Assembly: GCA_905220665.1 (NCBI GenBank)
Contig: CAJNAR010000174.1
Location: 124,001-188,000, forward strand
From: Albugo candida
Taxonomy: Eukaryota > Oomycota > Peronosporomycetes > Albuginales > Albuginaceae
DNA: 64,000 bases
Direction of reading: 5' to 3'
Part shown: positions 1-64,000 of the stretch, piece by piece
How positions within the stretch are numbered: position 1 is the first letter of the stretch
How the letters are laid out: the number at the start of each line of letters is the position of its first letter
Position numbers and translations under genes: made by a program
The notes under the pieces: model-generated
What the model saw: only the letters and a program-made list of their open reading frames with translations
Told to the model about the DNA's origin: nothing
Database searches by the model: none

Positions 1-1735
1 GCTCCTGCTTGATGGGACACGCAAAGCCATTCACAATACTGCCAAGAATCTCCAATAATTCGGCGATCCCGTAAAACGTGTCGGACTCGTACAAAAACTC
101 ATAAAACGTGTTGGCGATTTCTTTCCGAATACAGGACCGTCGATGCGTCAATTTGTAATATAATCGATGTAGCACACCTTTGAGAATCTGGCGTTCTTTA
201 AGCGCCGGTGTTCGAAATAAACCAATCAGTTGTGAAATAAATCGCACGGTGAATATTTCCTTACGAAACGACTTTTCAAAATTTTCCACGCACTCGATTA
301 TTTTCAGCAAAAGATCGTAGCACGCGGTAAGAAATCCCCAGTTTTGTTCCTCCACTGTGTAGTCCATACTCTTATCTGTATGTCCATGTAGTCCTCCAGA
401 AGCGTCTCCCAAAGGAGCTTCGACCAAATTCGGTTGATCGACAAACACGTTATACGGCGCAAAATTTTGCACAGTTGGAAAGGAACGAAATAAATAATAA
501 CCCACTAAACGGACCAACTCTGAGTAAGCCTGAGGGTCTTCTAACAAAAACGGATACGACTCGCAGTACGAATTCAAATCGTACAAAGTTGAGAGTCGCT
601 TTTCATTCAGCTGGAAACGTTCTAAAGGCGTTAACTTTGAGTACCGTGGCACACAAAATGCAATTTTCTGACGGAAAAGAAGAAGCCGGTGATGTGATTT
701 TGTGTCTTCTAGTGCTGGCAAGTCATCCCATATGTCTATGTCGTTCATCGCCAAACATTTCCTATCAGCGTCCAGCGGCATAGATGCAGAAATAAGGCTT
801 CCCATCCAAAATTCTGCTTCTTCTTCATTCTTTGCCATGAAATACAAAGAGCGGTATCCCTGATATGATTTTAGTTATGTCGAGTTTATACAGAATGCAC
901 GTCGCACGTACCGTTTGTGAGATCTCAAAACAGTGTTGCCGCTTGAATCGGTTTACTTCAATCGCGTTTACTTGAGTATTCTACGCACATGTTAGAATAA
1001 ATTGCACATCGCTACGTAAAACTTACCAGCAATGGAATTACGCCCCGAGGACATGCATCACTGGCTGCCTACAGAACGATCTGAGTCTCACTCAAATTAA
1101 GCTTGAGAACTTACATTTCCAGACACATAGTAAAATAAACTTTGGCCTTTAAGGATCATGAGTCTTTTTTTCCAAACTTTAAAGTGACTTGTTTGTTTTA
1201 CCAAAACTCCAGAGCGGGCTATCGGCGCTTGAAAATCCACAATATATGAGCAATTGTTGCGTTCCGTTGATGAGGGTGATGCGAGAGGGATGATCAAGCT
1301 CATTTTTTTGGAAAGTAACGGATGATGTCCTCCCGTACAGCCGATATTGAAATCTAACTCATCATCAAAAAGTTCTGAATGTTCCTCCGAGGGAACATGG
1401 AACGAGTGTCGGAGAGACGTAGCGCTTCCGGTTGTATTCTGGCGCCTCAAAGGCTGTAAAGTATCCTCATCGTGCGGTGATATTGTTAGTCGCTCTGATG
1501 TGAGGTTCTTTTTCTTCCTACTCCACCGTTTTTTTATACGTGAGTCCGCATCAGAGTTTGCTTCGTGAGTTTCCTCGTCGTCTTCGCCTGTCTCTAATGA
1601 GGATGCGGATTGCGAGCTGGAATCGCATTCTGATTTGATAATTTTATCGGAGGGATCGGTGCGTTTAACCGCCTTATAAAAATTTCGAAAGAAACGCGAC
1701 TCGCATGTTACTTTAGATGTATTAGGAGTCGTCAT
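1..1735 (-). CDS. PH domain fused to PP2A regulatory subunit B56 (3' end missing)
   Basis: Spliced model: complement(join(1..859, 912..980, 1027..1068, 1115..1735)). All introns are phase 0, 46-52 bases, with GTAAGT/GTACGT donors. The N-terminal ~165 residues are Ser/acidic-rich. A pleckstrin-homology domain follows (starting GVLVKQTSHFKVWKKR, with the conserved late Trp in EEEAEFWMGSL), spread over all four exons. Directly after it comes the B56/PPP2R5 HEAT-like core, recognisable by RRSCIRKEIANTFYEFLYE and GIAELLEILGSIVNGFA. B56 subunits choose substrates for the PP2A trimer; a PH domain would be expected to add phosphoinositide or membrane targeting. The gene runs off the left edge, so the C-terminus is unseen. 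An upstream TTG would extend the frame by four codons; I chose the first ATG (MTTPNTSK). The B56 core is diverged from animal and plant forms. Family assignment is firm; targeting is inference. Confidence 0.85.
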
Positions 1736-2027
1736 GGAAGTGACCAAATCCGAAATTGAACGAGAGTAGTTAACTGCGTATCACATAAAAACGTCGAGCA
1801 AGCGGTTTTCGGTTTTTTCTCTAGCGGACATAAAACATAAGAGATTCGGAGTGACTCTATACTAAGGGTTATAAAATGCGTGCCAAATACTACGGAAATA
1901 ATCGAACGAATCACGTCACTTTAAATATTTCAAAAATGCCATTAAGTCATTTGTGTGCTTTTCATTCAGTCGAATGTAATATCCGTACTTTACTATTAGA
2001 AACGACGCACACCACCTGATCTATTTC

Positions 2028-2954
2028 TTACCGCTCTTCTTGCTGGTCAATGGTCTGTTCAATCGTGTGGAGTTTTTGTAAAACGCGGTTTTTCTTCTTC
2101 GTCCGAGCGTTTCGATTGATTTCCCGTAGCCGTTCCTTACCATTCACTGAGATATCTTTCATGGAGAGCGACGTTCCTGATTGTAACACACGTGTGGCCA
2201 TAACTTCTTCGATATTGTTATTGATAAATGCGGTCACCGACTAGTTGAAAACTCAGTTTAGGCAAGCCTCCGGATCGAAGTCATAAAACGCACCTTATTA
2301 CCGCATTTTTTAAATCCATTGCATCCACGACGAATTTCGGTTGTCGGATCTGAGGCAAGAGGAAACGTTACATTCGAACTCAAACATCTGAGGGAATTCG
2401 TACTCCCTTTTTTCTTGAATTTGGCGGCAGACTTTTTGTGTCTGTACTGAATCTTCTTTGTATCAGGTCGACTCGATGCATTCGCCACTTTCTTTTTACA
2501 TTTTAAGTACGTTGCTCCTTGCGCCATTCTTTCTTGTAAGCTGTCTATACGTATACTGTAAAAGGCTGCAGAAATCCACTTTACTAATATCAAATAATAA
2601 CCTCGCTATTCTCATGACGAGACCCACGATCATTTACGTGTATACCTCCCTCCTTGAACGCCTCTTTATACACTCTTTAACCGAACATGTATCATCGAAA
2701 CGAGCATCCTCACGCATCGCACTAACACACTTTACTTGCATCCAACTTGATGACCACGGCTTGATAAACGATTCCTTGATCGTAGCCCTTTCGCCTCTCA
2801 ACTACTAATACCCCGTAAACTCGTTCACTACCACAATCTTGTCCTTCTCCTGCACAAATTACTCCATACTATCCCACCTTTATGTACACCACACTATCCT
2901 ACACAATCAACGCACCGCTTCGAATCGCATCGTCCTCGCTCTTTTTCTCAGCAT
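2028..2954 (-). CDS. small basic hypothetical protein, four exons
   Basis: Proposed model: complement(join(2028..2240, 2294..2565, 2736..2868, 2916..2954)). Reading phase is kept across all junctions. Two introns are ~50 bases (GTGCGT donors); the third is 170 bases, unusually long here, so an exon may be wrong or missing. The product is about 218 residues and Lys/Arg-rich, with basic stretches such as KERLREINRNARTKKKNR near the C-terminus and KKSAAKFKKK in the middle, which could suit a nuclear or nucleolar protein. I do not recognise the family. It is divergent from the PP2C gene, whose ATG lies only 40 bases from this gene's ATG, so the two would share a very short promoter. The last two exons are better supported than the first two. 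Confidence 0.45.
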
Positions 2955-2993
2955 CACGTGTTTTCTCCATTTTTCGCATCATTTCCAAGCGGA

Positions 2994-4230
2994 ATGGGCT
3001 GTATTCTAGTTCATACTAATTACACCGATTCTAGCGGCGAAGAAACAGCCTCAAAAACGTCTTCAGAGCCTATAAATATCGCATTTTGTGCTCCAATCGC
3101 CACACTTTGGCCTCGAAATCAGCCCAGAAGCTCCCGTACATCAAATGCACGTCCACAGCCTCCACAAACGTACATTGGTGGTGGTATTCCTGGTGTTGCA
3201 CTCACTGAAGACCAAGTGGATTCGCCACAATTCACAGGCGCTTGTGCTGTAGGCTTTCAGGTACTCTCATCATCTTCCTCATTTCCCTCACCTTCTGACA
3301 AAATCCTCATAGTCTCTCGATGGAAAATTGCGGTGGGGAAGCTGTTCACGCGCCGGGAAAGACTCGCTGCTTCGACGTAAAGAGAATCAGGACAGTTTTT
3401 GTGTGTCGGACGGCATCGGCCAGTGGAATGCAACCTTATTCATCGTATTGGACGGACACGGTCCTGAGGGTGCTTTTGTGAGTCATTACGTGCGTGAGGA
3501 ATTCTGCAAACACATCACTCAAGCGCTCGAACCGGTACATACCGGTTCTCTCTGCGTCGAAGATGTCGCTACTTTTCTTCGCCAAGCGTTTGAGAAAGCT
3601 GCGACAATCGTATCCGATCGACTTTTACAGTATAGTGCATTGGATATAAGTATCAGCGGTACAACTGCTACAGCAATGCTTGTGACTGGAGAGCATTGTA
3701 TCTTTGCAAACATCGGAGATAGTCGAAGTGTGTGGGCGCACGCTCCGAAATCAAAGTCAGATGGGTCGTACCAGCTCGTTTTCGAAACCCAAGACCATAA
3801 ACCCGACCTTGAACCCGAACGGATGCGAATTGAAGCGAGCCAGGGGCGTGTATTTGAGTGGGGATCCTACCGTGTGTGGATACAGGATATCGATATGCCG
3901 GGTTTGGCTATGTCACGGTCGTTCGGAGATGGAATTGCAAGGACTGTGGGAGTCATCAGCGTGCCAGATGTCACGTGCTTGAGCCGTTTGGAAGATAATC
4001 GACCATCGAATGGAGATGTGATTCCACGGTCTTTTGTGATTTTAGCAAGTGATGGAGTTTGGGAGTTTATGACATCTGAAGAGTGTGTGGTTTGTGTTTC
4101 AACTTGCATTCTATCATTTCAAATGACACCGCAGGAAACGTGTGATACATTGGTGGCAGAAGCTATACGACGATGGGAAGAAGAAGAGGACGTTATTGAC
4201 GATGTCACCGCAATTGTCATCTATCTTTGA
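2994..4230 (+). CDS. PP2C-type (PPM) Ser/Thr protein phosphatase
   Basis: join(2994..3260, 3313..4230), one 52-base phase-0 intron, 394 residues. The protein begins Met-Gly-Cys, a context that often allows N-myristoylation with palmitoylation, followed by a Ser/Pro-rich lead of about 90 residues. PPM metal-site motifs appear in order: ENQD (around residue 115), LDGHG (around 136), GTTATAML, IGDSR, SFGDGIAR, ASDGVWE and the terminal DDVTAIVIYL. The Mn/Mg-binding Asp residues are all present, so it should be active. The first intron joins GFQ to SLDGKLRWG; without splicing, the catalytic frame would lack its start. Family membership is certain; substrate and membrane location are inference. Confidence 0.9.
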
Positions 4231-4249
4231 ATAGAGCATTACAATTGTA

Positions 4250-4587
4250 TCAATTCGAGTCTTGGATCGTCACATTTTGTTGCAAGTGGTGGATTCGATA
4301 TGAGAGTTTGGATACTTGTTTTAGCAGGTTATCACGTTCCAGAGTGACTTGGTCGAGTTGAGTTCTTGTGCGCTCAGACTCTCTGTGTTCGACTTTCATC
4401 ACATCTGAATGAAAAATGAGTTGGCAAAGGAATTGTAGAGGATGCAACACGTACCTCTGATATTTCGTAGACGATGGAGAAGATACGTTTTGTATTGGTG
4501 CAACTCCGTTGATTCTACGCTTCCTGCGAGGGAATTGGAAAGGTGGGTGAGTTGGGCTTCTATTTGATCCACACGTTGGACGATATT
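4250..4587 (-). CDS. coiled-coil protein (5' end unresolved)
   Basis: Two exons are clear: complement(join(4250..4404, 4455..4587)), joined by a 50-base intron with a GTACGT donor in phase 1. The encoded ~95 residues are heptad-like and rich in Gln, Glu and Leu (for example NIVQRVDQIEAQLTHLSNSL, then ERDNLLKQVSKLSYRIHHLQ) and end just inside the 3' flank of the PP2C gene, so the two genes converge. A likely first exon ends near 4646 at a GT donor, but no upstream ATG gives the right phase, so the start is not assigned. Family not recognised; small coiled-coil subunits of cytoskeletal or transport complexes look like this. Confidence 0.5.
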
Positions 4588-4850
4588 CTGAGCGATTCGA
4601 AGCGATTTAGATCAAGAAAATTGGTGGAATAGTGATTGTGTATACCGTATCTGTATTGGAGGTGTTCTGTCAGCATGACGATGAGTTAGTGGACGCAAAA
4701 TGAAAGGAAGATAGCAAGGCAAAATACATTGTTCATGCGACAGAATGGTTGCGGGTAATACCGGCAGTACCGTTAAAACTGGTACTGAGCAAAAAGTATA
4801 GATATACACTCTTAATAATAGACCGTAATGTACTACATATTCTCCCTAAA

Positions 4851-6522
4851 ATGCGAAATCATGCGCATCTAAAAGAACGGCATGTGGTCGTTCTCGTGCT
4901 CGGAGACATTGGACGTAGTCCCCGCATGCAAAATCAAAGCGTATCGATCGCATCACTCCTCTACGACAAACGTGCGCCCAATCGTTGTAACGTAACGCTC
5001 ATAGGCTACAAAGGAGAACAATGCATTCCATCCGTCATCGACCAACCCAATCTCCGTATTCTACCAATAACACCAATCCTTTCCCATATCCCTCGATCTC
5101 TCTTCCTTCTAACCGCTCCAATTAAAGTTCTCCTTCAGGTATCCCATCCAACCCTTATCCGTTACATCACCGTTACAACCACTTTACAGATATTACAACT
5201 GTTCTATATCCTACTGGTATCTACCGGTAATACCGACGCCATTCTCCTTCAAAATCCGCCGACAATTCCGACATTTCTCGTCGTATGGATCTCCTGCAAG
5301 CTCAAACGCGCCAAATTCATCATCGATTGGCATAATTTCGGTTATACGATTCTCGCTCTATCGCTCGGTATCTCTCACGTCTTTGTCCGCGTACGTAATC
5401 GCTCCATTTCTTCCAAAAAGCCTCACGCTCCATCCATTCCGCAGATCGCTCGCTTCATCGAACGCGTCATCGGACAGAAAGCCGATGCCAATTTCTGCGT
5501 CACACAATCCATGCAGACGTATCTCCTCTCCAATTGGAACATCCACGCGACCGTTTTGTACGACAAACCACCGATTTCTTTCCGTCCGACGCCTTTGGAG
5601 TTGCGTCATAAACTGTTTCAAAGCCTTTCGGAACAATTGAAACTTTGCAACGACGTAAGCGCTATCATCCGTTCCTCATCGTCTGACGTCGTGTGTAGCT
5701 GGTTTCTTGGGAACATGACGCAGACACGTTGGAAATGACACTGGTGACGCGTAAAGCGGTTCATCATGACGGAATCCGACACACCTTTCGACACGATCGT
5801 CCTGCAGTGGTCATCAGTTCCACAAGTTGGACGCCCGATGAAGACTTTGGAATTCTGTTGGATGCACTTATTCTTTTGGATCAACGAATTGCGTCCTCTT
5901 CCTCGTTTCCGAATCTTTTGGTTCTTGTCACTGGAAAAGGACCCCAAAAAGCGCATTACGTCGAAAAAATCAATGATTTACGTCTCCGACGCATTCGTAT
6001 TGCCACATTGTGCGTTCCTTTCCATCGCGTAAGACATCGTTTCTCATCCAATGCGTAGATGGATGCAGCCGGAAGAGTATCCTCTGCTTCTAGGCGCTGC
6101 TGATCTCGGCGTTTGTCTCCACACATCGTCTTCCGGCTTGGATCTTCCCATGAAAATCATCGATATGTTTGGATGTCAAGTTCCCGTTTGCGCCGTCGGC
6201 TTTGAGAGTTTAAGTGAACTCGTTCAGCATTCAACGTACGTGACGTATCTCTTCCAAAGCTTTACGCTCATTGTGATGTCATTTTCAAGGAATGGAATGA
6301 TTTTCTCAACGCATTTGGAATTGGTCGATCAATTGTTTGAGCTTTTGGACGGATTCCCTTCGCGTTTGAATGGGAACTTGCATCAAATGCGAATGGAATT
6401 GCAGTCCATAGAGGTGCGTCATCATGTCCTCTCCACAATTTCTCATTTCCATTCGTATGCAGCGATGGACAGAGCATTGGAATACGATCGCGAAACCGGT
6501 GATCACAGCGTTGTGGACGTAA
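4851..6522 (+). CDS. ALG1: ALG1, chitobiosyldiphosphodolichol beta-mannosyltransferase
   Basis: Seven exons: join(4851..5138, 5190..5390, 5445..5654, 5699..6009, 6059..6235, 6290..6413, 6463..6522), six introns of 44-54 bases, phases consistent throughout, 456 residues. ALG1 (glycosyltransferase family 33) adds the first mannose to GlcNAc2-PP-dolichol on the cytosolic ER face, an early step of N-glycan assembly. Family blocks are clear: [17 protein letters not shown] at the N-terminus, [88 protein letters not shown] and a short RWTEHWN end. I see no strong N-terminal membrane segment, unlike yeast and animals. Length is normal for the family. Confidence 0.95.
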
Positions 6523-6558
6523 TACGATTCGATTCCATTTGTTTGATTTCGTATGTCG

Positions 6559-9500
6559 CTATTTGGAAAAGAGAAAACGTAAATCTTCAATTGTCAGACG
6601 TGAGAGAGATCCGACATTTCCACCGACTGTGGCATCGAATATCAATCGTTTCTTCTCTTGAAGCTGTAGAATACGATCTTCAATGCTTCCTGCAATGATG
6701 AAATGTGTCGCCTGAATCGGTTTGAATTGACCGAGTCGATGTGTTCGATCGATTGCTTGACTCTCTGCTGCGGGATTCCACCATGGATCCATGAGGAAAA
6801 TGTAGGAAGCGATTGTGAGATTGAGTGCGACTCCGCCGGCTTTGAGACTGATAAGCATTGTGGTGACGCCGGCATCTTGACGGAAGGATTGGAGGATACG
6901 ATCACGTGCGTCCATTGTCATATTTCCCGATAATTTGACACATGAAATTCCACCGCGTCCGAGTCGAAATTGGATGAGATCGAGCATATTGACGAATTGT
7001 GAAAAGACAATTGCTTTGCCGCATGGATCGCGTTGTCGCATCCATTGTAATTCCTGGAAGAGAGCTTCGATTTTAGTGCTTGTTTGGAACGCGGATCGAT
7101 CGGGAAGACGCGAGAGAATGCTTTTGGAATTGAATTTGAGACGTGGTTCATGTGTGTCGAAATCGATGCAAAGAGAGCAATTGCATATCGGACATAACGC
7201 GATAGCGTCGATAGGAAGTGAGTCGATGTATTCCTGGACACATTGACGACAGAATGGATGGGAACATGACGCAACGACGAGATTCTCTGCTTCTTCGTGA
7301 CAGAATCCACAGATAGTATTCGCTTCGACTTCAATTTCTGCTTTTACGATCGGTTCTTCGACGACGGAATCGCTTGTGATATGCTGAAGCGCCGGATTCG
7401 ATTTCGAGTAAATGACGAGGTACGGATGATCGACAGCTTGACGAAGTCGCATCAAAAGATCGAAAATGTGTGCGTAATTGTTCAAAAGCGTTCCAGACGA
7501 CACGTACGTGTTGAATTGTGCTCGACTTTGCGTGTAAATCGCTTGATAGAAATCATTCTCACGCTCGTCCAAGGCGTCTCGACGGACACGAATGAGTTTT
7601 GGCGGAAGGCAAATGTCATCGGCACGGCTCACTTTGGTCCTTCGGAGGAGAATCTATCGAGTCACAGTTTGTCAGCAAAGGCTGAAGGATACGCAGAACA
7701 CGTACGTGATGGAGAATATCATTTTGAAGACGAATAAGAGCGAGTTTTCCTTCTGCAATGTACCCAAACGCTTGGATGGGAATAACGACTTTCTTGTTGA
7801 AATAGGAATAATGAGACAGCGAGGAATGTTGACACTCTGTGCATTTTCCAGCATCCATTCTGCAGCGAGATGTTAGACATCAGAGATCGTAATCGATGGA
7901 TCGACGTACGTGAAATCGAGCAATTGGCAATCGCATTTGGTGCAGTGATAAAAAGCGTATTTCTCAATTTGAAGGAATCGGATGAGTGAGAACAGCTCAC
8001 CAATTCGATTCTGAAGCGGTGTGCCGGTCAAACACCAACGATATGTCGCCTTCAGAAGGAATACGCTTCGTGCAGTGTTACATCTTCGGTCTTTGATGTA
8101 ATGTGCTTCATCCAGTACGATTCTCGTCCAATGGATATGATGCAATGGCGATTTCTTCTGTGGGAAGGTATCATTACGAATGGGTTTTGACGGCGCGTTC
8201 GAAGGCTTTTCTTTCTCTGGAGAGAATTCTTTCATTTCCATTGATTTTCGCAATTGTTTGGATTGTTGTCCCGTTCGTTTGGCATTGGGACCACAAAAGT
8301 ATTTGTTGTGAAGTATCAATTTCTCGGGAATGTATTTCTTGTTGCAGTAGGCGCACGGGATTTTAGAGACACTCAAAGTGGATCGAATTTCGCTTTCGAG
8401 AATCGAATATGTCGTCAGAACAATGTCATAGGACGCGATACGCGCTGCAGATTCCATTCGTTTGCCTCCGTGATGGATGTAAATGCTCAAATGATTGCGT
8501 GTGACAAAACGTTCGATCTCACTCTTCCATTGTGTCACTGCTACTAACGGACACACAACGAGCGTGCCGCCAATCATTCCCTTGGAGACGTCTGATTCCC
8601 GTGTAGTTTTCAATATCAGTGAGATCGCTTGAATCGTTTTCCCCATTCCCATTTCATCAGCGAGGATTCCACCTTTGTACTTGCCATCTTCTTGATCGCT
8701 CATCCATTTTAAGGCTTCACGTTGATACGGTAATAGCGTCGCTGTGAGCGTCGATGGTGGCTCCATTTCCTCCATTCGTGTTCGGACGCAAAAGTCGGTG
8801 TCTTGAAGCTCTTCTCTTTCGTCTTGAAGGCCGTTCTTGTGGTTTTCCCGCATATGCTGAAAGACGAGTTTCTGGTCGTCGAATGAGAGTTGATCCAAGC
8901 CGGACAGACAAGTCGAATCAGGATGACTGGAGCATATTTGTGTGCATTCGAGGTGCTACAGTGCCAATGAGAAGGCGTGGAGGATCGAGGACGGAAGATG
9001 TACCTTGTAGTACTTCATAAGTCCAAACATGGAATTTCGGATATGGACACCGATGCGTAGTTCTTCTTTATACAGTTTTCCATCACAGCTTTTGCACTAC
9101 AAAGACGAATTCTGTAAGAGAAAACAGTGGGAGGAGAGAGGACGTACTTTGGATCGATTGTTGTTGCTGTATTCCACGAAATACGTCGGGCCTTTGTACG
9201 CTTCTTCAGGCTCGTGTGAGTCGTCTTCCGAGTCGATTTGTAGGGAATCGCGCCGTGAACGAGCGTGTGCGACGTCGGTGTGCGTGGTGTCGTCCATTTG
9301 TAAAGGATTCGGTGGGGTTGCAGACACTTGGACGGAGTCAGATGATTGTGTGGATGGCGGACGCCTTTGTGCGGAGCGTGGAGGCTGTAAAGCATTGTCT
9401 TCCGGATCGGTCGATTCGCATACAAAGTCTTCATCTTCGTCGTCGTCGTCGTGGTCGATCCATTGGCGTTTACGTTTTCCGCGAGGTCGTAGAATTCGTC

Positions 9501-9750
9501 TGGAATCAGAAACAGTTTCTGAGGAATTCTGAGTCTGCGTATTTCTGATTCTTGCGGATGTCGACGAATCAACTGTTGGGTTATTACAATTATGACACAA
9601 CCAAGCGTATCGAGGGGAGCATCGCAACGGCGGTACCATGCAGCTGAGATGGAAATCATTGTAACATTGTGTGCATGTAACGACTGTGCGGGCGTTGGCG
9701 ATACCACAAACGCTGCAGCGATTAGCTCTTCTGCGGGACGCAGGAGCCAT
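6559..9750 (-). CDS. RAD16-like SNF2 helicase with PHD, PARP-type and RING fingers
   Basis: Spliced: complement(join(6559..7653, 7706..7859, 7910..8955, 9004..9096, 9148..9750)), introns 48-52 bases, 996 residues. Order: a PHD finger (about residues 10-57, CSVCG...CHNC), an acidic Ser-rich linker, a PARP-type zinc finger created only by splicing (CKSC near residue 202 and HLECT near 233), SNF2 ATPase with ADEMGMGKT and LDEAH, a Cys insertion typical of RAD16, a C3HC4 RING (CGFCHEE...CPIC) and helicase C with AGGVALNLT and [11 protein letters not shown]16 works with RAD7 in global-genome nucleotide excision repair and acts as a DNA translocase and ubiquitin ligase. The end, [13 protein letters not shown], is the usual RAD16 tail. 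Start chosen at MAPASRRR just before the PHD finger; an upstream in-frame ATG at 9843 would overlap the neighbouring promoter. The added PHD and PARP fingers suggest chromatin and damage sensing (inference). Confidence 0.9.
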
Positions 9751-9895
9751 TTCAGTTGGGAAGTAGAGGCCTGTATTCGAGTGGCTAGAGAACGATGGAC
9801 CGTAAATACCGGTTAGATCGGTAGGCACTAGAACCGGTACCATCAGTACACTCTAATAGTAGCCCCAATCTGTGCGGCTGAAACGAAATTTCGAA
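9751..9895. promoter_or_regulatory. shared divergent promoter with ACCGGT motifs
   Basis: Only about 145 bases separate the RAD16-like ATG from the glucosidase II ATG. The gap carries TACCGGTTAG near 9807 and GAACCGGTACC near 9832. Similar palindromic ACCGGTA/TAATACCGGTA sites occur near other gene ends in the window (about 4758, 12969-12983, 25999, 27285, 29402). Function not shown. Confidence 0.4.
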
Positions 9896-12800
9896 ATGCG
9901 CTCAATTTGTGCCTTTGGCGCTCTCATTGTGCTCATTTTCGCGTTTGCATTGAATCCTTCGATGTCAGTTGATCAGAATAAGTTTCGAACATGTAGCCAA
10001 ACGCGTTTCTGCCGTAAATATCGTCAAAAACAAGGTGAAAAATACATTGTCGATCCATCTTCAGTCCACGTTATCGATACTCCACAGGAATCCGTTGTTC
10101 GGTTTGATTTAGCATCATCCTCTTCACCAGAAGAAGTCCTAGAGGCGACATTGAGCTTTGTAATCGACGAAGAGACATCGACCAATCCGGCCATACGCTT
10201 CCAAGCCGCTGAAAAATGGAACGATGATAAAGATCCAAGACGTCGTTGGGTGAACTCTGATGTTTTACAACCTTCAGCATTTCATACTCGTCCACTTATT
10301 TCAGTGTCACCAGCTGAGTCTACCATACCTGTCGATACCGATAATCCGGTCTTCATTTATACATTAGCATCTCCACGTACCCAAATTCAACCAGTCAATC
10401 TCCTCATCTTCGTCTACACAAATCCATTTAAGATCGACGTGTTCATGGACAACGAAAAAGTGATCTCGTTCAACGATCACAACCAATTTCACTTTGAATA
10501 CCGAAAACACAGAGACCCCATCCCATCCACAAGCCGCAAAGAAATTGGCACACAGGACATTAACACCGGTAAGGACCTCGTCTCAGAAGACATCCATAAT
10601 GGCAAAGAAATCGTCGATTACGGAGAAGACGGTCTCGCAATCTACAGCGATGGAACCACACAAGCCAAAGCTTCTACTGATGAGAATACCAGTACTGATA
10701 CCGATACAACCGATGACGGCTGGGAGGAACATTTTAAAGATCATATTGATAAACCGGTATTCGGTCCCAGTTCCATCGGCGTCGATATCTCCTTTTACAG
10801 CTCGAAGCAGCTTCGCCAATTGTACGGACTTCCCGAGCATGCGACCGATTTCGTGTTGAAAGATACCATCCATAATGATGAGATTGTAAGTGATCCATAT
10901 CGTCTGTACAATCTCGATGTATTTGAGTATGAATTGGACGTTCCAATGGCTTTGTATGGCTCCATTCCTCTTCTGATGGCCGCCAATACTTTCAATTCCG
11001 TCGGTGTGTTTTGGCATAATCCATCCGAAACGTTTGTGGATGTGATAACAGATGCAAACACACGCAAGAAGACGAGTCATTGGATGAGCGAGTCGGGTGT
11101 CTTGGATGTTTTTTTCCTTATTGGACCTCTGCCTCAATCCTTCTCCAGGCAGTATGTTTCATTGACTGGAACCGCTTCCATGCCGCCTCTTTTTGCACTC
11201 GGGTACCATCAGTGTCGCTGGAACTATAGAAATGAACGTGACGTTGATCAAGTGAATGCCGGCTTTGATCAACACAAAATCCCCTACGACGTCTTGTGGC
11301 TGGATATCGAGCATACCGATGGGAAACGGTATTTCACGTGGGATCCAATACATTTTCCAAGTCCAATCTCAATGCAAGAGAACTTGGCGATTGTTGGACG
11401 CAAGGTCGTCACGATCGTGGATCCCCATATCAAGATTGATCCCGCGTATTACGTGCATTCTAAAGCCGAATCGTTGGGATATTACGTTAAGGATGAGCAT
11501 GGAAACGATTTTCATGGATGGTGTTGGCCAGGAGATTCGTCGTATTTGGACTTTACGAGCCATCAAGTTCGGTATTGGTGGGCATCGTTGTTCCGTTATG
11601 AGACATATGCTGGAAGTACTTCTTCCCTGTATACTTGGAACGATATGAATGAGCCATCCGTGTTCAATGGTCCAGAAGTGTCGATGCATAAAGGATGTTT
11701 GAATTTGGAAGGAGTTGAGCATCGAGAATGGCACAATTTGTATGGATTCCATATGCAGAAAGCGACTGCGGAAGGACAATTGGTACGACAATTGGCGTCA
11801 TTGATCGAGTACTCTGGTCATGATTTCGAGATTCAAGAGGATATGGAGAGACCATTTGTTCTGTCCAGGTCTTTTTTCGCCGGATCCCAACGTTTCGGTG
11901 CCATTTGGAATGGCGATAATGCAGCGAAATGGGAACATCTCAAATATACGACGAAAATGCTCTTATCCATGTCGATTGCGGGCCTCACATTTGTCGGTGC
12001 TGATATTGGAGGGTTCTTTGGGAATCCTGATACAGAGCTTCTTACACGATGGTATCAAGCTGCAGCGTACCAGCCGTTCTTCCGTGGACACGCACATCAT
12101 GATTCCGATCGTCGTGAGCCATGGGTTTTCGGTGAACCACACACGTCACATATTCGTTCGGCTATCCGTGAGCGATACAGCCTTCTTCCGCAGCTGTACA
12201 CACTCTTTTACATTTGTTCGACTCAGGGGCTTCCGATAATCCGTCCATTATGGTACCACTTCGATTCAGATGAAATTTTGCATCAAGAGGATGCGTTTTT
12301 ATTGGGTTCTGATCTATTGATCCATCCAGTGGTAGAACCGGGTATCACTAGTATCTCCGTGTTCTTGCCTTCCGATTCCATTTGGTATAGTGTTTTCCAG
12401 CAATACAAGCCAATTGTCGGTCAAGGGAAGCTTCATGACGGGATTCCAGCACCGATCGAACATATCCCGGTCTTTCAACGCGGTGGAAGTATTATCACAC
12501 GAAAGCGTCGCGTTCGCCGAAGTTCTGCGTTGATGCATCATGATCCGGTGAGTCTGCTGATCACATTGGATTCGAATGTGTCAGCCAAAGGGCAATTGTA
12601 TTTGGATGATGAGCGCACATTTGCGTACAAAGTGAGCAATCGCTTCACTTTGGTGCATTTGGAGTGTACAATGAACGGATTACAATCGTTTGTGGCGGCG
12701 AATGGGTACGCATCGTCGGTTTGGGTCGAAAAAATTGAGATTTACGGCTTTGGAGCGCTGTATAAAGTTCCGACAAACGTTTTGCGTGAATTTGAAGCTG

Positions 12801-12976
12801 TTAGCGCTGTGATTTCTGCGAAAACGAACATCAAAGAAGACGATATGGAAAGCGGTGTTTCATATCAGCAGTTGGATTTCACGTACGACTTGGATTTGGA
12901 TCAATTGATCGTGCGGAAGCCCGCGTTGAAGTTGCATGAAGTCTGGAAACTTCAATTTCGCTATGGAGACCGGTAA
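9896..12976 (+). CDS. glucosidase II alpha subunit (GH31)
   Basis: Single exon, 1026 residues, close to the family length. An N-terminal signal peptide is visible (MRSICAFGALIVLIFAFA). The ATG at 9896 is preferred; the frame extends upstream only to a GTG. GH31 hallmarks: LWLDIEHTDGKRYFTWD, the nucleophile Asp at residue 583 in WNDMNEPSVF, the acid/base Asp near 703 in GADIGGFFG, and FFRGHAHHD. Glucosidase II trims the two inner glucoses of N-glycans in the ER lumen and drives the calnexin cycle. An acidic Glu/Thr-rich insert lies near residues 210-280. The lumenal beta subunit is not in this window. ALG1, another N-glycosylation gene, is 3 kb away; this is probably chance. Confidence 0.93.
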   Translation: MRSICAFGALIVLIFAFALNPSMSVDQNKFRTCSQTRFCRKYRQKQGEKYIVDPSSVHVIDTPQESVVRFDLASSSSPEEVLEATLSFVIDEETSTNPAIRFQAAEKWNDDKDPRRRWVNSDVLQPSAFHTRPLISVSPAESTIPVDTDNPVFIYTLASPRTQIQPVNLLIFVYTNPFKIDVFMDNEKVISFNDHNQFHFEYRKHRDPIPSTSRKEIGTQDINTGKDLVSEDIHNGKEIVDYGEDGLAIYSDGTTQAKASTDENTSTDTDTTDDGWEEHFKDHIDKPVFGPSSIGVDISFYSSKQLRQLYGLPEHATDFVLKDTIHNDEIVSDPYRLYNLDVFEYELDVPMALYGSIPLLMAANTFNSVGVFWHNPSETFVDVITDANTRKKTSHWMSESGVLDVFFLIGPLPQSFSRQYVSLTGTASMPPLFALGYHQCRWNYRNERDVDQVNAGFDQHKIPYDVLWLDIEHTDGKRYFTWDPIHFPSPISMQENLAIVGRKVVTIVDPHIKIDPAYYVHSKAESLGYYVKDEHGNDFHGWCWPGDSSYLDFTSHQVRYWWASLFRYETYAGSTSSLYTWNDMNEPSVFNGPEVSMHKGCLNLEGVEHREWHNLYGFHMQKATAEGQLVRQLASLIEYSGHDFEIQEDMERPFVLSRSFFAGSQRFGAIWNGDNAAKWEHLKYTTKMLLSMSIAGLTFVGADIGGFFGNPDTELLTRWYQAAAYQPFFRGHAHHDSDRREPWVFGEPHTSHIRSAIRERYSLLPQLYTLFYICSTQGLPIIRPLWYHFDSDEILHQEDAFLLGSDLLIHPVVEPGITSISVFLPSDSIWYSVFQQYKPIVGQGKLHDGIPAPIEHIPVFQRGGSIITRKRRVRRSSALMHHDPVSLLITLDSNVSAKGQLYLDDERTFAYKVSNRFTLVHLECTMNGLQSFVAANGYASSVWVEKIEIYGFGALYKVPTNVLREFEAVSAVISAKTNIKEDDMESGVSYQQLDFTYDLDLDQLIVRKPALKLHEVWKLQFRYGDR

Positions 12977-13320
12977 TACCGGTTGGGGCACCGTGCTTCT
13001 TTGCACAAGTACGTTTTAGTGTGCATGGTAGCAAACACAACGATTTTGTCTATAGATGCACCGTAGTAGCAGTATAAGTACGATTCAGTTCAGAATGATG
13101 TTCGGTTGTATTATCTTTTTACTTGAAGCCTTTTCTCTTCAACGCATGCAATTGCATCGGCAGCGATGGAGAGATGCGCTACTCATAAGACGCGACAGGT
13201 TTCTGTCAATCATTGTCATTGATCAAAAGCTACCAATCTTTCGATTCGATATGACTCCTATTTGCCCGCAAGCCAAACGACTACACTCGCAGTTGCAAAA
13301 GCGACAAACAACAAGCATTC

Positions 13321-14934
13321 ATGTCATTCACTCGATGCATCCTCCTGGTAATCTTCCATCTGCCAATACAAAGCATATCTTTAGAGCTGTCGAGCGACAC
13401 TTTGGCGTGGACGCTTCCTGGAACCTCTTCAATCGTGCGCAGCTCCTCACCCTTTGATCAAGAATCGGTAGAGAATCCAGACTCGGATAAGACGACGTTG
13501 GGCTTACCGTATCCACGACAACTACCTACCAATCCTGTTTACTCTCTCATCTTCGATCCCGCTGAAAGCAGTGGCACACCAAGCACCTCGGCAACGGACC
13601 CACATGGGAGCTCTGTAGCGACTCCAACGAACGATCCACTGGATCAAAATAGAGTGATACCAACCAAGGACGCGTATCACATGCGAAGAGTGCGCGCGGT
13701 TCACGCACGGGTGCAATCCGATACTCCGAAGTTGATGGAAGGACGCTTTGTATCATCGTATGGAGCCTCGAGCTCTGATCTAAACAGCGCATATCTGGCT
13801 GCAATGGATACTGTCAATACGGAATCAGTGGAAGGTGTGTTGGTGTATGTTCAGGCCGAATGTATCAACGTGAATGGACGCTCATTAGAGAATCGATGCA
13901 ATCGTAAAAACAATGCTAGAAACTTGGTCTTTTACGAGATTGATGTGGTGCAGCCAAATGCGTCCATTGCTCAATTTCAAGACACTTGGGAGACGTATGA
14001 GTATGGTCCAATGATACCAATGGATGAAGGACGATGTACGCCTTTACAAGAAGACAAACTTGCGCCGGGATGCCTTCAATTTAACGGAGACCGTCAGCAA
14101 CCAAATATAGGACCTTTTGTGGGTGGCGGACATAAAAGTACCGACCCACGTGCACCGTACCGAAATTGCTATTGGTTTTCCTTTCCGAATTCTTGTCCGA
14201 CCAAATCGTGGAACGAAAAGACTGCAGCATGCCGCAAAAGCACGAAAAAGGGATTGTGTGATCTTGGCGTCGCACCCAATGGCGTCGATTGCACGTTTGC
14301 GTACAATATTTTAGGCTGGGTCCCTTTGGACGATGTAGTTGGAATTACAAGTATCAAAAATCCCAAGACAGGGTACCCGTATACGAATTTCTCGGAATGG
14401 TGCGAAGCCAGTGATCAAAATATCGAATTTAAAGCTGATATACAAAGTGGGAGATTTGAGAAGGGGCTTGTATTTTGGCAGAATCCAACAGATCTAAAAG
14501 CCAATGAGAAGCGGGCAGAAAGAGTTATCGAAGCGTACACGAGTGTTTTAGCCAATGGCAGCTCCCAGATTCCGCCACAATCAATAGAGTATTTTAGACC
14601 GCTTCCAAGTCCAATACAACTCGCTGCGATGAATCCTCCGTGTTACTACAATGTGCCACAATGTGGTAAGAAGCCAGGATGCAAGCGCGTTGGGTATGCC
14701 CAAATCTGTCAGCTGTGTGCTCCTGCTGAGAAGTGTGATATTGGCACCTTCCAATTTCCTGTTTTGGAGAAAGCGCACACGGTTTTATCGGATGAAGAAA
14801 CCAAAACACCCACTGCGAGTTCAGAAGCGGTGGATGACAGTCGTGGTGACTGGTTGAGCGGGACGACTCGCATGCGTCTGTCGATGGTAGCAGTGCTTAT
14901 GATCATACTCGTCCATGCACCACTATTGGTCTAA
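13321..14934 (+). CDS. secreted Cys-rich surface protein with GPI-type C-terminus
   Basis: Single exon, 537 residues. The start has a signal peptide (MSFTRCILLVIFHLP...) and the end is a hydrophobic tail (LSMVAVLMIILVHAPLLV) preceded by Ser/Gly-rich residues, as expected for a GPI-anchor signal or single membrane anchor. The middle has many Cys (NRCNRKNNARN, YRNCYWFSFPNSC, CDLGVAPNGVDC, CYYNVPQCGKKPGCKR) that probably form disulphides, and an N-terminal Ser/Thr/Pro-rich linker. I do not recognise a named domain; oomycetes encode many such wall or surface proteins. It follows glucosidase II by 345 bases in the same direction. A second ORF at 13056-13457 overlaps the start in another frame and was not accepted. 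Secretion is inferred. Confidence 0.75.
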   Translation: MSFTRCILLVIFHLPIQSISLELSSDTLAWTLPGTSSIVRSSSPFDQESVENPDSDKTTLGLPYPRQLPTNPVYSLIFDPAESSGTPSTSATDPHGSSVATPTNDPLDQNRVIPTKDAYHMRRVRAVHARVQSDTPKLMEGRFVSSYGASSSDLNSAYLAAMDTVNTESVEGVLVYVQAECINVNGRSLENRCNRKNNARNLVFYEIDVVQPNASIAQFQDTWETYEYGPMIPMDEGRCTPLQEDKLAPGCLQFNGDRQQPNIGPFVGGGHKSTDPRAPYRNCYWFSFPNSCPTKSWNEKTAACRKSTKKGLCDLGVAPNGVDCTFAYNILGWVPLDDVVGITSIKNPKTGYPYTNFSEWCEASDQNIEFKADIQSGRFEKGLVFWQNPTDLKANEKRAERVIEAYTSVLANGSSQIPPQSIEYFRPLPSPIQLAAMNPPCYYNVPQCGKKPGCKRVGYAQICQLCAPAEKCDIGTFQFPVLEKAHTVLSDEETKTPTASSEAVDDSRGDWLSGTTRMRLSMVAVLMIILVHAPLLV

Positions 14935-15159
14935 ATCGTGTATACCGAGTGTGACTATCAATCAATCAATGCGTAAATAATAGTTTTTCAATCAATAAAA
15001 CCTGATATTTATATCCAATCCAAATTCCACCAGCGCTGTAACACGCAATCTGATTACACGAATGTTTGGAGGCTTTTTTATTGGGCCAATTATCACGCGC
15101 TCGCAACGACCAATTTCGCACCATTTCAAGCGCTCCTTTTAAACCCACCCGACCGCAAA

Positions 15160-15981
15160 GCCTGATAAATGAAGAACAATTCGCATTTCTCCACCTGAGT
15201 CGACTGCTGCTGTAAAGTATGCTCTTGTTGCTTCTACATTGCTTTATGAAGATGATCAATGTCATAGGTCACTTTCGCACACGGACTCGGCGATACAGCG
15301 CACAGTTGGGCCAGGAGCATGGAATTGCTTTCAACGTCCGATTTTTCTTTCCGACGGGTATCAAATGCGATTATTTACGCAGACAATTTCTAATTACCTT
15401 CGAACATGTAGCAAAACCACAGCCAGTGACCACAAATATGGGAATGAAATGCCTTCATGGGTACCATTATCTCCTGTTCGTTTCATTTTGGTTGAAATTC
15501 TGATTGAATCTTTGAAAGCAGTACGATATCACATCGTTAAGCTCAGGGGATGAACAGGGACCTAAATGCATTGAAGAATCGCAACTTCGACTTGGCCTAT
15601 TCATTGAAGAGCAAAATCAAAAAGGAAATCCATCGCATCGAATTAACTTGGCCGGATTCAGCCAAGGAAGTGCAATGTTCATTTTCACAGACTTACAGTA
15701 TCCGCACAAACTCGGAGGTGCTCTCGTTCTTTCTGGCTATTTACCCAAACGCGAGGCATTTCAAATGAGTCAAGCGTCAAAAGACGTCCCAATTTTGATG
15801 TGTCATGGCGAAATGGATCGTGTGGTATGATTCGAGTGGGGGAGCTCGCTATAGAAATTTTGGAATTCTGTGGAGCGAGGAATATCCAGTTCCAAGTGTG
15901 GATACACTTGGAGCACAGCTCCAGTGAAAAAGAAATTAGAGACGTCATGGATTGGTTGAGAATTGTCTTGCCAAATCAATG
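15160..15981 (+). pseudogene. acyl-protein thioesterase / lysophospholipase pseudogene
   Basis: Pieces of an APT1-type alpha/beta hydrolase appear in order but in different frames: VRFFFPTG, PQPVTTNMGM, then a long piece with AGFSQGSAMF (nucleophile Ser elbow), YPHKLGGALVLSGYLP, CHGEMDRVV (acid Asp), and HLEHSSSEKE (catalytic His) at the end. A TGA falls in frame right after MDRVV near 15828, and small indels break the frame near 15445, where NMGM should continue into a PSW motif, and again downstream. Introns could account for some jumps, but no good splice signals fit the TGA, so decay is the better reading. APT enzymes depalmitoylate proteins. It is conserved enough to be a recent loss; another intact copy may exist elsewhere in the genome. 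Confidence 0.65.
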
Positions 15982-17884
15982 AGAATGTGTATAATTCTGT
16001 TGGAATATTGTAATTGCCTACGACCCAAAAGTATGTCTCATTTTCGTTGTTGTTCCTTCGATTGACTGTAGTTTTCTCAGACTAAGGACAACTTGTGATA
16101 AGAATGGGAAAGCGTGTTACTTGCAACACGTAATCGATTGTCACGCGGAGATTAGTGCCTTCCGGTAGGTCGAATTTCTCCGGGTCGGTCTTTCAAATGC
16201 CGCTGAATGTTGGACACATCGAGCAAATCGCTGGAATGTGTTTTCCCCTTTTTTCAATGGCTTTTTTGGTGGGAACTTTGCTTTGGAGCGGCTTATGGCC
16301 AAACGATGCAACTGCGAGCTCCATTTTGCCAATTCTTTTGCCATCTTCTATTGTTCCCGTTTTCTTTGCGCGTCCCCAAATCCTTTTTGACACTTAATCA
16401 CCACAACATTACGCTTGAGTGATGCATCGGCTACGTTGGCCCGCGCGCTACAGAACACTGTTCGAGTAGGCGACTGAAAGGACCAATTTCGAAGAAATTG
16501 TAGCCAAGACCGTATGTTTTCACATTTGTGGGCCGTTTTGATTGTGTTTGCGTGAGTTTTGCAGCTTTGCGTGACGAATGTTCTGACTATTCATGTTGAA
16601 TCGATGCATCGATAGAGCTAATTCACATTTTGTTTTGGGTATTTATGCTTTTTTATGGGTAGGTACCAAGCGGCAGATAGAATTTCCTCGCTGCAACCAT
16701 CGTTGCAAAGAAAAGCGGCACTTTTGACAGGCAAAAAGTCGTTGCATTATACTTGTGTTTAGGAATATCAAGCGCAAACCCCAGTAAGTCCAACACAAAG
16801 ACATCTGACGAGCGATTTTGTAACCCTCTGTAAGTGTGGTGATCCATCTTTCCTGCAGTAAGTTAAGAAGGCCTTTAAGACCACTCGTAGCCTTTTGAAC
16901 AGGTAAGAGAATTGCTTAACCTTTTAATACTGTCGTGAGCCAATTTCGCGGCTCACATATATTCTCGTTGAATTTGCAATGCAATATGAAAGTGGAGATG
17001 CAAATGCGTATCGGGTAAAAAGTCTACCTGAGCAATTTTGCGACCCCCACCGCGGCACAGGTCGAAGATTTGAATGGGTCTGCTTGAAGCCACGATCTCT
17101 ACCATGACATGAGGGACCATTACTTTATGACCGATATCCAGGCATACCTATATATACAGATGTCGCGATCGACTACCACTAAAGCTGGGATAGATATCAA
17201 TGCTGATCGACGTTTGTATGTATTGAAGAGTAATGAGCCTTCGTTTAATTAATCCTTGACATTTGCACTTTTGTCTACACGTGAAGCTCAATCGTTCACA
17301 CAGTGGAGCCAAAGATATAAGTAGTTGTGCAGCGACGAGTTAGCACATTAAGATGACTCTCTATATCTGGTGTGGTTTGATTGATCGCATATCGTTCCAT
17401 GCGACAACGACATTCAATTCCTTACGAAGTGACTGCTCGAAACACAGCCGCTGAATTTCAGTGCTCTCATATTGTACGCTGTGTTCGAGAATTGATACAC
17501 AAAAGTTCACATATGAACGACATGACTTCACATTCTCACGGCACTGAATTAGATCGACTCATATTTGATTGCCTTGTCACATCAGCGTTGCTCTAAAAGA
17601 AGGGATAAGAGTAGACGCATCTTGACCCATCTTTCAGAGATATACATACTGATCTATACCTTCCTACACCTTACAAAAGACGAGATAGATGAAATAAACG
17701 ACGCAGCAAAAATAGCAGCTTCGAGGCAAACCAATCGATGCAAGTAACGAACAGAGGGGCGCATTACTGACGGCTAAATTAGCTGGACAGCTTTAATACG
17801 TGTCATTGTAAAACCTTATTATCCTGGAAGTATTTGTTTTCCCCGTAAAGTGGTCTTGAATCTCTATTTCAGCCTATTGCGTTC
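15982..17884. other. intergenic stretch, no convincing gene
   Basis: About 1.9 kb without a gene I can defend, apart from the doubtful small minus-strand ORF near 16.1-16.4 kb listed separately. Short ORFs (for example 17381-17596) show no family features. Confidence 0.5.
16141..16393 (-). other. possible small basic-protein gene, broken or unresolved
   Basis: On the minus strand a frame open from 16393 encodes a Lys-rich segment ending CSMCPTFSGI, then a TGA, then continues in the same frame as KTDPEKFDLPEGTNLRVTI up to a possible GTAAC donor near 16120. The part after the stop looks at least as protein-like as the part before it. This could be a decayed gene, a missed short intron, or chance. 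No family recognised. Confidence 0.25.
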
Positions 17885-18645
17885 AAGCTCCCAAAGTACG
17901 GTTCCCATAATTTGGAAATCGGTACCAGTTTATATCTCAAGGAAAGTGTGCAACCTTATTATAATAATAACGTTGCACATAAATATTTGCAAAAATCTAG
18001 AATGTATGTAATGGCTAGGTAAGGCGAATGCTTACGTTGCTTTCCAACTCTAAAATATTGGAAGCATCATTCCATGCGTGCAGAAGAAATACCCTTTAGT
18101 TTCTTACTTATGTAAATACGCATTATATTATATTAAAGTTGTTCACTTATAGGATAAGATACACGAATATATTACTGTGCACCGTTGTCTCCCCTGCATG
18201 TTCAAAGATTCGCTTCCATGCTCTCGAAGCACGGTCCCGATAGTTTGAGATCGTTACCAATTTATATTTACTCAGGAAGGTGTGCAACCTTATTGTATTA
18301 ATAACGTTGCGTATGAATATTTGCAAAATTCCAGAATACATGTAATGATTAGGTAAGGTGAATGTTTACGTTGCCTCTCAATTCCAAAATGTTGTAAGAG
18401 TCTTGAGAAAGGGTATTCTTTTTTTTATTACTTAGGTTAATATGCATTTTATTACATCAAAGTTGTCCCCTCGTAGAAAAACCACCAGTACATTACTGTG
18501 CACCTTTGTGTCTCACCTGCATGTTAAAGGCTCACTTCTATGCTCCCTAAGTACGGTTTCTATAATTTAACATCGTTACCAGTTTATTTGCTTTACGAAG
18601 TTTGCATCCTTTTTGTAAATATTCTCAGGAATAGAACCTAAACTA
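17885..18645 (+). repeat. tandem promoter-type repeat, two full units plus a partial third
   Basis: Units begin at about 17888, 18221 and 18543 (spacing 333 and 322 bases). Each starts with a diverged CTCCCAAAGTACGGTTCC box, then a TTACCAGTTTAT-like box, GTGTGCAACCTTATT, a GCAAAAT tract and GGCTAGGTAAGGCGAATG. The block ends about 140 bases before the family-A gene at 18781. Related boxes sit upstream of the family-A copies at 38.2-38.4, 42.69 (minus) and 56.4-56.7 kb, so this looks like a family-A upstream element rather than a random satellite. Confidence 0.75.
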
Positions 18646-18695
18646 GAGTTGGATAAGCATTTTAGCAGGGGAGCACTCACATAGCGGCGGGGGGA

Positions 18696-18704
18696 TATAT
18701 AAAG
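18696..18704 (+). promoter_or_regulatory. TATA-type box of family-A gene A1
   Basis: TATATAAAG, about 80 bases before the ATG at 18781 and just after a G-rich run (GGCGGGGGG). Position and sequence fit a core promoter. Confidence 0.45.
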
Positions 18705-18780
18705 CCTGTCTGCTTTCAATTTCATGAATCGTCGAAGGCTTCCTCATCATTATTCACAAATCTATTGATAGCTCGCGTCG

Positions 18781-19815
18781 ATGAACATTTCCAACCTCAA
18801 AGAGTACGGTCTCGCTGCTCTTGGGGCATGGACAACGTATCTCCAATTTGTGTCCGGTGAGTACATGCAAATTGAAAACCTCGCAGAGCCGTTGGAATTT
18901 CAGCTTCAATTGAATTTGAAGGTGGAGATATTGAAAACACCAGGAGTCTATATAATGGCGTTTGACTTATATGATTCGGATCGCAACAGAGAAAGTCTCC
19001 GTCGCTGCATTTCTAGCACGAAATTTGAAGCAATTTTTATATCCGATCCCTTTAAGTATGAATTATACGAAGACGTAGGTGCGGAACAGATCTCTTACTA
19101 TGAACCTGAAAAGAAGAATTATTATGAAGATGTCACCCGTGAATATACACCAGGATGTTGGAAATTGACTTATTCAAAACTAGATGAGCTGGTAAATGAT
19201 GGAATGCTCACATATTCAAAAGAAAAAGGGTATGGACTCAATCCTGGAAAGTTTTTAGATTTGGCTGAAGAAGGAGTCTACTCTTTCGCATCGAGGTCGC
19301 CAAGTCTCGTTTTCGAACCTATATATTCTGTAATACGTGAGATCGGACCCCTTATAGGCGACTTCAGACCGGGAAATCTGTTATGCAAGGAAATAACATA
19401 TGGCAATTTACTATTCAAAAATCAAAATATCGCTATTGGTTTCGGTAACAATCAGGTGAGTGTTCCAAGAAAAGTGTATGATGAGATTAAGGAACAGAAT
19501 GAGAAAAAGCTCCGTTCCGATTCTCTTAAAAATAGATTATATATCGGAAAAATAGCGCTTGGGGCAGAATCAGGGAACAGCAAAGAGAAATTTAAATATG
19601 ATATGGGCGAATGTCCCCATCTCATTTCTTTTTCGGAGCTCATTCCAAATGACGAGTCAAAGTGGGTTCTTGGACTTGAATTATTGGGCAATCATAATAT
19701 CAATGTCAAGATCCAACGTGAAACCAAAACGTACCAAATCCTTTTTCCTCAAAAGAAACGAAATCGAGCGAGCACTTCATCTAAATCTAAAATTGATACA
19801 TATCTGACATATTAA
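18781..19815 (+). CDS. family-A secreted-type protein, intact copy A1
   Basis: Single exon, 344 residues, fully open. The family is defined by comparison within this window. Copies at 32.6-33.7, 38.5-39.7, 41.3-42.5 and 56.9-57.9 kb share an N-terminal leader, a (V/I)MAF(S/D) motif, a Cys about 15-20 residues later, a CWK/CWN motif, a strand motif (I-GFG-N...VP here, IRFGDGMIQLP in A6) and a basic, charged C-terminal tail. Here the leader is weaker than in A4/A6, so secretion is less certain. The pair of conserved Cys may form a disulphide. Function unknown; size, leader, copy number and repeat-rich setting suit pathogen effector or surface families (inference). It is preceded by tandem repeats and a TATA box and faces family-B copy B1 tail to tail. 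Confidence 0.75.
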   Translation: MNISNLKEYGLAALGAWTTYLQFVSGEYMQIENLAEPLEFQLQLNLKVEILKTPGVYIMAFDLYDSDRNRESLRRCISSTKFEAIFISDPFKYELYEDVGAEQISYYEPEKKNYYEDVTREYTPGCWKLTYSKLDELVNDGMLTYSKEKGYGLNPGKFLDLAEEGVYSFASRSPSLVFEPIYSVIREIGPLIGDFRPGNLLCKEITYGNLLFKNQNIAIGFGNNQVSVPRKVYDEIKEQNEKKLRSDSLKNRLYIGKIALGAESGNSKEKFKYDMGECPHLISFSELIPNDESKWVLGLELLGNHNINVKIQRETKTYQILFPQKKRNRASTSSKSKIDTYLTY

Positions 19816-19899
19816 CTCTTTTTCACTATGCAGCTCGTACGAAAGTCGTACCTATCCGAATTGTCTAGGATCATGAGATATATCGCTCTAAGACAAGAT

Positions 19900-21350
19900 T
19901 AATGCTTAATAAACATTTAGAATTTGCTTTCATGCGCAAAATTTTGTACAATGGCCTTACATGCAGAAAATTACGTGCGAGGAACAAGAACAAGAGAAAA
20001 GGAAGCTTGTTTGCTTGGAAAATAAATTGGATCGATGCAAAAGCTCATGAATGGACGATCGTTGTGAAGGAAGTGTCTTTTGTGAAGTCCCCAAGACACT
20101 TACTGACGGCCATAAACCCCAACATGCTGTATGCGCATGATAGCGCAGCCTTCTCGATAACAGAATACTCGTATGGAACTTGTGCGCTTCAAGTTCGCGT
20201 GCAAATTGCTGAAAGCGTAAGATCACAGTCGTCTGCATCATGAAGGATCCTTGATGCAAAGCTCGTCGTTGTGCATGTTCTTTGGCATGGCACGCTGAAA
20301 TAACGGAATAAATAGATCACTTCCAACGTCTCGAAACAATCGACCTTGTTCTGGCAACGAGCGACACCAATCAGTCCATATTTCAACACAAAATGAAGAT
20401 GCAACAGAGTTCAATCTGGAAATGGCATCGAGCAGTTTCTCACTGTTCGGGTGACTCAAGCAACCAAGTACATTTGGATCTGAAGCGAGACGCTGGCTAA
20501 GCAAATTACAAATTGATACCCAAATCAGCCTAAGAAGTTTGATGCCATTTCGCCAAACGTGTTGTGAACTGGCGACTGGGTAACTACAAAACAATTGTAC
20601 TTGTCTGACACGAGACGAGCTGATCGGTTTTTGTATGATCTCATTCATAATTGAGGCGTCATTTGGACGATGTAATACAGCAGTGAAGTCGATTCAAACA
20701 CGTGGGACGCATCACCTTTGCTGTCGAGATTGTACCAAAATCTTTCTTGTTGTACAATCAGAAGACCCATTCGTACATTTTTGTTCGTCTATCCCTTGAC
20801 CAGCTTTGTTGTAGTAGTCGCACGCTTCCTGTTTTGATTTCCATACGATCTCGCAGCGAAAAATCAATAGTGTCAACTCTGTGCAGCGTGTCGAGTCTTT
20901 AGGATGTGACTATGACTACGCACAATGTAGAAATTTCCTACTCCGGTTGCATTTTACTATCGATACACCATCCTAGAGACCGCCATAACTGATATCGACC
21001 TCACTTGGTATTTCTAGACGAACGACTCTGACCAATCGCAGAAGTTCCATCAAGCTTTTGAAGCTCGTTATCATGACAAGAAACCCCGGAATGGCTTTAC
21101 CATCTCCTTTATTCGTATAAGATAGTTGCGAAGCATGAAGTCGATGTGACCACATGCAGGTTCCAAGCATCCCTCATTTATCGCCTGATACACACCACTT
21201 TGGTATATAACATCCGATAGTTTCTTTTCACGGTAAAAGCGTCATGTAGCAGGTATTCCGACTATTTTCATCTCGTCATTGATACTCTATTGCATCCATT
21301 GCTGGCATGAGATCGCACCTAGTGAGCGACTTATCGAGAAGCGGTATGCG
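19900..21350 (-). pseudogene. degenerate family-B copy B1
   Basis: Family B is recognised only by matches inside this window. The minus-strand segment with VSICNLLSQRLASDP and LLDAISRL (about 20.4-20.55 kb) matches 40.24-40.6 kb (minus) and 61.9-62.1 kb (plus). A block around 20.87-21.0 kb (reading ISYGGL, then a leucine/charged stretch) matches 61.46-61.63 kb, and 20.16-20.24 kb matches 32.2-32.33 and 62.2 kb. One 136-codon frame is open (20238-20648), but the whole is broken by stops and shifts. The same amino-acid frame is kept across copies, which argues for a former protein gene. Domain unknown. It lies head to head with the myosin and tail to tail with A1. Confidence 0.5.
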
Positions 21351-21823
21351 TGTTGAATGGTTACGGTACTCATCGAGGTTCTCATTATTGCATCCTTGCA
21401 CTAACCAAAAACGTGTGGCACATGCTATTTTAGGACCTGGTATAAATAATATGGCAGTATCGGGACGAAACAAAAAGAAGCGCTGTTCGGAAACTCTTGG
21501 ACCAGATTGGAACAGAACGGAGCATGTAACCCGCGCGGTACGCGCGGTAGGGCAGGATAGGTTTCAAGTCTGAAAATAAAGTTTTATTTCTTCTAGAAAT
21601 GCGCTCTATCCATGTTACTGGTCAATAACACCTGTCCGCTCCACCCCTACTGGATAAAACCATCTAGTATACGGCAGAGAGCACTATCGGGTTAGGGCCA
21701 ATAGAATTCGTGTCACACGTACCCTTTACCCTCGCTTTTTTGTCCATTGTAATAGCCTTTTCCGCCACAAATACACGAATAAATACAAGCCGCTTAGGTC
21801 TTGTATACATTTACACAAGCAAG

Positions 21824-24800
21824 ATGGAAAAAGGTGTAAACGTTTGGTTGCGTGACGACCAAGAGGATGCATGGTATCGCGCCGTAGTTGTCGAATTATC
21901 CGACTCATCGTCACGCGAATGTCAAGTTCGATTACGTGTCCATGAAGGGCCTCGAGCACGCACGGAGACGACTCTATCACTCGATATTCAGGCTTTGGAA
22001 AATGAAGAACTGACTACTCTGTTGCTGGCTAATAATCACGACATGGATTTTGTGGAAGACCTCATTCAACTTCCTCATCTCCATGAACCGGGAATTTGTC
22101 ACGCTCTACAGAAACGGTTTGAGATCAATGAGATATACACATTCACAGGTGAGATATTACTTGCCATCAACCCGTTCCAAAATGTCGGCATTTACTCTGA
22201 AAAAATACGTCGAAAATACATTCGAAATGGCGAAAAGCGCGCCTCCGGAGCTGATGTACCGGATATGCCTCCACATGTGTTTAGTATCGCTGACAAAGCG
22301 TATCGCAATGTGTGTGCTCCAACGTTTGGTAAAGAGGGACTTGGCACAGAAAGTCAATCGATTCTCGTGAGTGGGGAGTCTGGTGCTGGAAAAACGGAAT
22401 CAACGAAATTTATCATGGAGTATTTGGCCACATTATCCAAATCTCAAAAGGGAAAGATGACCGAACAGGAGACCAGTGTCATCGAGAAGATTCTGTCCTC
22501 AAACCCGATCTTGGAAGCATTTGGGAATGCTCGTACCATCCGAAATGATAACAGTTCGAGATTTGGAAAATTCATCAAGCTTCATTTCTCTGGCGCTGGC
22601 CAACTTATCGGTGCATCGATCCAGACGTATCTTTTGGAGAAGGTTCGTCTGGCATATCAAGCAGAAACTGAACGCAATTATCACATTTTCTATGAGCTGC
22701 TGGCTGGAGCCAGTGCCGAAGATAAGAAGCGTTGGTTTCTTCCATCCAAAACGAGTGAATTGCATTACTTGAATCAAAGTACTTGCACCAAACGGAGGGA
22801 TGGAATTGACGATAAAACACAGTTTAACAATCTTAAAGCAGCAATGGACGTGATGGGCTTTTTACCGACTGAAATTGACGCTATATTTGGGACAATCGCC
22901 ATGCTACTGCATCTGGGGAATCTGACATTTGATGAAGTCGTGAATGAGGAGTCTGGAATGGAAGGGTCCAAGATTCATGCGGACACAAAATCATTGCAAT
23001 ATGTATCCAATTATTTCGAAGTCGATCGATTGGGATTGGAACAAGTGCTCTGTTTCCGTAAAATCCAAGCTAAAGATGAAACATATGTGATCAATCAGAG
23101 CGTGGAAGACGCCGGAAACACACGAGACGCAATGGCACGATATATATACGGTCAGCTGTTTGACTGGCTCGTGGATCGCATCAACCGACGAGTAGAGTGT
23201 GAATCTGAAACGGAAAAGCTTTTCATCGGCTTGCTGGATATTTTTGGATTCGAAGATTTGAGCCATAATTCTTTCGAGCAGCTTTGTATCAATTATGCTA
23301 ATGAAAGACTCCAGCAACACTTTAATCGAACCGTTTTACGGCTTGAACAAGAAATGTATGAACGAGAAGCGATTGAATGGAGCTTTATCAACTTTCCTGA
23401 CAACAGCGCGTGCATAGATCTCATTCAAGCGAAACCATGCGGTATTTTGAATATTTTGGATGAGGAATGTATAGTCCCCCAAGGAAATGATCAAAACTTT
23501 GCACGGAAATTGTATCGTCAGCATGGTGAACATCCTCATTTCACTGCCGATAATACCCACCAAGCCAGCCACTTATTTGTTATTCATCATTACGCAGCTC
23601 AAGTGGTATATGATACATTTGGTTTTTGTGACAAGAACAAAGATGTGCTCTGCTCGGAACTCATCAATTTCATCAAGCGATCCACGAAGCCCTTTGTTGC
23701 AAGTTTGGTGACAGTTTCCAATCGGAATAGAAATTTGGTTACCGCAAGAAGCAGAGGGATGCAGGATTCACGTCAAGCGGGTACCAATGGAATTGGGACA
23801 AATCGGTGTAGTTTAGGGACCCAATTTCGTAATCAGTTAAAAGAGCTGCTTGATACAATTGGAGCCACCAGCTGCCATTATGTGCGATGTCTCAAGCCAA
23901 ACGACACCGCAACACCTTCCAAGTTCATTGCCAGACGTGTTTGCGATCAGCTACGTGCCGGAGGTGTGCTTGAAGCTGTTCGTGTGAATCGAGCCGGCTA
24001 CCCTGTTCGAATGCCGCATCAGCAATTTTTGAAGCGCTATCGAGCCCTTGCCACGGGAGCATACTTGCGTAAACTTTGTGAGTCAGAAACGGCTGGAAAT
24101 GATTCAGACCCATCCAATTGTAAAGAAATGGCACAGTTACTTGTAACATTCCTTCTTCGAGCACAATCGGAGAAATATCGCCACATTTTGGCGGCCAGTG
24201 ATGAGGAAGCACAGGAAGCTGCTAGTGATCTCGCATGCGTATCTGGAATTCAGGTTGGCTTGACTCGTGTCTTCTTTCGTAGAGCAGCCATTCAATTCGT
24301 AGAAGCTCAGTTGGCAAAACGGTATGCCGAATTCATCGTCATTATCCAAGCAATGGTACGCGGATTTGTACAATATCATCGATATAGGCGTCAGAAAATT
24401 GCCTGTGTCCGTATACAAAGCGCTGTTCGAGGTTTCCTCGTCCGATATAGATCCATCGAGCGGGAAAAACGTCTTCGAGTGGAAGCTGATAGGATTAGTC
24501 AGCTTCAGAAGTTGAAAGATGAGACATCTTCGAACGATCCGAAGCCTATTCGCGAAAGACAGAGTTCAGACCCAATATCCGATGACTCCTCCGATGAAAG
24601 CTCTCGACCAACCGCAATATCACTGAAAAATGCCGCAGAATTGAATGATCGTGGAACTTTGCGACTACGATTCACAAGAGATTACGTGTACGACGACGAA
24701 GGCTCTGGACGCTTGACATTGGGTGATCGAACGCGGTCAGTCATAATGGATCCCGGAGATACGGTCTTGCATGTCGCCGCTAATTGCTGTAACGCTCACG

Positions 24801-25951
24801 ACGTGTTGCGTCTACTACAAAATGGCTCTGATATCAATGCTCGTAATCGTCGTGGTCGAACACCGTTGCATACCGCTTCACTACACGACAACGTCCAAGT
24901 GGTCGGAATCCTGTTGGATTGGGATGCAGATGTATTAGCACAGGACGCCGATGGAAATACTCCACTTCATCTAGCAAGAGATTCAAAAGTTGCTTTGATG
25001 CTGTTGGAGGCCGGGTGTACACCCAATATCGTCAATGTCGAAGGTCGAACAACACTTATCGATGCTGTGGACCGTGGTGACCATCTAATCGTCGATGCTC
25101 TTCTGCAATTCAAAGCAGATGTCTTATTTCGAGAACTGAAACATCATCAAACAGCATTACATCTCGCGGTTCGTAAAGGCCACTACACAATAATTATGGC
25201 ACTTTGCAAATCCGATGATGCTAAAGAACTGATCCTTCTAACAGATCGCAATGAGAATAACGTTCTTCACTTTGCTGTATCGCGTGATCGTAAAAATGGC
25301 TATCGTTTGGTGGATTTCTTGATCAAACAAGGAGCTCAAGTCGACAAAGTTAACACGCGTTTTCAAACTCCTTTGGTTGTTCACGTGATCACAACTCGCC
25401 AAACGGATCCAGCTATAACCGAATTGTTCTTGTCTAAAGGATCGGATCCTAATGTGAGTTTAGCTGATGGCTCCACGCTGTTACATATCGCCGCAGAACG
25501 AGAACTCATTGATATCAGCTGTATGTTGCTTCAGTATGGTGCTCACTTGAATCAACCCGACAGTCGTGGGCGGTATGTATCGGACATAATCAATCGAAAA
25601 TACCTCAAGAAACTGTATAATGCGATTACGAGCCCACCGAGCTGGATTGAGCCTTCCACACGGCGGACTTGCATGCTGTGTGATAACGCGTTCAAGTTTA
25701 GTAGTCGGCGTCATCATTGTCGCCATTGTGGTCGTGTTTGCTGTGGAGAGTGTAGTACGTTTACCGTGGAAGCAAGTCGTTTTCCAAAAGATTTTCCCGC
25801 TCGAAATTCGGCTGGAGGAAAAAATGGGAAGGATCCGCAACGTGTATGTCGGACTTGTCATGCCGTCTTCAAGATTCGATCGGCGCAGAGGGAGTCTAAA
25901 TCAGGTTTCATCGCGCGCGTGCTCGGATATGAATGGGAACAAGAAAGTTAG
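21824..25951 (+). CDS. unconventional myosin with ankyrin repeats and FYVE finger
   Basis: Single exon, 1375 residues from MEKGVNVW. The frame extends upstream to a GTG at 21710 through a hydrophobic stretch, but a myosin head does not need it and the ATG context is better. Motor domain to about residue 780: P-loop GESGAGKT near 184-191, switch I NDNSSRFGK, switch II DIFGFED, actin-binding HYVRCLKPND, converter and RVFFR. Two IQ motifs follow (around 840-885). After a charged linker come six or more ankyrin repeats (about 980-1250) and a C-terminal FYVE zinc finger with the RRHHCRHCG signature (about 1275-1345). FYVE fingers bind PI3P, so the motor probably works on endosomes. This layout is known from oomycete myosins; I do not assign a class number. 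A decayed inverted copy is at 58.1-60.5 kb. Confidence 0.93.
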   Translation: MEKGVNVWLRDDQEDAWYRAVVVELSDSSSRECQVRLRVHEGPRARTETTLSLDIQALENEELTTLLLANNHDMDFVEDLIQLPHLHEPGICHALQKRFEINEIYTFTGEILLAINPFQNVGIYSEKIRRKYIRNGEKRASGADVPDMPPHVFSIADKAYRNVCAPTFGKEGLGTESQSILVSGESGAGKTESTKFIMEYLATLSKSQKGKMTEQETSVIEKILSSNPILEAFGNARTIRNDNSSRFGKFIKLHFSGAGQLIGASIQTYLLEKVRLAYQAETERNYHIFYELLAGASAEDKKRWFLPSKTSELHYLNQSTCTKRRDGIDDKTQFNNLKAAMDVMGFLPTEIDAIFGTIAMLLHLGNLTFDEVVNEESGMEGSKIHADTKSLQYVSNYFEVDRLGLEQVLCFRKIQAKDETYVINQSVEDAGNTRDAMARYIYGQLFDWLVDRINRRVECESETEKLFIGLLDIFGFEDLSHNSFEQLCINYANERLQQHFNRTVLRLEQEMYEREAIEWSFINFPDNSACIDLIQAKPCGILNILDEECIVPQGNDQNFARKLYRQHGEHPHFTADNTHQASHLFVIHHYAAQVVYDTFGFCDKNKDVLCSELINFIKRSTKPFVASLVTVSNRNRNLVTARSRGMQDSRQAGTNGIGTNRCSLGTQFRNQLKELLDTIGATSCHYVRCLKPNDTATPSKFIARRVCDQLRAGGVLEAVRVNRAGYPVRMPHQQFLKRYRALATGAYLRKLCESETAGNDSDPSNCKEMAQLLVTFLLRAQSEKYRHILAASDEEAQEAASDLACVSGIQVGLTRVFFRRAAIQFVEAQLAKRYAEFIVIIQAMVRGFVQYHRYRRQKIACVRIQSAVRGFLVRYRSIEREKRLRVEADRISQLQKLKDETSSNDPKPIRERQSSDPISDDSSDESSRPTAISLKNAAELNDRGTLRLRFTRDYVYDDEGSGRLTLGDRTRSVIMDPGDTVLHVAANCCNAHDVLRLLQNGSDINARNRRGRTPLHTASLHDNVQVVGILLDWDADVLAQDADGNTPLHLARDSKVALMLLEAGCTPNIVNVEGRTTLIDAVDRGDHLIVDALLQFKADVLFRELKHHQTALHLAVRKGHYTIIMALCKSDDAKELILLTDRNENNVLHFAVSRDRKNGYRLVDFLIKQGAQVDKVNTRFQTPLVVHVITTRQTDPAITELFLSKGSDPNVSLADGSTLLHIAAERELIDISCMLLQYGAHLNQPDSRGRYVSDIINRKYLKKLYNAITSPPSWIEPSTRRTCMLCDNAFKFSSRRHHCRHCGRVCCGECSTFTVEASRFPKDFPARNSAGGKNGKDPQRVCRTCHAVFKIRSAQRESKSGFIARVLGYEWEQES

Positions 25952-27293
25952 AATGTTGAAGTTGAAGTTGACGTTGAAGTTGAAGTGTACATCTTGATAA
26001 TACCGGTATTATAGCGTACCGACTTGATACATCGGTAGTGACAGCTTGCGATATTAGTTAGGGTCTTTTCCATGAGAACCTTTTTGAATCTCAAGTACAT
26101 GAGCATACTAAAAGTGCATTAAACTTAAGCTGCTGATCGCATTGCTTACAAGGTGATGCGCTCTGTCCGATATCATCGCCTCGTTGACGATGTTATGAAC
26201 TTGATGCAGTTCACCTTGCTGTTCATGACTTGAAAATTTACTAGCGCCACTCGCCATACAAAATTCAAGTGACAAGGAATGATTGTAAGCTGGCAGCAGT
26301 CAGTCAGATCTTATGCGAGGATCGTCGATCACTGCGAAGTACAGTTGAAACGCAGAGATTACACTCACCTCAGCCTCCGCGTGTTACCCTCTATAGATCC
26401 ATGACGATAACCTCATAGCGAAGATTGAGCATGCATTCTGCCCTTCTTAAGTAAGGTTGAAGATATCGAAAGGGCTGAGTGAGAAGGATAAGTGTAGACT
26501 AATCCACAAGCCTGCTCTGACGCGCGAGGTGCGAACTGGCATTTTGACGTCGTTATGGTAGTCGTCGCGCACCAACTTTTGGCGCTGCCAACTTGACAAG
26601 ATTTTCTCACACAGCTGCAAATCAAACGATCCTGTAGTGCTGGAAATCGACACTTGCGCAAATATCAATCGATCGAACAAAATTGGCATTCAAGAGAGTA
26701 TAAGAAAGATAAGCCACATTGACTTCAGGATCTGTGGTGACGACTCTGTGCTCGAGAAGACTCGGCAATGTTTAGCTTTAAGGACCAGAAAAGTCTCAAC
26801 CGACACCAAAAGACTCTCCAAAAGCATAAAAGACCTCCAGGATACAACAAGTGCTACTGAAAAGACCGAATACATAAAATTAGAAAGCAGCAAATGCCAC
26901 AATGGAAGTTCTTATGTGATCATATTGGGCAAATCGACCAATCTATAGGTTAAAGGTCCACACTGGATATTTGGTTTCGGAAAGACTCAAATGATGCTGT
27001 GCAGATGACTTCAATATTAGTGATAGCGCGTTGAAAGCAATGTATTACCTTTGAGGACGGCTTATGCTGTTGCTGTCACAGGTACTGAATGCCCATTTTC
27101 GTACACGAATTGATTAACCAGACGCCATTCCAGTCTTCGTAGGGATCGATTGCGCTGTATTCCCGTAATATCTGTTTAACGGGCTCTTTTTCTTAGCGTA
27201 TTCTTCAAACTCCTATTGCACAAGTCTACGTCAAAATCCCAAGGCATCAGGTTTTATGTCGACCGTTTTTGAGTGACAGCAAGTAATACCGGT
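25952..27293. other. intergenic, with short GTTGAA repeat
   Basis: Right after the myosin stop is a degenerate hexamer run (GTTGAAGTTGAA...) at about 25957-25987, then TAATACCGGTATTA near 25999. An ORF at 26637-26948 (103 codons) has no recognisable features. The stretch ends with TAATACCGGTAT immediately before the Sel1 gene's ATG. No other structure seen. Confidence 0.5.
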
Positions 27294-28745
27294 ATGGTCG
27301 GTTTTAGGATCCTGCAAAATGCAAAGCGCATGCGAAATGCGGCAAAGCTTGCGACTACTTGCCGATTTTCAATTATACGGCATTCGAAAAGCCGTATCAT
27401 ACATCTGTATCGATCCTGGGACACACAATACCACTTCAAAAGCACAAGAAATTCATCGGAAAGTGACGCAATCGCTGCGTGGGAACGTGGAAAAGAATGC
27501 CTGGACGCTGATCCCGATAAAAACCAAGCCGTCAAGTACCTTCGAATCGCAGCAAAAAGTGGTATTGCTGACGCTCAGTACCAATTAGGCGATCTCCTTT
27601 TACAAAGTAAGGAGAACCCGTCAAATGGTCCCACGGAAGAGCTTTTACACGATGCGGAAACCGAACGCTCACAATTACAAAACAACAACCCAAAAGATAT
27701 TCGCCTTATACGCAAAAAAGCTCGCTTGATGCATCAAAAATTCCAAAGCGAAAGCAAAACCATTCAATTCAATGTTAAACACGTCAGAAAAAAAGATTTG
27801 GATGATGTTTTCGGGGTCACAATGCAAAAACTTTTGGATCCCATATCCATTGTATCCAATTTGGATGGCTGTAGAGACGCAGACGTCGAGGGGGTATATT
27901 GGATTCGAAATGCAGCCGATCAGAATTTGATTACTGCTCAAGTTCGAATGGGAAATATTTGCGTCTCTCAGGATACTCCGCTGCCAAAATTCGCTTTGGA
28001 GTGGTATGAAGCCGCTATGAAGCAAAACATTTATGGGGAAACGCTAGCAAAGAAATTGAGGGGGGACGCGGCCTACAACATTGGAATGCTCCTTTACGAC
28101 GGCGTAAGTACTTCTGACCCTCCACTTCCTCAAAACCGAGCTTTGTCCGTACGGTACTTTGTTAAAGCCGCCGAGTTGGACGATATTGCAGCTCAGTTTT
28201 TCGTTGGAACGTTGCTGTTTCACGGCTCAGAAGAGTGTCATGTTGCAGCGAATACTCTCAGCGCTTTGATGATGATTGAAACTGCAGCGGATAAAGGGCA
28301 TACCGGCGCAATGTTCTTCTTGGCTCAATTATACCGCTCTGGCGACATTGAAAGAAACATTCCAGTCGATACGCACAAGTTTCGGTATTATTTGGATGCA
28401 GCAGTCGATCGAAAAGATCCTGATGCTCTTTTCTGCTTGGCTGATATGTACTACCATGGAATTGATGAAGAAAAGGATCTCGACGCTGCGCAACGATTGT
28501 ACAGAGAAGCTGCCATCGCTGGAAGTGTCGATGCATTTTGTTGTTTGGGATCTATTTTCTATCATGGAGACGGGGTCGAGCAAGATTATCATGCTGCATT
28601 TCAGTACTATCAGCAAGCTGCGGATCGTAATTCGCGTCAAGCCTGGAAAAATCTCGCCGAAATGCATTTTTTTGGGCGAGGCGTTCCAGAGAATCCAGAA
28701 TTGGCAAATTCTATCCTGAAAATGCTCAGAAACTCGGAATCGTAA
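27294..28745 (+). CDS. Sel1-like repeat (TPR-type) protein
   Basis: Single exon, 483 residues from ATG 27294; the frame can be read back only to a GTG at 27273. The first ~45 residues are Arg/Lys-rich without acidic residues (MVGFRILQNAKRMRNAAKLA...), like a mitochondrial presequence. At least seven Sel1 units follow, with the typical A-x-YxxAA...G...A-xxxLGxxY/F-xxG pattern, for example KYLRIAAKSGIADAQYQLGD, RLYREAAIAGSVDAFCCLGS and QYYQQAADRNSRQAWKNLAE. Sel1 repeats form scaffolds for partner proteins; the ER degradation factor SEL1L/HRD3 is the founder, but I see no signal peptide or membrane segment, so a mitochondrial or cytosolic adaptor is more likely. Confidence 0.85.
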   Translation: MVGFRILQNAKRMRNAAKLATTCRFSIIRHSKSRIIHLYRSWDTQYHFKSTRNSSESDAIAAWERGKECLDADPDKNQAVKYLRIAAKSGIADAQYQLGDLLLQSKENPSNGPTEELLHDAETERSQLQNNNPKDIRLIRKKARLMHQKFQSESKTIQFNVKHVRKKDLDDVFGVTMQKLLDPISIVSNLDGCRDADVEGVYWIRNAADQNLITAQVRMGNICVSQDTPLPKFALEWYEAAMKQNIYGETLAKKLRGDAAYNIGMLLYDGVSTSDPPLPQNRALSVRYFVKAAELDDIAAQFFVGTLLFHGSEECHVAANTLSALMMIETAADKGHTGAMFFLAQLYRSGDIERNIPVDTHKFRYYLDAAVDRKDPDALFCLADMYYHGIDEEKDLDAAQRLYREAAIAGSVDAFCCLGSIFYHGDGVEQDYHAAFQYYQQAADRNSRQAWKNLAEMHFFGRGVPENPELANSILKMLRNSES

Positions 28746-28761
28746 CGAATGAATCATCATT

Positions 28762-30136
28762 TTATTGAACGCATTGATAACTCATTGTGTCATCTGCAAA
28801 GACCTTGACCGTCGAAACCGGGAATTTGTCTGGATTCGAAGGCTGTGTAGCGATCGGATCATCTGATGATTTCTCAGTTGTTTCGGGTTGAAAGCTTGTT
28901 GTCTCTCGCACAGGAGGTTCCACGATCGATTCGCTTTGCACGCTGACTACTGGCGTTTGTTCATGCGCGCTATCAAGTACTTCCTCGATGATGGAATCAG
29001 ACGTCACATTGCTATCTATTTCATGATGCACTGTATGAACAAGTCGTTAGCGATTAGCCTCTCCAAGGAAGACACGTACAAAAAACATCAGTAGCGGCTT
29101 GAGCATTCGTATCGAGTTCCACAAACCCCACAGACGTTCCGGTACTACTGAGACATGAAGAAGGAAGTCGATGTAATACTCCATGAGCGACTTCTGCACC
29201 CAAAACGCCCTGCCCATTCCATTCTTTTGAAGGTTTTAAGTGAACGATACGTATCTCGTCGTCTTCACAGCTTGAAAGTACGTCAATCCGAGGGTCTCGA
29301 TCCCCTTAAGCACGTACTTGTACACAAAGCAAGGGAAGGAGGCTTCCAAGTGAAATGAAACATGTTGATACAAATCGTCCAAATCTGAGGCCGAGAAGAT
29401 TACCGGTAACGTTTGACGGAGAAAGAGGCCTTCCTACCTCGAAATACTATCTCAGGGGTGCCCAGCAGATAGTCGGAACCGGATCGTAGGCCAGCTACAG
29501 CTGCAGGCGAGCCAGGTAGTACTTTCTGGTTCAAGTCGAGAAACAAAAGTTCAAGTTGCGATATTTTTGGGAATGCACTTGCATATAAGGATCTCACCGT
29601 AACGTGCAGAAGATGATTCTCTGCATCCTGGAAACAGTCGAATCGAATGGTTACGCCCAATAGTCCTTTTCCCGGCCATTTTCTTGAGGGCGTGAGCTGC
29701 ACCTCTGGTGTACCAAAGTCATGCAAGTCTGCACCACTAACAGATAGTAGTACCTCTGGTTGTTCTTGATTTCGCATTGAATAAGCGCAAGTCCATAACG
29801 CGTTCTTCATTTCCAGCAATGAGTTCCATCAATATCGAGTCTTTAGTGTCCTACATGAGACTCAGGGAACATAAGTTTGTACAGGTTATGCGTCATTTCT
29901 TGTGGGCGCACCAAGCGTATGCCATTGGCCTCGATTATAAAGTCAAAGAAGGAGACAAAACCAACTTTTGATGCGGGCGATTCTTCCTGAACTCCCAACA
30001 CACGAAATCCAACATTAAAGGAGAGATTTGTGTCACTTGACGTTTTATTATTGAGGAGCGTCTCTTCTTCTGGTGCAGCACCGGAGTCTGTATAGCGTAC
30101 ATTTCCAGTGACTGTCGATGACTCGGTCGTTCCCAT
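28762..30136 (-). CDS. GRASP / Golgi reassembly stacking protein
   Basis: Seven exons: complement(join(28762..29030, 29080..29270, 29318..29384, 29438..29525, 29598..29704, 29754..29850, 29912..30136)), 347 residues, phases consistent. Begins MGTTES, a myristoylation-type start as in other GRASPs. PDZ-like domain 1: GFRVLGVQEESPASKVG, FFDFIIEANGIRL, then RKWPGKGLLGVTIRF. PDZ-like domain 2: GSPAAVAGLRSGSDYLLG, DLYQHVSFHL, then EWNGQGVLGAEVAHGVLHRL. The tail is Ser/Pro/Thr-rich, as usual. GRASPs tether Golgi cisternae and act in unconventional secretion. Several introns are needed to restore the PDZ blocks, which is why single frames look broken. Stops convergently only 16 bases from the Sel1 gene. 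An intron-containing pseudogene copy is at 63-64 kb. Confidence 0.9.
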
Positions 30137-31240
30137 TACAGCACGGTTCCCGCTAACGCGAGCAACGGTATAAGAAATAAAGGAACATCAACGATCAGGG
30201 TATATTAAAGATAAGGTGTTCTCAGATTTCTTAGATTTCTACAAGCCAAATGAAGGGCAATTTCAGTAGAACGAAAGTTAATAAAAAGAATTATTCTTCA
30301 TTGAACTTGTTATAAACGCAAAATCAGATAAGAAGCATACTTTTGCTCATGGCTTCCAAAGAAACTCATACAAGAGGTGTCAGAAATATATCAGCTCATC
30401 ATCACTTTTTTCGTTTGCTACAAACTATGTCGAATGCTGGATGCTTTCTCAGAAATCAACAGCCAAAAATTTTCGTCCTTATAGTTCTGACGGTAATTCC
30501 AATATATGTTCATCACTGAAAGCAAGAGTAATTATGACTGAAGCCAAGTCCAATGATTGAATCGATAATATCGAAGGCTCGGTTTGGCTGGTTGATTAAC
30601 CGGCAACCCTGCGGTTTGAATACGTCATGTAATGGATATCACAGATGCTGCAATTCAGCGTTCCTATTGGTCAAATCTCTTATGTGTGGTGGAATGCACC
30701 TCTAAGATGTAGTGGTAATCAGATAGAAGGTGTCAATATATATTTGTAATTCCGAGTTTCAGTCTTCAATTGCTCTTGTCACCTTATTTAGTTGGCCTCA
30801 ATATCACTCGATCTGTAAACTACATGCTGGGACCTTAAGTCCCTTGAGAGTGGTTAAGAATTTTTCCTGTTTACATGTGCAGTCGTTGCCAAGCAGTTTA
30901 GGCGCTGAAAGTGTTTTGCTTCTTGGAGACGTAAATAGGACTTAAGAATTGATATCACACGTTTATACTTTCATTATTTACAACAATATCGATAGTTTAT
31001 GTGTACTCTGTCATCTCGTTCACATCCACTGCTTGACCATGTCTCGAGTCTTCGGTAATAGCGCTTCCATAGCTCTTGCGGCGTTTTGGAAAATGGTTTG
31101 TTATCGTATGCTTCACTGCGCTTACATTACAATCCAAGCGAGAGAATGGTATATAACGCCGTGAGATATGCGTTCACGCGCTCTTGAGATCATTATCCAA
31201 ACTGGTGGACATCCCACGTGATGGAAAGAAGCTGTCATGA
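30137..31240. other. intergenic, AT-rich, no gene seen
   Basis: About 1.1 kb upstream of GRASP. Short ORFs (30730-30945, 30949-31164) carry no recognisable features. It may hold the 5' remnant of the family-B copy that follows. Confidence 0.5.
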
Positions 31241-31249
31241 GGTCTAACT

Positions 31250-32500
31250 ATGTGGTGGGCGTTTGTGAAATCAGCGAGATCGGTTTATTGCCAGTACTTA
31301 TCGATAGATGAACGATGTGGACTGATACAGAAGCCACATGTGAGTGTTATGCTTACTTGAAAATTTGGCAATACATTCTTTAATAGATGTCGATAGCATC
31401 GTATTATCGCAAACGTATTGTATTTCAAATCGCATTCCCTCACAGATATTTCGATGTTGAATGTATGTGTTGTTGAATCGAAAGACTTGCTGAATGTATG
31501 GGTGCATTTGGAAGAGGACATAAGTGATGTCGATGTAGGCGTTCGTATGTACAACGTATTCGAATATTCCGTTATGAGACTTTAAGCTTTTGGTCAGATT
31601 ACAAAATGAATTCGGAGATGGTGCCTTGAGACGCTGAGTTAGAAAGATCAAAGCCGGACGAGCTCGTTGAGGTCGGGCAACAACTCAGTAGCTGTGCTCG
31701 ACGTCTCAATAACGGCAATGAGGCTTTTCTTCGCGTCGCTCAATTCCGTATGGTGTCCACCACCAAATGTATGTATGAGTCTGGTCTTGGAGTGCTCCTA
31801 TGCAGCTATGCCAAAATGAGACTGAACCATAATCGAATGAAATCGCTACTATCAAAAAAGAATACGATCAACAAACATTGCTGAATCGGCATCGTATATC
31901 GTGGACGTGGGGTAGAGCGTTATCGAATCCTCAGACTGTGATGAATACATGAATTATGAAAGCTTCTTATCGTGATGGGCAGAAATTACGAGTTGGTGTC
32001 GCTCGGATTAGTAGGAAGGCAATTTATTGCGTGGACACTTTAAAGCAATCTTGTAGCCCAATTCTTTCAGACCACGTGGAGTTCTTTAAATCGATGTGCG
32101 GAATTTCTTGATGTAATTAGTCGATGTAATTGGACCGATTTCGAAATATCATGTGCATTATAGAATGCCGTACCTCGTGGACGCGTACGAGAAGGAAATT
32201 CGCGTCAGTGATCACTTATGGTGAAGACGACAGTGCGCTGTCTGATACTATGCATTGCGGAACTTGAATACGAACCTGACACGCACGGATCCCATACGAA
32301 TAGAAGGTGGAACCACCATATTCATGCAAGAAGTTGATGGGGTGTACCTTCGTGCCGTAGTGCTTTTTGATAACTACAAAGGAGACAATTGCGCTCCTTT
32401 CTTTACGTTCAAAAGTATGTTGTGAGAAGAAGCGCTTTGAGATGTACAGAACTGTACCACAAAAGAGCTCTTGGTATTTTGTCGACAATGAAAGATTGGG
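31250..32500 (+). pseudogene. degenerate family-B copy B2 (3' part recognisable)
   Basis: The segment 32.2-32.33 kb matches 20.16-20.24 kb (opposite strand) and 62.15-62.29 kb (same strand), including a shared CACGGATCCCATNCGA stretch with 62.2 kb. The complement of 32.4-32.48 kb (reading FCGTVLY) matches the complement of 62.52-62.57 kb. Upstream of 32.1 kb I cannot align it firmly. It converges on family-A copy A2. Full of stops; no product proposed. Confidence 0.4.
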
Positions 32501-32584
32501 CGTGTGAAATGATATCTGAATGCATGTAAGGTATTATCTGTCTTAGAATCGATCTATCTTGTGATCCTGAGATTCATTCATGTG

Positions 32585-33686
32585 CTAGAGCTTTTCCACA
32601 GACTGCATATGGCGTACGCCTGGCGAGTTCCACATGAACCTATCTCTCTCATTGCTACCCTCTTCCTCTAATACTGCTCTTTGTCTTTTGATGTCTCTCA
32701 TCGATTCGCTTTCGTGTGCAATCTCCTCTTTTTGTAGTGCCCTTCTCCTCCGCGCTTCCTTCATAACGGACATATTTGTACTTCGTCTCTTCACTCGTTG
32801 TATCGATGATGGTGCGAAACATCTTTATACACTCAGGGCTCAGCACCCAAGCGTCACTTTCGCTAAGTAGGAAGTCCACCACTACCATTGAAAATAAAAA
32901 GTATCCTCTTTCACTGTAATGCTGTCCAGGTGCTTCTAGCCTGGTAATGCGATCTCCATTGGTTTAATACAGATTCCGCTATCCAATTCTGTTTTCCCAA
33001 TTTCCTTAATTCGCTGGAGCGTATCCTCCATAGCGTAACCTATGATAAAAAATTCCTCTTTGCTTTTTCCATAAGGTCCTTTGGGGATTCTGATAGCGTC
33101 GTCGTGGAAACGAATCGTCACTTTTTGGTCATGAAACAATTGGTCACCTAAGGTAATTGTAGGAAAGCGATATTCGGTCTCAGGTTTCAAATCGCTATTT
33201 TCAATAGTGGTCACTGACATATCTAAAACTTAAAGTGTTGGCATTGAAGATTCTCTCTGTCCGAGGCTAAGGAGGATATATTCCAACAATCTGGTATACC
33301 CTTCTCAGAAATATCCTTCAGATAATTCGTTTCTTTCCTTCGTGTTGATTGATAGTCATGGACCCTCTTCATCTCATCGAGTATCCACGAATCACTACTA
33401 GGTGAATTATTTTGTACTTGTACGGATTCAGCTTGCGCTTTTCACCTTTGATTTTCGTGTCAGGAAAGCAGCGATTGAAAATAGAAGTAGCGGTTTCGAG
33501 ATTATTAATAGAAAATGCCATCAGATGTTCACCCACTTTCGACTCTGCTATCTGCACCATCAGTCCCCGCTGGTTTCTATTTCCACCATCAACCAATGTA
33601 ATGAATATCGCACCGACGTGACAATAACACGTTAACGAGACGGCAAACAGGATGCTGAGGTAAGTTTTTCGTTGAAAATTGTTCAT
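32585..33686 (-). pseudogene. family-A copy A2, frameshifted
   Basis: Three or four fragments line up with the intact members. 33686-33369: a leader MNNFQRKTYLSILFAVSLTC, a good signal peptide, then HLMAFSINN and a conserved Cys. A shifted piece near 33.25-33.35 kb contains IPDCWNISSL, matching VACWKISSA of A6. 33220-32936: QKVTIRFHDDAIRIP and SGICIKP. 32888-32585: a basic coiled-coil-like tail (VMKEARRRRALQKEE). At least three frame changes and several stops separate them, with no good intron signals, so it is dead. It still shows that the ancestral member had a clear secretion signal. Confidence 0.7.
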
Positions 33687-33699
33687 CGTGTTGACAGTC

Positions 33700-34255
33700 G
33701 ATCAATTATTGGATTATGACGTAAGATTATGATGATTTATGGGACAATTACCAGCCACAAGTGTGAAATTTTTGCTCCCATCGTGAGATGAGTTTTGCCC
33801 AAGTGGGAAAGTGGTCACATAGAAAGGTTGGATGGAAGCGAAACTACAACAGGTAGGTGAGATACGGAAGTTTTCAGTTCTATAATCTGAGAAGTAATGT
33901 GTCATTCGCCTCACAAACCCATTATACATTCTATATTTGTGGAAAAATTTCATATGATTCTCAGCACACAGTAAGTTTACACACAGACCGCATTTTGTAA
34001 ACAAACTGGCAATCATTGGAACTCGTACTTTGGGAGTGATACGCAATAGCGATGAAATAGTCGAATAATTCCGAACCTCCAACTATGTATGTGACGTTAT
34101 GCTCTATGTTTCATCACTTGGAGCCAAATCGCGTGATTATACAAGACCAAGTCACGGGAAGGAATATCAAGATGTGTGACTTCATACAATCAACTTTCTA
34201 GGAAGCTCTTTATTGGAAGCATCGTGAACTTTTGTTTCTCTATGCTTTAGTTTCC
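33700..34255. other. no gene seen
   Basis: The stretch upstream of A2 contains a 122-codon minus-strand ORF (33714-34082) with no family features and no repeat match found by eye. Confidence 0.4.
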
Positions 34256-34259
34256 TCGT

Positions 34260-34900
34260 TGACTCGCGTATGTTCAAATGTATGTTGGATGACCAGATTG
34301 AATCCTCAACGATCTCGGAATACCTGCGCGAAGACTTCCTCCACCATGAGAAGATCTTATTAATTGTCCCCTGGGGAGGTGTGACGTATGCGCTACATGA
34401 TGATTGTCGAAGGTTTACTTTGGTTTCATCGACTACAGTCCCCGTAACTATCTCTGGGTGAACAGAAATGGAGAGTATCCGCAGTCAAGGCTATACTATC
34501 ATGGTCTTAAGCACCAAAGGCTTCATAGCGATAATACGCATTTAGTCTGCGAAACTTTATTTTATGGGTGCAGATGATTCGATTGCTTCGAGAAAGTCGA
34601 GTGAAGACTCCTGGCAGCCATAGTATCGATATGTGGCGTAAGAGTTTTTCTGGTCTCGATCACGAAAGTATGATATCCCGGTGAATCAAAGTGCGGGAAT
34701 TGACACAATTTCGACGCATTTTGGCCATATCCGACACTGTCAAGACTTGACCTGCTGCAGGAACTGATAGCGATGATTCTGTCAATGTGCTCACTTCCTG
34801 AGGTAGATGATTAAGTCAACTCTTGGCAACATGTACACGATGACAAAACCTTTGAGAACACTTTTGCGAGTGGGCGTTGTGATAGTTCAACAGGAAGTGT
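34260..34900 (+). pseudogene. fragment related to family B (B3)
   Basis: Around 34.73-34.78 kb the text ACTGTCAAGACTTGACCTGCTGCA resembles the family-B block at 61.55-61.59 kb and its counterparts near 20.9 and 40.83 kb. A 63-codon ORF (34270-34461) lies upstream. The match is short, so assignment is tentative. Confidence 0.3.
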
Positions 34901-35920
34901 TATAATACAATCAAAGATCGATGACAACAAGGACGGCTGGTCTCGCCAATGTAACTTATTCAAGCGCGGTCACCACATCAAGCCGAACGTCATGGTCTCA
35001 ATCATCATCCTTTTTAAATTCTACTGAGCAAATCCATTGCTACTTCAGCAATGTCTTCGACCATTCGTCGTACACGTTAAGAATTTTTCACATCCCTTTT
35101 GTGTACTGAACCTATCTCACTCGATGATACAATAGCGCAACACGCGTCATCACGAAGCTTGAAACGCATCTAGTACGAATATCTGAATTTTGATTGTGAC
35201 GTCAATTATTAAGTGCTGGCACGTAAACCGATCAGGTTTCAAAGTCATATTCATTGAACCATGTGTTTTGCATCAAATCGTCAAATCGCTATAAATCGCA
35301 ATTCAGAGTCAGCCGAATCCTCGATCTTATCGTTGCACAACTGCACAATTCCACTGGTTCAAACAACACAACTAATTACATTTCAGCAAATCGGTAAGTT
35401 GGAGTGTTTGTATTGAGTTTGACGTGAAAGAAAAGGATTACATTTGCACGAAAAAGACCCGATAGTCTTCGTCTATCAATAAATGTTGTAACAATACGTC
35501 TATCGAGTGTACATAAAACGTTTTAAAGTACTGCTCTGTATTCCAAGTTTAGTGTTAATGCATTGGTACATCGGTATGTGGGTCGTTATGTAATGACCGA
35601 TCGCTCTCAGCGTAGATATTCTGACCTCACCCACAGGTTTCTCGTTTTCTTTACTTTTTTTCGTGAAGCGAATTGCTTCAATCCACATTGACTCATCACA
35701 CCAATCACGCTTACACAGTCTGCATTTTCGCTCGACGAACGAATGACGTTTTAATAGAGCGGGGTCCATGAGTTGATACTCTCTCATTCGCTTTTGAGAT
35801 CAAGTAATATCGCTAGACTTTGTTGGCACGATTTGATCGATTGCAAACGTAAGACCCGTCAGAATTGCTGATGTCAGTATGCCGAGAATCAAGTGCTCGC
35901 ACACAATCATTGAGAGACCG
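34901..35920. other. intergenic, one short unplaced ORF
   Basis: Contains a 95-codon minus ORF at 35500-35787 with a local Cys cluster (CRLCKRDWC). The cluster is not a recognisable zinc finger and the ORF has no flanking support. Nothing else seen. Confidence 0.35.
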
Positions 35921-36530
35921 ACAAACAGGCGTGTACTTTGTCAAGGTTTTCATTACACTGTTTATCTGGTTCTTTAACTACCTTCCTTATCCTATCATGA
36001 GCCCCTGACCGTGTGAATATCACTTAAGTCTGACTTCAAACCTAGGGAGGCAGATATTTTCCAAGCTTATTGCTTGGGTGGGCCAAACCGCTGCCCACAC
36101 TGCCGGGGATCGAACCAACGACCTCCGGCAGGGGGTCCGTGCGCTCAAGTGCTTAACCGACTGAGCTGGGTACGGACCCCGTCGGGGGGCCTAGCGGTTA
36201 GTACACATGTGTTCCGACCGTGTGTACCCCGGTTCGAATCCCGGCGGTGGCAAAAGGGCTGCGATGGGGCCCCTCGGCGGAGGCAAAGATTCCTCCACGT
36301 AAATATCAACCTACTCAATGAAGATATGGACGTGTCAAGACCGCTGGCAACTACACCAGAAAAGACTGTACAGGAGTTGGACCGGGCTCTTCAGAGCGTT
36401 ACATACTAGTGATTAGAATAGAGTAGATAACCACCAAACTGTAGTAACAGATAGGTGTCTAAATAAAAGTACTACGGGCGAACACGCTTAACTGAGCTGG
36501 GTACGGACCCTCAAACAGGTGTGTACAGGT
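35921..36530. mobile_element. tRNA-derived SINE-like element(s)
   Basis: Two tRNA-like heads lie back to back. On the minus strand, AGCTCAGTCGGTTAAGC (A-box/D-arm, around 36.14-36.17 kb) is followed by GGTTCGATCCC (B-box, near 36.11 kb). On the plus strand, GGCCTAGCGGTTAGTAC (36.19 kb) is followed by GGTTCGAATCC (near 36.23 kb). Neither folds as a full tRNA: the acceptor strands do not pair. Part of the head (TTAACTGAGCTGGGTACGGACC) recurs at 36.49 kb. CAAACAGGYGTGTAC at 35.925 and 36.515 kb could be duplicated target flanks. Pol III promoter boxes without a foldable tRNA are the mark of SINEs. Confidence 0.6.
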
Positions 36531-38215
36531 CGACCCTGCAAGTGACCTTGATATAGGATATCTGCCAAGTGTGGCGGTGTAATGAACTGCTCGACCGTAC
36601 TTGATAATCGACACAAGTGTCAATATAAGGAGATATGATATCAGTCTCACAAGTTATTTCGGCACTGCAGAATATTTCCCAGTATTGAAAGGCTAGTTCT
36701 CACTACATGATTGCGTTAATGCTGATGGAAGGGGCATGGTTCATCCAACGCAGAAAATCTGTCTACATGAGTCTACTTCTATTTCGTATGCAGCACATAC
36801 ACTATTGCTTTCAGCCTCAAGATTCTAATGGAGAACACTGAATCGTAATGTGGCATGTATAAAATACCGTCCATAATCGAGATATAATGCCAAGTTGTAC
36901 CATTTGGCTGTTGGACCGCTACTTTAAGAAATATTTGCGTACTTTTAGCCTTCATACTGCGGTCCAAGTCAATCACAATTGTGTAAGAGGAACCCAGTCG
37001 ACTGACGACAATTTGGATGGCTCTTTGAAATCCCTTTACGAAGTTTTCTACAACACAGATTGCGAGTTTCGACACTTAAAATCTGCACAATGCAAAAGTC
37101 CATCGAAAGTGCTCCTGTACGCTCGTTACGACATTTTCACAGCTTTTTTCGTCAACTCTGAAACAATAGATTGAGGAAGCAGATAATGTCAGATAAGGTA
37201 AAAAAAGGATGATCGCAACTCAAAATTGAAGTCACATACCAAGTGGTTCTGTTAGGCATGGATTCTATATTGAAAGCATATTCTCGCAAGGTGAACGCTA
37301 TTGTCCGTAACGCTGACAGGTACAACCATGAGGCAAAAGTTCTCATCTCCCATTCATCGGCCTTTGACTAGGCCTGTATTGATACCTTTCTATACGAGGC
37401 GTAAATGCATAATAATCGTACACCAGCACAGTAAAGCTTAATTTTTCCGGCGATACAATTAAGCTGAGCGCTTATTTGGTTAGGCAACTAGAAACGAATA
37501 GCTCCATACGAAGTGTCATAAATGAGATTCTTTTGTAGCTTTGGTCCAGCACCATAATAATCGATTAAACGCTCTTGTGCTATCAGTCACGTAACTTCGA
37601 TATACATGAGTGATGTATCTCGGGAAAAGATCATCTTTGAAAGACATACCCATGCAAGCAGTAGATGTGAGACGTAGCAGTAGAGAGATGTACGATAAGA
37701 CCATAGCCCGAAGCGAGCTCTCCTTAAACGAAAGCTGTATTGTGAGCTGTCTTTGTGCCAGTCATGAGCGAAATGACTTTTGGTTTTTTTCGGCACGCTC
37801 CACCGTAGCATTCTTGTGCACTGCACACATGGTTGATCCTTCTGACAAACCTAGCCAGATGTTGTGACAAGCTTCGAACACTGAGTAACATCGCTGTGTT
37901 ATATCAGCGTCATTTATTCTAATACGAGCGAGATGTTGATGCATTTATGTCCGATTATTTGAGACACATACAGCATGATCTATCCTGTTTATCATCAAAC
38001 GGTACTAAACAGCGAACTTAAATGTAGATCAAACGATCTAGCGAGGAAACAATTTATGTGTTGATCCCGATCGATGCAAGTAAAAACACGGATCGCGTTG
38101 GTGATGGCTTCTTCAACTCGAGCACTGTCATGCGCGACTCTGGAACGCTATTGCATCAAGAGTATGTGTTTTCCTAGTTAACGGCTTTACGAAGGCTATC
38201 AAAGCCTAAAGCCTT
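36531..38215. other. intergenic, no convincing gene
   Basis: Several short ORFs (36779-37075 minus, 37610-37867 plus) but no family features and no repeat relation I could confirm. Confidence 0.4.
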
Positions 38216-38219
38216 CATG

Positions 38220-38400
38220 CTCCCAAAGTACGATTAAACGTTACCAATTTGTTTACTTACAAGATTTGCAAGGAAGATGTGCATTCTATTACATGAAATT
38301 GCTTATTTGCAGGAATAAGAAAGTACTGTACACCTATGTGTCTCACCTTAGGTTTGCTTCTATGCTCGCAAAGTACGGTTCCGATGCTTTAAAAACGTTG
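38220..38400 (+). repeat. family-A upstream repeat, copy at A3
   Basis: CTCCCAAAGTACG at 38220 with GTTACCAATTTGTTTAC, then a second CTCGCAAAGTACGGTTCC at 38365 preceded by TGTGTCTCACC. These are the same boxes as in the tandem repeats before A1, about 100-250 bases ahead of pseudogene A3. Confidence 0.65.
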
Positions 38401-38478
38401 TGCTACAGCCTCCATATTAAATCATCAAGGAGTTCTTACTCATAATCAAATATTCGACGAACCTTGAGCACAGTCAAG

Positions 38479-39755
38479 ATGTATCGATTCAAAGCGGATT
38501 GTATCGCCATGCTTGAATTTTCGACAGCGTATCATCAATCCGTGAGCGGTGATTACACAGAACTGTATAAAAGAAGGATAGGGAGGCTTGAACATTGCCA
38601 TTCGGGATGGCTGTAGAAACAGCAAGGGTTCATTATGAGAAGAGTGAGACGTCAGAATTAGTGATGGAATTTTACCAAAATGATACTAAGGACCCAATCC
38701 TTGCTTTAAAACAATGCTGGCCCAAAAGGAAGTTAGCGTGCGCTATGATGACAATATAAAGTCTCGCTCTGATCCTGATGTATTGATACAGATGGATGTA
38801 ACGGTATCAGGCGGCTCTGATGATTTATATACACCAGAAAACGCGTTGGCAAGGACCTACCTCTATGATCCAAACGAAGGTAAGCATACACTTGAATACA
38901 TGAAGCCTTTCCATGAATTGAATCTGGCTGGTAAATTTGGTGCGTGTTGAAAAATCTACGGGAACTTCTTGCATCTTCATTCGTACTGAGCATATGTATT
39001 CCCCATGTGCATGGGAGAAAAGGAGGCGAGAAGAAGATGACTTAGCCCGCATGATGCTCAATCCTGACTCGTTCATCACAATAGCACCAAACGGAATGTA
39101 TTCTTATGAATAATGGATGAGTATCAGAAAATCTATGCAGGAGCCATTTCAGCGAATTTAAGAACACCCGGTCAAGCTGAATCCCGAAGAGCGAGCTCAA
39201 GTCCTCAGAAGTTATTCTGAACGGTGCGTCATTGAAAAACCAAAATTTCCGTTTCTCAGCTGACAATGAATGGCCTCGAATGCCAGGTGACGTTCATGAG
39301 GTGTGGAAAGAGCAGCTGGAAAAGATAGGGTATACGATCGATAAAAGAAACGTGTACCAACGTACAACGGATTCCGCTGCGGGGGATACCGAATACCAAA
39401 ATTCAGTGACGAGACAATTTCAGACAACCCACTATTACACATCTCCCATCACAACAAAATTAAAGCAGGGCGCCGTTCTTTTAAAAGATGTACCGTTAGA
39501 TCACCCCTTGGATTTGGATTATACGTTTTTCATGGGTTATACCATCATCATCGATACAAATGGTGGCAGTAAAAAATAAATTTATCGCTCCAAAGAAAAG
39601 CACAAACGGGATGATCGAGTTGAGTCCAGGAGAGACCAGCATCAAAATCAAAGACGATTGAACTGAGTGTGTGATCTCACAGGTGCGTGGAGCCATCGTG
39701 CTTGCGGAACAAATGTCAGCATATTCACCAGACGAAGAGTACGAGGTAGTTTGAT
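38479..39755 (+). pseudogene. family-A copy A3, frameshifted
   Basis: Starts MYRFKADCIAMLEFSTAYHQ, followed by VSGDYTEL, which parallels VSGEYMQI of A1. A shift follows near 38.6 kb into a frame with ETSELVMEFYQNDTKDP (family MAF region) and a Cys, then 38714-38950 and 39232-39579 in other frames. The late part resembles the penultimate family block, and an acidic end SPDEEYEVV is seen at 39.73 kb in yet another frame. Multiple indels and stops; no product expected. Tail to tail with family-B copy B4, repeating the A1-B1 arrangement. Confidence 0.6.
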
Positions 39756-40239
39756 CTTGAAACACAATCAATGTTCAATACATAACAAATCTATCTCACA
39801 CGCGTACTTGGTATCGTAGACTTTGCTTTGCTTCAGTTCTTTCGTGGCACCATCCTGTATGTCTCAAAGCGCTAGACTCAAGGCCAATATGCCCTACCAA
39901 TCGTGCTGCCCACTGATGGTTACAGTTGCCATTTGTTTGCAGTACCCACTTCTATCCTTCCATAGAGCATGGTCTCGATCTTTCCTCCACAAAAATAGAC
40001 CGAGAAAATAGATCTTCTCGATGGAACAGGTATCACCAAAGCACGTCGTGTACATGAGGATAGTTCAATAAACATCATCCTGCTGCCTCCTTCACTATGA
40101 GAGATCTTGGATGGGCTAAGGCGGATGTCAAGTTTGGATACAAGTTTCTCAAGTCATGATGTCAGTGAGCCCGCTGTCGTCTCCACAGGTAGTGGTTCCT
40201 GATGTACACCTCTGCCGTATATCTTCCATCTGTCAGATC

Positions 40240-40870
40240 ATGCTAAAATGCACATTCGCGTGTTTTTTCTGATAAATTCCATGTTTTCTTCGTAAGGTGA
40301 AGATGTGACGAAGTATGCTCTTGGTCGCATCAAGCAGTATGTCATTGACAAGGGGATGAAAATTTGCAAGTACACTTGTGTCCAAACTGAAATGTGGCTG
40401 ACCATACATATAATTGATTGACACCAAACTAGCTTGATTAGATCCATTGCCATGCGCCGTTCGTGTTGTTGGTAGACCACTGGGTGAGAACGATATCTTG
40501 TTTTGGAAGCTGCAAATTATTTTTAGTTCTCTGACATGAGATGAGCTGGGTCAGTTGTTTTGACTCGAGAATTTCGTATAGGATGTTACACAGTGTGGAA
40601 AAGTCTAATTGTACACGTAAGATGCACCACCCTTGTTGCCAGTTATGAATTCTACCATAATCTTACTTGATGTACAAACACTAGACCCATTTGAAGGTGT
40701 GCAAATATTTTAACATCGTCTATCTCTTGACCAGTTTTGATACAGTTGTCGTAGTCGTACACTCTTGAAGTTGCATTCCATGCAGATTTGAAGCACACAA
40801 ACAACAGTGTCAGCTGTATGCAGCATGTCGGATCTTGACAGTGTGAATATGACTTCGCACGACGGCGAGG
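40240..40870 (-). pseudogene. degenerate family-B copy B4
   Basis: Best-aligned family-B block in the window. On the minus strand, VSINYMYGQPHFSLDTSVLA, then NDILLDATKSIL, matches VSICNLLSQ...LASDPNVLG, then EKLLDAISRL of B1 and the plus strand at 61.9-62.1 kb. The 40.7-40.86 kb part (NFKSVRLRQLYQNWSRDRR) matches 20.75-20.9 kb. It stops abruptly at about 40.87 kb against the myosin fragment, so it is truncated at its 5' end as well as frameshifted. Confidence 0.55.
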
Positions 40871-40879
40871 TTGCATGAT

Positions 40880-41055
40880 TCTACCGGGTGTACACCCAAT
40901 ATCGTCAATGTCGAAGGTCAAACAACACTTATCGATGCTTTGAATCGTGGCGACATCTGACTGTCGATGCACTTATGCAAATTAAAGCAGATGTCCTATT
41001 TCGAGAAGTGAAACAACGTCAAAGTGCATTGTATCTCGCAGTCTTAAAGCTCTGT
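40880..41055 (+). pseudogene. ankyrin-repeat fragment of the myosin
   Basis: Matches myosin bases about 25011-25180 closely (GTGTACACCCAATATCGTCAATGTCGAAG and onward; protein NIVNVEGQTTLIDAL, then KADVLFREVKQRQSALYLAV). One small deletion at the GDH position shifts the frame. The rest of the myosin is absent here. The same stretch, more diverged and inverted, ends the myosin pseudogene at 58.14-58.23 kb, so both copies descend from one event. Confidence 0.8.
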
Positions 41056-41307
41056 CGAAGAATTCATTTTTCTCATCGATCGCAACTCGTAGTGGGGGTG
41101 TATGCCCCTGACGTAGTGTCCTTAAACATTTACTCCGCTTCCATCCCGTGTAACTGGAACCAACTCGTGAATAGGAGCACGTAGAGATGTATAGACGGTA
41201 TAGATCGTGCAATCAAGGCTATGATAGAAGATTAAACGCATGAAATTTGGATCAGGATGTGTTTGAAGCATTAAGCTTCTCTTAGAAGCGATCCATTTGC
41301 TTGTTAG

Positions 41308-42501
41308 CTAGTCTTCGTCCGAATCCGTCTGCTCGTATTCCAATTCAATCTCCTCTTGATTCGCGTCAGCACCATTCCTGCTCGACTCTGCTGCCATCGT
41401 GGAACCTGATACTATTCGTCTTCGTTTGCTCGTCTCTTCTCTCAACCTATACTCTTCTATTCTCTTCTCTGCTTTTTTCGCCACCTCTTTGCACTGCTTT
41501 TCGAAATCCAACTCCCTTTGCTTTCTCCATTCACTATTTTCTTCACAGAAAAAGTTATATTTCTTCGTTTCGCCCGTAGTATCAATCCCAATTTTCCCCG
41601 TGGTTGGTTGTAAATATGCAAATGATAGCACCAGAGCATCACTTCCGCTCGGAACAACACGCGCCGGACGGTCGTGCGCCACCAACGTATCGATATGTAT
41701 GGGTGGTACAATGCAGATGCCCCGTTCCGCTGGAATCTCAAATGTTGGGGTTAAGCAACGGATAATCCCAGGGATACCATCATGTCTTTCGTATGTATGT
41801 TCTTTAGTTACTCTCAAAAAAGGACCGCGGTGATCGTGGGAAAGCGAACGAATTCTGTAAAACATGCATACATTATTTTTGGAAGTTTGACCAGTTCACC
41901 CCCGCATCGAATTTCCACTTTCTGCTTTGGAAATGACTCGCCAGAAAACTTGACCTTACTTAACACAAGATCGCTCTCAGACACGTAATTGGACTCATCA
42001 GCATTGGACAGCCTGAAAGACACGACATTTGTCGCTCGGATGTTGTTTGTTCGATTATGTAGACTCCCTTGACACCCAGACGTAAGAACTCGTCACTATC
42101 AAGAATCGACCACTTTTTTCTTCTTCATTATCCATAAGCTTATTTTTCTCGAACAATTGCGTCTTGAACGCTGAAGATATTTTCCAGCAAGCTACACCAT
42201 GCATATCGAAATTCAGCAGATCTGTTTCGTCATCCTTACGTTCTGGTTCGTAGAGAGGACTCGATTTTAAGCAGCGATCAAGAGTCTCGTCAACATTATT
42301 CGAATGATCCAACGAAAACGCCATTACATGAATTTCACTCGGCTCTATTGGCGCTATCGCCACACTCATTCCCCAAATCGGTTGATCTCGATCATTCCGC
42401 ACGCGGCGCATTTTCATTCTGATTACGCTGGCCAAATCATTTGCTTTCGTTGAGACCCCAAGGATGGCGATGCAGAGCGCTTTCAGTTTATAAATCTTCA
42501 T
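41308..42501 (-). pseudogene. family-A copy A4, two frameshifts
   Basis: Near-identical partner of A6 over the first 120 codons: leader MKIYKLKALCIAILGVSTKA, then HVMAFSLDHSNN and VACWKISSAF. A single-base deletion in a GAA run near 42117 (A6 keeps the frame here) shifts translation to a stop. The next frame carries SFRLSNADES and KVEIRCGG, then shifts again near 41.85 kb into a long open frame (41308-41865) with GICIVPP, PARVVPSGSDALVL, a basic coiled-coil tail, KRRR and an acidic end TDSDED. This tail is the best preserved in the family. Two indels only, so decay is recent. Confidence 0.75.
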
Positions 42502-42629
42502 CAGTGGTGTTGATTGTTGATGTGATATTTAATTATGAACGATCACCTCAAATAAAACAATTGATTTATTCTCCACCGTCCAATTATGAGTACCTCTCCC
42601 TAACCATTTATGCAACATTGGGTGAGTGT

Positions 42630-42720
42630 ATTCACAGAAGGAGTGCAACGTTGCAAAGTTTTACCAATTGGTAAAGTTTCTGAGTTATCGAAACCGTACT
42701 TTGCGATTATGGAAGCGAAC
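42630..42720 (-). promoter_or_regulatory. family-A upstream box with 16-base palindrome (left arm)
   Basis: Reading on the minus strand: ATCGCAAAGTACGGTTTCG (complement near 42.69-42.71 kb), then the perfect palindrome TTTACCAATTGGTAAA at 42660-42675, upstream of A4. The right arm carries the same palindrome at 56719-56734. Confidence 0.55.
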
Positions 42721-44822
42721 CGTGGATGAAATCACCATTATAAAGACGTTAATTTAAAAATACATACAGTGTAACTACGCTTCACAGTGCTTGGTATGAA
42801 GAATCACCAGTTCATGCAGGCGTACGCAGCCTTTGCATTCTTCTGAAGAGCGTGAGGCTCCTGTAGCCTTGATTCTCGATAGGCTGCGATTCACGCCTTC
42901 CATACATTAGAGTCTTTCAACCCCAAGTCCTCATTTACCTGCATCGATCGGGGTCACTCCATATTACTGCTCCTTTGTGGACCGTTAAGGATGCACTTGA
43001 TGTTTTGGTCGTAGCATACAATAGATACTATTCCTATCTATGCTTTATTGATGATCGGTTCAGGGCTCGTACTTTTCCTGGTTTTTTAATTTCATGACAG
43101 AAGCTGAGCTGCCAATGTTTCTGCTTTTCGATTTTATCGTCTAACCGGTCGACCGCTACTTTCTGCTTCCAGTATTCACAAGGTTTAAAGGGGATAAATT
43201 TTCTCTCGATCGAAGCACTTTTGGCCCACGCATAGTCTCACTGCGAACTGGAAAAAATTCCATGCGTGGAACCTAGAAAAACCACGTCGTTGTTAAAAAA
43301 TGATATACCGTATCCAGGTCGAGTGCTGATGCATTGTGTCTACATTTGATACATTCTCTTCACAATCGATAAATCTGGTCCGGAACTCTCCTTTTTCTGC
43401 CTATGATATCCCAGCTTCGGCGATTGTTATCATTCTTTCCCTACACTTTGACTCACGGAATCGACGGATCTTTACTAGCCTTCTATTCGGGATACATGCT
43501 GAGATCATTCTGTTGCGTCAATAATTTAGCACTTTGGACAGCATCTGGAAAGACTTGGGAGACTGATTACCTTGAGATATCCGCCCACAAAAGCTTAAAT
43601 GAGGCAAACCGAAAGGAATCTAAATGTCTTTCCATAAATGTATTGCCTTTTGTGCAACAACACCCACACACGCGTATGACGTGAATGAAACTCGTCGCAT
43701 GTCGTCTAATCGTGTACCATCAAGCGGTATATGACGAGGACACTTTGGTCTCATCGGAGTGTGTCTCGTGAGCTAATGTATCATTATATCAAGTTCTGGA
43801 GATTCTGATAGCGATCATACGGCAAGCATTCGTTTGGAATATCGATATGATGACATTGATATAGATTTCTGCGGTCACTACCCGAAGGTCCGGTTTCTCC
43901 CCAGTCGTAACAGCATTGGCAACGCTACAAGGGGCTCATAAGGATGGTTTTATAACTAGGCAAACTGCCTGAGGTAGAATACACTATGGAAAGCAACATG
44001 CTGCGTGTAATTACGACAATTGAACTGAAGCTCTTGAAAAAGTGTACACGATATCAAGATCATTGCAAAATGTTGCACGATTGTTCTCTTTGGTACTTCA
44101 TCAAGGAGTGCTAAGGTTCATTCACCATTGATGACAACCGGGGGATAAGTCTCGTGTATGGCTCCGGCCACTGGTTTTATATTACTGTGTTTTTGTAGAA
44201 TGTAATGGTACACTCCAGTGCTCATGTCGACCACAATGTCTGACCGATCGGCCGTGCGTTCATACACGAAAAGCTATCGTGAAGCTTGCCGAGTTTGATT
44301 TCAACGCAGCGCGCAATACAAAGTCGGCTAAGCGGCTCGGTCTCATCAAGCAACTGCATTCCTACTACAATAACACGCATTGAGCGGTGTCCTCTTATTG
44401 AGGCATTGGCTCTTCCACAAAGTGCGAGTCAAAGTCATCTGAAAACTCGACCTCATCGTTGCCCAAATGCTCAGTGCAACGGTACAATTGATTACCCAAT
44501 AAGTACATATTAGCCGACCCATACCTTTGCGTGTTTCTAATAGGCTTTACGTGGGATAAGGGACAAATTGTCGCACAAAACAAAAGAACGACTCGATCCT
44601 ACTCGTCAATATTTCATGCTGTAATAATGCGTGTGTCGAGTTGACTTGAAAATGTCCACCGCAATTTGATGATCTACCAGGTTTAGTAGCATTTGATTGG
44701 GGCGACTGTATGAGACTCGTTATCTTTGTACTGATTGTTTGCTCTCTGCGTATAGATCGTGATCTCACGTATACTTTTATTGATATCTTCATGTGCCGTA
44801 CTGGAGACGCCAATTTCTACAA
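42721..44822. other. left-arm segment without a defined gene
   Basis: Conserved between the two arms, but the open frames differ between them. A piece reading FPYTLTHGIDGS...YSGYMLRS (43.4-43.6 kb plus; 55.56-55.85 kb minus) is partly shared as protein. So is HTASIRLEYRYDDIDIDFC near 43.82 kb, matched at 55.13-55.32 kb. These may be relics of one more gene. Confidence 0.4.
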
Positions 44823-45907
44823 GTCCAAAACAAGTCATTCACAACAACACTCATTGGCTCAATATAGAAATGAGGTGCCGTTAATTAGCCGGGCTTCATG
44901 AGCTATTTTCCTGCTACAAACATTCCAGCTCGAGTAGTTGTCGATCAAAGTTGTAACATCATCAAGACGTGAAGTATCTAAGGAAGACCCAATCAATGCA
45001 CCAACAATCTCGTTCTACAGGCGGATCGAAGCCGGCCATATTGCTTTGAGACACCGCTCGTCATAATGCCACTGCCACTGTTTCTAGCTTCCACGTTTCT
45101 GTAGCTGTAGCTCATTTTGTCCGACTTGGCAATAGTATACGCAAACTACTTCGGAGCGATCTAGGGTAATTTTACAAAAGTACTCAAGTGAGTCTCATAC
45201 AACCCGTAATGGGAGAACCCGTAACGTTTGGAGACGGAATTGGCGTGTACTTTTCCACTGTGTACGTGGGCTTCATGTATACTAGCCATCGCTGACAGTT
45301 GCTGTACCGCAACCGTAGTGTCGATAGTACTTGTGGGAGACATTACACTGTACACGCTTCCGACTACAGTACGGTTGTTGGCATTCGCAATGTATAGTCC
45401 ACTAATACTTCTTGCTTCCTTTCGCAGCAGTAACCGTGTGATATTGTGACCTTACTACCTGTAAAGGGTTGCATACGGTGGAAATATACAGCTATAATAT
45501 CAACCATCTCTCGCATGATCGTTGTTGTAATTATAGCTTCCATTCTGTCGTGCATGCTCGTGTACCGCAGAGCCATGTATGTGACATAGACCTGAAACCG
45601 CAGCGGTTATCGTAATGACTGTCTTCTCAATCTCGATGAGTCAAGCAAGAAGCAACCCACATCTTATAACAGTTTCTGACCGTTAACCCTCATTAGTTAT
45701 AGAGCGTCTGTTAGAAGCATTGATTTTTTTATATTGTCGTCAGGCGTGGCCGGTATACCTGCCTACTGCTCTTCCTGATAGGGTAGGTTTAACGGAATTG
45801 ATTGCGCTCGCACCATGCGTCAGAATGTGTGTTCCTCTCCAGTCCTCTACCACATTCTCTACTTCAATGACTTTTAACCTCACAACATTTTACTCTCGCA
45901 CACCGAT
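44823..45907. other. intergenic between left arm and ammonium transporter
   Basis: Repeat similarity to the other arm stops at about 44.82 kb. Short ORFs only; no features recognised. The last ~200 bases should hold the transporter promoter. Confidence 0.45.
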
Positions 45908-47422
45908 ATGTTCCGTTCGCTCTGTATCGTGCTATTTAGTACCCTAGCACACAACGTGCTTTCTCAAAATTGTACTGTCGCGCAGTACTTTGATGCGGAA
46001 ACTTCGCGCTGTGTCAACTTTACGAATCCTGCGGAGAAAGCTTCCACAGATTTCAGTTCCGAAGTGAATCGAGGCAACACAGCATGGCTATTGATGTCAT
46101 CAGCAATGGTAATGATTATGACGCCTGGTGTCGCCTTCTTTTACGCAGGACTGGCCGGTGAATCAATGGCTTCCAACACGATTATGATGTCATTTTGTAG
46201 TATCGCTTTGGTATCGATCCATTTCTTCTTTTTCGGGTATTCTGTATCCTTCGCGTCAAATGGATTATTCGATTGGGCGTTCTTTCGAAATGTGAATGGA
46301 ACGCCAAGTGGAGTGTATGGCCAACAGATTCCTTCAATTCTATTCGCTTTATTTCAGACACAATTCGCGATGATCACACCCGCGCTGCTGAGTGGCGGAA
46401 TTGTGGGTCGGATGAAATTTGGGACATTTATTGTATTTGTCATTTTGTGGACTTCGTTGGTGTACGATCCATTGGCGCATTGGATGTGGTCGTACCAGTT
46501 GGATGAATCGTATACTTTGGTTGCGCGAGGATGGGAAGCTAGATGGGGAAGTTTGGATTTTGCCGGAGGAACAGTAATACACATTTCGAGCGGGTTTGGA
46601 GCACTGGTTGCTGCTATTGTTGTTGGAAAGCGGTATAATCACGGAGAACCTGTGAAGCCTCATAATGTCCCACTGGTTATGATTGGATGCACGCTTCTTT
46701 GGTTCGGATGGTTTGGATTCAATGCGGGGTCTTCTGGAGGAGCAGATGGAGTAGCCGCTATCGCAGCTGTTAATACACACTTGGCCGCATCCGCAGGATT
46801 TCTGACATGGATTTTGTTAGCGTATATCATTGAACACAAGGTGGAGCCGTGTGGAGCTGCCAGTGGTGCTGTTGCTGGCTTGGTAGCGATCACTCCTGGA
46901 TGTGGTTATGTGATGCCTTGGGCATCTTTGATATTCGGAATTGTTGGGGCTCTGGTTGGATTTACTTTTATAAGGTTGAAGAATAGGCTTCGTTATGACG
47001 ATACATTGGACTCTTTTGCAATACACGGCTGTGCAGGGTTTGCAGGCGGGATTCTAACTGGGCTATTTGCGACTTCGGACGTAAATCCCGCGATTAAAGG
47101 AGGTCTTTTCTATGGGAATGGAAGTCAGTTCTGGTACCAACTAGCAGCACAATGCGTATCTGCAGGATATTCAACAGTGGTGACATTTTTGATTCTCATG
47201 TTTCTCAAATATACACTGGGTCTTCGCGTTCCAGAGGAAAAAGAGCTTTCGGGAATGGACGTTTCGTATCACGGCGGTACGGCGTACAACGACACACCAA
47301 TGACAGTGGCAATCGCAAATCCTCCAGAAACAGAATTCACAACTCTGACCACGCCCGCATCCGTTCCAATGTTTGCTGGAACGAATTTAGACCGTCATCA
47401 CAACGAAATCTCATCAGCGTGA
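45908..47422 (+). CDS. ammonium transporter (AMT/MEP/Rh family)
   Basis: Single exon, 504 residues. A signal-like hydrophobic N-terminus and a Cys-containing extracellular lead (NCTVAQYFDAETSRC) precede the typical transmembrane helices. Signature parts: TPGVAFFYAGL, DFAGGTVIHISSGFGALVAA (family signature with the first pore His), GWFGFNAGSSGG, and FAIHGCAGFAGGILTGLFA (second pore His). The C-terminal tail of about 60 residues is cytosolic and Thr/Pro-rich. It imports ammonium across the plasma membrane, a plausible nitrogen source for a biotroph feeding in plant tissue. It lies in the unique core between inverted repeat arms and has no second copy in the window. Confidence 0.95.
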   Translation: MFRSLCIVLFSTLAHNVLSQNCTVAQYFDAETSRCVNFTNPAEKASTDFSSEVNRGNTAWLLMSSAMVMIMTPGVAFFYAGLAGESMASNTIMMSFCSIALVSIHFFFFGYSVSFASNGLFDWAFFRNVNGTPSGVYGQQIPSILFALFQTQFAMITPALLSGGIVGRMKFGTFIVFVILWTSLVYDPLAHWMWSYQLDESYTLVARGWEARWGSLDFAGGTVIHISSGFGALVAAIVVGKRYNHGEPVKPHNVPLVMIGCTLLWFGWFGFNAGSSGGADGVAAIAAVNTHLAASAGFLTWILLAYIIEHKVEPCGAASGAVAGLVAITPGCGYVMPWASLIFGIVGALVGFTFIRLKNRLRYDDTLDSFAIHGCAGFAGGILTGLFATSDVNPAIKGGLFYGNGSQFWYQLAAQCVSAGYSTVVTFLILMFLKYTLGLRVPEEKELSGMDVSYHGGTAYNDTPMTVAIANPPETEFTTLTTPASVPMFAGTNLDRHHNEISSA

Positions 47423-47567
47423 TTGAGATGTAATAAATGCAAAAGAACGATCAAGCTTGATTGGACATAAATAGATTCTGAATAATTTGATTGGATACTG
47501 TATCTGATCTACTCGTTTGATTGGCGTAATTGTACTTGAAAATCTGACCATTGCCTTATCACCGAAA

Positions 47568-49763
47568 ATGGCGAGCGAAAATGTACTCGCGAAAAACGTT
47601 TTGCATTGTTTACTTGTGAGCCTTCCAAAAGAAGTCGAAAGCGAGGAGGCACGAAAGCAGTTGTCTCATGTCATTGCACATTGGATTCCTGTATTGTCTC
47701 AGCAACAAGTGTTTGCATCAGTGTCATCCGTTCGCGTCTTGAGCGAGTTTCAAGCCAGAATTCTTTCATTCATCGAAGCAAACGGATTCCACAGACACAC
47801 AGAACTTTCGTGTCTTCAGCTACTTTGTCCTTTTGCGCAGCAATGCTCCTATAAAGTCATGGAGCCATTCATTTTACGTTACTTAGAGGCGCTATTAAAT
47901 TTGTTGCGATCATTCGGAAATGATGCTTTCGTATACACACAAATATGTATACTTTTGCAAGCATTATTCCAGTACACACAATGGTATACTTCAACATTAC
48001 GTCGCGAAATGCTCGGCACTTTTACAAAATTAATTCCCATTCTCATCACAAAATTGACAGAAATTGCAAATACAGCCACCTCAGAATCTCCATCCACAAA
48101 TACGCAAGCTCCCAATCCATCAAACACTGCAATCAGCACCGGCATCGACGTCTTCAAAGTGCTATTGCAACAAAATCCCACTTCAATGCGCTCCTTCACC
48201 GCCAAAATTGAGACAGCAATTAGCGTCGTCTTCCACACCACTCAGTACACAAATTTGGATTGCGGCCTTTGCAGTATGAAATGTATGGGCTTACTCGCCA
48301 ATGCCAGCGATAACATTGCTCTTTCCTGGCTCCAAATCACATCAATGCTTATTGAAGTCTTACACGTACAGCTCGACCTTTTGGATGGAAAACGAGCCAA
48401 TGCAACCAAATCGCAACAGCCAAAACACTGGATTCGAAATAGCGTAAAGGAGCATTCATTGTCGGGGTGTCAACGTGCCAATCTGATTCTCGTGCGGTGC
48501 CAAATGGCTGTACAAGCTCTGCTCGCGTGTCTGAAGAATGATCGCATCACGGAGCGAGAGATTCAGCAGATCACGTCGGAGATAATTGGGATTGTACGTC
48601 GAGCTGTTTCAATTGAAGCGAGTCAAGTTGGCCCACAAAGCATGATTTCGAGTGATGGGTTGTGTCTTCCGGCTTGTTATGTGCACGGGATACTACCAGG
48701 CATTCACAAAGTGTTTCTGAGAGTATTTGGTGCGTTTGTGAGTGCGTCCGGCTTGAATGCATTACGACATACAAGTGCTATTGCTCGCATCTTCTCATTG
48801 GCATTTACGCGAGTTCATTCGCTGCATCGTTCCAGTTTGTACGACGCAATTGCAACGTGTGTGGCATCGTTAGGAGCTAGTACTATTTCCAAGCTTGGGC
48901 CTATGCTGAACCTGGTACTGGTGCATTTGGATCAGGAGCTTGTAGTCGCACAAAGCGCACATGCGAGAGACGCACAAGTTGATACAGTGATACAGTCGAC
49001 TAAAGGAAAGAAGCGGAAACGTCAGCAATCGGATCTCGTATCGTTATTCGATAATGATGACATCATGGGAACTCCATCTTGGGGCTCTACCCGCCAGCGT
49101 CTAGCCGCAAGTAGCATCAAAGCAGCGGTATCATGTGTGTCACGCATACTCTTGGTGTATGGAGGCTTGATCCCAATTGCCACACGCTCCAAAGTGTCGA
49201 CATTGACACGGGTCCTGTCGCAGTGCGATCTGCACTTTGATTCCGCGGTTGAAAAAAGCCACTGGAAAAGTGATATCACATTTCTTCTTTTATCGAATTC
49301 TATCAGTCCGACGGGTTCAGATCGACACATGACGGATTTATCTGACGCGTTAGAGTTTTTCAAAAGAAATACTCGACTGCCGCTTTGTCAAATGGGAATT
49401 TGCGTAGGAGAAAATCTGATTCATCCGCGAGCGCCACCTCTATCGATTGAGACCACGCTTTTTGAAACTTCACACACAACTGAGACCATTGTGGACAATG
49501 ATCAGGAAAAGCTAGCCGAATGGAAAATAATCGAGCCGGAGGGCGAGTCGGATGAGAAGAACGAGCAGGAACAGGAAGAAGAAGCCTCCTGGCCCAACGT
49601 CACCGATGTTTGGACGCCTTTGCCGTCTATGAGCAAAGTGACGACGTCTCCAGTAGCGTCTGGAAAAGAAGAAAGTCCGAAAGTCGTCGTACCGTCGATG
49701 AGCGCGCAATCAGTGGAAGAAGACGATTTTCCCGCGATCGTAGAGGACGAGTCGGACAGCTAG
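47568..49763 (+). CDS. Rix1/PELP1-like ribosome biogenesis protein (tentative)
   Basis: Single exon, 731 residues from ATG 47568 (the frame opens earlier only at TTG codons). Mostly helical, HEAT/armadillo-like Leu-rich sequence, with a basic KGKKRKRQQ stretch around residue 485 that could be a nuclear signal. The end is highly acidic (ESDEKNEQEQEEEASWP...) and finishes DDFPAIVEDESDS, reminiscent of the acidic tail and (D)FP-x-IV motif of PELP1/Rix1 proteins. These act in the complex that matures the 60S ribosomal subunit. The call rests on layout and the tail; similarity in the body is weak by eye. Confidence 0.5.
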   Translation: MASENVLAKNVLHCLLVSLPKEVESEEARKQLSHVIAHWIPVLSQQQVFASVSSVRVLSEFQARILSFIEANGFHRHTELSCLQLLCPFAQQCSYKVMEPFILRYLEALLNLLRSFGNDAFVYTQICILLQALFQYTQWYTSTLRREMLGTFTKLIPILITKLTEIANTATSESPSTNTQAPNPSNTAISTGIDVFKVLLQQNPTSMRSFTAKIETAISVVFHTTQYTNLDCGLCSMKCMGLLANASDNIALSWLQITSMLIEVLHVQLDLLDGKRANATKSQQPKHWIRNSVKEHSLSGCQRANLILVRCQMAVQALLACLKNDRITEREIQQITSEIIGIVRRAVSIEASQVGPQSMISSDGLCLPACYVHGILPGIHKVFLRVFGAFVSASGLNALRHTSAIARIFSLAFTRVHSLHRSSLYDAIATCVASLGASTISKLGPMLNLVLVHLDQELVVAQSAHARDAQVDTVIQSTKGKKRKRQQSDLVSLFDNDDIMGTPSWGSTRQRLAASSIKAAVSCVSRILLVYGGLIPIATRSKVSTLTRVLSQCDLHFDSAVEKSHWKSDITFLLLSNSISPTGSDRHMTDLSDALEFFKRNTRLPLCQMGICVGENLIHPRAPPLSIETTLFETSHTTETIVDNDQEKLAEWKIIEPEGESDEKNEQEQEEEASWPNVTDVWTPLPSMSKVTTSPVASGKEESPKVVVPSMSAQSVEEDDFPAIVEDESDS

Positions 49764-49809
49764 GATTATACTTGATCTTTGTATCTAGAAAATCGAGTCT
49801 CATTTCTTG

Positions 49810-50115
49810 CTAATTTACGACTCCTGCGTTGGCTTGTGCCATCATTTCCTGCTCCACTTGAGCGATTTTCACACTCAATTCGCTATACGCTTGCATGTAT
49901 TTTCCTGAACATCGATCGATACAGCTCATTTCGCCAACATTTAGCTGTCCATCGTTGTACTTGAAATTACATTTCTTGAAGCAAACGCGAGATAGACGCT
50001 CGAAAAGATCCGCATATGATTCCATTTCAATCTTTGCCATTAGAAATTGCGACGTCGGTGTCGATGAAGGCTGTGTGGTTGGAGCATTGTTGCGCATAAA
50101 GTTACCAAGATTCAT
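49810..50115 (-). CDS. TIM10-type small Tim chaperone
   Basis: Single exon, 101 residues. Twin CX3C motif: CFKKC, then 15 residues further CIDRC, followed by KYMQAY. The segment GEMSCIDRCSGKYMQ fits TIM10 best among TIM8/9/10/13. A Met/Asn/Thr-rich N-terminal extension of about 25 residues is longer than usual. These chaperones sit in the mitochondrial intermembrane space and escort membrane proteins after oxidative folding of the two disulphides. It converges with the Rix1/PELP1-like gene, the stops being about 50 bases apart. Confidence 0.9.
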   Translation of the reverse strand: MNLGNFMRNNAPTTQPSSTPTSQFLMAKIEMESYADLFERLSRVCFKKCNFKYNDGQLNVGEMSCIDRCSGKYMQAYSELSVKIAQVEQEMMAQANAGVVN

Positions 50116-50382
50116 TGCCGTGATGAAGTAGTACCGTACAAGTTCTATAAAGTACGAGTCAAGTGATCGAATTCGCTGGACAAAAGATCGTTTCTCTCAC
50201 TGGTTGATAATCTTATCGACTATTCGACCAATACGAAATGCTCAATACAACCGCGCAATATTCGATATGAAATGCACCATCATTCAGGCCTCCATGCGAT
50301 AAAAGAGCAACCATAAATAGATCTCTCTCCATAGAAAAGTCACTTAAACGCATAAGTCTCGAATCACGTCGTTTTCTTCGCA

Positions 50383-51648
50383 ATGCAGAAAGTGAGCAAT
50401 GTGGATTCCCAGCGACTGATGCTCATTGTAGGCGACGTGACAGACCGAATTGAATACTTGAGTTATGTCCCAATGGACAACAGTGAGGATTTAATTCAAC
50501 ACCTGACAGAAAACCAATCCATTCATGTCGGTGTTTTGATGGAGGAGCTCTGGCAACTGGAGCAATTGTGCTTGAGTGCACATGATAAGGAGATAGAGGA
50601 AAAGATCAAATCGACTTCTCAAAGACTTTGCAGAGAGCTAAAAGAAAGCATAATAGCTATTGACATATTGTACCATCACAGTCCTGTGACCCAGAGTCGA
50701 AGTGAGAACCTCGAACTGCTTGTGAAGACGCTTTCGGACTTGAGTGTGATTCTACAACGTCAATCGCAGAGATCGATGGAAGAAAGCAAAATGAATAGGG
50801 AGCTTGTACAAGTAGCCGAGACCCGGGTCAGACATACTCAGGATGATTTGAGACTCACGAGAGATAATTTGAAACAATTACGTAAAACGAAACAAGAGCA
50901 AGTCAGAAATTTGGAGGAGCAGATACAAAAAGCTCAGTTGGAGTTGCAGACTACTGCACAGGTCTCGTGTCCATGATCTCTGATTACACACACTCAACTA
51001 TGAGGATGTAGAGTTCGACAGCTGAATTTGAAGCCATTGGAGCAGATCTGAAAAATGCACAATTCGAAGCTCATGAGACACATTTGAAAGAGCTCAACGC
51101 ACTGACTGATAAAACGGCGTTCTACTTGGCACAAAACGAGAAAATGAAGCAAGATCATCGTGAAGTGGAGGATCTCTTGCGCAAAAAGAAAATTCGTCTT
51201 GCTTCCGAATGCAAGGCTGTTGCTGAACAATACAGTCAAGACATGGAGAAAATAATGAACGAAATTCAGGTCCTCGAACGTGTGTACTCAGATAATGTAA
51301 AGAAATGCCACATGTTCGAAAAGCACTTCAAAATGGTAATGTACTGGAATAAGTCGAATCGTATTTCTGATCATATTCTAGGTCGATGAGGAACAAATTC
51401 GTATTGATGCGGAAGAGGCTTTGATACAAGAACGATCTGCTGGAGAACGAGCACAAATACAAGTCAGTATCGCTACGCATTGTCCATCAAACAATTCCTA
51501 ATCCGACCGCTGATAGATCCTGGAAGATGCTGCCATAATGATACAAAAAATGTATCGCGGGTATGTGTGTCGTGTCGAATACAAAAAGCAAGTGGCAAAA
51601 CGGAAGAAAGCAAAGAAGGCCAAGAAAAGTGCCAAAAAGAAAACGTAG
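50383..51648 (+). CDS. IQ-motif flagellar protein, IQCG/DRC9-like
   Basis: Four exons: join(50383..50961, 51012..51335, 51382..51462, 51517..51648), introns 46-54 bases, all phase 0, 371 residues. Almost entirely coiled coil, with one calmodulin-binding IQ motif near the end (IMIQKMYRGYVCRVEYKKQV) and a Lys-rich tail (KKAKKAKKSAKKK). This layout and length fit IQCG/DRC9, a subunit of the nexin-dynein regulatory complex in motile cilia, so the organism should make swimming cells. Without splicing the IQ motif is separated from the coiled coil. Confidence 0.8.
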
Positions 51649-53330
51649 GCTTATACTTTTGTTTTTTATGAATTTTCTGGCGTCCTAAATTGTCATTCAC
51701 GACTAATGAGACTTATTTGTGTCACTATATATTGATACGCTATCCTTAAAAATTGATGAGAGTAATGACCAGGAGCTTCTCATTTCCATTTGGATGCATC
51801 GGAAAAGCGGAAGCTTGTTTCTTATTGACTGGCATTCACAATGTCGCCATGAAGTATCGGCTCTCAATGGATGGTATTCCGCTTGGCCCAATAGGACTCG
51901 CTATAAGCGAATGTCACTCAGCAGATTATCCACTAGCAATGGGCATCAAAAGAGCTTGAGTTCATATGACGTGATGGTGCGATACTTCAATTCTGGGCCC
52001 CGAGTTGCTTGCCCTGGAATTGCTCCAGTGAGCATGACACATAGCACGACACTCAATGACGGCCTTTTATCGTTTCTGGGGCCGTGTAAATAGCCTTCCC
52101 ATCACGTTCTGAGCGTGCCATTCAAGCAGGCTATACAAGGCAGAAAACGCGTATCTCGCATGCGTAATCGTCGATCAATAAAAGATTCTCTAACGACAAC
52201 TCACAATGTGCGTATAAATAACGAATGCCAGAGTATCAGCCAGCATTCATCATTCACAAGTTTGATTCCTTGCTTTACTGGATTCCGTCCGTCGTGCGGA
52301 TATAACATTCCGATATACAAGTCCTTTTTCGCCTTAAATGCTTGATACATTCCAAATCAAACGCGATACTTTCACAATCGCAACGAGCTGAAGCTGATGT
52401 CAGGAACACTCGTTTGACTGCTACCACTTCTTTTGAAGGTGTGAAAAGGGCAGTAAGACGTCATCAAAAAGAGCATGAACGAGTCTCCACTTGATTCAGT
52501 ACTTTTCATTCGACCACTTGATGCGGTCAGGGCTTCGGACGGGTGCTACCTTCACCGTGAATAGTGCAAGAATATGGTGAAAAAAAGCGACTTCATATAC
52601 CGAATGGGGTATCCGTATCCATGCGATCAGATCTCCCCATCACAATACTCGTAATATGTACATCATAGCATGTACTTTAGAGCGTCTCTGTGCGATCCGT
52701 TAGTCCGCTGAACACATCTGCCACTGGGTATTCACTGCATGGTATAATACTACTGCATCGTCAATCTTAGCGGTCGAAGATCGACTGCTCAATCCATTCC
52801 GCAGCCTCTTGCAGTCAGACTCAAAGATGAAAGACTTTCAGTTGGCACAAAGACCAACACAAGCAATCACATTGCAGTGAGCCGTCTCACAATTCGAAGT
52901 CTCTATGTAAGCTCCTTCCCGAACGAAATGCAACTTCTCCATAATAATAAAAGGCCATCTCACGTGTACTCCTGGCCGACAAAACAAGAAGTTCAATTTT
53001 CGAATGGTCTGGATGGAGAGAAGCTTTTAAAGTGTGTTTCGCCACCTAGGAGTCACCTATCGACTGTTTTACAAATGAGAACGCGTTGGAGTCATATTGC
53101 TGTGAGTAGGGTGCCTTTATGAGGAAGCCTGGGTCATCCATCATCAGTAATTGAGGGTTAACGTGCAAAAGATCAGAATTCGGGCTGGTAACCATACATC
53201 TTGTGAACAGTGTATGTTTCTTCTCAATCTCTTTTAATGTGTTGCGTGCATAGATGGATCTGAGATTCTTGACTACGACAACAAAGTATCAAGCACCACA
53301 CGGCTAGCGTGTAATCGATAGATCAGATAC
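51649..53330. other. core segment without a recognised gene
   Basis: ORFs of 124 (51719-52093), 76 and 81 codons are present but show no family features. I looked for matches to families A and B and found none that hold. Confidence 0.4.
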
Positions 53331-53339
53331 ACATACGGT

Positions 53340-54400
53340 ATGCATATAAACTTGGTCGATAAAATGCATTTCTCATTGCTTACGTCATGCAACCATTTTT
53401 CGAACAAAAGACGAAATCGGATTAAGGTTTTTGCATCCAAATTTAACTATTCTCATTTCCGAAGCTTTCGATACAAAGAATTCAAGCACATAAAGTTAAA
53501 ATCGTATCTGAATTTCAGACAATGACGAGGATGAGAAAGATCATGAATTCAGCGTTTCTGAAAAAGGCAGCACAGGTGAGGTGTTGCCACCAAACCTCCT
53601 GAGAGCCGAAATCAAAAACGTCTCAAGAGTTCGGATCGTATACAAAGTGAAAGTCTTCTGTTGGACCTACTTGGAGAATGGATTGAATATAAATGGGTGG
53701 CATTACCTGCAAAACTATAAACGATTATTTGGAGACTTCGTTTTCCTACAAGGTAAAATGGCCATCAAACATGATGTTATCTCGGATCGGATACCGGCTT
53801 CCGTATCGCAAGAACTGCGTAATTATCCTGTGTTTTCTGACAAGAAAATGCATAGTCCCTGGATAGAGAATAGGCACGGCAAAAATGTACATAAAAGGAT
53901 ATCAGCAAGCAACGGTAGACCTCATTGCCAATACGTCTGTTGATGCAGAGTGGATTGATACAAGGACCGCATTCGGGTTCGAGTTTACGTGACGAAGAGC
54001 AAGCTTGGCTCCGATTCCGACTCGAGCTTTTGGATTAGGATGATTTCTATCTCCAGATATATCTAGTCAACTGAATTTGACAATTTTGCCATTCAATGTA
54101 AGAAAAAGAGTCCAAGTGGCTCCTCCGTTCTTCCTGACGATGCGAGCGAAAATAGAAGCAACGACCAGAAAACGATCGCAATTCGATACAGAGTTGACCC
54201 CACACTGTCAATGCATTCAAATACGGGAACGTATTTCATTTCGTGTCGACACAATATTCCAAATATAATGTATGTCGATATCATGCATGGATTCTTTGGA
54301 GCTATTAAGGTTCCGAGCACTTACGGCTTGATGCAGAACGTCGTAAATTTCCTAGCATTTGACTCTGCTTCGACCTCATTGTTTAATTTCAGTCTCAGAA
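53340..54400 (+). pseudogene. possible very degenerate family-A copy (A5)
   Basis: The open frame 53581-53943 contains QGKMAIKHDVISDRIPASVS, similar in pattern to NQNIAIGFGNNQVSVPRKVY of A1 and to the matching segment of A6. Upstream, MHFSLLTSCNHF could be a leader remnant. Weak and unconfirmed; it could be unrelated. It ends against the start of the right repeat arm. Confidence 0.25.
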
Positions 54401-54404
54401 ATTG

Positions 54405-56395
54405 ACGTCTCCGGTAGAAGATATCAATGTACGTGATATCCCCATCTATATGCTGAGAGTATACAATCATTACAAAGATAACGAGCCACATACAGTCGCC
54501 CCAATCAAATTTTATTAAACCTGGTACATCACCAAATTCCGGTGGACATTTTCAAGTCAACACGACACACGCATTATTTCCCTTATCCACATAAAGTCTA
54601 TTAGGAACACGCAAAGTTGTGGGTCGGCTAATACGTACTTGTTCTTTAATCAGTTGTACCGTTGCACTGAGCATTTGGGCAACGATAAGGTCGAGTTTTC
54701 AGATGACTTTGACTCGCACTTTGTGGAAGAGCCAATGCCTCAATAAGAAGATACCGCTCAATGCGTATCATTGTAGTAGAAAGGCAGTTACTTAATGAGA
54801 CCGAGACATTTAGCTGACTTGAGCACTATTGTATTGCGCGCTGCGTTTGAATCTTACACGATAGTTTTTTGTGTGTATGTACGCAGCGAGGCCGATCGGT
54901 CAGACATTGTGGCCGATATCAGCACTGAAATGTATCATGACAGTCTACAAAAACACTGAGGAACATAAAACCAGTGGTCGGAGTCATACACGCGAGACTT
55001 ACCACCCTAATTGCCATCAATGGTGATTGTATCATAGCACTCCTTGATGGACTACCAAAGAAAACACTCGTGCAGCATTTTGCTTGTCGTAATTATACGC
55101 AGCATGTTTTGCTTTCCATATTGTATTCTACCTCAGGAAGTTTTGCCTAGTTTCAAAGCCATCATTATCAGCCCCTTGTAGCGTTACCACTGTGACGACT
55201 GGGGAGAAACCGGCCTTCGGGTAGTGACCGCAGAAATCTATATCAATCTCATCATATCGATATTCCAAACGAATGCCTGCCGTATGATCGCTATCAGAAT
55301 CTTCAGAACTTATCATAATGGTACATTAGCTCACGAGACACACTCCGATGAGACGAAAGTGTCATCGTCATATACCGCTTGATGGCACAATATTAGACGA
55401 CATGCGACGAGTGTCATTCACGTCATACGTGTGTGTTGGTGTTGTTGCACAAAAGACAATACATTTATCGAAAGACATTTGAATTTTTCTGTTGCCCGTT
55501 GCATATTGCCCAATTAAAGCTTTTGTGGGCAGAGATCTCAAGGTTAATCAGTCTCACAAGTCTAACCAGATACTGTCCGAAGTGCTAAATTATTGACGCA
55601 AAAGAATGATCTCAGCATGTATCCGGAATAGAAGGCTAGAAAGGATCCGTCGATTCCGTGAGTCAAAGTGTAGGGAAAGAATGATAACAGTCGCCGAAGC
55701 TTGGATATCAGAGGCAGCAACAGGAGTTTCGGACCAGATTTATAGCCTGTGAAGAGAATGTACCAAATGTAGGCACAATGCATCAGCACTCGACCCGGAT
55801 ACGGTGTATCATTTTTTAACAATGACGTGGTTGTTGTAGGTTCCACGCATAGGATTTTTTTTCAGTTTGCACTGAGACTATGCGTGCGCCAAAAGTGCTT
55901 TGATCGAAGAAAGTATATCCCTTTTGAACGTTGTGGATACTGGAAGCAGAAACTAGCGCTCGACCGGTTAGACGATAAAATCGAAAAGCAAAAACATTGG
56001 CAGCTCAGCTTCTGTCATGAAATTAAAAAACCAGGAAAAGTACGAGCCCTGAACCGATCACCAATAAAGCATAAATAGGAATAGTATATATTGTATGCTA
56101 CGACCAAAACATCAAGTGCATCCTTAACGGTTCACAAAGGAGCAGAATTATGGAGTGACCCCGACCGATGCAGGTAAATGAGGACTTGAGGTTGAAAGAC
56201 TCTAATGTATGGAACGCGGGAGTCGCAGCCTATCGAGAAACAAGGCTACAGGAGCCTCGCGCTGTTCAGAAGAATGCAAAGGCTGCGTACGCCTGCCTGA
56301 ACTGGTGATTCTTCATACCAAGCACTGTGAAGGGTACTTACACTGTATGAATTTTTAAATTAACGGCTTTATAATGGTGTATCATCCTATAGCAT
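54405..56395. other. right-arm segment without a defined gene
   Basis: Counterpart of 42.72-44.82 kb. The longest frames are 55562-55846 (minus, 94 codons) and 55827-56078 (plus, 83 codons, basic). The latter has no equally open frame in the left arm. No product proposed. Confidence 0.4.
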
Positions 56396-56398
56396 CCA

Positions 56399-56780
56399 AA
56401 CTCGCAAAGTACGATAATTTTGTTTCTTTACTTCACGAGATGTGGAATCTTACTCTATATTGATAATGTGGCTTGAGTATGGAATGTGGATAATGGCTAG
56501 GTCAGGCTAATGGCTGTCAGCTGTAAGCTGTTGTACGTTTCTTTTCCATCTTTTTCAAAAGAATATTCTTTTTCATTTTACATAAGGAAGATAGGCATTG
56601 TATAATATTAATGTTGCCCATTTGTAGAAGAAGAACAAACTATACTCCTATGTGTCTCATCTATCTAATCACGGTTCGCTTCCATAATCGCAAAGTACGA
56701 TTTCGATAGCTCAGAAACTTTACCAATTGGTAAAACTTCGCAACGTTACACTCCTTCTGTGAATACACTCAGCTATATAT
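56399..56780 (+). promoter_or_regulatory. family-A upstream repeat and palindrome (right arm)
   Basis: CTCGCAAAGTACG at 56401, TATGTGTCTCATC at 56649, ATCGCAAAGTACGATTTCG at 56688 and the perfect palindrome TTTACCAATTGGTAAA at 56719-56734, about 175 bases before the A6 ATG. A TATATAT stretch near 56773 could be the TATA box. Confidence 0.6.
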
Positions 56781-56906
56781 CCTCACCCAATGTTGCATAA
56801 ATGCTTAGGGAGAGGTACTCATAATTGGACGGTGGAGAATAAATCAATTGTTTTATTTGAGGTGATCGTTCATAATTAAATATCACATCAACAATCAACA
56901 CCACTG

Positions 56907-57908
56907 ATGAAGATTTATAAACTGAAAGCGCTCTGCATCGCCATCCTTGGGGTCTCAACGAAAGCAAATGATTTGGCCAGCGTAATCAGAATGAAAATGC
57001 GCCTCGTGCGGAATGATCGAGATCAACCGATTTGGGGAATGAGTGTGGCGATAGCGCCAATAGAGCCGAGTGAATTTCATGTAATGGCGTTTTCGTTGGA
57101 TCATTCGAATAATGTTGACGAGACTCTTGATCGCTGCTTAAAATCGGGTTCTCTCTACGAACCAGAACGTAGGGATGACGAGACAGATCTGCTGAATTTC
57201 GATATGCATGGTGTAGCTTGCTGGAAAATATCTTCAGCGTTCAAGACGCAATTGTTCGAGAAAAATAAGCTTATGGATAATGAAGAAGAAGAAAAGTGGT
57301 CGATTCTTGATAGTGACGAGTTCTTACGTCTGGGTATCAAGGGAGTCTACATAATCGAACAAACAACATCCGAGCGAGGAAATGTCATGTCTTTCAGGTT
57401 GTACAATGCTGATGAGTCCAAGTACGTATCTGAGAGCGATCTTGTGTTTGATAACTTCGAATATTCCGGCACCTTATATCCAAATCAGAAAGTGGAAATT
57501 CGATTCGGGGATGGAATGATCCAACTTCCAGAAGATATGTATGCTGTGTTCTTACGAAACCTCGAGGAGAGTGGTTACAAAATATCTGAAGACCATAGAT
57601 ACGAAAGCCTTTATGGCAAGGTTAGTTTAGTCTTATCGTTAACCGATAAACTTCTGATTCCAAAAAAACCGGGAATCTGCATTGTAACAGCATGTGAGAT
57701 CGATGTAGCACGGCACAACAGTCCGGCGCGTGTTGTTCCCAGCGGAAGTGATGCTCTGGTGCTAGGAATTGCAGCTTTAGATTCAAACATGGAGAAAATC
57801 GGGATCGATACTAGGGGTAGAACGATTAAGTACAACTTTTTCTGTAAAGATGAGGAACGGGGAAGAATAGAGAAGATGAGAAAAAGGAGAGGAGAGAAAT
57901 GGAAGTAA
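56907..57908 (+). CDS. family-A secreted-type protein, copy A6 (shortened tail)
   Basis: Open for 333 residues. Leader MKIYKLKALCIAILGVSTKA looks like a short signal peptide with cleavage near residue 20. Family motifs: HVMAFSLDHSNN, DRC, VACWKISSAF, YIIEQTT, KVEIRFGDGMIQLP, GICIVTACEIDV and PARVVPSGSDALVLG. It then stops in a Lys/Arg-rich stretch. A different frame just downstream (to about 58070) still encodes the acidic family end (DYDSTDSDED), so a small indel near 57.89 kb has removed the original tail. The product could still be made and exported. Upstream repeat boxes are preserved. Function unknown; effector-like by setting (inference). Confidence 0.65.
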   Translation: MKIYKLKALCIAILGVSTKANDLASVIRMKMRLVRNDRDQPIWGMSVAIAPIEPSEFHVMAFSLDHSNNVDETLDRCLKSGSLYEPERRDDETDLLNFDMHGVACWKISSAFKTQLFEKNKLMDNEEEEKWSILDSDEFLRLGIKGVYIIEQTTSERGNVMSFRLYNADESKYVSESDLVFDNFEYSGTLYPNQKVEIRFGDGMIQLPEDMYAVFLRNLEESGYKISEDHRYESLYGKVSLVLSLTDKLLIPKKPGICIVTACEIDVARHNSPARVVPSGSDALVLGIAALDSNMEKIGIDTRGRTIKYNFFCKDEERGRIEKMRKRRGEKWK

Positions 57909-58124
57909 CCGAGCAAGTCCTTGGAAAAGGATAGCAGAGCAGAGGCGAACACTAGTAGGAAAAGAGGATCAAGTTACACGAACTCAGGTGATTGAAGTAG
58001 ATTACGACTCAACGGATTCGGACGAAGACGACATACCATTAGATCACGAGCGGATGGATCACTTTTGATAAAAATCAATGCTTAACACACATCCCGGACT
58101 TAATTTCATGTGTTTGACCTTCTA

Positions 58125-60490
58125 TCATAGCCTCATTAGCAGTTGTCGAAGAAGGACATCTGTGTTGAATCGCATAAGACAATCGATATGATTTGTTCGA
58201 ACTTCGATGCTAGCAATATTGGGTATACACGCGGCCCCCAGCAACATCAAGCTGCTTTTTTGTCTTCGCGAGCATAAATTGATGTATTCCCGACGGCGTC
58301 TTGTGCTGATACATCTGCATCCCAATCCAACAGTATTCCCCCCATTTGCACGTTGTCGTGTAGCAAAGCGGTACGCAACGGTCTTCGACGACGACGATAC
58401 GAGCATTGATATCGGAGCCATTTTGTAACAGACGTAAAACGTCGTGAGCATTACGGCAATTGCCGGCGACATGCAAGACCGTACTCAAAATGGCGTTTGG
58501 ATTGAGACATCGCACGTAATGGCATCTGGTGACTGCAATTGTATGAAACAGCTTTTTCAACTGATTGCAAAATTGAACCCCTCAAGTACTCGGATTTATC
58601 CCGCTTCCATTGGTACTAGCTTGACGCGAGTCCTGCATTCGTCTGCTTCTTGTGGTAAACAACTTTCAATTCCGATTAAAGACTTCTATCAAACTGGCAA
58701 CAAATGGCTTCGTCCTTCGCTTGAAAAAAATTGATGAGTTTCGAGCAGTGGACATCTTTGTTCTTGTCACAAAAACCAAATGAATAATATAGCACTTGAG
58801 CTGAGTAGTGATAGATAACTAAATACATGGCTGGCTCTATACATTCCTGCTTCAGAGTATTCAAATACTGCATAGTTTCACTCGAACGAGGTCAATGCGC
58901 ACGCTGTTTTCGGGAAAGGTTGATAACGCTGCGTTCAATCGCTTCATTGTTCAAGACGATGAACGTTTCGGCTCAAGTGTTGCTGGACTCTTTCGTGAGC
59001 ATACTCAATGCAAAGCTGATCAGTTTCCGAAAATATCCGGCAAGCCAATAAAGACTTTCTATGTCTTAGGCTCATACGAATCGTCAAATAATGCTCTCCG
59101 AAAGCCAGTCGAGCGGCTGACCATATTCATGGCTTGTCATTGCCTCCCGTGTGTTCCGACGTCTTCCATGCCGCGACTGATTTTTGGCTTGAATATCAGT
59201 AGAAAAGCGCACTTGTTGTAAACTCTCAATCGATCGGATTTCTAAATACTTCAATAGATAGAAGGATGATTTTGATTCGCATGAAGCTCGGATCATCACC
59301 GGATTTCAGATTCTTCAAATGCCATAGCCCCCAAAATAGCATCGAATTAAGTCGGCAAAAAGCCCATCACGTCCATTGCTGCTTTGAGATTGTTGAACTG
59401 CGTTTTATCTTCAATTTCATCCTTCCATTTTAAATATAATCAACGCTTCTTTTCTTCGGCACTATCTCCAGCCAGCAGCTCATAGAAAATGTGGTAATTG
59501 CGTTCAGTCTCCGCTTGATATGCCAGACGAAGCTTCTCCTAAAAATATGTTGGATCGATGCACCGATAAGTTGGCCAGCGGCAGAAATATGAAGCTTGAT
59601 GAATTGCCCAAATTCGAGCTATAATCATTCCGAATGGTACGAGCATTCCCAAAGGCTTCTAAAATTCGGTTTGAGAGCAAAACCTCCTCGATGACACTAG
59701 TCTCCTGTTCAGTCATCTTTCCCTTTGAGATTTGGATAAGGTGGCCAAATACTCCATGATGAACTTCGTAGATTCCATTTTCCCAGTGCCAGACTCCCCA
59801 CATCACGAGCATCGATTGATTTTCTGTGCCATGTCGCTCTTTATCAAACGTTGGAGTACACAGATCGCGATACGCTTCGTCATACTAAACACAAGTGGAG
59901 GAATATCCGGTACATCAGCTCCGATCCCGCGTCTCTCGACAATTCGAATGTATTTTCGACGTATTTTTTCATTGTAAAAGCCAACGTTTTGGAACGAGTT
60001 AATGGCAAGCAATATCTCTCCTGTGAATGTACATATCTCATTGATCTCAAATCGTTTTTGTAGCGCGTGACAAATTCCCGGTTCAGGAATATGAAGAAGT
60101 TAAATAAGAACTTCCACAAAAATCATATCGTCATTATTAGCCAGCAACAGATTGGTCAATTCTTCATTTTCCAAAGCCTGGATATCGAGTGAGAGAGTCG
60201 TCTCCGTGCGTGCTTCATTGACACGTAATCGGGATTGACATTTGCGTGATGGTGAATCGGATAATTCGACAACTCTTCGTCGTCACATAACCAAAAGTTT
60301 ACATCTTTTCATTTTGGTTGTGCGAATATCTACAAGACCCAAACGGCTTGTGCTTCTTTGTGTATTTGTGTTCGAAAGGCTAGTACAATGTACAAGGAAG
60401 GAGAAGCGGTAGTACAGAGTGTGTGTGTGAAACGGTCTCCAGTATACTAGAGGATTCCATCCAGCAGGGGTGTCTCGCCCTATCACCTGT
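58125..60490 (-). pseudogene. decayed inverted copy of the FYVE-ankyrin myosin
   Basis: Collinear with 21.78-25.2 kb, including about 50 bases of 5' flank (AGCCGTTTGGGTCTTGTAGATAT resembles AAGCCGCTTAGGTCTTGTATACA). N-terminal and motor pieces survive (NVGFYNEKIRRKYIR, QETSVIEEVLLSNRILEAFG, YVRCLNPNA), but the P-loop frame is shifted, so the GESGAGKT site is lost. A deletion joins YVRCL directly to the first ankyrin repeat (SINITAR-type segment SDINAR near 58.42 kb), removing converter and IQ neck; the FYVE end is absent. Many stops. Clearly dead. It lies head to head with B6, as the parent lies with B1. Confidence 0.9.
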
Positions 60491-60699
60491 ACGGTTTCGC
60501 CTTAGTTGCGATCTGTCCTAAACTCTCAGAACAGCGCCAGTTCATCTTCATTTTAATTGGTTTAGACATTAGCATGTGTCACACTATTTGATCAATCCAG
60601 TGATCAGATTTAGCGACGAGTGCTATATTCATTTATGAGCGAGTAATTGCGATGCGGTTATTCACTTACATTAATGATGACTAGGCATATGTCTACTTC

Positions 60700-62705
60700 T
60701 ACTATAATCTAAGCTATTGGAGATTGGTGGGGATGATACTCACTGTTTCTTCATCCGCTAAGATGAACACACGCTTTTCATTTCGAGCTGTACATTCGGA
60801 ATGTACTAAAGTGCTACTTTTGGGATTCAATTCCTCCGAATTGTCTGTATTGCTTACTGACCGGCCATCTTTAAGATGTCTGCATTTCGTCTGCGCTCAC
60901 TCCTTTTTTAGACACAAGGTTGTGCTCTCGAGACTAGAAAAACATAATGACCAATTGTATACATTTACATTGTTTGTATATCATCTATCAGTTGCTAGTA
61001 ATAAATCACTGTCATTTGCATTGTGGCATTATCATACTGCGGAATATCAGATTTCGTAACATTTAGTGTAAACCTTGACGCTCCGAACCTTGAATCGCTA
61101 TGTGGATCACCTTTTGTGTATTTCGGTCTAGACGTTGGCTCGCGTGTGTTTGCTTGAATGCGAGCTATCCACTCTAAATTTTTCATTACCCGAATTTTCT
61201 ACCACACGATGCTTCCAGTCGTAAAAGCAATGTATTAGATGGTGTTTGGAAGAGTGCGCATCAGCGGACTATAGAGAAAGCTTGTGGTTGGCTTTGGTCA
61301 CATCGAATGTATATTTGGGAACTACCTATCAGTAAATAGAAGTGTGTCGAGACATCTCTGGCTCTCTTTCCATGGAAAAGATTTTAATAGGTTTTTGATT
61401 AAATATGGAACGAATGAGTCGGAAAAGCTGACGGTAGATTCCTTGCAGTCGTTCGTCGAAAATCGACGGCTTCGTTGGAAATGAGTTATGGTGGTCTCTC
61501 CGATGATGTTGAAAATATATTATGAGCGCGAGAGCAGTGTGAAGTCATATTCACATTGTCAAGACTCGACATGCTGCACGGCGATGAGATTGATGACTTT
61601 GTATTGCGACAATGTATGGAAACAATCAAGGAGCGTACGACTACGAAAAGTCTATCAAAGCTGATCAATAATAGTTGATGGCAGCATGTTTGCAAATGCA
61701 AGAATGGGTCTCGTGGTCGGACAGCAAGGAAGATGATGGTACAATCTACATCGGTCAAAAACATAGACAGTGCGTCACAGTGTATGATTCGACTTCAGAC
61801 CACTGTGTTTCATCTCAGAAAATACTCTCCACCTAAAATTGAGGTCTTACAACAACCCCTTCAGCTGGTATGTGTCAGAAATCTTAACTTGTCTTAAAGC
61901 TGATGATGAAAAAATACTCCAATGATGTAGTGGCCTGCCAAGGACATATTTGGCGAATTGACAATAAAATTTTTCCAAGCTGGTTTGTGGTAATCAATAA
62001 TGTGTTTGCTTAGTCACATTTCACTTCAAAACCAAATGTACCTGGCAGCTTCGTCCCGTGTCAATGACATGCTGTCTGATGCGATTTACAGAAGAAACTC
62101 CCTCGCATCTTCATCTTGAGAAGAAAGACGCGAACATGCGCACAAGCATAACCAGCTAGGTGGAACATATACGGCAAGAAGATGTAGATCAGGGATCACT
62201 TCCACGAGAAAATTTTATTCAAACTTGACACCCACGGATCCCATCCGACGATATTCAGATCAAAGAAGTCAAAGGAGCCAGTCTTAACTTTATGGCGTGC
62301 TCGGTGATACTTGTGGTATCGAGAAGATCAACTTCCTCGGTTTATTTTTGTGGAGTAAATCACAAGACTATGCTTTACGAATGGATAAAAGTTGGTACTG
62401 CAAATAAATAGCAACGGCAGACATCAGTGGAAAGCACGATTCTCGGTAGAGTATGGTGGTGTTGAGAGTCAAATGAAGACATTCGGAAGGATATAATCCT
62501 TGATAATGGAACTACACTATAAGCGGGAGCGCTTCAAGACGTACAAGACGGTGCCACAAAAGAACTCATGCGAAGCAAAGGTTACGATACTGATTATGTG
62601 TGAGATCAACTTAGTTTGTATCGACAATTTTTCGTATCCTAGAATCGAGCTTCTCATGATGCCTCGTAATCCTGAACATTTCGAATACGCTTGAATTTTT
62701 TTCAC
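60700..62705 (+). pseudogene. degenerate family-B copy B6 (longest)
   Basis: Spans the most family-B blocks in order. At 61.27-61.3 kb it matches 21.14 kb; at 61.46-61.63 kb it carries SYGGLSDDVENI then RLDMLHGDEIDDFVLR, matching B1 and B4. Around 61.98-62.1 kb it matches 40.24-40.45 and 20.4-20.55 kb, at 62.2 kb B2, and at 62.52-62.57 kb the B2 end. Broken by many stops. It extends from near the myosin pseudogene's 5' end, mirroring B1 and the live myosin. Confidence 0.5.
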
Positions 62706-63009
62706 ACGCTGGATGGATCCGCACCTATGAGCTCACACACTCGATACATCGTTTATGTGCTCGAATCTCCCCCACTCCATTCATTTAGCTCTTTTCCATT
62801 TTGGTGATCTTCCCTTCTGTGATCTTCTTTGTGAGATATCGATGACGATGGTATAACTCTTGAAAATCACTCCAGAATCCAAGAATACACAGTCAGTAGA
62901 AAGAGCGCACAGCGTCTTGGGTCACTATTGTTGGAATCTGCGGATAGGTAGACGTGCAATGGTGGGTTTCCTGGCATTGTCATCGTCGTTGGTTTCAGAT
63001 CTTCCAGGA

Positions 63010-64000
63010 AGATAAGCGAAGGAATGGAATCGACGATTATGTATCGAGCCCCTGTGTCAGAAAAAGAATCGCTTCTTGGATACTCAAAGTGTAGTGGCAC
63101 AAATCTCTCCTTATAAGTTGGTATTCGTGTATTGGGAGTTCAGGAGGATCATTCGCATCAAGAGCTGGTTTGGTTTCCTTCTTTCACCAGATACTGGAAT
63201 CAAAGTCAGTGGTATGTCTTTCGTGCGCTTATGAGTAAAATCCGCATCAGGAATACAAACTTCCATAGCATAAGTCTCGTGCAGGACACTAAATAGTCGA
63301 TATTGATGGAACTCATTGATGGAAATGAAAAATCGCGTAACGGGCTTGCGCTTGCTCAATGCGACGTAAAGAAGAACAAGAGGTGCTGCAACCTACTCAA
63401 GGTGCAGACTTGCCTGACATTGATACCACAGATGTGTAACTCACTTCTTGAAGAAAATGACCAGGAAAAGGACTACAGCGTGACCAATCGATTCGACTGA
63501 GTTCAAAATGGAGAAAATCATCTTCTCATGCTATGTTGTAACTCTTATATGGAAGTGCACCTACTAAAATATCGCATTGGAACTATTCTTTCATCACAGC
63601 TTGAGCTTGTTAGGTACCCCAGAAAGAGGTAGGAAGTCTTCCTTTCCGTCAAACATCACCGGTAACTCTCAGTACCTCAGATTTCGACGGTCTACCAAAG
63701 TGTTCTGGAAGCCTCCTTCCCATGCGTTGTGTATAAGTGCGTGCTCAAGAAAATTGAGACCTTCGCATCGGTGTACTTCTAGACTGTGAAGACGAAGAAA
63801 TATATGTCGGTCACTTGTAACCTTCAAAAGAATAGAAGGGAAAGGCGTTTTGGGTGCAGAAGGCGCTCATGAAGTAATACATCGAGTTCCTTTTTCCTGT
63901 CGAAGTACTACCGATCGACTGCGGACTGTGCAGAATTCGATACAGATGCTCAAGTCGAAACTGATGTCTTTGTACAAGTGTTTCTTGTAGAGGCTGCTCG
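63010..64000 (+). pseudogene. GRASP pseudogene with introns retained (runs off edge)
   Basis: Follows the live GRASP gene (28.76-30.14 kb) from exon 1 into exon 7. Markers are GTGGCACAAATCTCTCCTTAT..TTGGGAGTTCAGGAGGA (exon 1), ATATTGATGGAACTCATTGATGG (exon 2), GGTGCAGACTTGC inside intron 2, GAGGTAGGAAG...CCGTCAAACATCACCGGTAA around intron 4, TTTTGGGTGCAGAAGGCGC (exon 6) and the exon 6/intron 6 boundary at the right edge. Intron sequence is present, so this is DNA duplication, not retroposition. Frameshifts and lost splice sites make it non-functional. Confidence 0.8.

What the first reader, a model, noticed from the sequence alone, without database searches (positions are those of the whole stretch)
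18781..62705. Repeated tail-to-tail pair of family A and family B
A1/B1 (18.8-21.3), A2/B2 (31.3-33.7) and A3/B4 (38.5-40.9 kb) each show a family-A unit converging on a family-B unit. At two or three sites family B is then head to head with a myosin or myosin relic. The unit that duplicates is a gene neighbourhood, not a single gene. The pairing may reflect shared function or simply a duplicated block; neither family matches anything I can name.
Basis: partly seen in the sequence, partly recalled or inferred. Interest (0 to 1): 0.75.

Follow-up and report, generated by a model that had tools for sequence, protein, structure and literature searches.

The report
Duplicated effector-like gene with noncoding flank
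In the white-rust parasite Albugo candida, a fast-changing secreted-looking gene has been copied many times together with the DNA beside it; the supposed partner gene "B" looks like non-coding flanking DNA, so the repeated pairing is best read as a duplicated block and not as a working gene pair.

Summary
The window is from Albugo candida. The recurrence is real, but only A is a gene. Family A is a single-exon, signal-peptide-like family (12 intact members, 333-415 aa; 42 loci). Three members scanned have no Pfam match, and protein hits are only in A. candida (4 of 4). "Family B" is homologous DNA at 27 loci. It has no codon periodicity (0.418 vs 0.417 shuffled), 84% of its indels break frame, and RNA-folding z is near 0. 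Its mean identity between blocks (0.712) is no higher than that of decayed myosin there (0.738). B is A's 3' flank and, where a myosin is present, the spacer up to that myosin, so "tail-to-tail" does not describe two genes. 13 of 27 B loci lie within 2 kb of an A locus, 13 of 13 at A's 3' end (chance about 0.12). The block also carried myosin, Sel1-repeat and GRASP genes: one intact copy each, the others relics. A copies are mosaic: 227:9:7 sites in A support a block pairing that B and myosin do not; A1 and A95 share 92-93% of the promoter region but 50% of the coding interior. A new family of a known kind.

The parts
17542..18780 (+). Upstream (promoter-side) part of the A module, with a ~400-nt direct repeat (17884-18297 / 18217-18617)
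   Evidence: 86-88% identical over ~1.26 kb to the upstream DNA of two other A genes (A120, A95), both matches starting at the same point; repeat
18781..19815 (+). A1: intact single-exon family-A gene, 344 aa, signal-peptide-like N terminus
   Evidence: ORF; P0001 ABG067_006569 covers most of it; 42 family loci
19830..21660 (.). B1: non-coding spacer between A1 and the myosin gene
   Evidence: aligned with 10 other B copies; no codon phase, frame-breaking indels
21713..25951 (+). Intact myosin (head, IQ, ankyrin, FYVE), the only intact copy of this subtype found
   Evidence: Pfam; genome search
27294..28745 (+). Intact Sel1-repeat gene, a passenger with relic copies in other blocks
28790..30180 (-). 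GRASP55/65-like gene, apparently multi-exon, a passenger with relic copies in other blocks
   Evidence: Pfam PF04495 on the stretch 29403-29825
31950..32530 (.). B2: decayed B copy (approximate limits)
32600..33701 (-). A2: broken family-A copy, seen only as separate frames (approximate limits)
38473..39727 (+). A3: broken family-A copy
39646..40886 (.). B4: B copy, 64-77% identical to five other C172 copies along most of its length
40884..41049 (+). Myosin fragment (166 nt) left beside B4
   Evidence: 86% to the intact myosin gene
41308..42501 (-). A': broken second family-A copy of the k4 block, opposite strand
56907..57908 (+). A': intact family-A gene of the mirrored k3 block, 333 aa
58182..60395 (-). 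Myosin relic
   Evidence: 18 stop codons in its main match; 75-83% to the intact gene
61070..62790 (.). B3: B copy without an A beside it
   Evidence: 77% to b250
62837..62866 (-). 30-nt remnant resembling an A 3' part
   Evidence: 93% to A240
63058..64000 (+). GRASP relic, running on beyond the window, followed there by a Sel1 relic

Best explanation
A is a lineage-specific family of probably secreted, fast-changing proteins (candidate effectors) in Albugo candida. Its members spread by duplication of chromosome blocks. The block copied most often on this contig is A - spacer B - myosin - inverted second A, in some copies next to Sel1 and GRASP genes. After duplication the passenger genes (myosin, Sel1, GRASP) and the spacer drift as neutral DNA, while many A copies stay open. 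Ectopic recombination or gene conversion between blocks then gives A copies new flanks, with breakpoints near the A coding ends and inside B. B is the non-coding 3' flank of A. Shown: homology, lack of coding signal, a rate like that of dead myosin, adjacency, mosaic structure. Inferred: secretion, effector role, and conversion as the exact mechanism.
For: B has no codon phase: max-phase share 0.418 vs 0.417 shuffled over all pairs of 11 copies, and 1846 of 2190 indels are not multiples of three. The longest B ORF seen (197 aa) has no protein relative at E up to 1 and no Pfam match. Folding z of 32 windows from 8 copies averages +0.21 and -0.21 on the two strands. B identity is like that of dead myosin in the same blocks: k211/k233 0.864 vs 0.874, k3/k250 0.800 vs 0.760, k211/k242 0.737 vs 0.724; over the ten relic pairs the means are 0.712 for B and 0.738 for myosin, B being lower in 7 of 10. 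Relic-relic myosin shows no codon phase (0.423 vs 0.425) while intact-relic does (0.460 vs 0.432). One intact myosin of this subtype against at least 7 relics, 6 on C172 and 1 on C166; Sel1 and GRASP likewise one intact copy plus relics. By contrast 19 of 42 A loci have an open frame of 342 or more codons without a stop. Adjacency 13 of 27, orientation 13 of 13. Mosaic: A coding sites 227:9:7 and upstream 58:1:2 for blocks 211+4 | 233+242, whereas B and myosin join 211 with 233 at 86-87%. A1/A95: upstream 92-93%, first 75 nt 80%, interior 50%, downstream 69-70%.
Against: 14 of 27 B loci have no A locus within 2 kb, so A and B can part. B also abuts decayed copies of another neighbourhood (GH31 and a 536-aa gene) at b72, b91 and b119, where no myosin was found, so one single block does not explain every copy. 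B1 differs from the other B copies at 42-45% of sites, well above the myosin four-fold divergence in the same comparisons (18-24%), so B1 and the intact myosin do not share one history. The site signal in far B is weak (9:2:6), and the block k4 has only a 166-nt myosin fragment, so myosin bears on three of the four blocks. dN/dS of A pairs is not significantly above 1: A1/A120 1.13 (bootstrap 0.84-1.60), two A' pairs 0.72 and 0.58; nine pairs span 0.42-1.13. Secretion was judged by eye and hydropathy only: the N-terminal hydropathy peak is the highest in the protein in 5 of 12 members. The fold prediction failed (pLDDT 35).
Confidence: 0.85

Rival explanations
1. B is the relic of a real protein-coding gene that once converged on A and was already dead, or died at once, when the blocks multiplied.
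For: A ~600-nt core of B (window 20401-21000) aligns in nearly all of 11 copies, and some copies keep ORFs of 150-197 aa.
Against: No codon phase over all pairs, distant ones included; stops in every frame of the core in all 11 copies; the longest ORF has no protein relative or Pfam match.
Confidence: 0.1
2. B is a functional non-coding transcript or regulatory element for A, for example a long 3' UTR or antisense RNA, kept by selection.
For: The first ~130 nt after A's stop are better conserved than the A interior (A1/C168 73% vs 58%), B1 positions 1714-1831 match three other copies at 77-81%, and the public model of A1 ends in an exon there.
Against: Most of B diverges about as fast as dead myosin and shows no structure signal. 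The signal is limited to the A-proximal ~120-130 nt.
Confidence: 0.1
3. A and B are two functionally linked gene families kept in convergent pairs.
For: Recurrent, always same-sided adjacency.
Against: B shows no coding signal; 14 of 27 B loci have no A within 2 kb, and 29 of 42 A loci have no recognisable B.
Confidence: 0.02

Closest known systems
CCG (formerly CHxC) effectors of Albugo candida (PMC10087428: outline, abstract and passages seen; Furzer et al. 2022 seen only as cited there)
   Same: Same species; multi-copy, polymorphic, secreted, with reported pseudogenisation and elevated nonsynonymous change
   Different: None of the 12 family-A proteins tested holds CX2CX5G or CHxC. A has its own conserved residues (RC, GCW).
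RXLR effector subfamilies of Phytophthora ramorum that recombine between paralogues (PMC3820680: passages seen)
   Same: Recombination or gene conversion between clustered paralogues, with breakpoints just before the ATG and near the stop codon, so that flanks and coding parts have different relatives
   Different: No R-x-L-[RQ] motif in the first 130 residues of the 12 A proteins; different species, no sequence link shown
Segmental duplications with decayed passenger genes around fast-evolving families (general knowledge, recalled)
   Same: Passenger genes decay, the fast-evolving family is kept
   Different: Here a myosin, a Sel1-repeat gene and a GRASP gene are the passengers

Membership tests
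CCG/CHxC effectors of Albugo | CX2CX5G (CCG) or CHxC motif in a secreted protein | tested here: not met
   0 of 12 intact A proteins hold either motif
RXLR effectors | RXLR-type motif after the signal peptide | tested here: not met
   0 of 12 with R-x-L-[RQ] in the first 130 residues
Oomycete candidate effector (general class) | N-terminal signal peptide | tested here: inconclusive
   N-terminal 12-residue Kyte-Doolittle maxima of 1.03-2.17 in the 12 members, the highest peak of the protein in 5 of 12 only; no SignalP available
Oomycete candidate effector (general class) | Lineage-restricted, clustered, fast-changing family | tested here: met
   Protein hits only in A. candida, 4 of 4, with 7991 candidates scored; 16 of 42 loci on one contig; dN/dS 0.42-1.13 over nine pairs
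Oomycete candidate effector (general class) | Expression in planta and effect on the host | not testable with these tools
   no expression data held
Protein-coding gene family (for B) | Codon-phased substitutions and frame-preserving indels | tested here: not met
   0.418 vs 0.417 shuffled; 344 of 2190 indels are multiples of three
Structured RNA (for B) | Folding more stable than shuffled, or an Rfam match | tested here: not met
   32 windows per strand from 8 copies, mean z +0.21/-0.21, 1 of 64 below -2; no Rfam match in the window at gathering thresholds

The most novel reading that the evidence does not exclude
Family A is a cassette-exchange system: shared promoter and signal-peptide ends, and dead passenger DNA and spacer B supplying homology, let ectopic conversion put new coding interiors behind existing promoters and so diversify a secreted repertoire. 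A1, A95 and A120 (promoter region 92-95% identical, interiors 50-70%) and blocks k233/k242 (flanks mostly 0-10% divergent, interior 16-41% in 8 of 10 windows of 100 nt, all three codon positions alike) look like such exchanges.
Probability: 0.25. Interest if true: 0.65.

Novelty: new member of a known kind. Interest (0 to 1): 0.42.

Why it matters
It removes a would-be second gene family and replaces it with a clear history: one effector-like family amplified in blocks, with dead passengers that serve as a local neutral clock. That clock lets the rate of change and the recombination of candidate effectors be measured against neutral DNA in the same blocks. The 12 members tested have no CCG motif, so effector lists made by that motif would miss them in this Brassica pathogen.

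Tried and rejected
B as a coding gene: rejected on phase, indels, stops, protein search and Pfam. B as a structured RNA: no signal, no Rfam match in the window. CCG, CHxC and RXLR membership for A: motifs absent in the 12 tested. Structure of A: AlphaFold2 with 6 sequences gave pLDDT 35, so no fold search was made. Strong positive selection on A: not supported, the bootstrap interval of A1/A120 includes 1 and two A' pairs are below 1. A single common block for all B copies: rejected, b72, b91 and b119 abut another duplicated neighbourhood. Literature: the listings shown by searches (9 of 9 papers; 10 of 17; 15 of 37; 15 of 6768; 15 of 46; 12 of 232) name nothing on this family or block; they cover openly licensed papers only, and Furzer 2022 itself was not read.

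In the four-block site count only columns filled in all four blocks were used, so the far part of B (beyond k242 position ~242730) contributed nothing and the opposing signal there (9:2:6) is weak; the stronger evidence is the pairwise identity of B and myosin. In one search B is more alike than the myosin relics in 3 of 10 pairs (k3/k250, k211/k242, k233/k242; the last holds a stretch of 90-100% identity next to A). One search dropped ungapped blocks shorter than 45 nt, with fewer than 8 differences or more than 45% difference. Its 'A pairs' control includes broken copies and shows no third-position excess either (0.403 vs 0.397; A' pairs 0.389 vs 0.392), but 15 of 28 indels are in frame (A' pairs 33 of 48) against 344 of 2190 in B. 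The census uses hits of four A queries and four B queries; hits overlapping ones already entered were left out, hits with E above about 0.0015 (contigs 16 and 191) and the broken A2 copy are not in the 42, and two of the 27 B loci (contig 158) match only ~70-100 nt of B1 and may be something else. All genome counts are lower bounds. The output was cut in the middle.
Full report
The window is G000:C172:124001-188000 of a 38.9-Mb, 196-contig genome. Proteins matching family A carry the name Albugo candida in 4 of 4 hits, so the source is the white-rust oomycete of Brassicaceae. One of them, P0001 (ABG067_006569), covers most of A1, and P0002 (ABG067_006560) matches the copy at C172:119.5 kb; both annotated models end differently from the plain ORF, in pieces lying in the A-proximal flank.

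Family A. A1 at 18781-19815 is a single-exon ORF of 344 aa. Four protein queries give 42 loci in the genome (counted), 16 of them on contig C172; 19 of the 42 have an open frame of 342 or more codons without a stop in at least one of these searches. Twelve intact members align with a signal-peptide-like start and conserved RC and GCW residues, at 17-54% identity to A1. Pfam has no match for the three family-A proteins scanned (two, one). The CCG, CHxC and R-x-L-[RQ] motifs are absent in 12 of 12. The A-like copies at 42.5-41.3 kb and 56.9-57.9 kb belong to the same family.

"Family B". B copies are real homologous DNA: 12 regions on C172:1-258000 were compared and 27 loci counted genome-wide; 200 shuffles never come near the real scores. 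But B does not behave like a gene. Differences fall evenly on the three codon positions in six close pairs, and over all pairs of 11 copies the max-phase share is 0.418 against 0.417 shuffled. Of 2190 indels, 1846 are not multiples of three. The core has stops in all six frames of all 11 copies. The longest ORF seen, 197 aa in the copy at 93.4 kb, has no relative in the 5.8-billion-protein search at E up to 1 (30 candidates scored) and no Pfam match. Folding is no better than shuffled.

Neutral clock. In five blocks both B and a decayed myosin can be compared. B identity (ten pairs, mean 0.712, 0.643-0.864) is not higher overall than that of the dead myosin (mean 0.738, 0.681-0.874); B is lower in 7 of 10 pairs (means taken from its table). 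Relic-relic myosin comparisons show no codon phase (0.423 vs 0.425), whereas intact-relic comparisons do (0.460 vs 0.432). So the intact myosin at 21.7-25.95 kb is under constraint, while the relics and B drift.

The duplicated block. The map shows the order A -> B - myosin -> <- A' at k4 (38.5-42.5 kb, myosin reduced to 166 nt), k211 (mirrored) and k242 on C172. k233 has A-B-myosin. k3 (56.9-62.8 kb, mirrored) and k250 have B-myosin-A' without an A, and carry GRASP and Sel1 relics beside B. A1-B1-intact myosin is followed by the intact Sel1-repeat and GRASP genes. On contig C166 a myosin relic also lies beside a B copy, and on C149 Sel1 and GRASP relics precede a B copy in the same order as at k250. 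For this myosin subtype one intact copy and at least seven relics were found. The copies b72, b91 and b119 abut instead decayed copies of the GH31 and 536-aa genes of window 10-15 kb.

Linkage. 13 of 27 B loci have an A locus within 2 kb, and in 13 of 13 B lies at the 3' end of A; about 0.12 such neighbours are expected by a rough chance estimate. 14 of 27 B loci have no counted A that close; one of them (B2) lies beside the broken A2 copy, which the protein queries did not find, and one (B3) beside a 30-nt A-like remnant. 29 of 42 A loci have no recognisable B.

Mosaic history. k211 and k233 are 82-92% identical over most of B and myosin but 48-65% over most of A, with the edge near A's 3' end. 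k211 and k4 are 69-90% identical through A. Four-block informative sites give 227:9:7 for 211+4 | 233+242 in the A coding part and 58:1:2 upstream; near B gives 21:3:0 the same way, and far B 9:2:6 for 211+233, which is weak. k233 and k242 have flanks mostly 0-10% divergent (one window 15%) but an A interior of 11-41% in the ten 100-nt windows beyond the first ~230 nt, with 79, 72 and 65 differences at codon positions 1, 2 and 3; since third positions are raised as well, exchange explains this better than selection alone. A1 shares about 1.26 kb of upstream DNA with A120 and A95, both matches starting at the same point, and A1, A95 and A120 are 92-95% identical over the last 700 nt before the ATG but 50-70% in the interior. 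B1 and the intact myosin also have different histories: B1 differs from the other blocks' B at 42-45% of sites, the myosin four-fold sites at 18-24%.

Selection. dN/dS is 1.13 (0.84-1.60) for A1/A120, 0.72 (0.54-0.96) and 0.58 (0.44-0.80) for two A' pairs, and 0.42-1.13 over nine pairs: weak constraint or none, and no proof of positive selection.

Known background. Albugo candida effectors described in the papers seen are the CCG proteins (PMC10087428, outline, abstract and passages; PMC12503489, passages). Recombination between clustered effector paralogues with breakpoints at the ATG and near the stop codon is described for Phytophthora ramorum RXLR genes (PMC3820680, passages). PMC4384639 (passages) reports mosaic genomes and 44 myosin-like genes in A. 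candida. The listings name no paper on this family or block, but they show only part of the matches and cover openly licensed papers only.

The remaining interest lies in family A as a recombining candidate-effector family, not found described in the listings above, with a built-in neutral clock.

Noticed in passing
window 41853-44771 and 54430-57558: Inverted duplication of about 3 kb, 83-93% identical in its blastn pieces, holding an A' copy and its upstream DNA; a related, more decayed stretch lies at C172:200.8-206.0 kb.
   Followed up: partly
window 17884-18297 and 18217-18617: A ~400-nt direct repeat (75%) in the A1 promoter region, also matched upstream of other A genes (C172 ~1 kb, 96 kb, 121 kb) and in weaker single matches at 206, 213, 231 and 240 kb.
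   Followed up: partly
window 9893-14934: The GH31 gene and the 536-aa gene beside it have further copies at C172:67-71, 86-90 and 114.6-118 kb; the 536-aa gene is 96% identical at 86.4-88.0 kb.
   Followed up: partly
P0003 (20.7-kb contig of another A. candida record): An A1 relative only 75% or 86% (aligned part) identical in protein, although races are reported to differ by ~1% (PMC4384639, start of abstract); a divergent allele or another paralogue.
   Followed up: no
window 19835-19873: The public gene model of A1 (P0001) ends in an exon just past the A1 stop, in the A-proximal end of B, so that end may be part of A's transcript.
   Followed up: partly
C172:594-1286 (outside the window, near the contig end): A fragment of an A gene start with its promoter-like DNA.
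   Followed up: no
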